In this document: positions 1-37,298 of the stretch, piece after piece
Layout: each line of letters begins with the position of its first letter
How positions within the stretch are numbered: position 1 is the first letter of the stretch
Source: a virus
DNA: 37,298 nucleotides
Strand: one strand, 5' to 3'
Virus record (IMG/VR): IMGVR_UViG_3300042731_000477
Span: 1 to 37,298 of that record
Made by a program: the position numbers and the translations under genes
The notes under the pieces: generated by a model
Seen by the model: the letters and a program-made list of their open reading frames with translations, nothing else
Told to the model about the DNA's origin: nothing
The model's database searches: none

Positions 1-66
1 GACCAAAGAGGGTTGATGACTACTGAAGAACTATATGACCAAACCTTTAACACCAAAGAGAAATGA
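1..66 (+). CDS. 3' end of a truncated reading frame, or a 16-aa microprotein
   Basis: An open frame enters from the left edge and stops at 64-66. An ATG at 16 in this frame would give only 16 residues (MTTEELYDQTFNTKEK). The stop overlaps the ATG at 63 of the next gene, the same tight coupling seen across this operon. If the window is a circular genome, the frame entering from the right end ends at 24-26 and overlaps the ATG at 16, so the short version is plausible. No function can be assigned. Confidence 0.35.
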   Translation, partial: DQRGLMTTEELYDQTFNTKEK

Positions 67-152
67 TAGAGTTCAAATGGATGGTGGTCATACTAACGAT
101 TGCCGTTAGTATATTAATGATTTACCTAACAGGAAAAAGAGAAGAGGAATGA
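63..152 (+). CDS. 29-aa single-TM microprotein
   Basis: This very short frame starts at the ATG that overlaps the preceding stop (ATGA) and ends in a TGA overlapping the ATG at 149. The product has a hydrophobic stretch (about residues 7-24, VVILTIAVSILMIYL) followed by a charged tail GKREEE, so it is a predicted one-pass membrane peptide. Coupling to both neighbours by 4-base overlaps is the main support that it is translated. The role is unknown. Confidence 0.5.
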   Translation: MIEFKWMVVILTIAVSILMIYLTGKREEE

Positions 153-334
153 CACGCAAAAGAAAACACATTAGAGAAATTCAGAAGTATCTTGAGATGC
201 TTATGATTGACCAAGTAAATCTAACGATACACGCAAGTAGATTTGGATGGACAACTGAAATCCAAAAACAACTAAGCAACTCAGCCCTGCTGATTCGCAA
301 GTACCAGAGAAGACTACGATTAATTAAAATGTAA
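149..334 (+). CDS. small basic hypothetical protein
   Basis: The 61-aa product is rich in Lys and Arg at both ends (TRKRKH near the N-terminus, RKYQRRLRL near the C-terminus) and looks mainly helical. It overlaps the preceding microprotein by 4 bases and is followed after 1 base by the next gene, so it is part of the early operon. The charge suggests nucleic-acid contact, but this is only inference; I do not recognise the family. Confidence 0.6.
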   Translation: MTRKRKHIREIQKYLEMLMIDQVNLTIHASRFGWTTEIQKQLSNSALLIRKYQRRLRLIKM

Positions 335-335
335 T

Positions 336-704
336 ATGGAAAATAAAGGACCACTTGATGAACACTTCGACATTAACCCTAACTCAGCAATGCCAAAAGG
401 TAGTGATGAGGGACAAATGATTTACGACATTGGGGTACGACTTGCGTGGAAAGTTAAGAAGGGTAATGGCTATTCCAATATATACAAAGGCACAGCATCG
501 CATCCATTTCAGATGGTAACAAGAGCAAAGTCTATTGAACACATCAATAGAAACCCTGAGATGATTGCAAAAATTATGGCCTTTAATGGCCTGACAGGTA
601 AAAAGATTTATGATTTCTATATCAAGGAAGAGTTCTATAGAAAGGAAATCAGTAGAAGTTTTGCACACAAAGAAGAAGATTATATAAAAGAGTTTGGACA
701 ATGA
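336..704 (+). CDS. hypothetical protein upstream of the helicase
   Basis: The 122-aa protein has an N-terminal acidic section and a lysine-rich C-terminal half (segments FYIKEEFYRKEI and HKEEDYIKEF). No membrane segment or known motif is visible. Its stop overlaps the helicase ATG by 4 bases (ATGA at 701), which indicates translational coupling and perhaps a replication-linked job. The family is not recognised. Confidence 0.65.
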   Translation: MENKGPLDEHFDINPNSAMPKGSDEGQMIYDIGVRLAWKVKKGNGYSNIYKGTASHPFQMVTRAKSIEHINRNPEMIAKIMAFNGLTGKKIYDFYIKEEFYRKEISRSFAHKEEDYIKEFGQ

Positions 705-1630
705 GAAACATTATTTATCGGGTAGAGGATGTGAGAGATTCTCTAACTACACTGAGAAGCGAGGGAATTAAGAAAGGTGCTTGGACAGGATTTGATTCAC
801 TGTTTGACAAGTACTCAATGAAGAAAGGTAGCACTACCTACATCTATGCAGGAGCGCACCAGGGTAAGTCGCAGTTTGGATTTGAACTGATGATGAACCT
901 TGCTGAGTTCAGCGGGTGGAAGTGGGCTGTTTATTCTCCTGAGACAGGCTCACCTACAGAGGTGTTTGCCGAGTTGCTTTGGGTCTACTTGCGTAAGCCT
1001 TTCCTAATCAACGACCACCTTACTGCTACAGATGAGGAGACTGAAAATGCTATTGAGTTTATCAATGAGCATTTCTATATCATTGACTCAGGTTTACAAG
1101 ACCTTACCATTGAAGCGTTCTACACTGCTGTTGAGCAGATTGAGTTGGAGAATGATGTCAAGATTGATGGCTGTATGGTTGACCCATTTACAGAAATCAA
1201 GACCGATGTATCATCAGGTGTGCGTGATGACATTGCTATTGGTCAGATTCTAACCAAGGTTCGTAAGCATTCAAGCGATAAGGATATGCACACGATTGTT
1301 ACCGTACACACCAAGCACCAAGCCGCTAAGTACAAGAACGGTGTCCCGTATGTTGATGTGCCTACGATGAATGATATTGCTGGTGGTATGCAGTGGTCGC
1401 GTAAAGGTATGATGGTTATCAATGTATGGCGTTGCCCATTTGGATTAGAAGATGAGAATGGTATTCCTTACGAGCCTAACCAAGTTAAGATTACAGTTGT
1501 CAAGGCAAAGCCGAAGATTGTAGGTAAACTTGGTAGCGTTACATTGTACTATGACAAAATGAAAAACAGATATTATGAGCTTGACAAAAACGGAAACAAG
1601 CAGTTCGCCTATCCACAGTCTAATTCTTGA
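701..1630 (+). CDS. DnaB/RecA-like replicative helicase
   Basis: The 309-aa RecA-fold ATPase resembles the C-terminal motor domain of DnaB-type helicases without the primase-binding N-terminal domain. Visible motifs are a Walker A at about residues 50-57 (AGAHQGKS), the SPET segment near 79-82 where DnaB proteins carry an S-x-E motif, a Walker B ending in Asp at about 161 (IDGCMVD), and a histidine-containing motif near VTVHTKH. It should form a ring that unwinds DNA at the fork. No polymerase or primase is visible, so it would have to work with host enzymes. Its end overlaps the next reading frame. A RadA/recombinase-type ATPase is the main alternative. Confidence 0.8.
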   Translation: MRNIIYRVEDVRDSLTTLRSEGIKKGAWTGFDSLFDKYSMKKGSTTYIYAGAHQGKSQFGFELMMNLAEFSGWKWAVYSPETGSPTEVFAELLWVYLRKPFLINDHLTATDEETENAIEFINEHFYIIDSGLQDLTIEAFYTAVEQIELENDVKIDGCMVDPFTEIKTDVSSGVRDDIAIGQILTKVRKHSSDKDMHTIVTVHTKHQAAKYKNGVPYVDVPTMNDIAGGMQWSRKGMMVINVWRCPFGLEDENGIPYEPNQVKITVVKAKPKIVGKLGSVTLYYDKMKNRYYELDKNGNKQFAYPQSNS

Positions 1631-1889
1631 TAGAAAGGTGGCCTTCGCTAATTTAGTGAGGGCCTACCTACGATTCAATGTTAGTGACGCTTTGAATATT
1701 GTCGTTGAGAAAGATGGTAACATCTCAATCAACGGCAACTACTACAAGTTTGATGTGTCGGATTACACAGGTGCTACACCTAACTACATATTCTTTAATC
1801 CCTCATCAGGGAGAATAGTTATAGAAGGTAATGGCAACAAAAAGGTTTACAAATTAGAAGTTGATTTGTTAGATGAAAACAATAAATAG
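1575..1889 (+). CDS. hypothetical protein, start uncertain
   Basis: The frame is open from an ATG at 1575, which overlaps the helicase by 56 bases, to 1889. Residues before VAFANLVRAYLRF look like out-of-frame reading of the helicase end. The true start may be a GTG at 1638 or 1656, just after the helicase stop. The C-terminal part is beta-rich (NISINGNYYKFDVSD, GRIVIEGNGNKKVYKLEV), suggesting a small beta-sheet domain. The stop overlaps the next ATG by 17 bases. The function is unknown. Confidence 0.55.
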   Translation: MSLTKTETSSSPIHSLILDRKVAFANLVRAYLRFNVSDALNIVVEKDGNISINGNYYKFDVSDYTGATPNYIFFNPSSGRIVIEGNGNKKVYKLEVDLLDENNK

Positions 1890-2715
1890 TTTATCGGGAG
1901 GCAAGACAAGCAGCTATATCGCTGCTAACTACCCAGCAGATTACGATGTGTTTGCACTCGTTAGGACACAAGACCAATCATCTAAGTTCAAGGATGATAA
2001 GGTTAGGCAGATGGTAGAGGATAGAATCCAAGCACCGTTCATTGCTACAGCAGAAGATGATGTGATTGTGTACACGATGCTTGACCTTGAGCAGTACATT
2101 GGTCGTGAGATTACTTGGGTAACGGGTCCAACATTTGAAGAAGTTATTAACAATCACGGAGGCTACTTACCAAACAAGATTGCACGCTATTGCACTACCG
2201 ATATGAAGACTCAGCCAATCGCTCAGTGGCGTTACAAAAACATTGAGGGCGATGCTGTTATGCGCTTTGGATTTAGAGCAAATGAACAGTCTCGTGCTAC
2301 CACAATGCTTGATAAAGTTAACGAGCGTGGCATGACAGAAGTTAAGATTATAACAGGTCGCACAAAGACAGGTAATCGAAATCGCTGGTCCACCATAGAG
2401 TACGCCAAGCCTGAGTTCCCGCTAATCAAGGCGGGGATATTCAAGGATAATATCGAGGAGTTTTGGCGTGATAAGCCCGTGCGATTTGCATATATGAACA
2501 ACTGTGTTGGTTGTTGGTGGAGAAGCCCTATGCTTCTGAGCCATATGTCTAACAAACACCCTGAGAAGATGGATTGGTTTGCGAGACAGGAAGAAGGCAA
2601 CAAGGGTAAGTTTAGGTCTGATGTATCTTACAGAGAAATAATTAATTACAACTCTCAGTTTATGCTGTTTGATGAGGATTTCTCAGAATGCGACAGCGGA
2701 TATTGTGGTTTATAG
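1873..2715 (+). CDS. PP-loop PAPS-reductase-like protein
   Basis: The 280-aa protein begins with the PP-loop SGGKTS at residues 8-13, the ATP pyrophosphatase signature of the adenine-nucleotide alpha-hydrolase superfamily. Further family-type segments are RYCTTDMKTQP (about 104-114), RFGFRANEQSRA, and a Cys cluster NNCVGCWW. It ends in CDSGYCGL, a second Cys pair. Family members activate a substrate with ATP and transfer or reduce sulfur; phage copies usually have no assigned substrate. The next gene is MazG/Nmad1-like, so a role in nucleotide or nucleic-acid modification is possible. The Cys residues could bind an Fe-S cluster or metal. The family is well supported, the reaction is not. Confidence 0.8.
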   Translation: MKTINSLSGGKTSSYIAANYPADYDVFALVRTQDQSSKFKDDKVRQMVEDRIQAPFIATAEDDVIVYTMLDLEQYIGREITWVTGPTFEEVINNHGGYLPNKIARYCTTDMKTQPIAQWRYKNIEGDAVMRFGFRANEQSRATTMLDKVNERGMTEVKIITGRTKTGNRNRWSTIEYAKPEFPLIKAGIFKDNIEEFWRDKPVRFAYMNNCVGCWWRSPMLLSHMSNKHPEKMDWFARQEEGNKGKFRSDVSYREIINYNSQFMLFDEDFSECDSGYCGL

Positions 2716-2728
2716 AGTATATTAGGAT

Positions 2729-3049
2729 ATGGAAAAAGAATATGTATACAAGTTAAATAACTTATTAAGCACTACACCCATGGAGTTTGATACAAGAGAA
2801 ATGATTATGAAGGTCGCAGGAGAAGTCGTTGACCTACTGTTAGAAAAGAACGATGCTTACGGAGATTCTGCATTGAACCCAGCAAATATATTTTCGCAAG
2901 GCGATGCTGTTGAAAGTTTATGCGCTCGCATTGATGATAAGCTGATGCGCATCAAGATGCGTGGCATTAACGATGAAACAGAAGATACTGTTCAAGATTT
3001 AATTGGATACCTGATACTTCTGAAGATTGCACTAAGACAACAGGCATGA
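2729..3049 (+). CDS. MazG-like / Nmad1 (DUF1599)-type protein
   Basis: The 106-aa all-helical protein carries the pattern KNDAYGDSALNP, then RIDDKLMRI, then EDTVQDLIGYLILL. This resembles the DUF1599 or 'nucleotide modification associated domain 1' family, related to the all-alpha NTP pyrophosphatase (MazG) fold. The acidic residues in RIDDK and EDTVQDL could coordinate magnesium. It overlaps the next ATG by 4 bases and follows the PP-loop gene by 13 bases. Likely substrates are nucleotides, but the reaction is not known for this family. Confidence 0.65.
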   Translation: MEKEYVYKLNNLLSTTPMEFDTREMIMKVAGEVVDLLLEKNDAYGDSALNPANIFSQGDAVESLCARIDDKLMRIKMRGINDETEDTVQDLIGYLILLKIALRQQA

Positions 3050-3561
3050 GCTTAGAAAAATATCTCTCTAAGTCAAGAGAGTTAAAAACTGACCGCGTGA
3101 ATCACTGCCTTAACCTGGGCATTGAGGGTGAAGAATTGTTCCGTGAACTCACCAAGGCTATTAAGACTGATGTATCTGAAGATAAGCAGCACATAGACTT
3201 TGATTGGGATGGCAAGAAAATTGATGTTAAGGGATTAAAGCCAATGCACAAAAATGGTTTTATTCTACTTGAGTTTATTAATGTTTGGGGCAATCACGGG
3301 TGGTGTTCCAAAGATTCTAAAGCCGAGTACATTGCGTTTCAGTTCCCTGAAGCTTTTTATGTATTTGAAAAAGATGCTCTGCGCAACAGAGCAATAGAGC
3401 TGTGTGAGGATTATTCAGATGATGTTGTTTGGAGACAGAATCGTATCAAGCCTTACGATGCTTTGGGTAAGTGGTGTGGTAGATTTAACAGTAAGGATGT
3501 ATTTACCTACCTTCGTTTCGTTGATGTAGAAGATTTGATTTACGATGTCATTGCAATATAA
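3046..3561 (+). CDS. PD-(D/E)XK-like nuclease candidate
   Basis: The 171-aa protein shows an N-terminal acidic helix (GIEGEELFRELTK), then HIDFDWDGKKIDVKG, which fits the Asp ... (D/E)xK pattern of the PD-(D/E)XK fold (catalytic IDVK). The strand-rich sections ILLEFINVWG and AEYIAFQFPEAFYVF follow. It sits between the Nmad1-like gene and a RusA resolvase, overlapping both neighbours (4 and 17 bases), so a role in processing replication or recombination intermediates is likely. The exact family is not recognised. Confidence 0.5.
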   Translation: MSLEKYLSKSRELKTDRVNHCLNLGIEGEELFRELTKAIKTDVSEDKQHIDFDWDGKKIDVKGLKPMHKNGFILLEFINVWGNHGWCSKDSKAEYIAFQFPEAFYVFEKDALRNRAIELCEDYSDDVVWRQNRIKPYDALGKWCGRFNSKDVFTYLRFVDVEDLIYDVIAI

Positions 3562-3910
3562 TAAAAGTATAACACTAACATTGCCCAAGCCGCCAAGCCT
3601 AAATATGATTTATGCGGGTAAGCATTGGACATACAGAAAAAAGAAGAAAGATGAGTACAAGCAAATATGTTTGGAGGCGCTTGATAATTATGACAAGATT
3701 ACTTGCAAAGCCTTTCGTTTGGATATTAGGTACAACGCTCGGTTTGATATTGACAATGGTATTCTTGTTTCAAAATTTCTCGCTGATACGCTCGTTGATT
3801 GGGGTATGGTCAAAGACGACAGCCCAGAGTTTTATGACCAAGTTAAAATCACTTTTGACCCGAAGGTAAAGCGTGATACATACAAGGTAAAAATAAAATA
3901 TTATGAATGA
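3545..3910 (+). CDS. rusA: RusA-like Holliday junction resolvase
   Basis: The 121-aa protein matches the RusA family in size and motifs. It starts with the LPKPPSLN strand and continues with RFDIDN (Asp 68 and 70), Lys 77 in VSKFLADTL, and a later DD pair (91-92, VKDDSPEFYDQVKI). In E. coli RusA, equivalent Asp and Lys residues are catalytic. It should act as a dimer that cuts four-way DNA junctions made by recombination or stalled forks, resolving concatemers before packaging. It overlaps the upstream nuclease-like gene by 17 bases. Confidence 0.85.
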   Translation: MSLQYNKSITLTLPKPPSLNMIYAGKHWTYRKKKKDEYKQICLEALDNYDKITCKAFRLDIRYNARFDIDNGILVSKFLADTLVDWGMVKDDSPEFYDQVKITFDPKVKRDTYKVKIKYYE

Positions 3911-4115
3911 ACCTAAGAACTACAGAACCTGTAAATTAATTAAAGGTCAGATTGATGAAATACTACATCAGATGGCTGTGCTGTTTGCTAACCTCGGAGA
4001 AGATTCTACGATAGAGGAAGTTCAGGATGCTTACAGAAAAGAAAACGAACTTATAGACAGGATAGTAGCCCTTGACCCTGAGAAAGGGCAATCCATTAGG
4101 CCATATGCGAATTGA
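3903..4115 (+). CDS. small hypothetical protein
   Basis: The 70-aa protein is predicted mostly helical and acidic in the middle (GEDSTIEEVQDAYRKENELIDRI is one long helix-like stretch). It overlaps the RusA gene by 8 bases and the next start by about 11 bases. No motif is recognised. Confidence 0.55.
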   Translation: MNEPKNYRTCKLIKGQIDEILHQMAVLFANLGEDSTIEEVQDAYRKENELIDRIVALDPEKGQSIRPYAN

Positions 4116-4335
4116 TTTTTCATACGAGGAAATAACTAACGATGAAGCAGACTTCATTATCTCTATGTATGAGGCAGTATCAAGACTTGTCTATCAAGGT
4201 AACCCTGTTACACTCGTGGGCTTGGCATATGAACTCAACATCAGGCCCAACGAACTATCAGACTACTTGCCTCAGATAATTTCTATCCTCGATAAGGTTG
4301 AAGAAGAATATCAAATACAACAAGGCGGAGATTGA
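4105..4335 (+). CDS. small protein with possible helix-turn-helix
   Basis: I prefer the ATG at 4105 (MRIDFSYEEI), giving 76 aa, to an earlier ATG at 4072 that would overlap the previous gene by 44 bases. Residues NPVTLVGLAYELNIRPNELS have the helix-turn-helix look (alanine/glycine turn, then a second helix). It lies directly before the sigma-like gene and overlaps it by 38 bases, so a regulatory partner role is conceivable. This is inference; no family is recognised. Confidence 0.5.
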   Translation: MRIDFSYEEITNDEADFIISMYEAVSRLVYQGNPVTLVGLAYELNIRPNELSDYLPQIISILDKVEEEYQIQQGGD

Positions 4336-4711
4336 GCGTGAAGCTGTAATCTCTGCAGAACAGGGAAGAATAACAAATACCCTGGGCAAGTTTATCTTAG
4401 ACCGCTCCAACGAGATTTCTAATTACGCCTTTGTCACTAACGGTAATGAAGAACTACGGCAGTCGCTTGTTGATGAAGCCGTTATGCGCGTGTGCGATAA
4501 ATTTTTGCACTACTATAAACAAGATAAGTGTGCAGCGAACCTAATCATTGGGATGATAAAGACCACAATGATTAACAAGATAACCTCAATGAAGTGGAGA
4601 GATGTCTACGGCTCTCGCACTAAGGGTTATGTTGTTGTAGTAGAGAACGGAGTCAAGACAAGAAGGCTCGTTCGTTATGTTAAAGATGATTTTTTAAGTG
4701 AAAAACTATGA
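4298..4711 (+). CDS. candidate T4-gp55-like late sigma factor
   Basis: The 137-aa protein aligns by eye with the middle of phage T4 gp55, the late-transcription sigma factor. NTLGKFILDRSNEISNYAF corresponds to the gp55 block starting DTIGLAIMLIAEGLS. The helix block LRQSLVDEAVMRVCDKFLHY then corresponds to KQEMIADGIEASIKGLHNF, followed in both by a helix ending in NKI/QRI. It would bind host RNA polymerase core and direct it to late promoters. The C-terminal RTKGYVVVVENGVKTRRLV is strand-like and basic. The only ATG is at 4298 and overlaps the upstream gene by 38 bases. The similarity is partial and was not tested by profile search. Confidence 0.5.
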   Translation: MKKNIKYNKAEIEREAVISAEQGRITNTLGKFILDRSNEISNYAFVTNGNEELRQSLVDEAVMRVCDKFLHYYKQDKCAANLIIGMIKTTMINKITSMKWRDVYGSRTKGYVVVVENGVKTRRLVRYVKDDFLSEKL

Positions 4712-4953
4712 TGTCAATTTATAATGATTGGTTTATTGTTAGCGGTGTGGGATTCTTATTTGCCTACCTATTTATCTTTGAACCTTATGGTTGGTTAATG
4801 GAAAGATACCTATCGTTTAAGCCATTTAACTGCGTTCTGTGCTTCTCTTTTTGGTGCGGACTTATATTGTATACCGCAATTGATTTGAATCCATTATACG
4901 CTATCTATTCAAGCCTTATCGCAGAACTAACATATAGAAAATTAGTAGAATGA
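4708..4953 (+). CDS. two- or three-TM membrane protein with Cys motif
   Basis: The 81-aa protein has hydrophobic segments at about residues 9-25 and 46-70 with a conserved-looking linker PFNCVLCFSFWCG. Similar KPFxCxxCxxFW-type motifs occur in small membrane proteins of bacteria and phages. The Cys residues may bind a metal or form disulfides near the membrane. The ATG overlaps the preceding stop (ATGATG at 4708). The role is unknown; host takeover at the membrane is one guess. Confidence 0.65.
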   Translation: MMSIYNDWFIVSGVGFLFAYLFIFEPYGWLMERYLSFKPFNCVLCFSFWCGLILYTAIDLNPLYAIYSSLIAELTYRKLVE

Positions 4954-5057
4954 AAAGTGTAAATTATAAAAGCGACCAAGTATTTTTATATTGGGATGAG
5001 CCTCTATTTACTAACTCTAATTCTAACACTAATGATTCCAACACCGATGAAGACTGA
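4950..5057 (+). CDS. 35-aa Asn/Asp-rich microprotein
   Basis: A short frame starts at the ATG overlapping the preceding stop (ATGA at 4950) and reads MKSVNYKSDQVFLYWDEPLF followed by an Asn-, Ser- and Asp-rich tail. The overlap with the ATG at 5047 and the lack of any gap support translation. No function is seen. Confidence 0.45.
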   Translation: MKSVNYKSDQVFLYWDEPLFTNSNSNTNDSNTDED

Positions 5058-5157
5058 AACAAAATATCAATTCGTTAAACGCTGTAAGGAACAGGGAATT
5101 AAGGATGCGATGGCCTGTGTTCAGACTTGGATAAGGGAAGCTAAAAAAACGAAATAA
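5047..5157 (+). CDS. 36-aa basic microprotein
   Basis: The frame reads MKTETKYQFVKRCKEQGI, then a helical stretch with two further Cys/Trp positions (ACVQTWIREAKKTK). It overlaps the previous microprotein by 11 bases and ends 2 bases before the amidase start. The product is helical and basic. It fits the style of small phage proteins before a lysis cassette, but no function can be assigned. Confidence 0.5.
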   Translation: MKTETKYQFVKRCKEQGIKDAMACVQTWIREAKKTK

Positions 5158-5159
5158 CT

Positions 5160-5615
5160 ATGAGAATAAAGAAATCCGCAAGGAAGATTGATAGAATAAT
5201 ACTACACTGTACAGCGACACCCGAAGGTCGTGAGTCAGATGTAGCTGAGATTACTCGCTGGCACAAGGACAGGGGATTTGCTACAATTGGATACCACTAC
5301 CTTGTTAAGTTAGATGGTACTATTGAAAATGGTCGCAGCATTCACGATGTAGGCGCTCACGCTAAAGGATATAATAGAACGAGCGTGGGTGTCGTTTATG
5401 TGGGTGGTGTTGATGATAACGGAAAACCTAAAGACACAAGAACTGCAGAGCAGTGTATGGCATTAGCCAATTTATTGGATGCTCTTATGGAGATGTATCC
5501 AAATGCAACCTTGCACGGACACAATGAGTTTGCTGCAAAGGCTTGTCCATCATTTGATGTTCAGAAAGAATACGATTTTTTAATTAACCCTAAAGTAGAG
5601 AAAGAAGATGAATGA
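5160..5615 (+). CDS. N-acetylmuramoyl-L-alanine amidase (T7-lysozyme-like endolysin)
   Basis: The 151-aa protein has the same length as T7 lysozyme and carries its full active site one position earlier. The Zn ligands are His16 (ILHCTAT), His121 (LHGHNEF) and Cys129 (AKACPSFD), with catalytic Tyr45 (GYHYLV) and Lys127. It should cleave the amide bond between N-acetylmuramate and L-alanine in peptidoglycan at lysis. T7 lysozyme also inhibits T7 RNA polymerase, but no such polymerase is seen here. No signal peptide is present, so release depends on the holin encoded downstream. It overlaps the next gene by 8 bases. Confidence 0.93.
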   Translation: MRIKKSARKIDRIILHCTATPEGRESDVAEITRWHKDRGFATIGYHYLVKLDGTIENGRSIHDVGAHAKGYNRTSVGVVYVGGVDDNGKPKDTRTAEQCMALANLLDALMEMYPNATLHGHNEFAAKACPSFDVQKEYDFLINPKVEKEDE

Positions 5616-5727
5616 CTTCGATTTGAGCGATAGCTTCGCTGATTTTATTGATGAACTCGCAACCAGCGAGAAAAATGATAACGCCTGTAGCATTGACAAC
5701 CCTGAATGCGAGGCTTGTGGGAGTTAA
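5608..5727 (+). CDS. 39-aa acidic Cys-rich microprotein
   Basis: The short frame at 5608 overlaps the amidase end and stops 2 bases before the holin ATG. It has an acidic N-terminal helix (NDFDLSDSFADFIDELA) and ends CSIDNPECEACGS, with three Cys. The tail resembles that of the microprotein on the other side of the holin (6017-6166), CEIAPVECNCLGSNC, suggesting two related small proteins within one lysis cassette. The role is unknown; metal binding or a disulfide-based control of lysis is speculation. Confidence 0.55.
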   Translation: MNDFDLSDSFADFIDELATSEKNDNACSIDNPECEACGS

Positions 5728-5729
5728 CT

Positions 5730-6095
5730 ATGAGCGGCTTATTAGGAATATTAAAGGGGAAAGCAGTGAAAGAAACTGTGTCTGCGGTTGCAGATGTAGT
5801 GGACCAATTTGTACAGAATCCTGCAGAGAAAGAAGCTGCTCGTGCGGCAATCGAACAGGAGATAAGCAAACGCTGGGCCTCTGACATGAACTCTGATTCT
5901 TGGTTATCCAAGAATGTTAGACCACTAACACTAATCACAGTAGTTGCGTTCTTAATACTAATGACCTTCTTTGAGGGATTTGGTATTAGTAGTGTTGATG
6001 AAAGATGGATTGGGTTATGGGAAATGGTAAGCGTAACAGTGATAGGCGGTTACTTCGCAGTAAGAAGCGTGGACAAAAGGACACGAATGAAATAA
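5730..6095 (+). CDS. holin (GTA-type, 3TM family-like)
   Basis: I start at MSGLLGILKG (5730), giving 121 aa; an upstream in-frame ATG at 5706 falls inside the preceding gene. The sequence has an N-terminal amphipathic part, a helix PAEKEAARAAIEQEI, then DSWLSKNVRPLTLI and two hydrophobic segments (about 72-86 and 98-112). The KNVRPLTLI segment after a charged helix is typical of the 'holin of 3TMs, for gene-transfer release' family. It should form the membrane lesion that lets the amidase reach the cell wall. Position directly after the endolysin supports this. Confidence 0.8.
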   Translation: MSGLLGILKGKAVKETVSAVADVVDQFVQNPAEKEAARAAIEQEISKRWASDMNSDSWLSKNVRPLTLITVVAFLILMTFFEGFGISSVDERWIGLWEMVSVTVIGGYFAVRSVDKRTRMK

Positions 6096-6166
6096 GATAC
6101 TGTGAGATTGCACCTGTAGAGTGCAACTGTTTAGGAAGTAACTGCAAACAAAAAGGAGGGCATTAG
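6017..6166 (+). CDS. 49-aa basic Cys-rich microprotein overlapping the holin end
   Basis: The frame starts at an ATG at 6017 inside the last part of the holin gene in another frame. It has a strongly basic N-terminal half (KRNSDRRLLRSKKRGQK) and a Cys-rich C-terminus, YCEIAPVECNCLGSNCKQKG. Four Cys in 14 residues, and the likeness to the tail of the protein at 5608-5727, argue that it is real. The N-terminal half is overprinted on the holin, so the true start could be later. Its stop lies inside the terminator and overlaps the convergent gene by 4 bases. Nested spanin-like genes are one idea, but no lipobox is present. Confidence 0.45.
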   Translation: MGNGKRNSDRRLLRSKKRGQKDTNEIRYCEIAPVECNCLGSNCKQKGGH

Positions 6167-6180
6167 TCCTCCTTCTTTTT
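6150..6180. terminator. bidirectional intrinsic terminator at the convergent junction
   Basis: Stem AAGGAGG (6153-6159) pairs with CCTCCTT (6168-6174) around an 8-base loop, with an A-tract on the left and a T-tract (6176-6180) on the right. It can therefore stop plus-strand transcripts and, with weaker flanks, minus-strand ones. The arms also encode the last codons of both convergent genes. Confidence 0.8.
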
Positions 6181-6324
6181 GTTATATAGGTCATTCATTC
6201 GCTGAACTGTATACACGATAGACAATATTAAAAGCACAAGTTTTAGTGCATCCTCAACTGCAGAGAAAGATACCGCTAATGTAGCAGAATTAAGGAAGAA
6301 AAGTTTAATATCGTTGTGGTCCAT
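6163..6324 (-). CDS. 53-aa single-TM protein at the end of the virion operon
   Basis: The short protein begins MDHNDIKLFFLNSATLAVSF and has one long hydrophobic helix around residues 29-40 (LVLLILSIVYTV), then QRMNDLYNKKKED. I associate this layout (short amphipathic start, one TM, lysine-rich tail) with small proteins at the end of structural operons in Bacteroidota phages, where a holin or membrane role is suspected. It abuts the previous gene (start 6324 overlaps that stop by 1 base). The final KKKED codons lie in the terminator stem. Confidence 0.6.
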   Translation of the reverse strand: MDHNDIKLFFLNSATLAVSFSAVEDALKLVLLILSIVYTVQRMNDLYNKKKED

Positions 6325-6428
6325 TACAATACGGTAACTACAGCGTGTAAAGGAATAAATTGTGCCGTTGCAGATTGCGGCCCCTCAAGTCTACAAGTAA
6401 AATTTGGAAGGTTGTTAGGGTCTTGCAT
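6324..6428 (-). CDS. 34-aa virion-operon microprotein
   Basis: The frame reads MQDPNNLPNFTCRLEGPQSA and ends in FIPLHAVVTVL. Its ATG overlaps the connector stop as TAATG and its stop overlaps the next start, so coupling supports translation. The protein may be a small virion or assembly peptide; nothing further can be said. Confidence 0.45.
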   Translation of the reverse strand: MQDPNNLPNFTCRLEGPQSATAQFIPLHAVVTVL

Positions 6429-6943
6429 TATTCACAATCTTTTTTAACACGCATTGTGTTTGGGTAATAAACTGAACTGCTGTACACCTCTTGCTCATTC
6501 CACAAGTCTCCTGTACAGTCTTCGTTGGTCGCTATTGTTTTGAGCGCATCAGTGTTTTTAACAAAGTCGGCAATACGCTTATTAATGTAACCGACCTTTG
6601 AGTTGATGTTTTCAACAAGAGTGTCAAGAATGTATTGGTCTTGTACGCTTTCTTCATTTTTAGTGTTTGCGGTTTGAGTACGCAACATAATGATTGTAGC
6701 TTTCGCTGCATACATAGCCAAGACATACTTAACAAGTTTGAATAAGTCTTGCTCTTCAGTTGTTAGTGTTTGGTCGTACACACCTGTCTCAAGGTGTTCG
6801 TATAAACAAGTACCCAGCAAGTCCTGAAGAGTGGTGTATTGTTCAAGTTGGATGATAGACAACAAAGCCGCTCTCTCCAATCGCTTAGGCATTGGAAAGT
6901 TTTGGTAGAGATAGTTGTCATCAATAAAAATTACCTTAACCAT
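6428..6943 (-). CDS. head-tail connector-like protein
   Basis: The 171-aa protein lies directly after the portal gene (8-base overlap), where head-completion proteins usually sit. It is mostly helical (PMPKRLERAALLSIIQLEQY, LFKLVKYVLAMYAAKATIIM) and ends with a short Cys-containing tail. The features fit the helical head-tail adaptor type of Bacteroidota phages (DUF6712-like), which docks below the portal. The family assignment is from recollection of the pattern, not from a search. Confidence 0.5.
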   Translation of the reverse strand: MVKVIFIDDNYLYQNFPMPKRLERAALLSIIQLEQYTTLQDLLGTCLYEHLETGVYDQTLTTEEQDLFKLVKYVLAMYAAKATIIMLRTQTANTKNEESVQDQYILDTLVENINSKVGYINKRIADFVKNTDALKTIATNEDCTGDLWNEQEVYSSSVYYPNTMRVKKDCE

Positions 6944-8177
6944 TTGTTATATCTCTTGTGTTAGCACCCTTAATACTTTCAAGGTTAATCTCTTCTTCAA
7001 TGATTCCAAGAGACATCTTGTCGTATCCAACTGTAGACATAATTCTCTCTACACCATTTAGGATAATTTCCCTGTTCGGAAGCGTTTCAGTAGCTCGGAA
7101 AATTTGGTACGCAGTAACCAACTCGTTCCCTGTCCCACCGAGCTTTCCGCTAACCATAACACCAAATAGAGTAGGAGAAGTAATATTATGAGCAGTAAGA
7201 ATTTTAGCATCGTTTAATCGTGAGAGGACATCTACGGTTTTATCTAAGTTGGCAATATCCAACGGAGTAAACTTCGGTGCATCCTCTTCTTTTTTGACCC
7301 AGCTTACAACAAAGTTATCTGCTTCGGGACCAATAAATGATTGCTTAAAGTTTTGATATTCTGAAGCCTTCTGCTCGGCAGACATATTTCTACCGATAAA
7401 TGTAGCTAATACTTTTGGCGAGAATCCGTTCTCAGCAGAGTTCTTAATGTGCTTACCAAATGCGAAATCAGATTCAATATAATGGAAAGCAGAAATATAG
7501 TTAGGGACTCCGTAGTAAGGATTGCCACTATAGGGATTAGAAATGTATAGTACAGCCTCTTTAGCTGATTTATCAAACTTGTTAAACGCTTTGATTCTCT
7601 TAGGCTCATTGTGCTGTACTGAGTTTGCTCCGTACCCGAATGTTCTTCTTACAATATAGTGTGTTACTTCTCCTTTTTCATTTGGTTCAGCCGCTCTAAC
7701 GCCTTTAACATCCAACGACTTGAACTCAAGAATCTTAGTTCTTGTATTGTTCCAACGAACATAGAATGCCGCTGCTCCTTTTGATTCGTATTGGAATGCT
7801 GAATGCAAGAGTACATCGTATATTCCCTTGTTGTTACCTGCACAGTTATTTAAGAATACTTTTAGTTCTTGTTTAGCCTTCTTTGTGTTTAAGAACGAGT
7901 CATCGTATGAGATGTCGTTGCCAGCAATCATCTTGGCTTTCTTAGTTAAGATACCTGAGTGAACAGGAGATTGGCGCAGCATACGCTCAAGGATTACAGG
8001 GAAGTCATCATTGACTCCAAACTTAATGTAATCACCAAGTGTAGTATGCCCTAACTTGTATCGACCATTAAGGTCGACAATAGAGTTCTCTAATTCATTA
8101 ACAGAGATAGTATTCTCTGTTGCCTGAACATTAGTCTTGGAAGAGAAAAATTCCGCGATGTTATCAAATAGTCCCAT
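6936..8177 (-). CDS. portal protein
   Basis: The 413-aa protein has the portal hallmarks. There is an N-terminal region with FPVILERMLRQSPVHSGIL (clamp/wing start), the helical core around NPYYGVPNYISAFHYIESD and HIKNSAENGF, and a C-terminal stem/crown region with TSPTLFGVMVSGKLGG and VTAYQIFRAT. It would form the dodecameric ring at the capsid vertex through which TerL pumps DNA. The gene is oddly far from the terminase (about 19 kb) and next to fibre genes. The TTGTAAATTA motif fills the 16-base gap before it. Confidence 0.85.
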   Translation of the reverse strand: MGLFDNIAEFFSSKTNVQATENTISVNELENSIVDLNGRYKLGHTTLGDYIKFGVNDDFPVILERMLRQSPVHSGILTKKAKMIAGNDISYDDSFLNTKKAKQELKVFLNNCAGNNKGIYDVLLHSAFQYESKGAAAFYVRWNNTRTKILEFKSLDVKGVRAAEPNEKGEVTHYIVRRTFGYGANSVQHNEPKRIKAFNKFDKSAKEAVLYISNPYSGNPYYGVPNYISAFHYIESDFAFGKHIKNSAENGFSPKVLATFIGRNMSAEQKASEYQNFKQSFIGPEADNFVVSWVKKEEDAPKFTPLDIANLDKTVDVLSRLNDAKILTAHNITSPTLFGVMVSGKLGGTGNELVTAYQIFRATETLPNREIILNGVERIMSTVGYDKMSLGIIEEEINLESIKGANTRDITNG

Positions 8178-8182
8178 TAATA

Positions 8183-8192
8183 TAATTTACAA
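8183..8192 (-). promoter_or_regulatory. TTGTAAATTA motif before the portal gene
   Basis: The minus strand reads TTGTAAATTA in the 16-base gap between the fibre gene stop and the portal ATG, 5 bases before the start codon. The same 10-mer, or one with a single change, occurs in five other gaps of this operon. It resembles the T4 late promoter box TATAAATA; a translation signal is the alternative. Confidence 0.45.
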
Positions 8193-8193
8193 G

Positions 8194-9750
8194 TTAGTGG
8201 TCAAATCTAAAGTGAGGGAAATCAGATGAAGAGTTATCAATGTTGTACCAATTACCATCTTTTGATTTGGTCCAAACTTTAGTAAAGTCTGGTGTCTTGT
8301 TAGTATCTAATTGTGTTATATACATATTGTAATCAAAAGAACTTGCAGGAGGACTACCAACTATTGAGAAGTTAGATGTAATAGTTTCTTCTAATACAGT
8401 GCCATCAGTATACCCTTGTTGTACTTTTATGATAGATGTTCTATTTAACAAGTCATAATTGTAATTACCATCACCAACTGTAATTCTTAATAGTGTTGGG
8501 TCGTTTGTTGTAATGCCAGCGTTATTAAACACTATAGGACTGTACCCTTTTAGGGTAAATGTATCTCCGTCTATTGTAATTGTTTCTTCTGCGTAAGGTA
8601 ATGATACTATTTTGTTAGCACCTGCGCTATAGTTTGCCGCATAGAATCCGTTTTGAACAGGGGTTGTAGTTCCATCACTCCACTCAAAACCAGCGAAAAA
8701 ATAAGTTGTTACCTCTGCTGTAGCCGTTGCCAAAGAAGGTCTTACATTTGTTGCAACCTCAGTCATAACTTGATTTGAACCACTAAACGAAGGTGGATTA
8801 AATCCAAAAATAGGATAGACTGAAGCATCTGTACCTGCATTAATTGCTTGGAAGTCTATTGTTAGATTCCCATAGTTTTCCTCAACATATACATATAAAT
8901 TATATGTTTCAGTATTTACACTTTCAATATAATTTATAGGCGCTCTACCATTAAGTTGCATATCGTTTGCATCAGCTAAAGATTCAGCAACATACATTTG
9001 AACTTTTGCAGGTATGTAAACAGTATATATAGATGATGTGTATAAAACATTGTCATCGGCATCTAACCCTTCATATTTTACTTGAGCGACATCACCAAAG
9101 TTTATTGCCTCATTTTCTATATCAAACATTATTTGATTTATTGAACTCTTGGCTTGTGTCTTTGTAATAATATTGGCACTACTATCTTCGATAACAGCCC
9201 TTAATTTTTGTATAGAACTGCTAATGTTTGAAATTGATGCAATCCATGTCCAATTGTCAGTTCTAACTTGATATGGCTCGCTTAAAGTTCCATATTCAGG
9301 GTCCCAAATTTCTACATCAAATGAAGGAGAAGTAGAGCCACTGCTACCTGTACTTCCCGTTCCACCTGCAGTAGAACCACTGTCAGATGATTGTCCACTA
9401 TTTAGATTAGATAGGTCTGTGCTACCCAGCACAACTGAATCAGAGTAAATGTCTGTGCCGTGTACTTGGTATGAGTAAGATTCTACATTACACAAATACT
9501 TCACAGAACTGCTTCCATTGGTTAGGGTGAGGTAATATTCCCCACCCTCCAATGAGTTTGCTACAAGGTCTATATTCAACTGAATAAAGTCCTTACAGGT
9601 GTCTAAACCATTAAGGTCTTGAAGTTCTGTTAAAGACAGAGTTCCGTTACCTACAACCTTCTCTAAGGTCACATCAAATTCGTTAACAACATACCCGATG
9701 TTTTTAACAAAAGAAAGCGTATTTACAGCACCTGTCTTTAATCTCTTCAT
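8194..9750 (-). CDS. tail fibre / virion adhesin-like protein
   Basis: The 518-aa protein has an N-terminal beta domain (GGEYYLTLTNGSSSVKYLC), a Gly/Ser/Thr linker (about residues 118-142, repeated GSTGSSGST), and a long beta-rich C-terminal part with many Thr, Asn and Tyr. Multi-domain layout with a flexible linker is usual for fibres or decoration adhesins that bind cell-surface glycans. It lies between the portal and a coiled-coil protein. The C-terminus carries WTKSKDGNWYNIDNSS, an aromatic pattern often seen in receptor-binding tips. Exact receptor and fold are unknown. Confidence 0.6.
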   Translation of the reverse strand: MKRLKTGAVNTLSFVKNIGYVVNEFDVTLEKVVGNGTLSLTELQDLNGLDTCKDFIQLNIDLVANSLEGGEYYLTLTNGSSSVKYLCNVESYSYQVHGTDIYSDSVVLGSTDLSNLNSGQSSDSGSTAGGTGSTGSSGSTSPSFDVEIWDPEYGTLSEPYQVRTDNWTWIASISNISSSIQKLRAVIEDSSANIITKTQAKSSINQIMFDIENEAINFGDVAQVKYEGLDADDNVLYTSSIYTVYIPAKVQMYVAESLADANDMQLNGRAPINYIESVNTETYNLYVYVEENYGNLTIDFQAINAGTDASVYPIFGFNPPSFSGSNQVMTEVATNVRPSLATATAEVTTYFFAGFEWSDGTTTPVQNGFYAANYSAGANKIVSLPYAEETITIDGDTFTLKGYSPIVFNNAGITTNDPTLLRITVGDGNYNYDLLNRTSIIKVQQGYTDGTVLEETITSNFSIVGSPPASSFDYNMYITQLDTNKTPDFTKVWTKSKDGNWYNIDNSSSDFPHFRFDH

Positions 9751-9990
9751 TTACCCTTCAATTTCTTCGTACTCGCCTGTACTTAAATTTACATTAATAT
9801 CCCCGTATTTTTCTTTTAGGGATTCGCGAGATTTGTCAAGTTCATCTTGCGCACTTTCGTAGTTAGACAAAAGGTTTGCTTTTTCAATTTCAGCAGCGCC
9901 TAATGCAGTTTTGATGTCAGTCATTAGTTTGACCAACGATTGCAATCTTGTCAACTCCTCTTCTGTGATTTTCATTTCTTTCTTTGCCAT
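9751..9990 (-). CDS. small coiled-coil protein
   Basis: The 79-aa protein is a nearly continuous heptad-like helix (KITEEELTRLQSLVKLM, AEIEKANLLSNYESAQDEL), ending in a short strand and acidic tail GEYEEIEG. It lies immediately before the adhesin gene, TAA followed directly by ATG at 9750. A trimerisation or chaperone helper for the fibre is a fair inference. No family is known to me. Confidence 0.65.
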   Translation of the reverse strand: MAKKEMKITEEELTRLQSLVKLMTDIKTALGAAEIEKANLLSNYESAQDELDKSRESLKEKYGDINVNLSTGEYEEIEG

Positions 9991-10052
9991 TATTATAATA
10001 ATTTTATATTTACTAATATAGTATAATATTATTATAATATACTTATATGTTA
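9991..10052 (-). promoter_or_regulatory. AT-rich gap with TATTATAATA elements
   Basis: This 62-base gap before the coiled-coil gene is almost pure A/T. On the minus strand it holds TATTATAATAATATTATAC-like sequence followed by a second ATTATTATAATA directly at the ATG. The same core occurs in the control regions near 29.7 and 34.8 kb. It could be a promoter (TATAAT-like boxes) or a binding site. Confidence 0.4.
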
Positions 10053-10241
10053 CTAACTTTTAACAATTCTTCTGAAAATTCTGTATATCCCTTCAGGTAG
10101 ATTTTGGATATGGTCATATGCGTCTTCCTGGGAAGCGAAAACTTCGTGGTCGTTTTCCTCTAAATAAAGCTCCCAAGTACCATCGTTCATTAGAACAGTA
10201 CCATCTCCTATGTTTTCTATGTAGTAGTTATTTGTTACCAT
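10053..10241 (-). CDS. 62-aa hypothetical protein between fibre genes
   Basis: The product begins [20 protein letters not shown] and ends in PEGIYRIFRRIVKS, with the ATG overlapping the fibre gene stop by 1 base. It looks like a small beta-rich domain with an acidic middle. Position between fibre genes suggests a fibre-associated or assembly role, without further support. Confidence 0.5.
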   Translation of the reverse strand: MVTNNYYIENIGDGTVLMNDGTWELYLEENDHEVFASQEDAYDHIQNLPEGIYRIFRRIVKS

Positions 10242-12664
10242 TATACAATTCTTGTAATTGTGATTGCTCCGCCATCACCGTTAGTAGATGTTACTCCGTG
10301 GTTAATAGCACCTGCGTGTAAGAATGTTTCAAAGAATAAAACATCTCCTACACCCACCGTAACAGCAAATGTACTTGCGGTAGTACTCTTGTGGCCATAT
10401 GTATTGTAACGGAAATATTGTATGTTAGTACCACCTTGAATGGTAGCGCCATTTAGTTTAGCAGAAGCACCAAATGTGCTTCGGTTAGCATAGTACGACT
10501 GCCAATTTATGTTCCAAGAAATAAGGTATGTACCCGCTTGGTTAAATACAATTTCTGATTCACCTGAAATAGAAGTAGATGTAGAGCCGTTGATTTCTTG
10601 ACCTGCTAAAACAATAGGCTGTCTATTTGCCTCATAAACCATACCTGTTTGGAATAGGTATTTGTCAGGCCCGTACATACTGCCGTTAGCCCCTGCAGGA
10701 CCCTGAGGCCCCGTACTCCCGCTCGGCCCCTGCGGCCCCTGCGGCCCCGTGGCCCCCGCACTCCCTGCGGGACCTTGCGGCCCGATTGGACCCGTATCCC
10801 CTGTGTCCCCTTTGGCCCCTGCGGCCCCTGCGGGGCCTTGTGGCCCAATAAAATCAGGATAGTTAGCAGGTGTAAAGTCTGCGGGTACAACATAACCTGC
10901 ATCAGCGTGGTTACCCCATCCGTAAGCGGCAGCACCTTTGGCTAATTCAGGTATAACATCATTTTCAATACGAGCATCTACGGCAGCAGCAGAACCTGCA
11001 GGGTCAGCACCTACATCAGCAGCAGTAGTGCCGTGTGGGTTAGAGGCATTAACATGGTCGTATGCCCAATTAGAAGATATAGATTCTGCTGTTTGCCCAT
11101 TTACAGGAGTGTCATCAATACCACGCCAAGTGTTTGTGTTCGCATCGGAAGTAGTAACGCTAAAGGTAGTGTTGTCCGAACGAGTAAATGTGATAGTATC
11201 ATTTGATACTGTCGCTCCCTTAATAGGGTTTACTGAGGAGTCTAACTTAGTATCAATAGCAGGTAGAACCTCAGAGTTAATTCTATCATCAGCGTGAGCA
11301 ATAGCATTTGCTTGAGCGGTAGATGCAGAACCTGCGCTATCAAATGCAGATGTGTTTTGGTATGCAGCATTACCCACTTTGTTGCCGAACAAATATGTGG
11401 AGTTTGTATCTCCCTCTAATTGGAGTGGATGCGCTCCATCCCAACCATCGTTATTGTCTCTATCAACAAGTATGTAAAAGTTGTTAGAATTTACATGAAT
11501 ATAGAAATCATCGTGAGATGTATCGCTATCTCTAAATTTAATTTGAGGAGAGTTAGAGCCGTCAAATAGTAACTCACTTCCTTGTGCATCTCCTGCATTT
11601 CCTCCTTGAATCTTAACACCTCCTGTAAATGTAATTCTACCACTTGCAGTATCAGCAGTATTACTTCTTAAAAATGCAGAACTATCAATACCATCAAGTA
11701 AATTGGAGTCTGCTGCCTTACCTGTAGTTGTTAGATAACTGCCTGCATCTTGTTTAGCAGCTATAAGAGGTATAATCTCATCATCAATTCTTTGATGTAT
11801 AGAAGACTCTACTGCACCGAGTTCGGTGTCAGTTGTGTATGAAGCAGGTATAGAAGTAAGATAACGACCATCAAGGTCTACTGAGTTACCTCCGCTAATA
11901 GTTAGAACTCCATTAGTCCCGTTCCAAGAAAGTGTTTGACTATCAGTCTCAGATGTTAAGAAACCCTGAGAGTTAACCCAAGATTGTGTAGCATATCCTG
12001 CAGAGCCGTGATTACCCCAGCCATACGCAGTCTTAAAGTTTTGGATATTGGTTTTGGTCATTGCCTCACCATCCAATGTAAGTTGGTCACCTCTTAGATA
12101 TGCAGTTTTTCTTGTAGACCATCCTCCTGACCAATTCCCTGTGTGAGAATTAATCTCAAGTCCCTGTTCTGCATTTAAGTAGATGTATTCGTTAGTTTGT
12201 CCTGTAGCGTAAGAATGAGATTCACCTGCGTTAAGGACAAGTTGCTGGCCATTACCTTTGATGTAAGCATTAATGGTCAAAGCACCTGTTAGTGTACCAC
12301 CACTTAATGGTAGGTATGAGTGTGTGTGTGATGGTAGGCTTGTAAGGTATCCTGCTTCAGCGTGATTGCCCCATTCAAATGCCTGTACGCCTTTTGCTGT
12401 ATCGGCAGCAGTACCGTATGATGATGATAAATTAGGTATTCTTGCGGCGTTAAGAGTACCTGAAGTGATTTTACTTGCATCAAGATTAGGGATGCGTGAA
12501 GTGCTGAACGAACCGCTATTGACCTTACCCGCATCAAGGTTAGGCATTCTTGAAGCGTTAATTGTACCGCTTGTAATTTTAGAAGCATCTAAGTTTGGAA
12601 CATCAGATGCAGTGATATTCATTGAACCTTCTACATCAACCCCATTAAGAATCTTGATAGCCAT
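10241..12664 (-). CDS. large tail fibre with collagen-like region and C1q-like tip
   Basis: The 807-aa fibre starts with a repeated segment [18 protein letters not shown] (four versions in residues about 25-80). It continues with three [10 protein letters not shown]-type motifs and three 'RIxxEVxPxI' helical units ([37 protein letters not shown]), then a collagen-like Gly-X-Y stretch (about 607-662). The last 145 residues have the look of a trimeric C1q/TNF jelly roll ([26 protein letters not shown]). Such fibres are trimers that bind host surface structures. The gene is preceded by a hairpin and a TTGTAAATTC motif. Confidence 0.82.
10679..10846 (-). repeat. collagen-like Gly-X-Y coding repeat
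   Basis: About 18 consecutive Gly-X-Y triplets ([27 protein letters not shown] ...) are encoded here, making the DNA locally much richer in G and C than its surroundings (runs such as CCCCTGCGGCCCC). The repeat probably forms a triple-helix stalk that joins the shaft of the fibre to its C-terminal head. Repeat-number variation by slippage or recombination would be expected. Confidence 0.85.
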
Positions 12665-12680
12665 AAAACACTTTTTGATT

Positions 12681-12710
12681 AAAAAAGAGGGAGGGAAACC
12701 CCTCCCCCTC
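12681..12710 (-). terminator. intrinsic terminator/attenuator after the fibre gene at 12728
   Basis: On the minus strand a G-rich arm (GAGGGGGAGGGG) pairs with CCCTCCCTC around a short TTT loop and is followed by TTTTTT. It is one of three hairpins built on GGGGAGGG-type arms in the virion operon, and would lower transcription of the distal fibre and portal genes. Confidence 0.7.
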
Positions 12711-12716
12711 TATTAA

Positions 12717-12726
12717 GAATTTACAA
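12717..12726 (-). promoter_or_regulatory. TTGTAAATTC motif
   Basis: The motif lies 1 base after the stop of the gene ending at 12728 and just before the terminator hairpin. It differs from TTGTAAATTA in the last base. If it is a promoter, the new transcript would begin at or just before the hairpin. Confidence 0.35.
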
Positions 12727-12727
12727 A

Positions 12728-13903
12728 TTATGCAGCACCAACGGCAGCACACATATAGTCTACGCCATTTTCCAAGAAGGCAAATGCTACGCCACTACCA
12801 TCTTGAGTGATGTCAGTAAGAACAACTCCACCTGTGTTAGTGTCATAAATTTGAATGTTAGCGAAACTATTGATTCCTGAAGCAGTCAAATCAATTGGAG
12901 TGTTTGCACCCGCACCTGTAACTACTACCTGTGCAAATACAGGAATAGTTGGTTTGTTAGTTAGGTTGTTGTAGTTGCGGTAGTAAGCCGAAGACTGACC
13001 ATCCAACAAATCTGCATCAAGACCTGAACCTGCACCATCAACTGTTTTGATTTTAGCAAGAACATCAGCAGCCGTGTACGCAGATGTGTTCAACTTGTTA
13101 CCCAATGCAGTGGTGATTGTGGTAGCAAAGTTAGGGTCATCATTCAACGCAGCAGCGAGTTCGTTCAATGTATCCAATGCAGCAGGAGCAGAAGATACAA
13201 CACCTGCAACAGCAGTATCCACATAAGAAGTAGAAGCAAGTCCTTGTAAGTCAGTTAGGTTTGCCTTAGCATCAAGGATGTCAGGAAGTTCGTTAATCTC
13301 CGTAATGTCGTGAGTGTGAGCAGAAGGAGCAAAAGTAGTAGGAATACCTGTCAATGAAGAGTATGCTCCATTGAAGTTAGAAGTACCCGCACCGATTACT
13401 GTACGAACCTCAGCAGCAGTAATACCTGTTACAAGAGCAGGTACACCATTGTTATCACGAATAGCAGGAGCATAAGTTGCAGTTGCACCTGCCTCAATGC
13501 TGTTTAAGTGGTCAAGTAATTCCTGAGTAAAGTTAATCTGAGTAAGACCGCCATCACCAATGCTATAAGTAGTATCAGTAAATACAGCGTTAGCAGGTAC
13601 ATTGGTTAATACTTGAGAGTCATCAACCTTACCATTCAAAGCAGTTTGCAAACCTGATACATTGCTAATCGCAATAGTACCAACGCTAACTACACCTTCA
13701 CTTTCAGTAATTGTAGAGCCATCAGCAGTTAATCCTACACGGACAAATCCTGTTCCATTGTGTACAAACACAGCATTCGCCTGTGTATTAAAGTAAATGC
13801 GACCCGCCCCAGCAGTTTCAGGGTTGGTTGCTAAGTTTTGGAGCGAGAAATTCTGTACTTCATTCCCACCCAAATCTAAATCAACTAAATATTTTAGAGC
13901 CAT
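12728..13903 (-). CDS. tail fibre protein
   Basis: The 391-aa protein begins MALKYLVDLDLGGNEVQNFS and AGRIYFNTQANAVFVHNGTG, an N-terminal attachment-type domain found in many marine phage fibres. It continues with repeated units including FAPSAHTHDITEINELP, APAALDTLNELAAALNDDPN and DADLLDGQSSAYYRNYNNL, classic fibre-shaft motifs. The C-terminal tip is a small beta domain (QVVVTGAGANTPIDLTASG). It probably forms a trimeric fibre that works with the collagen-type fibre downstream. It ends with Cys (DYMCAAVGAA). Function is well supported, receptor unknown. Confidence 0.8.
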   Translation of the reverse strand: MALKYLVDLDLGGNEVQNFSLQNLATNPETAGAGRIYFNTQANAVFVHNGTGFVRVGLTADGSTITESEGVVSVGTIAISNVSGLQTALNGKVDDSQVLTNVPANAVFTDTTYSIGDGGLTQINFTQELLDHLNSIEAGATATYAPAIRDNNGVPALVTGITAAEVRTVIGAGTSNFNGAYSSLTGIPTTFAPSAHTHDITEINELPDILDAKANLTDLQGLASTSYVDTAVAGVVSSAPAALDTLNELAAALNDDPNFATTITTALGNKLNTSAYTAADVLAKIKTVDGAGSGLDADLLDGQSSAYYRNYNNLTNKPTIPVFAQVVVTGAGANTPIDLTASGINSFANIQIYDTNTGGVVLTDITQDGSGVAFAFLENGVDYMCAAVGAA

Positions 13904-13920
13904 TTTAGTTTTTGTTTTTA

Positions 13921-14277
13921 TTAATTAAGAAAAGCTTTTCCCTTAAAAGGGTATTTGAATCGGACAACAAGTCTATCATTGTCCAAGTACTCAACCTCGC
14001 CAACAACCTGAGTATTAGCAGAATCCACTGCAGTTACTGAAGGTTTTTTGCCTAAGTTGTGTTCTATAACCCACTCTAATTCAGTGGTTGTTTGGTCGTG
14101 CGTGTATGATGTTAATGATTCTCCGTTAACTCTTACATCAGTTTGAGATACTGATATAGGCAACAGGTTACCATTACCATCACTAAGTTGTACTTCGCCT
14201 GATACCTCTTGACTGTCAGCAGTCTTTATCAGACCCTTGTATGTATCTTTTGGTTTATTTCCTGTAAGTGTAGCCAT
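13921..14277 (-). CDS. small virion/fibre-associated protein
   Basis: The 118-aa beta-rich protein has ELEWVIEHNLGKKPSVTAVD and then VEYLDNDRLVVRFKYPFKGK, a pattern seen in C-terminal domains of phage tail fibre or tail spike partners (HNLGKxP followed by aromatic strands). The ATG overlaps the preceding stop as TAATG. It is probably a baseplate or fibre accessory domain; the exact role is unknown. Confidence 0.55.
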   Translation of the reverse strand: MATLTGNKPKDTYKGLIKTADSQEVSGEVQLSDGNGNLLPISVSQTDVRVNGESLTSYTHDQTTTELEWVIEHNLGKKPSVTAVDSANTQVVGEVEYLDNDRLVVRFKYPFKGKAFLN

Positions 14278-14423
14278 TATTCAGTTTCCCAAGTGTCGTT
14301 AATCATTTCCCATCTCATCTCAATAGCGTTCCAATACGATGAATCAAACTCGTAACTCTTGCCCATAACAACGGCAGATGTTACAGTAGCAGCTTGTACC
14401 GATATTCCTAACGCTAATATCAT
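14277..14423 (-). CDS. 48-aa Trp-tailed small virion protein
   Basis: I start at the ATG at 14423 (MILALGISVQAATVTS), which overlaps the previous stop as TAATG; an earlier start at 14459 would overlap that gene by 37 bases. The N-terminus is hydrophobic and signal-like. The C-terminus YWNAIEMRWEMINDTWETE closely resembles the tail of the protein at 14683-14937, suggesting duplicated attachment motifs. It lies within the block of small virion proteins. Confidence 0.55.
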   Translation of the reverse strand: MILALGISVQAATVTSAVVMGKSYEFDSSYWNAIEMRWEMINDTWETE

Positions 14424-14695
14424 TATCCTATGTAAGCAAGAACTACACCTTGGTAGCAAGACACCTGGGTAAAGCGGCCAAAGATTGTTGCTCCTGTGGC
14501 CAACACTTGACCTGTCAATGAGTCCCCAATCTCTGATACAGCATTAATGCTTGCCTCTTGTAGACATACCACAATGCGGTAAGTCTCACCTGCGGGAGTA
14601 GTTTCGTTTGGTCCAAGTCTACGGAAGCCATAATCTCCCATTGATGCTTGGTAATAGTTTCTGTCTTTTGTAATGTTGTCCATTATACTTGCCAT
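14423..14695 (-). CDS. small virion-region protein
   Basis: The 90-aa product has a beta-rich centre (AGETYRIVVCLQEASINAV, GATIFGRFTQVSCYQGVVLA). Its length and position between the tube candidates and the fibres suggest a small tail or baseplate component. The start overlaps the upstream gene by 13 bases. Another in-frame Met at residue 5 could be used. No family is recognised. Confidence 0.6.
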   Translation of the reverse strand: MASIMDNITKDRNYYQASMGDYGFRRLGPNETTPAGETYRIVVCLQEASINAVSEIGDSLTGQVLATGATIFGRFTQVSCYQGVVLAYIG

Positions 14696-14937
14696 AAATT
14701 ATCAATGGTTTCCCATTGCATATCAATCAATTCCCAATTGACTCCCCATCCGCTTGACTGCTCAATAATAACATTTGAGTAGAGTCCTGTTGCTCCCGTG
14801 AGGTAGTCCAATCTTCCAATGTTTTCTTGGATTGCATCTGCACTGTACCCAATAGGAAGAGAAGGGATGTAATCAAGAAAGCCCTTATTATATTGAGTAG
14901 CAGAACTGCTATATCCTTGTGTCGAGGTAACATACAT
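14683..14937 (-). CDS. small virion-region protein with Trp-rich tail
   Basis: The 84-aa protein begins MYVTSTQGYSSSATQYNKGF and ends in VNWELIDMQWETIDNLWQV. The last part is shared in style with the 48-aa protein two genes downstream (W-E/I-x-ID-x-QWE-x-I-x-x-x-W). This may be a docking helix for a common partner. ATG overlaps the preceding stop by 1 base. Confidence 0.6.
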   Translation of the reverse strand: MYVTSTQGYSSSATQYNKGFLDYIPSLPIGYSADAIQENIGRLDYLTGATGLYSNVIIEQSSGWGVNWELIDMQWETIDNLWQV

Positions 14938-15452
14938 TATGGTAATTGTATTATTCCTTCATCGCTTACATTAAGAGATGAAATCCAACTATCAGTTCTT
15001 AGTGTAACATCAACATATGACAACTCAGATTTAGATGCGCCACTTGCCGCACTGTAATCCATTGTCAATCCATCCATCCATCCGCTAATAGATATGTTTC
15101 CATTGTTGTGGAACAGGATACACACTATGTCGCTTCTTCTTGACATATAATCAATCTTGTTAATCTTTCTGTCAATAGATGGAAGCCTAACGAGAATCTC
15201 AGTGTTCACAACACCAAGTCCATTCTCGGTAGTTTTTGATTCGTTAAAAATTGTAGTAGAATCTTTTGGATTATGCTCAAACACAACTGAGTTAAGCAAC
15301 TCAAGATTTGTTACAAGCGTTTCATCAATAGGGTCAAGAGAGATTGTTAGGTCTCTTTGAAGCCCAAGGACAACTCGTTTAATACCACCTGTGTTCTTGG
15401 CGTTACAGTTCAAGTCAATGTCCTCAAGAAAAATGCTACAATTAAAACTCAT
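14937..15452 (-). CDS. tail-tube-like protein, paralogue 2
   Basis: The 171-aa protein starts NCSIFLEDIDLNCNAKNTGG followed by IKRVVLGLQRDL and so aligns with the upstream protein at 15519-16061. Both share a Cys-strand-Cys start, the GG(I/L)K(K/R)V-x-LG turn, an acidic LP/IP middle strand, and a final GW/GYxxGL...SG...T-L segment. The pair is consistent with major tail tube or tail-decoration proteins, both built on beta-sandwiches, but this is inference from order and fold guess. It is separated from its paralogue by a terminator hairpin. Confidence 0.5.
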   Translation of the reverse strand: MSFNCSIFLEDIDLNCNAKNTGGIKRVVLGLQRDLTISLDPIDETLVTNLELLNSVVFEHNPKDSTTIFNESKTTENGLGVVNTEILVRLPSIDRKINKIDYMSRRSDIVCILFHNNGNISISGWMDGLTMDYSAASGASKSELSYVDVTLRTDSWISSLNVSDEGIIQLP

Positions 15453-15463
15453 ACTTTTATAAT

Positions 15464-15497
15464 AAAAAAAGGGGAGGGGAATTACTCCCTCCCCCTT
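15464..15497 (-). terminator. intrinsic terminator between tube-like paralogues
   Basis: On the minus strand AAGGGGGAGGGAG pairs with CCCCTCCCCTT around a short loop (TAATT region), followed by TTTTTTT. It resembles the other two operon hairpins in sequence and would reduce expression of paralogue 2 and everything downstream relative to paralogue 1. Confidence 0.75.
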
Positions 15498-15501
15498 GTA
15501 G

Positions 15502-15511
15502 TAATTTACAA
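15502..15511 (-). promoter_or_regulatory. TTGTAAATTA motif
   Basis: An exact copy of the 10-mer lies 7 bases after the stop of the gene at 15519 and just before the terminator hairpin. It is 49 bases before the next ATG at 15452. As a promoter it would give a transcript with the hairpin at its 5' end. Confidence 0.4.
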
Positions 15512-15518
15512 GAATTGC

Positions 15519-16061
15519 TTATGCAATTACATCAGCCCATTCAGTAGCATCAATTGCCAAAGACAAGCTATCTTCCTCACCTGTTAGGGTGATTTGGTAA
15601 CGGTTCTTCTCTGAACGACCTGTTCCTGAGTTACCATCTACAGTAGCAGCGTACAAGCCGTACTCGTAACCTACCATATGGTAAGTACCTGCAGCAGTTT
15701 CTACGAATGCAACCAATTCAGCACCTGGCTTACAGATGTTATCCAAAGCGTTACGGTGGTCAGCAGACATTTTAGGAATTTCGATAGAGATAGTTGGTAC
15801 TGAGTTAACAACACCATCAGCAGTTACAGTTTTAACTTCACTGAATACAGAGAAGCCATCTTTCAAGTTGAACTGAACTTCGATAACATCGCCATCAGTG
15901 TCCAAACCTGTAGTCGTAGGGTTAATAGTGACTACATTGTTAGCAACAGAAACAATACCATCAAGGTCAGCTTTATTACCGAGGTATACTTTCTTTAGAC
16001 CACCAATTCCAAGGTCATCACAAGAGAAAGTTACATCAGCAAGAGTGATATTACAAGCCAT
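15519..16061 (-). CDS. tail-tube-like protein, paralogue 1
   Basis: The 180-aa protein starts MACNITLADVTFSCDDLGIG followed by GLKKVYLGNKADL and ends in ATEWADVIA. It has the same architecture as the gene at 14937-15452. It lies directly downstream of the major capsid gene and is flanked on both sides by terminator hairpins, which suggests that its amount is tuned separately, as for a major virion protein. A tail tube or capsid-cementing role fits; the sequence cannot decide between them. Confidence 0.55.
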   Translation of the reverse strand: MACNITLADVTFSCDDLGIGGLKKVYLGNKADLDGIVSVANNVVTINPTTTGLDTDGDVIEVQFNLKDGFSVFSEVKTVTADGVVNSVPTISIEIPKMSADHRNALDNICKPGAELVAFVETAAGTYHMVGYEYGLYAATVDGNSGTGRSEKNRYQITLTGEEDSLSLAIDATEWADVIA

Positions 16062-16089
16062 TTGTTATTCGTTTTTAAGGGTTAAGAGT

Positions 16090-16117
16090 AAAAAGGGGAG
16101 GATAACCTCCCCTCTTT
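16090..16117 (-). terminator. intrinsic terminator after the major capsid gene
   Basis: On the minus strand AGGGGAGG pairs perfectly with CCTCCCCT around a TTAT loop, followed by TTTTT. It lies 9 bases past the capsid gene stop and would let the capsid message end here, with read-through supplying the downstream genes. Confidence 0.85.
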
Positions 16118-16126
16118 ATTCAGTTA

Positions 16127-17014
16127 TTAAGCGTGAGCGTAAACGATTTCCTCGCCTTTCAAGTAAGAGAAACCAAGTTTGAATTGGCCCCAAATCTTGT
16201 CAGAAGACAACTCAGCTTCGTACTTCATGTCGATAGCACGAACATCGTTGTAGTCATCAGTCAACATCACCAAGTTCTGTGGAGCAGATACGATGAACTC
16301 GCCTGCAGGTAGACTTGGGAAGTGTACAACTTCCATACCGAAGTAAGGAGGAATGTTACCTTCTACGATACCTTGAGGAGTAGTAGTGTACTTCTCAGCG
16401 ATAGCGATTTGGTAAGCTTGCATAGCAGCAGTACCCAAGAAGAAAGCAGGTTTGAAGTCACGGTCAGCATCGCCGTAAACAGCAGCCAACATAACATCAG
16501 ACATCAAACCGTAAGCAGTTTCCATCTCATCCAATACTGTAGTAGCAGAAATACCACCAGCGATAACGCTATCAATTACATCAGCATCAGCAGTCATCTC
16601 AGTAGTTAATTCTGAAGCAGCAAGCTCAAGAGCTTTCTGAGAAGATAGTTTTGCGAAGTAGTCAAATACCCAATCTTTGAACTCAGCGTCCATAGTTTCA
16701 GGGTTGTGTTGACCTTTTTTCAATAACAAGCCACGGTAAGAATCTTCAAGAGCATTCTTACAGTTTAAGAAAGACCACTTGTAAGTGTCAACAGTCATTT
16801 CTTTTTCACTAATAGAAGCAGAGCTTTGTGGGTCAAAGGTACAAATGTCGCTACCGAAAGTAAGGGCAGCATCAAAAATAGGTACATTTACTTTAGCCTT
16901 AACACCATCAACCAAGCGGAAACGGTTTAGGACTGCAGCAGATTTTACCATAGAGTCGATGAACAAGTCACGAGAACGGTCACCGTAAGGTAGGTTAGAA
17001 ATAGATACAGACAT
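16127..17014 (-). CDS. major capsid protein (HK97-fold type)
   Basis: The 295-aa protein directly follows the protease/scaffold gene, the standard place for the capsid gene. The N-terminal region (RDLFIDSMVKSAAVLNRFRL) is helical. The C-terminal half has the A-domain/P-domain feel: FKPAFFLGTAAMQAYQIAIA, FPSLPAGEFIVSAPQNLVML, then DDYNDVRAIDMKYEAEL, DKIWGQFKLGFSYL. The last segments are similar in layout to capsid proteins of Bacteroidota phages. It should assemble the icosahedral shell. The gene has a TTGTAAATTA motif 32 bases upstream and a strong terminator downstream, both consistent with high expression. Confidence 0.85.
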   Translation of the reverse strand: MSVSISNLPYGDRSRDLFIDSMVKSAAVLNRFRLVDGVKAKVNVPIFDAALTFGSDICTFDPQSSASISEKEMTVDTYKWSFLNCKNALEDSYRGLLLKKGQHNPETMDAEFKDWVFDYFAKLSSQKALELAASELTTEMTADADVIDSVIAGGISATTVLDEMETAYGLMSDVMLAAVYGDADRDFKPAFFLGTAAMQAYQIAIAEKYTTTPQGIVEGNIPPYFGMEVVHFPSLPAGEFIVSAPQNLVMLTDDYNDVRAIDMKYEAELSSDKIWGQFKLGFSYLKGEEIVYAHA

Positions 17015-17046
17015 TTTTATCTAAATTTTAATTAGTTCGTTTTAAT

Positions 17047-17056
17047 TAATTTACAA
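17047..17056 (-). promoter_or_regulatory. TTGTAAATTA motif before the capsid gene
   Basis: An exact 10-mer lies 2 bases after the protease gene stop and 32 bases before the capsid ATG, in a 44-base AT-rich gap. A T4-late-like promoter here would give a capsid message with a short leader, the most conventional geometry among the six copies. Confidence 0.5.
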
Positions 17057-17058
17057 TT

Positions 17059-18147
17059 TTATTTGCGGTTGAAGAATTTGTTAATCATCGCAACTTTCTC
17101 AGGAGTAATTCCGTTAAAGTGTACTGTCTTGTCTTCAACTGTTTCTTCAGCTTCTTCAGCCTTTTGTTCCGCAGCGAACTGCTCTTCAATAGACTCTTCA
17201 GTAACTTCTTCTTCAGCGTTAAACTCTTCAGCAACTTCTTCGGCTACTTCCTCAGTAGCTTCGTAGTTCTCTTCTTCTTCCTTTTGAGCAACAACAACTG
17301 CTTCTTCACCTGCAGGAGCAATACTCTTTGCTGGCGCTTCTTCAGCCATTTCTTCTTCTTTTTCATCTTCAGTATGCTCGCCCATTTCTTTTTCCTCTTC
17401 TTGAGGTGCGCCCATACTTTCAATGTGCTTTTGAATCATTTCGATTGCGCTTTTTAGTTCTTCAACGCCACCAAACTTTGCTTCAAAAGAGGTCAATGTC
17501 TCTAAAAGAATTGCATTTTCTTCTTCAAGAGATTGAATTTGTGCTTCAAACTTAGCAACAGTAGCCTCAAATGTAGCTTCCATTTTGCCGAGTTCTTTAG
17601 CGAAAGTAAATTCAGTCATTTCTTCGTTATTTACAGGTTTAATATCGGCTTGTATCTCAATTGAGAAGCCATTAACTTCACCGCCTTTAATAGCGGAAAA
17701 CAATTCGTCAGACTCAATTTTAGCCTTGACAAATACAGTTCCATTTGGAAGGTCATAACCATAGTCTTTAGACTTATCGTTATCAGACTCTTTCATCCAA
17801 ACTTCAAGCATCACCACATCCTGAGTGTCGTACTCGTGGTGGATACCAAATTCGTTGAACAAACCCTTTTTAGAGTAGTTATACATAATATCACGGATTG
17901 TTTCTTCCGTGAACCTAACATAGTAATATCCGTTCTCAGGACTGAAGCGTAGGATTTGTTTATTAGGAATCATAATTGGTCCTACTACTTCTTTCTTTTC
18001 ATCGTTCGCGAACATCTCTACTACCTCGGTTTTGTTGAAGTAGATAAAGTTTTCTTCAATCGCAGGTTTGTCCACGAGAGAGATTTTGTACATACCCTGC
18101 TCAAAATCCTCAAGTGTAATATCGTATAGTGGTAAATCCTTATTCAT
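17059..18147 (-). CDS. XkdF-like prohead protease fused to a scaffold
   Basis: The N-terminal part (residues 1-170) resembles the XkdF-type serine protease: MYKISLVDKPAIEENF near the start, a His pair in FGIHHEYD (103-104), and Ser162 in GEVNGFSIEI as likely nucleophile. From about 180 it changes to a long coiled coil (KMEATFEATVAKFEAQIQSL) and then an extremely Glu-rich tail, ending with ITPEKVAMINKFFNRK. The protein thus combines maturation protease and scaffolding functions in one chain, and the scaffold would be degraded before DNA filling. It is placed just before the capsid gene. Confidence 0.8.
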   Translation of the reverse strand: MNKDLPLYDITLEDFEQGMYKISLVDKPAIEENFIYFNKTEVVEMFANDEKKEVVGPIMIPNKQILRFSPENGYYYVRFTEETIRDIMYNYSKKGLFNEFGIHHEYDTQDVVMLEVWMKESDNDKSKDYGYDLPNGTVFVKAKIESDELFSAIKGGEVNGFSIEIQADIKPVNNEEMTEFTFAKELGKMEATFEATVAKFEAQIQSLEEENAILLETLTSFEAKFGGVEELKSAIEMIQKHIESMGAPQEEEKEMGEHTEDEKEEEMAEEAPAKSIAPAGEEAVVVAQKEEEENYEATEEVAEEVAEEFNAEEEVTEESIEEQFAAEQKAEEAEETVEDKTVHFNGITPEKVAMINKFFNRK

Positions 18148-18917
18148 TACTTCTTACTTCTTTTATGCCAACTTGGTAACAAGTCGTTGTCCTGTGTGTA
18201 CTTAGGGTTAGATGGTCTACCATTCTTAACCAGATACATAAATGCGTTTAATCTTGCAAGTCCCCATTGTACTGCTGAGGTGACCTTCGGTGAGTGAGAT
18301 GTATTGTATGCACCCATACCACGAAGTACAACACGCTTTGCAGCTCCGACACCAATCTTTTTATCGGGGTACTTGTCATTGTATTTGTTTACCTTATTGG
18401 TAATTTGTTTTATAATCGCAGGAGATAGTTTGCCACCTTTTCCAACACCCTTCGGATTCTTCTCAGGAGTTCCGCTTTTAGGCGCTTTGGGAGACTTTTT
18501 AATGCTTCCATCCTTGCCTTGCGTTGCGAGTTTATCTTCCACTTTACGGTCACCCCACGGGTGGTCACCGCTGTCAACACTTGCCTTAACAGTTCCTCTT
18601 CGGATTGCTTCAGCCTTCTTAATGGCCCAATTAACTCCACTCGTTCCTCCCCAACCAAGCCAAGCGACATAGCCTCTATCTTTCCAAGGAGTACTCTTGT
18701 ACTTAGGGTCAATTTCAGCATTCTTGCGGTGGCGATTAAACGCAGCCATACGAGCAATAGTTTCATAACTCAATTTTTGTTTGTTAGCTAACTGATTGGC
18801 ACGAGTCCATCCAACAGAGGTCATTCCCTTAACCTCCTTACCATACTTCTTTTTCCACGCAAGTACTTTCTTTGCGTTGTTAGATGCTGATGCAGGATAA
18901 TCGTTATAAGTAGCCAT
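18147..18917 (-). CDS. DUF5824-like head-region protein
   Basis: The 256-aa basic protein has an N-terminal module (AKKVLAWKKKYGKEVKGMTS, LSYETIARMAAFNRHRKNAE, WLGWGGTSGVNWAIKKAEAI), a Lys/Gly/Pro linker (about 125-170), and a C-terminal module around GVGAAKRVVLRGMGAYNTSH followed by QWGLARLNAFMYLVKNG. The latter matches my memory of the DUF5824 domain found in large phage and mobile-element proteins. The ATG lies 5 bases after a TTGTAAATTA motif, and its stop overlaps the protease ATG (TAATG). A virion or head-assembly role is inferred from its place. The biochemical activity is unknown. Confidence 0.6.
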   Translation of the reverse strand: MATYNDYPASASNNAKKVLAWKKKYGKEVKGMTSVGWTRANQLANKQKLSYETIARMAAFNRHRKNAEIDPKYKSTPWKDRGYVAWLGWGGTSGVNWAIKKAEAIRRGTVKASVDSGDHPWGDRKVEDKLATQGKDGSIKKSPKAPKSGTPEKNPKGVGKGGKLSPAIIKQITNKVNKYNDKYPDKKIGVGAAKRVVLRGMGAYNTSHSPKVTSAVQWGLARLNAFMYLVKNGRPSNPKYTQDNDLLPSWHKRSKK

Positions 18918-18922
18918 ATGAA

Positions 18923-18932
18923 TAATTTACAA
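18923..18932 (-). promoter_or_regulatory. TTGTAAATTA motif before the head gene cluster
   Basis: The exact 10-mer begins directly after the tail gene stop at 18933 and ends 5 bases before the ATG at 18917, the same geometry as at the portal. It marks the switch from tail genes to the head cluster. Confidence 0.45.
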
Positions 18933-21620
18933 TTATTCTATTAAACCTTTGACAGTTAGGTATGCGTTCTCATCATAAACATCCCCTGTCACTTCTTTAA
19001 TAAGAACACTCTGCCCGTTCATTAAACCAAAGGTATATTTGTCAAGCATAAATATCACCGATGATAAATTTTGAGTAGGCAGGACCATTGAGAACTCTAC
19101 TGATGCAGCTCCTTTAGATTTAACCTGCTCAAGTGTAATAAAGTAATCGTACATATCTGTGGTTTGCTCAAGCTCATTTTCAAATAGCAAGTCAAACCCG
19201 CTGGCATTCTTGTGTGTTAGTCGGCCATTAAATATATGTCTATCAGATACATCGCCTGTGTCAAAATCATACATAGGCACATATATTCTCTGAGTAGTTG
19301 TGAATAAGTTTGGTCGCAACTCTTGGTTTATAGAGTAGGGAGAAACAATCTCGGTCCCATAGTTAGGTGCAATAAGATATGCAAACCTCATACTAAACTC
19401 ATTGTACTTCCCAAATACATTTATCACAGTACCATTCTCTTTGTGGGTAATAATATTCCACTGAAGATTTTGGGTATCACCCTGTACAAATGTTTCGCCA
19501 CATAAAGACTTGTAGTAAACCGCTGTTTCAAAGTTGTACTCTAAGTCAACAATACCTTGTGCGTTTAGAAGTTGCTTAGTAGAGCCTGTAATCTCATTAG
19601 ATGTTACCGTTTTAGTATCATAAAAAAGACCATCCTCTTTGTTATTCAATACAATATTCTTAGCAAGGTCTGTAGGTCTTGATATTTTAATTGATACAGA
19701 ATCATCTAAGTAGTAGTCACCCGAAACAACAGATTCTCTTAATAAGTGCAGAGGGTCTACGCGAAGAACATGGCCTGAACCATCCCACTCATAGATTAAT
19801 GCGCAGCCAAATCTTTTAGCAATATTCTTAATTACATCTGCAGGAGTTAATTCTGTAGAGTTATTAAGGGAGTCCTTAATGATAAACTCATCAGAAAGGA
19901 AATAGGGATTAAAGTCTTCTGTTGCTTTAACCAATATATTGAAGTCGGAGTAAGATGCTAAGAATGTTCTTGCCTTTCTAATTGAAGATGCCCCGAAGTT
20001 TTGCGTAGACATTGAAGATGCGTAGTCCACAAGATGGTTACCATCATTGATAGGCATACCGCTAATAGCAGATACATATTGAACATTAAGGTTACCATTG
20101 ATAGGCTCAAGAACAATAGAAGAACCGTATCTACTTTCTCCGTAAACATCTAATTGAATCTGTTCATCAGATGGCATATAAGCATCTACTGCAGAAAATT
20201 GAAGTTGGTCTTTGATACCAGGGAATACCAATGTGTTGATTCTAACCTTAACAGATGTAGCAACAGGGTCAACGAAACCTGTCTCAAAATACTCACCGTT
20301 TGCTTTTGCTGATGCGCCTCGAACTGCAGTTGCATTGGATGCGTTTAACACAATTGGGGAACCATTTGTATCTACAAGCCTAATCTTTTTCTTGGGGTAT
20401 CCATCCTCATAAATGATATAGTACAAACCAAAGGTCATCGTGCTTGATGCCGTATTGATTCTGTAAACCATTTTATCTTCCCCTATAACGGGAATATCAT
20501 AGGATATTACACCTGTATTTTCGCTTCTATCCCCACTCAAAAACTGAACCTTTGCTTTGAAGCTCATATGTGGGCAGAAGTATCCACGCTCAGAAATGTA
20601 TGCTTCTTGGTCTTGGTCATATGTAGGGATAGAACCTGTACTTTGTTGCTTAATGCCAAACTTCTGCATAGAGTAACCTGTGCTTCCGTAATTACCGAAA
20701 GACTCACCACTACCGAGATGCACTGTTCTTACAATCTTATTGTTCCCGTTAAGGTTGGTCTGAAGGTCAAGGTCCTCATTTGGATAGGCTCTTGATGGTG
20801 CTTGAGTAATCTGAAACTGCCTTGTATTTGTATCGCTTTTAGCAAGCAGCTTTGCAGGTATAACTGCCTGCAATTTCTCAGGTTCTAAGTCCGATATTGC
20901 CTCTGTTTCGTTTATCCCGAATAACTTAGACTTTATAGTTACTGTTCCGAATTGTCCACTAAGGTATGTGCCTATCTGCTCAATATATTTCTTTACGGAT
21001 AGTGTAGGGACAAGACCCACTCTATCTGTTCCTGCTCCGTACTCTGTGAACTGTCGCTCTTCGTATCCGTATTTCTCAGTGTCGTTAGCAAAGTCTATGT
21101 AGGGGAAGTTAACTATCCTGCTGTAGTCAGGATTTGTGCCTATAGTTCCTGCTTCGCCACCATTTGCTGTGGTGTCGAAAAAGTCTTCCATAGTATGTCG
21201 CGAGGTGTGGTAAGAGCTTGTAAGCACATCACCAATACCCTTGTCCTTTATAGTAGAGAAGAATATAGTTAAGAAGTCCTTAAGTTCTACCTCAAGGTAT
21301 GGCTCATCAGAGTTATACTCAATTGCCGTAAAAGTAAGCATACCTCTAAGCTCAGTGTTATTTGCATCTTGCAGCTCAATAATGAAGTAGTAGTCATCAT
21401 TAGGGTAATTTGCTATATCATCGTTCAGTGGGTCGTAACCAAGAACAGATTTGTTATTATCTGTTAAAGGTATTCTAATAGATGTATAGAAAGGAACCTT
21501 AATCTTATCAATATCAACATCATCATAGAACGAAGCATCGTAAGACAAGTCTTGCTGCTCAAATAATTCTAATGTTTGATATGAGGTATTGTTAGGACTT
21601 ACTAATAAGTTGAAATTCAT
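18933..21620 (-). CDS. large tail/baseplate protein
   Basis: The 895-aa protein follows the tape measure and a small tail protein, the usual place for distal tail, Tal or receptor-facing baseplate proteins. It is beta-rich throughout, starting MNFNLLVSPNNTSYQTLELF, with an SVSIKISRPTDLAKNIVLNN segment in the second half and RLTHKNASGFDLLFENELEQ near the end. No peptidoglycan-hydrolase motif is evident. It is likely a hub or adhesin module of the tail tip. Family not recognised. Confidence 0.65.
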   Translation of the reverse strand: MNFNLLVSPNNTSYQTLELFEQQDLSYDASFYDDVDIDKIKVPFYTSIRIPLTDNNKSVLGYDPLNDDIANYPNDDYYFIIELQDANNTELRGMLTFTAIEYNSDEPYLEVELKDFLTIFFSTIKDKGIGDVLTSSYHTSRHTMEDFFDTTANGGEAGTIGTNPDYSRIVNFPYIDFANDTEKYGYEERQFTEYGAGTDRVGLVPTLSVKKYIEQIGTYLSGQFGTVTIKSKLFGINETEAISDLEPEKLQAVIPAKLLAKSDTNTRQFQITQAPSRAYPNEDLDLQTNLNGNNKIVRTVHLGSGESFGNYGSTGYSMQKFGIKQQSTGSIPTYDQDQEAYISERGYFCPHMSFKAKVQFLSGDRSENTGVISYDIPVIGEDKMVYRINTASSTMTFGLYYIIYEDGYPKKKIRLVDTNGSPIVLNASNATAVRGASAKANGEYFETGFVDPVATSVKVRINTLVFPGIKDQLQFSAVDAYMPSDEQIQLDVYGESRYGSSIVLEPINGNLNVQYVSAISGMPINDGNHLVDYASSMSTQNFGASSIRKARTFLASYSDFNILVKATEDFNPYFLSDEFIIKDSLNNSTELTPADVIKNIAKRFGCALIYEWDGSGHVLRVDPLHLLRESVVSGDYYLDDSVSIKISRPTDLAKNIVLNNKEDGLFYDTKTVTSNEITGSTKQLLNAQGIVDLEYNFETAVYYKSLCGETFVQGDTQNLQWNIITHKENGTVINVFGKYNEFSMRFAYLIAPNYGTEIVSPYSINQELRPNLFTTTQRIYVPMYDFDTGDVSDRHIFNGRLTHKNASGFDLLFENELEQTTDMYDYFITLEQVKSKGAASVEFSMVLPTQNLSSVIFMLDKYTFGLMNGQSVLIKEVTGDVYDENAYLTVKGLIE

Positions 21621-22183
21621 CGTTGAGCAATCTTAAAGGTAGTCTTTTGACTAAATGTGTTATTTATATTTGCGTATGATTCTTCGCTTAAAGATACACC
21701 ATATGCAAATAAATCGCAGTTGTCCACAAAGATTATTTTGTTTGCACTTACCACATCTTCAAATTCACCAAAGAATTTTCTATTTTCCTTATTAATCGCA
21801 ATGAAATAATCAGTAGTAATGTTATAAGCCTTTAGGTCGTTTCCGTAAACAGCCCTGTTAACACTTGTTTGTATATCGTAAGAAGAAACTTTACTGTAAA
21901 CATCTGCTCTATATATTGTTCCTCCAAGTACATCTTGCGGAAGAATATCTGTAAACAACTTATAGATTCTCTGGTCAAACTTAAAATAGTTTCCGAATCT
22001 ATCGGTAGCAACACCGTACACACCTTTTATCTTATTGCCATCCCTGTAGCGTAGGTGCATAACATCTCCCTCTTGAAAATCATCAGGAAGTGACTGAAGG
22101 TTAAAGATGTTACCTCTAACCTCAATCGTATCAAACCCAGGTGCAGATTCTTGGACTGCTACTGTTCTAAAACTGTAACTCAT
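21617..22183 (-). CDS. distal tail protein candidate
   Basis: The 188-aa protein sits between the tape measure and the large baseplate protein, overlapping each by 4 bases (ATGA at 22183). It is beta-rich (PGFDTIEVRGNIFNLQSLPD, GDVMHLRYRDGNKIKGVYG). Order and size would fit a Dit-like ring protein, but no family motif is evident. A tail assembly role is likely. Confidence 0.55.
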   Translation of the reverse strand: MSYSFRTVAVQESAPGFDTIEVRGNIFNLQSLPDDFQEGDVMHLRYRDGNKIKGVYGVATDRFGNYFKFDQRIYKLFTDILPQDVLGGTIYRADVYSKVSSYDIQTSVNRAVYGNDLKAYNITTDYFIAINKENRKFFGEFEDVVSANKIIFVDNCDLFAYGVSLSEESYANINNTFSQKTTFKIAQR

Positions 22184-25100
22184 ATTCTATCGTTTCTTTC
22201 TCTTAGTCTTCTTTCGTTAGCACTCTTACGAAGGTCTTTGTCAGAAACAAATGCCCTCATTGGCTTGCTTGTTTGGATTGCAGTAGAAGATGTCGCTTCA
22301 GCAATAGCCTTTAGATAATTTACACTTTCTTCGTTGGATGCGTTAACATTTGTAACGCTACTTGTAACTATACCGCCCTGTGCAAACTTGAGCGGTTGTA
22401 CAGTTGCATTTGGCTTAACAGAATTGTTAATAGACTCAAGCAATGCACGGTGTAAAGAAGATGCTTTCTTGTTTACGATAAACTCTCCACCTTCCATTTC
22501 GTATCCACCCTGTCCCTGTACAGTAAAAGGCACGCCACCCTGTGCGTGCGATGGTCCTTCTACAAGACCCCCTTCTTCGTACTTAACAGGGTAGAACTTA
22601 CGAGATGCAATAGCAGCAGATTTCGCTGCACCTGCTCCAAGGATAGTGGCATAACCAAGAGCTGTTTGGATACCTGCGTTGATAGTATCGTACTTATCAA
22701 AGTTGTTTATAGCGTTAGATGCAATTGCTTGCAATGTTTCAACACCCACCAACTGCAAGTCTCTTTTCTTTTCAGCTTCAAAGATTTGCTTGTTAATCTC
22801 GTTTTCTTCTTGAATCTCTTTTTTCTTAAGCTCTTCTGCTTTAGCACGATACTGAGACTCTGTAATTAGCTGATTATTTAAGCTGGCCTTTAACAAGTCC
22901 TCTTCAATTTCGTATCTTTCTTTAATGGCATCAATCTCAGACTTTAATCTGTTTTTAGTGTTCTCAAGCTGAGTTTTACTCGCTTCTCCAAGAACATCTC
23001 CTGCCGCCTGATTTATCTGATTGTACAAGTCAACCCACTTTTGCTTCTCTTCATCTCTTACTTGTTGAGCATAATCAAGGTCCTCTTGTGTTATAGGATA
23101 CAACGGATTAAATTGGAACTTAACATCTGTAGCCTTATCCGCCAATTCATCGAAGAAAACTTCGAGTTCAGGAGTAAGCTCAACCAAATCCTTAAGAGAC
23201 TGAACAGTTCTTTGGATACCTTCGGTCATTGCTGCACGGCTATTGTTGTAAGTTTCTTGACTTATCTCGCCATCTTCAAGTTTTTTATTTAGGTCTTCAA
23301 GTCCCTTGGTGTAATCATCAAAAGCATCCCTTGCTTTATCTATAACCTCTGACTGCTCAATGGTAGCACCCTCTCTTGCTTTTTCTGCAGCCTTAGATAT
23401 TTCATAAGCAAAGTCCTTGTACTTCTCGCCAAGAGATTTTAATTGACTTTCTTCATATCTGTAAGCCGCTGACACAGCAGCAGAGCGGTTTAACTCAATC
23501 TCGGCTCTTTCTTCTGCACTTAGTGCAAGGGCCGTCTGAACTTTTGCCTGTTCGTTAATGGCATCTACCTCATCCTTTCTTTGTTTTTGAATTTCAGCAA
23601 GTTCTCTTTGAAAGGCTTTTTTTCTCGCTGCTTCTCTTTTCCTTCTCCTTTCAAGCAGGGTATCCTCGGCTACTTGCAAGCTTCTGACTCTTTCATACTG
23701 CTCGTTAAGATTTTCGTTCTCAAGCTCAAGAATTTTTATCCTTTCCATTTCCTGTTGTGTAGGCGCACCCGATGAACGCAATGCTACAATCTCGTTTAAG
23801 TTTGCTGCAATATCTGATTGTATTTTTCCTAAAAGACCTGCCTTTCTTGATTGGTCATCATACCCCGCAGCGAAAACAGAGAGAAGGTCTGCATATTCTT
23901 GCCTGTAAGCTATAACCTCATCTGTGTTTGCTTGCTGCTTTAAGTATATAAGGTCTTGAACTTCAGCTTGCTCTCTTAGCGTGCCTACCAATTCTTTAAC
24001 GGATGCAGCAAATCTTCTGCTTTCCATAATGTTGAGCTTTATAGCCCTATCAAGCGACTCGTTTAGGTCTAAACCCAACCTCATGCCTTCCCTTAAATCA
24101 CGATATATGTCTTTTACAGCGTAATCACTAAAGTCTCCAGTTTCTTTCAATATAGCTATTGATTCTCCAAGCAGCTGATTTTCACTCACTGCACGGTCAG
24201 TATCTTCGGTATAAACCCTAAGACTATCTGTAAGACCATCTAACGATTCTTTTGTTTCTATAGAAGCATCATTAATTATTCTATAAACATTTGCAAGAGC
24301 TGCAGACTTTACATCAAATGTTTGTATGAGACCTAAGAAAAAATTAGATTGGGTAATTACTTCACCTAAAGATATAGAGAACTTATCGTAAGCGGATTTA
24401 AGTATATCAATCTGACCCTGGGTCGTTGCCATCTGTTTTACATTCGCATTGAACAGCCTGTCTGAATCAGCTAACTGAGTGTTCAAATCTTTTACTTCGC
24501 TCGTTGTTCTTGATAAAATCAAAGCAGCACCAGCACCTCTTTTTCCGAAAATATCTAATGCTTTCGCTGCACTAAGACCTTCATCTGCGATTTCTTGTAT
24601 AAATTCATTAAATGGCTTACCTGACTTAGCTGCCTCCGCTAACACGGCTCTAAGACCTGTACCTGCTCTTGAGGCTGTTAGTCCATTATCTGCAAGGACA
24701 CCGAGGTAAGATGCTGTCTCCTCGAAAGAAAGACCCGCTTGGTATGCAAGCGGACCTACATACTGCATAGATGTGCCAAGGGTTTGTAGAGAAAGAGCAG
24801 ATTCATTTACAATACCTACAATAGCATTTGAAAATCTTCCTGCTTCTTGTGTCGTTTGACCGAACTGATTTAAGAATTTTTTAACCGCTGTTGCAGCACC
24901 ATCAGGAGACTCACCAAGTGCTTGTGCAAGCAGTGCGATTGGCCTTGTTAGTTTTACAATATCATCTGATGATGTACCAAGCTTTGCAAGTTGCTTTTGC
25001 AAACCAGCTACCTCCTCTGCTGTAAAAGATGTAGAACCTGCTACCCTAAATATTTCTTCGCCAAGTTTCTTTGTCTCGTTTTTCGTAAGACCTGCAATTG

Positions 25101-25575
25101 CAGACAAGTCGGCAAGAGCTTTTTCAAACTTTATAGCTCTTTTGAAAGAAGCAAATGTAAGCTCATTAAATACCCTAAGAACTATCACTATAGCTTGCAT
25201 CGCAAGGAAGTACTTAGTCAATGTGGCGAGTACAACCTTTAAGGATGTTGCGAGCGCCCTAACACCATTTCCAGCACTTTTAGCAGATTTCCCTGTAGCT
25301 ACTAATGTCTTACTAAACTTAGACTGTGCGTTTGCAGCAGCAGTAATAGAAGATGTGTGCTTAGAGTTCTCTGCGTTTAGAGAACGCATTTTTGCTCTTA
25401 TCTGGTCATCAATCTTTAGACCTTTTTGCTTCTCAGCGTTTAGTTGCTTAAGCTTGAACTTATATTGTTCACTGCCTTTTGATAGCTTTTTAAGCTCGGC
25501 ATATAGTTTTCTAACATTCCCCTCTGTTTGAAGTAGGTTAGCTGCTAACTGTTTTACTGTCGTTTTTTGTGCCAT
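22180..25575 (-). CDS. tail tape measure protein
   Basis: At 1131 aa this is the longest gene. It contains a TP901-type PhageMin_Tail-like segment around residues 150-360 (KALADLSAIAGLTKNETKK, STSFTAEEVAGLQKQLAKLG, AGLSFEETASYLGVLADNG, ASRAGTGLRAVLAEAAKSGK) between a Lys-rich coiled-coil start and a long central helical region. Further coiled coils lie at 600-900 and a Gly-rich region at 1015-1060 (GGLVEGPSHAQGGVPFTVQG). It sets the tail length; at the commonly quoted ~0.15 nm per residue the tail would be about 170 nm. There is a hydrophobic stretch near AIVIVLRVFNEL. Confidence 0.9.
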   Translation of the reverse strand: MAQKTTVKQLAANLLQTEGNVRKLYAELKKLSKGSEQYKFKLKQLNAEKQKGLKIDDQIRAKMRSLNAENSKHTSSITAAANAQSKFSKTLVATGKSAKSAGNGVRALATSLKVVLATLTKYFLAMQAIVIVLRVFNELTFASFKRAIKFEKALADLSAIAGLTKNETKKLGEEIFRVAGSTSFTAEEVAGLQKQLAKLGTSSDDIVKLTRPIALLAQALGESPDGAATAVKKFLNQFGQTTQEAGRFSNAIVGIVNESALSLQTLGTSMQYVGPLAYQAGLSFEETASYLGVLADNGLTASRAGTGLRAVLAEAAKSGKPFNEFIQEIADEGLSAAKALDIFGKRGAGAALILSRTTSEVKDLNTQLADSDRLFNANVKQMATTQGQIDILKSAYDKFSISLGEVITQSNFFLGLIQTFDVKSAALANVYRIINDASIETKESLDGLTDSLRVYTEDTDRAVSENQLLGESIAILKETGDFSDYAVKDIYRDLREGMRLGLDLNESLDRAIKLNIMESRRFAASVKELVGTLREQAEVQDLIYLKQQANTDEVIAYRQEYADLLSVFAAGYDDQSRKAGLLGKIQSDIAANLNEIVALRSSGAPTQQEMERIKILELENENLNEQYERVRSLQVAEDTLLERRRKREAARKKAFQRELAEIQKQRKDEVDAINEQAKVQTALALSAEERAEIELNRSAAVSAAYRYEESQLKSLGEKYKDFAYEISKAAEKAREGATIEQSEVIDKARDAFDDYTKGLEDLNKKLEDGEISQETYNNSRAAMTEGIQRTVQSLKDLVELTPELEVFFDELADKATDVKFQFNPLYPITQEDLDYAQQVRDEEKQKWVDLYNQINQAAGDVLGEASKTQLENTKNRLKSEIDAIKERYEIEEDLLKASLNNQLITESQYRAKAEELKKKEIQEENEINKQIFEAEKKRDLQLVGVETLQAIASNAINNFDKYDTINAGIQTALGYATILGAGAAKSAAIASRKFYPVKYEEGGLVEGPSHAQGGVPFTVQGQGGYEMEGGEFIVNKKASSLHRALLESINNSVKPNATVQPLKFAQGGIVTSSVTNVNASNEESVNYLKAIAEATSSTAIQTSKPMRAFVSDKDLRKSANERRLRERNDRI

Positions 25576-26276
25576 TATCCAAGTGATATGTTAAGTGCAT
25601 CTACTGCAAAGCTACGCAATTGAGTCCCGTATAGTTCTGCAATTCTTAATGCTATTTCAGGTTTTGCTTTTTCTATTGATGCCCTCACACCTTTCTTTGG
25701 GTCATCAAATGGTTTTAAGAAATCGCTTTTGTATTCGGAGTATTTAATACTCATATTGATTATATATCTCAAAGCATCTCTATGCCACTGTATGTTTTCA
25801 TTATATTTGTAAATCCTTGTCTTCCCCTTGGAAGTTCCTGATACATAGAATCCTTTTGCGGGGTTTCTAAAATATCTTGACTTCCCTTTTTTAGCGGAAA
25901 TCCAATTCATTAAAGCAGCTTCAGGAACTCCCTTCCCTCTATACGGAGTACCCTCCACAAGACCTTGATACTTTTGTTCGTTAAGACCATAACGGATATT
26001 TACCCCAATGCTAACAGCCATCGGGTATTGCTTTCCGTATTGACTCATCCTCATTATTTTTACAACAACGCTATTCCTATTTATCAAGAATCTGTCATCA
26101 TCAGAGGGCAATAAGCTGGCTGTTAACTTTGGCATAGAAAGTTCCCCTGTAGCAACAAGCTTATCTTTTTTGATATTCCTTACTACACGCTCTACAATCT
26201 TAGCCTTCCTAAACTGCTTACTCAAAGCAGCGACTACGATTACCTTAATTATATTTCTATACTGCCCCTCAGTCAA
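25575..26276 (-). CDS. tail/neck completion protein (gp10-like)
   Basis: The 233-aa basic protein lies just upstream of the tape measure. It shows a helical N-terminus, then beta strands and YRGKGVPEAALMNWISAKKG, a segment typical of the HK97-gp10-like neck proteins in this phage type. The C-terminus is helical (IEKAKPEIALRIAELYGTQL). It overlaps the tape measure start by 1 base. A role in the head-tail interface or tail completion is inferred from layout and this motif. Confidence 0.55.
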   Translation of the reverse strand: MTEGQYRNIIKVIVVAALSKQFRKAKIVERVVRNIKKDKLVATGELSMPKLTASLLPSDDDRFLINRNSVVVKIMRMSQYGKQYPMAVSIGVNIRYGLNEQKYQGLVEGTPYRGKGVPEAALMNWISAKKGKSRYFRNPAKGFYVSGTSKGKTRIYKYNENIQWHRDALRYIINMSIKYSEYKSDFLKPFDDPKKGVRASIEKAKPEIALRIAELYGTQLRSFAVDALNISLG

Positions 26277-26280
26277 GGTG

Positions 26281-26718
26281 TTAGTCGTTTATGCCCTTGT
26301 TGTAAGGATTTCTTCCAAGTCTTACATCAAAGTCTGAGTACACTCCTGTGATGTTGTGGTCCTCGAATGCAGTAGCGGTAAGCTCTACATCATCAAAATC
26401 AACATCAATGTTCTGCTGCAACATAAAGTCCTGCAACTGACCAAGAATAAAAATATTCTCTTCCATTGATGCAATAGACATCTCAGGGTCGTGAGAAGAT
26501 ACTTGGTCTAAGATTACAGCGGTGAATGTTAGCGTGTATACAGGTGAGTTCAAGTCTCTTGAAATATTCGAGCTGCTCGGAACTATAACCAATGTTCTGT
26601 AGTCAAATTCTCTGTTCTCTAATTCACCCTCAGATGATACCATAATGAACTCATTGACCATTTGGTGTTCAGTCGCGAAATACTTGAGTTTACCGTATAT
26701 GTCTCGCAGATTATTCAT
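26281..26718 (-). CDS. tail terminator / neck protein candidate
   Basis: The 145-aa protein has the mixed alpha/beta layout of tail-terminator proteins: an N-terminal helix (LRDIYGKLKYFATEHQM), a strand segment (SPVYTLTFTAVILDQVSSHD), then a long helix (MEENIFILGQLQDFMLQQN) and a final strand pair. Place before the gp10-like gene supports it. The ATG is 12 bases after the TTGTAAATTA motif. The identification is from fold-like patterning only. Confidence 0.5.
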   Translation of the reverse strand: MNNLRDIYGKLKYFATEHQMVNEFIMVSSEGELENREFDYRTLVIVPSSSNISRDLNSPVYTLTFTAVILDQVSSHDPEMSIASMEENIFILGQLQDFMLQQNIDVDFDDVELTATAFEDHNITGVYSDFDVRLGRNPYNKGIND

Positions 26719-26730
26719 AATATCTTTATT

Positions 26731-26740
26731 TAATTTACAA
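26731..26740 (-). promoter_or_regulatory. TTGTAAATTA motif overlapping a stop codon
   Basis: The exact 10-mer occurs 12 bases before the ATG at 26718. Its TTG TAA bases are also the last Leu and stop codon of the upstream gene (26735-27448), so this copy is partly coding. It is the first copy met by transcripts entering the tail genes. Confidence 0.4.
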
Positions 26741-27448
26741 TCTATTCATAGCAGCAGATGCCCTTTCTTTTGCACCCTCAATCTTGTTTCTTTGAGCAAG
26801 ATAGCTCATTTCGGGAAGCACCACATTCATCTTCAACATATATATTTCATCGTATCTGCGTATATCCTCTTGAGCAAGGGTACGCACTATAGAATACCAA
26901 TACCACTGTTGATTAAAAGAAGCATCAATAGGAGTTGATACCTCATCACTATCCTCAACTTCTTCTTCATCAGGAACTTCATAGAATACGCCCGCGAATT
27001 GCTTGAACAGTACAATTTCCCTCTGCTTCAAGAATCTGTTCAGCACATTGTAAAAGTCCTGTACAGGCATATCCAATATTGCGTTTCTATTAGCTAATTC
27101 TTTTTCCGTGTCTGTATTGTCGTATTCCTCTTCTGACTTTGGCCTCAATAAATAGATACCGAGTTCTATGTCCATATCAGTTGGCGATGAGAACTTAAAC
27201 TTGCCTGTTAGAATCTGCTCAATCATAATGAACTGACCCAGCACCAAGTCGAATACACTGTCATAATAATTGAAATTTTTTGTGACATACTCTGTTATCT
27301 CATCAGATTCTTTTAACGGGTATGTGTCCTCAAACCTGTTGTACAGCTTGAGCTTATCAATGGCATTGATACTCTCAAGGTATTTTTCCATTTCCTCGGT
27401 GCTATCCATGTGAGCAGATAGTTCAATGTGTTGCCTAAGTGTAATCAT
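26735..27448 (-). CDS. hypothetical protein after TerL, tail-region candidate
   Basis: The 237-aa protein overlaps TerL by 4 bases and precedes the neck genes. It is highly helical and acidic (EEEYDNTDTEKELANRN), with an aromatic core FNQQWYWYSIVRTLAQEDIR, then VLPEMSYLAQRNKIEGAKER near the C-terminus. Its length and place would be compatible with a tail assembly chaperone, but no frameshift partner was found and the family is not recognised. Confidence 0.55.
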   Translation of the reverse strand: MITLRQHIELSAHMDSTEEMEKYLESINAIDKLKLYNRFEDTYPLKESDEITEYVTKNFNYYDSVFDLVLGQFIMIEQILTGKFKFSSPTDMDIELGIYLLRPKSEEEYDNTDTEKELANRNAILDMPVQDFYNVLNRFLKQREIVLFKQFAGVFYEVPDEEEVEDSDEVSTPIDASFNQQWYWYSIVRTLAQEDIRRYDEIYMLKMNVVLPEMSYLAQRNKIEGAKERASAAMNRL

Positions 27449-28695
27449 AAGAACATTGTTACTCCACCATCCTGCTCCTCACTACAACAGTACGCTGCGA
27501 TAGCGAGGCTCATAACCATATCATCGTGCTTGCCATCAGTGTTGCTAAACTGCAGATTACCTGTGATAGCGTTACGCTTTGACTTGAAGTCGTAAAGCTC
27601 CTTTATCAAGTCATCGTTTTTGGGAATCTTTATTTTCTTATCCTCGAATAACTTGATGAGGTTGCGTACCATTTCAGGTTTGGTTTTAGCGGTGGTGTGG
27701 AAAGGTATTAGTTTGTACATCCTGTCATCATCGGTGATGTCATCAAACAAAAGGTCGTTATTGTTAACCTCAAAGTAGGCGGCTGCCAACTTATTGTCGT
27801 GCTTTAGATAGAATGCCTTGATGCGCTCCTTAAACTCATCACTATCCATACCCTCCTCTTTGTAGTTAAAGCGGTCTATGTCAATTACCTCGTAGTTCTC
27901 AGTCATTGCAGTAAGCACTGTGTAATCCTGCGCCACACCAATATCCATTCCGATGTACAATCTACTGTATTCGGTGTTTAGTTGTGGGGTTACCGCATCT
28001 TCAACATTACTGAACAACGCATTGGCACTAACAGGGCGGCACAAAAACTCTTGGTCAAACTGCGCCTTGGTCATACTCTTCTTAATACCGAGTACAGTCT
28101 TCTCTACTGCTGGGTCGTTGAGGTCAAGGTAGGTGCGCTTGATAGATTTAATCTGTTCCCAATTATCTTCTACCTGTCCATCCTTGTACCACTCGTAAAA
28201 CCAATTCGGTCCATTGAAGGTAGAGGCCGCACATACATTTCCGTTGGTCCTTGTTACCATAGGTAGCAGTACTTCGTTGATGAAGTCCAACTTCATGTAT
28301 GCCGCTTCATCCAAATAGATATAGTCGAGAGTGGCACCACGAAGATTATCCCCACTATCAGCAGACCTAAACTTAATAAACGAACCATTGTAAAAATAAA
28401 GTTCATTCGCCTTTCTGTCATAACGCTTTACAATTTGGTTCCATAGGTCTTGGTGGTTACTGAACATCGCTTCAATGTCCTTCATCACTTTGTTTGCTTG
28501 GTCTTGAATTGGGCTGACCCAAAACATACGGTGTTTAGGGTTGTTAAGACCCCTCATCACTGCATCGTTCTGCATAAAGAAAGTCTTACCCGTTTGTCGG
28601 CCCGCTACCAAACAACTAATAAATGGTTGTTCACCATTGACGAGCCGATTAAAGTCTTTTTGCGGCTCAGTAGGTTTGTATAATTTAATCTGCAT
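27445..28695 (-). CDS. terL: terminase large subunit
   Basis: The 416-aa packaging motor has all the family marks. Walker A AGRQTGKT is at 31-38, motif SADSGDNLRG at 111-120, Walker B LDYIYLDEAAY (Asp129, Glu130) and coupling motif AAST at 156-159. The RNase-H-like nuclease has Asp251 (YIGMDIG), Glu309 (YFEVNN) and Asp391/392 (GKHDDMVMSLA). It hydrolyses ATP to pump DNA through the portal and cuts concatemers. The order TerS-TerL is normal, but the portal is not next to it. Confidence 0.95.
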   Translation of the reverse strand: MQIKLYKPTEPQKDFNRLVNGEQPFISCLVAGRQTGKTFFMQNDAVMRGLNNPKHRMFWVSPIQDQANKVMKDIEAMFSNHQDLWNQIVKRYDRKANELYFYNGSFIKFRSADSGDNLRGATLDYIYLDEAAYMKLDFINEVLLPMVTRTNGNVCAASTFNGPNWFYEWYKDGQVEDNWEQIKSIKRTYLDLNDPAVEKTVLGIKKSMTKAQFDQEFLCRPVSANALFSNVEDAVTPQLNTEYSRLYIGMDIGVAQDYTVLTAMTENYEVIDIDRFNYKEEGMDSDEFKERIKAFYLKHDNKLAAAYFEVNNNDLLFDDITDDDRMYKLIPFHTTAKTKPEMVRNLIKLFEDKKIKIPKNDDLIKELYDFKSKRNAITGNLQFSNTDGKHDDMVMSLAIAAYCCSEEQDGGVTMFL

Positions 28696-29140
28696 CTTCC
28701 CAATCTAAGTCCAACATATCATTATCTTCCGAAGGCTCTGTCAAGTCGATAGTAGCCTTGATGTCAAATTTAGTCTGCTGAACTTTGGTAGGTGCTTTAT
28801 AGCCCTGCATATCGTTGATGATTTTAATTGACTCCATCGCAGCCTTCATATCTCCTTCAGCAAGTGCCAGGTCTCTTATCTTAATCAGTGCGCTGAGGTT
28901 AGTCCCCTTTGCCGCATCAATAGATTTCATCTCTGCATTGGCAAGAGCCATAAGCTCCCTATGGAATGCAGTACCATTATTTCTCCTGTCCCTGTAGTAG
29001 GATGTGTAGTTAAGTTCCCTCGCAATCGCAGAAGAGGATTCCATCCCCTCCTTTGCAACACGCTCAAGGAACTCGGACTGAAGGTCTGTTAGTTCGCTAC
29101 CGCGACCTGAGACAACTTCACCTTTCTTGTTTCTTCCCAT
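28685..29140 (-). CDS. terS: terminase small subunit
   Basis: I choose the start at 29140 (MGRNKKGEVVSGRGSELTDL, 151 aa) because the frame upstream to 29212 overlaps the 42-aa gene that ends 1 base earlier. The protein has an HTH-like N-terminal segment (LTDLQSEFLERVAKEGMESS), a helical oligomerisation core (ELMALANAEMKSIDAAKGTN, ALAEGDMKAAMESIKIIND), and an acidic tail (SEDNDMLDLDWEDAD). It overlaps TerL by 11 bases. It should recognise the packaging site and regulate TerL. Confidence 0.75.
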   Translation of the reverse strand: MGRNKKGEVVSGRGSELTDLQSEFLERVAKEGMESSSAIARELNYTSYYRDRRNNGTAFHRELMALANAEMKSIDAAKGTNLSALIKIRDLALAEGDMKAAMESIKIINDMQGYKAPTKVQQTKFDIKATIDLTEPSEDNDMLDLDWEDAD

Positions 29141-29141
29141 A

Positions 29142-29270
29142 CTATTTACCTTGTCCTCTATACTTGGACTTGTAGCCAACCTGTCCCTTAGAGGCGTTCT
29201 TACTGTGTACACCCTTACGCTTCTTCTTGTGGGTGTTTAGCTTCGTTGATGTTGCTGTCTTTTTAGCCAT
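29142..29270 (-). CDS. 42-aa basic phage microprotein
   Basis: The frame reads MAKKTATSTKLNTHKKKRKG followed by VHSKNASKGQVGYKSKYRGQGK. I associate this type of very basic peptide (KKKRKGVH ... KYRGQGK) with genes near the terminase in Bacteroidota phages. The ATG overlaps the preceding stop as TAATG and the stop is 1 base before TerS. A nucleic-acid-binding or packaging helper role is a guess. Confidence 0.7.
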   Translation of the reverse strand: MAKKTATSTKLNTHKKKRKGVHSKNASKGQVGYKSKYRGQGK

Positions 29271-29551
29271 TAGTCTTCGTATCTATATAGTGGCATATTG
29301 TGCGCTACTAACCTTCCTGTAAAGACAAGCCCCTTGTAGCTGGGTGCTTTCTCATCGTGGTGATACCATTTCCAAATATTGGTCTTCACTCTTTGGATGC
29401 AACTGCCGCAAGCAGTCCTTGGGTTCTCCTCTTTGATGAAGTACTTACTCGTACCCACCTTAGAATTGTAAAATAAGAACATCTCACGCTTTATCTCCCC
29501 CTTGGGGATACCTGTACCTGTCAAGGCAATTAAAAGTTGCTTAGTGGTCAT
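29270..29551 (-). CDS. small protein with CxxC motif, first gene of the virion operon
   Basis: The likely start is MTTKQLLIALTGTGIPKGEI (29551, 93 aa); an upstream ATG at 29599 would add a hydrophobic N-terminus MNPIIQYFVYYLKS. The middle carries TACGSCIQRVKTNIWKWY, a CxxC followed by basic and aromatic residues that I associate with small phage proteins near the terminase. It overlaps the 42-aa gene as TAATG. The first start choice matters for whether the protein is membrane-associated. Confidence 0.6.
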   Translation of the reverse strand: MTTKQLLIALTGTGIPKGEIKREMFLFYNSKVGTSKYFIKEENPRTACGSCIQRVKTNIWKWYHHDEKAPSYKGLVFTGRLVAHNMPLYRYED

Positions 29552-29626
29552 TAAAATGCTTTTTAGATAATATACAAAGTATTGAATGATTGGATTCATT
29601 ACACACCCTAACCACTCCCCTCTCCC

Positions 29627-29726
29627 TATTATAATATATTATAATACCTAATTATAATACTTTACCTTCTATAGGTAAAGTATTATAATAATAGTACTAC
29701 TTTACTCTACTACTATTATTATAATA
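29627..29726. repeat. three nested AT-rich palindromes
   Basis: (1) A perfect 20-bp palindrome lies at 29627-29646. (2) A 16-bp inverted repeat has arms 29651-29666 and 29674-29689 (left ATTATAATACTTTACC) with a 7-base loop. (3) A second 16-bp inverted repeat has arms 29681-29696 and 29711-29726 (left TATTATAATAATAGTA) with a 14-base loop. Arms of 2 and 3 overlap at 29681-29689, so both cannot form at once. The left arm of 3 recurs exactly at 34789-34804. Confidence 0.9.
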
Positions 29727-29865
29727 GTATGTCATCTACACCTGGTCCCACAATTTACCATTCCATCCCACAACCCAATCCCCCCCTCCGTGAGGTCTGA
29801 CTAAGTAGGGGCCAGATAACACACGGTCAAAGTTAAGAAACGGTTAAATGAGCAGTATAAATTTT

Positions 29866-29892
29866 TTGTACTCGGTGCTTTTTGCACCTTTG
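29866..29892 (+). promoter_or_regulatory. Bacteroidota-type promoter for the early operon
   Basis: TTG (29866-29868), 16 bases, then CACCTTTG (29885-29892) resembles the Bacteroidota consensus TTG-N(17-23)-TAnnTTTG, a frequent form being TACCTTTG. It reads toward the gene at 29975, leaving an 80-base leader. The spacer contains an inverted repeat GGTGC-TTTTT-GCACC, so an operator may overlap the promoter. Confidence 0.5.
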
Positions 29893-29974
29893 TACTGTTG
29901 AAACGCCACAACGGTTAATAACTAAAAAGAAAAATAACGAGGCGCAAGGCGTAGCCCTCACAAATTAATTGCAT

Positions 29975-30256
29975 ATGAAAGCAACACAAAAAACTAATGT
30001 AGTCCTTTACCAAGTAACAAAGAAAGCGGGAAAGGTTGCAAAGATTCAAGCCTCAACAGTTGAGGAATTGGTAACGGCCCTTTATAGAGGGTTGAAACTG
30101 CAGGAAAAAATTGGAAAGCGTTTTCTTAAATTGGGCGCAGGTACTGAGGTACATATTCCCAACGGCAATACGCTATACATTGACCTGCAAAAGGTCAACG
30201 CCAAAAACTTCACTGAGGCGCAAATGTTGGCCGTGTTTAACTCACTAAACAAGTAA
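29975..30256 (+). CDS. first early-operon gene, hypothetical
   Basis: I start at ATG 29975 (MKATQKTNVVLYQVTKKAGK, 93 aa); a TTG at 29969 in frame would add two residues. The protein is basic and alpha/beta, with helix EELVTALYRGLKLQEKIG and a C-terminal FTEAQMLAVFNSLNK. It is the first gene behind the divergent promoter, typical of immediate-early host-takeover genes. No family is recognised. Confidence 0.6.
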   Translation: MKATQKTNVVLYQVTKKAGKVAKIQASTVEELVTALYRGLKLQEKIGKRFLKLGAGTEVHIPNGNTLYIDLQKVNAKNFTEAQMLAVFNSLNK

Positions 30257-30260
30257 GGCC

Positions 30261-30455
30261 ATGAGCGCTACATTCTACCTACATACCAACGCAGGGCAAC
30301 GCGATAACCGAGCAACGGGCGTAAGAAACCTCAACGCCTCAAAGCGTAAACTACGGGCGCAGGCTCAGGCTGAGGCCATAGAGGCGGACTATGCAAAGCG
30401 CATAGACCGAGCAACGGCACAGCGCGAGGCTCGCAGGGCTAAGCGTAGAAAGTAA
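30261..30455 (+). CDS. small Arg/Ala-rich basic protein
   Basis: The 64-aa protein starts MSATFYLHTNAGQRDNRATG and ends in IDRATAQREARRAKRRK, so the C-terminal half is a highly basic helix with GC-richer codons than the neighbours. DNA or RNA binding is a natural inference. It lies 4 bases after the previous gene. Confidence 0.55.
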   Translation: MSATFYLHTNAGQRDNRATGVRNLNASKRKLRAQAQAEAIEADYAKRIDRATAQREARRAKRRK

Positions 30456-30520
30456 GCGCCCTCAATACTTCGCGATAGCGACAGCGCCCAACGGGCGGAC
30501 AGTGGTGGCCACACTTAAAA

Positions 30521-30586
30521 CGGAATAACCCTTAAGCGGATAGTTACGCCTTGTCGTATCCTATCGTAAGCCTTAGGGGTTATCCG
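30521..30586 (+). promoter_or_regulatory. large imperfect hairpin in a 152-base gene-free gap
   Basis: The gap 30456-30607 contains arms CGGAATAACCCTTAAG (30521-30536) and CTTAGGGGTTATCCG (30572-30586) that pair with one mismatch and one bulge. An inner pair GATAG/CTATC (30539-30543, 30561-30565) sits in the loop. Upstream there is CGCCC-AAC-GGGCG. It may be a structured leader, a small RNA or a weak terminator; there is no T-tract. Confidence 0.45.
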
Positions 30587-30607
30587 TGTTGCATAAAGTT
30601 TAGAACT

Positions 30608-30787
30608 ATGAAGGATATTATCTTAGGCGCATTAGGCGTCAACGGGGCATTATGGTTTTGCCTCTTTATCGGCGAGGGTTCAATACCTTGCCTTATTGTT
30701 TCGGCTGTATCAACTTTTGGTATGGTCGCTTTTAGTTTATTAACCCGTTGGTATGAAAACAAAACCAGCGCAAAACACAACAAATAG
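30608..30787 (+). CDS. 59-aa two-TM membrane protein
   Basis: The start at 30608 (MKDIILGALGVNGALWFCLF) is preferred to an earlier in-frame ATG at 30551 because the leader TTGCATAAAGTTTAGAACT lies right before it and the extension overlaps the hairpin. Two hydrophobic segments are visible (about 4-20 and 27-44), then a basic tail RWYENKTSAKHNK. Probably a small inner-membrane protein; function unknown. Confidence 0.55.
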   Translation: MKDIILGALGVNGALWFCLFIGEGSIPCLIVSAVSTFGMVAFSLLTRWYENKTSAKHNK

Positions 30788-30788
30788 T

Positions 30789-30893
30789 ATGAAGGCAATC
30801 GTACAAAAACTATCGGTAAGCGATGTGTGCATCGTTTTATTTTTAGGCGTAATCGTTTACGCAAGTATTAACGCTATGATGACCATAGCATAA
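30789..30893 (+). CDS. 34-aa single-TM microprotein
   Basis: This short frame follows the previous stop by 1 base and reads MKAIVQKLSVSDVCIVLFLG then VIVYASINAMMTIA, a single membrane helix. An in-frame ATG at 30753 inside the upstream gene could extend it by 12 residues. Gene spacing supports it being real. It may work together with the two-TM protein. Confidence 0.45.
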   Translation: MKAIVQKLSVSDVCIVLFLGVIVYASINAMMTIA

Positions 30894-30904
30894 AGACAAA
30901 GAGC

Positions 30905-31273
30905 ATGGGATTTTTTAGTTGGAAAACATTAGACACGGGGGAAAGTATCCCTAACCAATTCGCAAGTGAGAACGGTGGACCGCGCACATTCCAAGTGTGG
31001 CTACTTGATGACAAAGGCAACTATTGGAAAGAAACGAACTATGAAGGCTACGGTGTATTCGGTGGCAAAGATTACTACGAGTTACTCGCAGAGATGAACG
31101 GATTGACCACGCGAGATGAGGGCATCGACCTCGCATTCTCGGATAGGTTAGAGTTGCATAGTGATGACTTCAAAAAGGATGTAAAATTCCCCAACCTTGT
31201 GCGCTATGCAGATATGTGGGACTATGTGAACATTGAGAATGAGCATTGCGAAGGGCAAGGATATTGGCTATAA
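30905..31273 (+). CDS. conserved-type phage protein MGFFSWKT...
   Basis: The 122-aa protein begins MGFFSWKTLDTGESIPN and has GNYWKETNYEGYGVFGGKDY, a pattern I recall from many phages as a protein of unknown function (Gly- and aromatic-rich, with 'GVFGGKDYYELLAEMN'). It is acidic and likely globular. It sits in the early operon, 11 bases after the microprotein. Confidence 0.65.
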   Translation: MGFFSWKTLDTGESIPNQFASENGGPRTFQVWLLDDKGNYWKETNYEGYGVFGGKDYYELLAEMNGLTTRDEGIDLAFSDRLELHSDDFKKDVKFPNLVRYADMWDYVNIENEHCEGQGYWL

Positions 31274-31289
31274 AAAAAAACCAGGTATA

Positions 31290-31523
31290 ATGAAATACAC
31301 AATAGTTAAGCAGGTAATAGGCGAAGTCGATGTAATGCCCTGCGTAGATATTACGGACTGCGTACAAACAATGAGCGACATTTGTAAAGAGATGAGCGAA
31401 GAGCGCGTGCGCTATACAACGGAAAGAGTACACCAAAAGCGATGGGGAGGAACACTACTGTTCGAGATACACGGAGACAACGGCTGTACCTATTCAGTAT
31501 TCAAGAACGAAATAACAGACTAA
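31290..31523 (+). CDS. 77-aa hypothetical protein
   Basis: The start at 31290 (MKYTIVKQVIGEVDVMPCVD) avoids 41 bases of overlap with the upstream gene that an earlier ATG at 31233 would give. The protein has three Cys and an alternating strand-helix pattern (ICKEMSEERVRYTTERVHQK). It ends 1 base before the next gene. No family is recognised. Confidence 0.55.
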   Translation: MKYTIVKQVIGEVDVMPCVDITDCVQTMSDICKEMSEERVRYTTERVHQKRWGGTLLFEIHGDNGCTYSVFKNEITD

Positions 31524-31524
31524 G

Positions 31525-32142
31525 ATGAGTAAGCGAAGTGTAGCACAGTTATCAGATGTGCAAATCAAGAACAGACTAAAGGCGTGGCTTAATGAGGCTC
31601 TCGAAAACCTTGATGTGTGGGAAGATGGAAAGCAGTGGTACAGCGAGGCGCAGAGTTTCGTTTGGGAAACTGCATTTCAGTTAGAGTATACTAACTACGA
31701 GGTGGCTTGTATTGTCGCTATCCTAAGCCCTAACAACAGATGGGAAAGGAATAAGGTTGACACTATCACGGTGCTAAAGGCATTCCGTGCAGGACTCGGA
31801 CACGACCAGGTAAAAGTGTGTACCTATACTGCGAACAAAAAGAAAGCCTTTGACTTCCTCGCAGGTAATGTAGACCTCAGTTACAAGAGTCCAAAGACTC
31901 ACAGCTTTGCTATGAATGTCGGGCTACAAAGTCCCGACCATATCACTGTGGACAAATGGCATCTGCGTGCCTGCGTTGGTAAACCACACGAGGGTGTGTA
32001 CCCTGCTGTTGAGAGTTGCACCGCTGCACAGTACCGCAGAGTTGAGCGACTTACCGCAGAAGTTGCACAGAGTTTCGGCTTGAAGGGCTATGAGGCTCAA
32101 GCAATTATTTGGGTGATGATAAAAAAGATTTGGGAAAGATAG
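31525..32142 (+). CDS. conserved phage protein, DUF7178-like
   Basis: The 205-aa protein carries blocks I associate with a widespread uncharacterised phage family: EVACIVAILSPNNRWERNKV, SPKTHSFAMNVG, HITVDKWHLRACVG, and GLKGYEAQAIIWVMIKKIWER. The helical layout, with a conserved LSPNNRW and DKWHLR, has some likeness to helix-hairpin-helix glycosylase folds, but no catalytic Lys/Asp pair can be assigned. The gene is placed in the early operon. Function unknown; a DNA-related role is tentative. Confidence 0.55.
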   Translation: MSKRSVAQLSDVQIKNRLKAWLNEALENLDVWEDGKQWYSEAQSFVWETAFQLEYTNYEVACIVAILSPNNRWERNKVDTITVLKAFRAGLGHDQVKVCTYTANKKKAFDFLAGNVDLSYKSPKTHSFAMNVGLQSPDHITVDKWHLRACVGKPHEGVYPAVESCTAAQYRRVERLTAEVAQSFGLKGYEAQAIIWVMIKKIWER

Positions 32143-32160
32143 AAATTATAGTTACATTGC
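32130..32160 (+). promoter_or_regulatory. candidate early promoter upstream of 32177
   Basis: TTG (32130-32132), 20 bases, then TACATTGC (32153-32160), followed by the leader TTGCATAAA-AA-TTAGAA directly before the ATG. The same TTG-N20-TAnATTGC arrangement is found at 33615-33645. It is close to, but lacks one T of, the TAnnTTTG box. Confidence 0.45.
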
Positions 32161-32176
32161 ATAAAAATTAGAAAGC

Positions 32177-32419
32177 ATGGGACAGATTTATTTAGAGATT
32201 GGAGACTTAACCTACGAGGTTTTGTACACTGAAAGCATTTGGGGTGATGAGGGAGACTACGATACTCCCCCATACTACGAATGGGAATGGGACATTGATG
32301 AGGTAACCGTACATGGAGAGTATGGCGATGGCCAAGATGTATTCTTCAGCGACCTATCAGATGAGGTGCAGGAGGAAATTAACGAGAGTATTGACAGACA
32401 AATAGGAGAATCAATTTAA
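32177..32419 (+). CDS. acidic hypothetical protein
   Basis: The 80-aa protein is very acidic (GDEGDYDTPPYYEWEWDIDE; DLSDEVQEEINESIDRQIGE) with many aromatic residues in the first half. Small, highly acidic phage proteins may mimic DNA and inhibit restriction or DNA-binding enzymes, but this is only inference from charge. It starts a new transcript according to the promoter candidate upstream. Confidence 0.55.
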   Translation: MGQIYLEIGDLTYEVLYTESIWGDEGDYDTPPYYEWEWDIDEVTVHGEYGDGQDVFFSDLSDEVQEEINESIDRQIGESI

Positions 32420-32431
32420 CAACAACGAAAG

Positions 32432-32605
32432 ATGAGAGCAGATTTTTACCCAGCGGATAACGAGCAGTTAGCACTAATGGATTTAGTGATTCGCGAATTG
32501 AGAATGAGAGGGCAGAGTATGGATAACTACAATGTCCAAGAGGCAGCGTACCGCCAAGCGATTAGCGATGGTGCAATGAGAACCGATAATTACTTTGCCG
32601 TATGA
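32432..32605 (+). CDS. 57-aa hypothetical protein
   Basis: The frame starts at 32432 with MRADFYPADNEQLALMDLVI and ends overlapping the next ATG by 4 bases (ATGA). It is helical with mixed charge (RELRMRGQSMDNYNVQEAAY). Coupling to the next gene supports it. No function is recognised. Confidence 0.5.
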   Translation: MRADFYPADNEQLALMDLVIRELRMRGQSMDNYNVQEAAYRQAISDGAMRTDNYFAV

Positions 32606-32925
32606 GACTATCAATAGAAGAACAAAAGAGATTGTTGGAATGTGTTATTCACGAGTACCGACAAGCAAGTAAACACGGGTGGTTCAAAGGTTGGCACTGC
32701 GTACAATCGTTTGACCGACACAGCCCCTGCAAGAATGTATGCTTTACTACGCCATCAGGCACGGAGATTAAAGTGTTCATTCCGAACAGCACAGATTACT
32801 GTGAGCATACCGAGCAGTTCAATTCGTTAGATGCGTGGATTAGCGACATCGGACCAGATGAATTTGCCAATGAGGAAGTATTGATAGATTACTTATTAGA
32901 ACAAGAACAAAAAGGACTCATATAA
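32602..32925 (+). CDS. hypothetical protein with Cys/His residues
   Basis: The 107-aa protein contains several Cys, His and Trp residues (HGWFKGWHCVQSFDRHSPCK, then YCEHTEQFNSLDAWI) and an acidic C-terminus. A metal-binding site is possible, but the spacing fits no standard zinc finger. It is tightly packed between neighbours (2-base gap). No family is known. Confidence 0.55.
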   Translation: MRLSIEEQKRLLECVIHEYRQASKHGWFKGWHCVQSFDRHSPCKNVCFTTPSGTEIKVFIPNSTDYCEHTEQFNSLDAWISDIGPDEFANEEVLIDYLLEQEQKGLI

Positions 32926-32927
32926 CA

Positions 32928-33116
32928 ATGAAAGGATTACATAACGGAGGTACTATTAGAACCTCAAGAAACAAAGAACTTATTTTAGAATATGCTCAGT
33001 GGGTTATGAGCGAATGCGACAACCCTATTGATGAGATTGAATGGTTGATTTATTACGGGAGTGATGATGTTTACGAGGGAATTTTAGATTGGGAATTAGC
33101 ATACAAAAACAAATAG
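32928..33116 (+). CDS. 62-aa hypothetical protein
   Basis: It begins MKGLHNGGTIRTSRNKELIL and ends in YEGILDWELAYKNK. The sequence is helical and aromatic in the second half (IEWLIYYGSDDVYEGILDWE). It lies 3 bases before the RadC-like gene. No family is recognised. Confidence 0.5.
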   Translation: MKGLHNGGTIRTSRNKELILEYAQWVMSECDNPIDEIEWLIYYGSDDVYEGILDWELAYKNK

Positions 33117-33119
33117 ACA

Positions 33120-33575
33120 ATGGAAAAGAAAGTATTTTTAGGAGAGGTATCAGTTACCTACAACAAAGCAGAGGAGCGCAAGCTTTATTCAATCCGCTCA
33201 TCAAACGATGCACACAAACTATTGAGAGAATTGATTGGCGATATGTTGTACCACCAAGAGGTGTTCTGCGCAATGTATCTAACCAAGAGCAACCAAGTAA
33301 TGTGGACTGAGATTGTCAATGTCGGTACGCACACGAGTTGTCAAGTAGATGTGAAGGCGATTGTCAAGCGTGCTTTAGTAGGTGGGTGTAACGCTGTTAT
33401 CTTGGGACACAACCACCCCAGCGGTAACAAAACACCGAGCCAAGCGGATAGAGTAATGACCTCAAAGTTGAAAGATGCATTCAAGTATTTCGACTTAACT
33501 GTACTTGACCACATCATCGTGTGTGAAGATGGGTACTACAGTTTTGCAGACAATGGTGAGCGTAGTTTGTCGTAA
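33120..33575 (+). CDS. RadC-like JAB/MPN domain protein
   Basis: The 151-aa protein consists of one JAB/MPN domain: Glu47 (HQEVF), then ILGHNHPSGNKTPSQAD with His97, His99 and Asp110, the zinc-binding HxH...D set of metal-dependent isopeptidases and RadC. RadC-type proteins are common in phages and mobile elements. Their activity is not settled; a proposed DNA-repair role has been questioned. It lacks the N-terminal helix-hairpin-helix of long RadC. It is part of the early operon. Confidence 0.85.
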   Translation: MEKKVFLGEVSVTYNKAEERKLYSIRSSNDAHKLLRELIGDMLYHQEVFCAMYLTKSNQVMWTEIVNVGTHTSCQVDVKAIVKRALVGGCNAVILGHNHPSGNKTPSQADRVMTSKLKDAFKYFDLTVLDHIIVCEDGYYSFADNGERSLS

Positions 33576-33581
33576 GGTAAG

Positions 33582-33615
33582 AAGGTGGGTGGATAAAAAA
33601 ATATCCATCTACCTT
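33582..33615 (+). terminator. hairpin after the RadC-like gene, weak terminator or RNA element
   Basis: Arms AAGGTGGGTGGATA (33582-33595) and TATCCATCTACCTT (33602-33615) pair over 14 positions with two G-T wobbles, around an A-rich loop. There is no run of T after it, so it is better seen as a transcript boundary or stability element. A promoter candidate overlaps its right edge. Confidence 0.55.
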
Positions 33616-33645
33616 TGGTGGTTCGGAAAATAAATTATAAATTGC
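33615..33645 (+). promoter_or_regulatory. candidate early promoter upstream of 33667
   Basis: TTG (33615-33617), 20 bases, then TAAATTGC (33638-33645). The spacing and box match those at 32130-32160. The start of transcription would leave a short AT-rich leader before the ATG at 33667. Confidence 0.45.
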
Positions 33646-33666
33646 AGAAAATTAATTACAATAGAT

Positions 33667-33927
33667 ATGAAAGCAAGTATTAAAAATCAAATTGCAGATG
33701 CTATGAACTCAGGTAAGTTTGTAGCAGGTACTTACCTCAAGAAGAATGGCGAGGTAACTAAGTTTCACGGAAGAGCTGGGGTGCATAAGCACACAAAGGG
33801 TGGTGTCAGTTGCCTCAACCCAAACAACTTCTTGATATGGGACATCAAGCGTGAGCGTTATATGGCGTTGATTCCTGACAATGTGCTGACACTAACAGCG
33901 AGTAATAACCTTTATGAGACTATCTAA
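33667..33927 (+). CDS. small basic hypothetical protein
   Basis: The 86-aa product has a beta-rich layout with basic residues (AGTYLKKNGEVTKFHGRAGV, HKHTKGGVSC) and ends in RYMALIPDNVLTLTASNN. It resembles small phage proteins with a 'NFLIWDIKRERYM' core, but I cannot name a family. DNA or RNA binding would suit the charge. Confidence 0.55.
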   Translation: MKASIKNQIADAMNSGKFVAGTYLKKNGEVTKFHGRAGVHKHTKGGVSCLNPNNFLIWDIKRERYMALIPDNVLTLTASNNLYETI

Positions 33928-33928
33928 T

Positions 33929-34117
33929 ATGGAAGAGTTGACAAGACACGAACAGATTGTATGCTACGCAGACCAGGTGTGTCGCGGTAGTATTATTGAC
34001 AACACGATTGATGCGCTATTCACTGCCATCAACAATGAGATTGATGCGCTTGATGTACCGAGTGATATGCGAGAAGAATTATTTGATTATATTAACTCAA
34101 CATTTAGTGTAGGATGA
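33929..34117 (+). CDS. 62-aa acidic hypothetical protein
   Basis: I start at 33929 (MEELTRHEQIVCYADQVCRG), just after the upstream stop; another in-frame ATG at 33914 overlaps that gene. The product is helical and acidic (NEIDALDVPSDMREELFDYI). The stop overlaps the next ATG by 4 bases (ATGA at 34114). Function unknown. Confidence 0.5.
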   Translation: MEELTRHEQIVCYADQVCRGSIIDNTIDALFTAINNEIDALDVPSDMREELFDYINSTFSVG

Positions 34118-34302
34118 AAGAGATAGAACTTGAATTGTTGATTAGCGACTGCCTCAACAAGAGTAACTTTTGGAAGATGCTTGACCACGCTCTAAAGACT
34201 GAGCATAACTTTCGTATGGATAGCGATGATGTTCATGTGTTTGCTTGTGAGGTCGAAGCATTTATGGCTCACTATATACTTAACTACGAACCATATGAGT
34301 AA
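34114..34302 (+). CDS. 62-aa hypothetical protein
   Basis: The helical product (MKEIELELLISDCLNKSNFW; DVHVFACEVEAFMAHYILNY) is coupled to both neighbours by short overlaps (4 and 8 bases). No motif is recognised. Confidence 0.5.
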   Translation: MKEIELELLISDCLNKSNFWKMLDHALKTEHNFRMDSDDVHVFACEVEAFMAHYILNYEPYE

Positions 34303-34444
34303 ACTTAGATATGAGGTTCATTGGGATGGAGAACTTGTTACATACAAGCAGGGGTTTGACACCATCTCTGAAGCACGAATGGCGCTGGCCTTACACAATA
34401 GTAGAAACTCCCGAATAATTGTTTTTTTAGATGAAGATAGCTGA
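34295..34444 (+). CDS. 49-aa hypothetical protein
   Basis: The preferred start is MSKLRYEVHWDGELVTYKQG (34295), 8 bases inside the preceding gene; the frame is open further upstream but only out of frame with that gene. The fold looks like a small beta-alpha-beta unit (FDTISEARMALALHNS, IIVFLDEDS). The end overlaps the next ATG. Confidence 0.5.
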   Translation: MSKLRYEVHWDGELVTYKQGFDTISEARMALALHNSRNSRIIVFLDEDS

Positions 34445-34748
34445 TGACTTACTGCTTAAAGCAGACCTTGATGTACTGTATTGGGTGCTTGGCGAGGTTG
34501 CTAACAAAGTAAAGGAGGACAATGATTTTATCAAAGTCCTCCTACAACTTGAGCAATTTGTGGAAATCCACAAGACAAGAACCAATGATATGGTTACTTA
34601 TCGAGACACAATAGAGAGAGCAAGGAATGAGTATCGTAGTCTTAAACTAAAATACGATGGAACTCGTGATGCGTTGAAGCATACACGGGATATGTTGCAC
34701 AAAGTTATGAACGAAAAAATGGATATAGATGTTGATAACCAATTCTAA
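34431..34748 (+). CDS. coiled-coil hypothetical protein
   Basis: The 105-aa protein is almost entirely helical with heptad-like spacing (DVLYWVLGEVANKVKEDNDF; RDTIERARNEYRSLKLKYDG; ALKHTRDMLHKVMNEKMDID). It could be an oligomeric adaptor. No family is recognised. It overlaps the previous gene by 14 bases. Confidence 0.55.
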   Translation: MKIADDLLLKADLDVLYWVLGEVANKVKEDNDFIKVLLQLEQFVEIHKTRTNDMVTYRDTIERARNEYRSLKLKYDGTRDALKHTRDMLHKVMNEKMDIDVDNQF

Positions 34749-34824
34749 TTTAGATGACTTCTTGGATGCTGAGTATCAGTATTTGGAGTATTATAATAAT
34801 AGTATTAATAGTAATATCCTTTAA
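34729..34824 (+). CDS. 31-aa microprotein running into the palindrome
   Basis: A short frame starts at 34729 inside the previous gene and reads MLITNSNLDDFLDAEYQYLE followed by YYNNSINSNIL. Its C-terminal codons coincide with the AT-rich repeat element at 34789-34804 and the left palindrome arm. This makes it doubtful as a protein: the DNA element could create the open frame. Included with low confidence. Confidence 0.25.
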   Translation: MLITNSNLDDFLDAEYQYLEYYNNSINSNIL

Positions 34825-34850
34825 GGATATTACTATTTATAATAATAGTA
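34789..34850. repeat. AT-rich direct repeats around a 15-bp palindrome before the sigma-like gene
   Basis: TATTATAATAATAGTA at 34789-34804 is identical to 29681-29696. Its 13-bp core TATAATAATAGTA repeats at 34838-34850, only 1 base before the ATG at 34852. Between them, arms AATAGTAATATCCTT (34807-34821) and AAGGATATTACTATT (34823-34837) form an almost loopless inverted repeat. The arrangement suggests a protein-binding operator or promoter pair controlling the sigma-like gene. Confidence 0.85.
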
Positions 34851-34851
34851 T

Positions 34852-35568
34852 ATGAAAATAACAGAGCAAGATTTCGCAGAGTACTTTCCGAAGGACAATA
34901 GGTTTCTCCACTTCTGCGCCAAGTACTATGGTATGTCTTTCCACAATGATGAGGTAGTAGAGGAAGCATCTTTCCAAGCACTCAAGAATGTTATGCGAAT
35001 GTGGAAGCGCGACCAGGAGTTTGATAACGAGGCAGAGAAAACAGGAATGGTAATGAGTTGCTTTAGGTTTGGTATCCTAAATGCTTACGAGCAGATACGC
35101 AGGAGAAACAAACTTGATATTAGACCCGAATCAGATTACACCTATGGCGATGGCGATGATGAGTACAACAAGTATCTATCATCTGCGGTATCAAGAGACA
35201 GAGAACACGACAATCTTTACGAGTTGATGATTGAGTTCGCTAATACAAGACTGTCAAGACTTGAAAGAGCAGTAGTGTTAGAGCATATCATTGAGCAGAA
35301 AACCTACACACAGATAGCCAACGAATACGAAACAACAGTGTCCGCACTGCGTTTAGCAAGAGAGAGAGCATTAAATAAACTAAGAGTATATGTCAAGAAA
35401 ATCACAAGCACCGAGCATACTAAAGACAAACAAGATAATAAACGAGGATACATTAGCAGTTCTCGTAGCAAACTACGAATCCAAATACTCCTTGAATCCC
35501 TTAGAGAGGAGGAGGCACAGAGAAATCGTTACAGCGAGGCACTGTCTTTCGTTTATCTTGATGAATAG
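34852..35568 (+). CDS. sigma-70-family-like transcription factor
   Basis: Residues about 1-90 look like a sigma region-2 helical bundle (VVEEASFQALKNVMRMWKRD, CFRFGILNAYEQIRRRNK). Residues about 133-181 have the region-4 pattern (LSRLERAVVLEHIIEQKTY, TQIANEYETTVSALRLARER) with a clear helix-turn-helix. It would compete for host RNA polymerase. After residue 180 the frame runs 179 bases over the next gene, and this tail (TSTEHTKDKQDNKRGYISSS ...) may be an overprinted extension or mark a frameshift. A DNA-binding regulator without polymerase contact is an alternative. Confidence 0.65.
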   Translation: MKITEQDFAEYFPKDNRFLHFCAKYYGMSFHNDEVVEEASFQALKNVMRMWKRDQEFDNEAEKTGMVMSCFRFGILNAYEQIRRRNKLDIRPESDYTYGDGDDEYNKYLSSAVSRDREHDNLYELMIEFANTRLSRLERAVVLEHIIEQKTYTQIANEYETTVSALRLARERALNKLRVYVKKITSTEHTKDKQDNKRGYISSSRSKLRIQILLESLREEEAQRNRYSEALSFVYLDE

Positions 35569-35884
35569 ATTTGGGCTGGGGCCAAGCAGAGTTGGTAGGC
35601 TGATAGGCTACGACCACGCGAGTGCAATCAACAGTAACAAGATTGTAAAAGATATGTTGCTTACAAAAAACACCCACTTCTTAGATGAGATAGTAAGATG
35701 GGCTGAGGTGTTTGATGATGTGTTACCTAACGACAACTTATCCAACATCATAATTCAAGAAAGAGTAGAGCGCCTGATGCTATCGTTGACCGATGACAGA
35801 GGCGCAATACTAAACACCCTTGAAAATTTATTGGAAAAATATTCAAAAGAAACAGCAGACTTAGAGTTAAGTGGTGTAATTTAG
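35390..35884 (+). CDS. DnaA domain-IV-like DNA-binding protein
   Basis: The 164-aa protein contains a block resembling the DnaA C-terminal DNA-binding domain: RRRHREIVTARHCLSFILM (basic helix), then LGPSRVGRLIGYDHASAI, corresponding to the GRDHSTV signature of DnaA. There is no AAA+ ATPase domain. Lone DnaA-IV-like proteins occur in some phages; it may bind DnaA-box-like sites at the phage origin or act as a regulator. It overlaps the sigma-like frame by 179 bases in another frame. The C-terminal half is helical (NIIIQERVERLMLSLTDDRG). Confidence 0.65.
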   Translation: MSRKSQAPSILKTNKIINEDTLAVLVANYESKYSLNPLERRRHREIVTARHCLSFILMNRFGLGPSRVGRLIGYDHASAINSNKIVKDMLLTKNTHFLDEIVRWAEVFDDVLPNDNLSNIIIQERVERLMLSLTDDRGAILNTLENLLEKYSKETADLELSGVI

Positions 35885-35905
35885 TAGTAATTAAAAACAA
35901 TTAGT

Positions 35906-36448
35906 ATGAGTGAGTACAAGTTTAAGACAACCAACATCAAAGGAAAAGAGTATGTTGAGGTTAATGAGAGAATCAAGTACTTCCGTTTCTCGGAAGACTA
36001 CAAAGGATGGTCGCTATCATCAGAGATAGTACACCTTGATGCAGACTCCTGCGTTATTCGTGCGGAGATTCGTGATGACCAATGGGTACTAAGAGCAACA
36101 GGCTTCGCCCAGGAAGATAAGTCAAGTAGTTATATCAACAAGACAAGTTATGTGGAGAACTGTGAGACAAGTGCTTGGGGGCGTGCGTTGGCTAATCTTG
36201 GTATTGGCATTGATACTTCGATTGCAAGTAGCAACGAGGTGTCTATGGCTATTGCCAAACAATCAGCACCTGCACAAAGCAAGAGTAAATCTCCTGCTAA
36301 GAATAAGAAGGCTTCTCTATTAGAGTTGACTGATGACATCAAAGCAAAGATGATTCAAGCAGTCAAGGATGGTAAGAAGAATGCAGTTGAGAATGCTATT
36401 GGTAAGTACAAGACTACCGATGCCCAGCTCAAAGAAATATTTGGATAA
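35906..36448 (+). CDS. ssDNA-binding / single-strand annealing-like protein
   Basis: The 180-aa protein has an N-terminal OB- or Rad52-like beta region (IKYFRFSEDYKGWSLSSEIV, SCVIRAEIRDDQWVLRATGF), then SYVENCETSAWGRALANLGI, whose ETSAxGRALA pattern recurs in phage annealing proteins next to exonucleases. A flexible Lys/Ser/Pro linker (SAPAQSKSKSPAKNKK) leads to a C-terminal helical region. Its stop codon overlaps the start of a RecE-like exonuclease gene, forming an annealase-exonuclease pair analogous to Red beta/exo. The exact superfamily needs a profile search. Confidence 0.65.
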   Translation: MSEYKFKTTNIKGKEYVEVNERIKYFRFSEDYKGWSLSSEIVHLDADSCVIRAEIRDDQWVLRATGFAQEDKSSSYINKTSYVENCETSAWGRALANLGIGIDTSIASSNEVSMAIAKQSAPAQSKSKSPAKNKKASLLELTDDIKAKMIQAVKDGKKNAVENAIGKYKTTDAQLKEIFG

Positions 36449-37203
36449 TGGATATAATTGAAAGGTTCAATGATGATGAGGTGTACTATGCGGACAGAGA
36501 GTATCTGTCCAATAGTTCCCTCAAACTGATGAAAGAATCTCCTACCAAGTTTGACTTGTGGAGAAAGAACAAGTGGAGTCAAGCATCGACCTCAGCATTT
36601 GATGTGGGTCGTGCATTGCACGCAAGGTTCTTGGAAGACAAGGTAAACTACACGGGTTGGGAGGGCGCACGAAGAGGTGCTGACTACAAGAACTTCTGTG
36701 CTGAGAACCCTGACACTATCGTGCTAACTAAGAACGACTACCATATCGTTGAAGGTATGTACGATAAACTCAGTAAGGTTGATGCAGTTAAAGAAATCAT
36801 GGGCCTTGATTTTACTCCTGAGTTGCCAGCTGTAAAAACATTTGTTACTGAAAAGGGTAATGAGATTAAGGTTAAAGGTAAGGCTGATGCCCTTGCTTGG
36901 GATGGTGTCAACAACTATCTCGTAGACCTTAAGACTACCAAAGACCCGATGCACAAGTGGAAACGCAACGCATTCTTTAACTATGCACAGCAAGCCGCAT
37001 TATATTCAGAACTGTTTAATGTAAGTGAGTTTTTCTTTTTAGTTGTTCAGAAAGAGTTTCCCTATGAGGTTGGAATATACCGAGCAGGGGACTCTTTCTT
37101 AAGAAAGGGACAGCAAGAACTACAAGATTCACTTAACCTATACGAAAGATTATTTATTGATGGAGAATACAAACCCTACAGCGCAGACATTGATGAGATA
37201 TAG
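36448..37203 (+). CDS. RecE/YqaJ-type PD-(D/E)XK exonuclease
   Basis: The 251-aa nuclease shows SNSSLKLMKESPTKFDLWRK and GRALHARFLE (His58) near the start, then KVKGKADALAWDGVNNYLVD and LKTTKDPMHK with Asp147 and the D160-x-K162 pair. It also has the YAQQAALY helix at 179-186. These motifs define the RecE/DUF3799-type fold. It should resect double-stranded DNA 5'-to-3', feeding the annealing protein just upstream. The shared base ATG/TAA overlap is typical of such pairs. Confidence 0.85.
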   Translation: MDIIERFNDDEVYYADREYLSNSSLKLMKESPTKFDLWRKNKWSQASTSAFDVGRALHARFLEDKVNYTGWEGARRGADYKNFCAENPDTIVLTKNDYHIVEGMYDKLSKVDAVKEIMGLDFTPELPAVKTFVTEKGNEIKVKGKADALAWDGVNNYLVDLKTTKDPMHKWKRNAFFNYAQQAALYSELFNVSEFFFLVVQKEFPYEVGIYRAGDSFLRKGQQELQDSLNLYERLFIDGEYKPYSADIDEI

Positions 37204-37298
37204 TAGCCTTGAGAATGTAATCATCTCAGGTGTAAGTACCATTACAGGTGTGGCTATAACTGATATGATGTCTAACAGTAAGAAGAAAGAAGTTGCCC
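37193..37298 (+). CDS. 5' part of a small gene cut by the window edge
   Basis: The frame starts MRYSSLENVIISGVSTITGV (37193, 11-base overlap with the exonuclease) and stays open to the edge; another in-frame ATG lies at 37160. Joined to the start of the window the frame continues RPKRVDDY and stops at position 26, giving a 43-aa product (54 aa from 37160), and the next frame would start at position 16. This joining is the local evidence for circularity. The function is unknown. Confidence 0.45.
   Translation, partial: MRYSSLENVIISGVSTITGVAITDMMSNSKKKEVA

Follow-up and report, generated by a model that had tools for sequence, protein, structure and literature searches.

A conserved ten-base box before virion genes of small uncultivated phages as a candidate gp55-type late promoter

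In the IMG/VR virus record IMGVR_UViG_3300042731_000477 (37,298 bases; this whole stretch of DNA is called the window below), one ten-base sequence recurs between genes of the operon that encodes the virion proteins. This raises the question of what the box does in these gaps and, if it directs late transcription, which factor reads it. The first-pass annotation had listed six minus-strand copies, one of them with a single change, and had proposed a gp55-like sigma as their reader with a translation signal as the rival explanation. All six TTGTAAATT(A/C) sites were recovered at the same positions (Table 1), with the change at 12717 confined to the last base (TTGTAAATTC), and the plus strand of the whole record holds none. 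Two plus-strand near-copies (at 3929 and 4957) and the hairpins that follow the boxes at 12717 and 15502 had been overlooked and are added here.

The number and placement of the sites are far from what chance would give. Only 0.45 exact 9-mers are expected on the minus strand against the six observed, and the gaps of the late operon, which amount to 474 bases, contain 6 boxes where 0.01 would be expected (at most 1 in any of 2000 shuffles). A search of the whole window with one mismatch allowed found no enrichment (14 against 11.5 expected), so the signal lies in the exact box and its placement. Every box lies in a gene gap and begins 0-7 nt past a stop codon, the 26731 box including the stop itself, and the distance from the end of the box to the ATG is 5 nt at 8183 and 18923, 12 at 26731, 32 at 17047, 49 at 15502 and 52 at 12717. 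A literature search for TTGTAAATTA returned unrelated matches only, among the matches listed, and megablast of the window against phage isolates gave no match.

Table 1. Candidate boxes, neighbouring genes, hairpins and sigma-like factors in the window, with predicted transcription starts.
Feature	Positions	Strand	Remarks
Candidate late box TTGTAAATTA	8183..8192	-	before portal gene; predicted start 8178 or 8177 (A of ATG)
Candidate late box TTGTAAATTC	12717..12726	-	before 10241 fibre gene; predicted start ~12711, hairpin directly after
Candidate late box TTGTAAATTA	15502..15511	-	between genes 15519 and 14937; predicted start 15497 or 15496, at hairpin foot
Candidate late box TTGTAAATTA	17047..17056	-	before predicted capsid gene; predicted start 17042 or 17041
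Candidate late box TTGTAAATTA	18923..18932	-	before gene 18147-18917; predicted start 18918 or 18917 (A of ATG)
Candidate late box TTGTAAATTA	26731..26740	-	overlaps stop codon of gene 26735; predicted start 26726 or 26725
Portal gene	6936..8177	-	PHROG portal family; predicted leader 0-2 nt
Tail-fibre-like gene 10241	10241..12664	-	past 12717 box
Gene 14937	14937..15452	-	first gene past 15502 box
Predicted major capsid gene	16127..17014	-	weak family match; predicted leader ~27 nt
Gene 18147	18147..18917	-	leaderless or nearly leaderless message predicted
Gene 26281	26281..26718	-	first gene past 26731 box
Terminator-like hairpin with T run	12691..12710	-	just past 12717 box
Terminator-like hairpin with T run	15468..15497	-	just past 15502 box
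Related box CTGTAAATTA	3929..3938	+	within ORF 3903-4115, upstream of gp55-like gene and lysis genes; possible promoter
Related box GTGTAAATTA	4957..4966	+	gap before ORF 4996 and endolysin gene
gp55-like factor, 137 aa	4298..4711	+	region-2-type sigma fold; proposed box reader
Second sigma, ECF-like	34852..35568	+	regions 2 and 4; in 5/17 records only

Comparison with relatives provides the main support for a function. With the portal protein as query, 79 IMG/VR loci were retrieved, the majority at 66-88% identity, and 16 longer relative records were read whole, the region before each homologous gene being scanned for the box. About 90 related phage sequences carry the ten letters with hardly any change. 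The box precedes the portal gene in 67/67 relatives (56 with the exact TTGTAAATTA and 11 with TTGTAGATTA), the capsid gene in 20/20, gene 18147 in 15/15, gene 26281 in 14/14 and gene 14937 in 20/24, although these are not independent events since many of the sequences are close kin. For the 14937 site, counting on the 3' side of gene 15519 gives 24/26, because the box remains there even where another gene follows. At the 12717 site the box or TTGTAGATTA is found at the same place in 3/7 relatives. The box is retained between flanks that share less than 80% identity with one another (22 such flanks at the portal gene, 12 at 14937, 10 at 26281 and 9 at the capsid gene). In a deeper clade, with portal proteins ~63-65% identical to that of the window, the box before the portal gene is kept, and the longer records of this clade carry it before 18147 and 26281 too. 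The first-pass annotation had named a lack of enrichment in gaps of related genomes as an outcome that would refute its reading; the box recurs in the same gaps, and this check thus turned out in favour of the late promoter.

The box is also selective in its placement. No copy was found before genes 6428, 9751, 12728, 15519, 17059, 18933, 26735 or terL, each examined in at least 12 homologues, nor before replication-side genes of the relatives, with the single exception of a stray TTGTAGATTA before p36448. Across the relatives scanned, it is confined to late and lysis genes and is always oriented along late transcription. This bears on the reading of the box as a host primary-sigma promoter or as a repeat that marks recombination boundaries, which would suit a short, AT-rich element at gene boundaries. 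A boundary repeat would have to account for the single orientation and for the many boundaries that lack the box. Furthermore, the flavobacterial sigma-A promoter has a TAnnTTTG box (PMC9723704), which TTGTAAATTA does not fit; the pair TTG-N17-23-TAnnTTTG occurs at none of the six sites, and a sigma-70 promoter scan found sites no more common than in shuffled sequence. Both versions of this explanation are therefore very unlikely.

The bases downstream of the box are consistent with a late promoter of the T4 type. In T4, the box of the late promoters is 8 bp long and lies roughly a helical turn upstream of the start (-13 to -6); the sequence downstream is AT-rich and the -35 region is unconserved (PMC2988020). 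When TGTAAATT is set against the T4 box TATAAATA at -13 to -6, 6 of the 8 positions match and +1 falls on base 5 past the box. The conserved structural sites all have an A at 5 or 6 nt past the box. Among the non-redundant flanks of the four classes in which the ATG plays no part, 37/37 have A at base 6 and 34/37 at base 5; at the portal gene, base 5 is A in 25/25. No conserved -35 element is seen across the positions 5-20 nt upstream of the box (0.03-0.27 bits). T4-type geometry would thus place +1 at the conserved A. The two differing positions include -12, where the A that is read by gp55 is a G here, a point against a gp55-type box. Positions -13/-12 are known to vary among gp55-type boxes, since the T4 relative Aeh1 has (a/g)C there (PMC2988020); they are altered here as well, but to TG and in an unrelated phage group.

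If transcription starts at these positions, the transcripts of portal and 18147 would have their 5' end at the AUG or at most 2 bases before it and be translated without a leader or nearly so. Leaders of ~7 to 47 nt are predicted for the other four units of the window, and in two of these the leader would include a hairpin. The earlier description of nearly leaderless messages hence suits portal and 18147 and does not extend to the other sites. In most relatives, the box before portal and 18147 lies exactly 5 nt from the ATG, an arrangement that could also be expected of a translation signal for hosts that do not use Shine-Dalgarno pairing, and Flavobacterium ribosomes use other upstream features (PMC6847099). 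Nevertheless, the distance to the ATG, near-constant within a gene class, ranges from 5 to 58 nt across classes (12-13, 28-34 and 47-58 nt besides 5 nt); a hairpin sometimes intervenes, and the majority of genes in the operon lack a box. Because of this variable spacing and the many boxless genes, the translation signal offered as a rival by the first-pass annotation is disfavoured and appears extremely improbable. Leaderless mRNAs are known from the flavobacterial group (5.5%; PMC9723704).

The hairpins at 15502 and 12717 begin at or near the predicted +1, and their position at presumed starts is an awkward point for a promoter. They may terminate messages from upstream and ride as a 5' stem on the new message, or they may attenuate it. 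The 15502-site hairpin is kept in relatives; a covariation test detected no double-sided change in it, so this structure is proposed from its sequence and T run. One relative (L063) has the hairpin and lacks the box, which means that the two are separable. These observations are relevant to the possibility that the box acts as RNA, as an element located in the spacers of a single long transcript, such as a site for processing or antitermination. Such an element would explain why the box always lies near the upstream stop codon and why, next to gene 15519, it is retained together with the 3' end and the hairpin although the following gene changes. However, four of the six window sites have no hairpin, the L063 hairpin lacks the box, and both the spacing to the conserved A and the presence of a gp55-like factor would become coincidences. 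As such, we regard an RNA element as quite unlikely.

On the lysis side, a related form of the box occurs on the plus strand. The gap before ORF 4996 contains (A/G)TGTAAATT(A/C) in 24/24 relatives, and a TGTA(A/G)ATT box is found upstream of the endolysin gene in 14/23. In addition, the TGTAAATT inside ORF 3903 is kept in 61 homologues, where the codons TGT AAA TTA (joint usage ~0.12) are nearly fixed and the adjacent codons vary. This near-fixation suggests constraint at the DNA level; constraint on the protein or on codon choice alone could also be its source.

The candidate reader of the box is the protein encoded at 4298-4711. Its AlphaFold model (pLDDT 84) shows the fold of sigma region 2 and lacks region 4, and its best fold match is T4 gp55 in the open complex (chain 7d7c_F; Z 12.7, 1.7 Å over 91 residues). 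The remaining sigma region 2 structures score Z 10.1 or less, the next one lying 2.6 under gp55. Sequence comparisons are less telling. A profile comparison of the family with ten gp55 proteins was not significant, a Pfam search gave no convincing match, and only 2 of 20 members matched the PHROG late-sigma family, weakly (better E 0.0064). The predicted fold therefore bears out the first-pass proposal of a gp55-like sigma where sequence profiles do not, and it is the fold that argues for membership of the gp55 family. The gp55 residues that read bases are H95, Y97 and T99 (PMC7892883). By an ungapped correspondence (97 to 113), made without superposition, these fall on A79, L81 and I83; the base-reading residues are thus not kept, which would fit a changed box. 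Proteins of the gp55 family carry a hydrophobic/acidic C-terminal tail for binding the sliding clamp; at this end, many members of the present family have KDD(F/Y)LSEKL, with variants such as KDDNISERL and RDDYTSRKL.

The gene for this protein is present in 17/17 records compared and in G018 of the deeper clade. One record (G017) had been taken to lack it and was dropped as an exception because it ends on both sides of the locus. Among the clades seen, no phage was found with the box and without the factor, or the reverse, so their pairing offers no contrast of presence and absence. The ECF-like sigma at 34852 behaves differently. Its protein has fold matches to sigma regions 2 and 4, and its C-terminus (ALSFVY/AMSFLY) is similar to the clamp-binding tail of T4, which could make it, or another unrecognised factor, the reader of the late promoter in place of the gp55-like protein. 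It is missing from four records that span its locus (G006, G008, G012 and G014) and from G018, all of which keep the box; in the first three, a different protein occupies the locus, with a DnaA-type helix-turn-helix by sequence reading. Since relatives without the 34852 sigma retain the box, and owing to this patchy presence, it was dropped as main reader, and reading by this or another unrecognised factor seems unlikely.

Taken together, the box is very probably a late promoter read by a phage factor of some kind, and it is probably a gp55-type single-box promoter read by the 4298-4711 protein. The late-promoter reading has thus gained strong comparative support, with promoter function itself predicted from sequence. 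In the mechanism we propose, TTGTAAATTA would be the single -10-like element at which host RNA polymerase, together with the gp55-like protein and its region 2 fold only, opens the DNA, and transcription would start on the A 5 or 6 bases past the box. The boxes would open late units at 26281, 18147, the capsid gene, 14937, the 10241 fibre gene and the portal gene, and units on the lysis side would be begun by the related TGTAAATT form.

Such an arrangement looks like a compact version of the late-gene switch of T4. As with T4 late promoters (PMC2988020, PMC7892883), there is one AT-rich box of 8-10 bp, roughly a helical turn before the predicted +1, no -35 element, AT-rich sequence downstream and a place at late structural genes, and the factor resembles gp55 in that its predicted fold comprises sigma region 2 and not region 4. 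Unlike T4, the phages are ~37-43 kb and not T4-like, the box has TGTAAATT instead of TATAAATA, two units would have the start codon at +1, the 4298 protein has no detectable sequence similarity to gp55, and no gp33 or sliding clamp was recognised. The nearest isolate by portal protein is Nonlabens phage P12024S (NC_018271; 25% over 61%), whose gp33 is annotated with sigma region 2; TTGTAAATTA is absent from its late strand. The best viral fold match is a protein of Tenacibaculum phage pT24, and no TTGTAAATTA was found in the first 50 kb of that genome, the part searched (the other 185 kb lay outside the search). A scan of genome contigs for a host returned a single 3.8-kb contig, from a bin with the label Euryarchaeota, and this is most likely stray phage DNA. 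A flavobacterial host group is inferred as likely. A wider scheme is doubtful, in which small tailed phages, probably of Bacteroidota, combine a minimal region-2-only sigma and a single fixed 10-bp box with virion mRNAs that lack leaders, the host being one that makes no use of Shine-Dalgarno signals, and maybe couple late transcription to DNA replication by means of a tail with affinity for the host's sliding clamp.

If the gp55-type reading holds, late transcription in the style of T4, with a sigma that has region 2 only, would extend past T4-like phages to small phages, through a factor that escapes Pfam and PHROG searches with the window protein. With the promoter box, transcription units could be mapped across a large set of uncultivated phages. 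In addition, the portal and 18147 genes would provide a testable case of phage genes with transcripts beginning at the AUG, in a lineage with ribosomes that do not use Shine-Dalgarno signals.

The C-terminus of the ECF-like sigma, the second sigma-type protein of the window, resembles the T4 clamp-binding tail LDFLYE, and relatives carry the version AMSFLY. Distribution of this sigma within the phage family is patchy, and in three related phage records (G006, G008 and G012) the place that the sigma has in other relatives is taken by a protein of about 175 aa, whose sequence looks like a DNA-binding domain of the DnaA type. For the phosphoadenosine phosphosulfate reductase-like gene, no homologue was found in the other 16 records. 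Separately, genes of the phage family are borne by a 3.8-kb contig (L116) from a genome bin labelled Euryarchaeota, which is probably a binning error.

Features discussed in this section
Feature	Location	Strand	Remark
Phosphoadenosine phosphosulfate reductase-like gene	window 1873-2715	+	
TGT AAA TTA codons within ORF 3903	window 3929-3938	+	upstream of gp55-like gene
Terminator-like hairpin	window 15468-15497	-	3' of gene 15519
GC-rich hairpin with T run	window 16094-16113	-	3' of predicted capsid gene
ECF-like sigma	window 34852-35568	+	C-terminus ALSFVYLDE
DnaA-type-like protein, ~175 aa	L090 8846-9370 (G008)	+	

The hairpin of gene 15519 lies directly 3' of the late box and is kept in relatives, and at the related locus L063 it is present without the box. 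The hairpin of the predicted capsid gene has no late box; it may control how much capsid protein is made relative to tail tube. Within ORF 3903, the three codons are nearly fixed across 61 homologues, and this site may be an intragenic promoter and form an autoregulatory loop with the downstream gp55-like gene.
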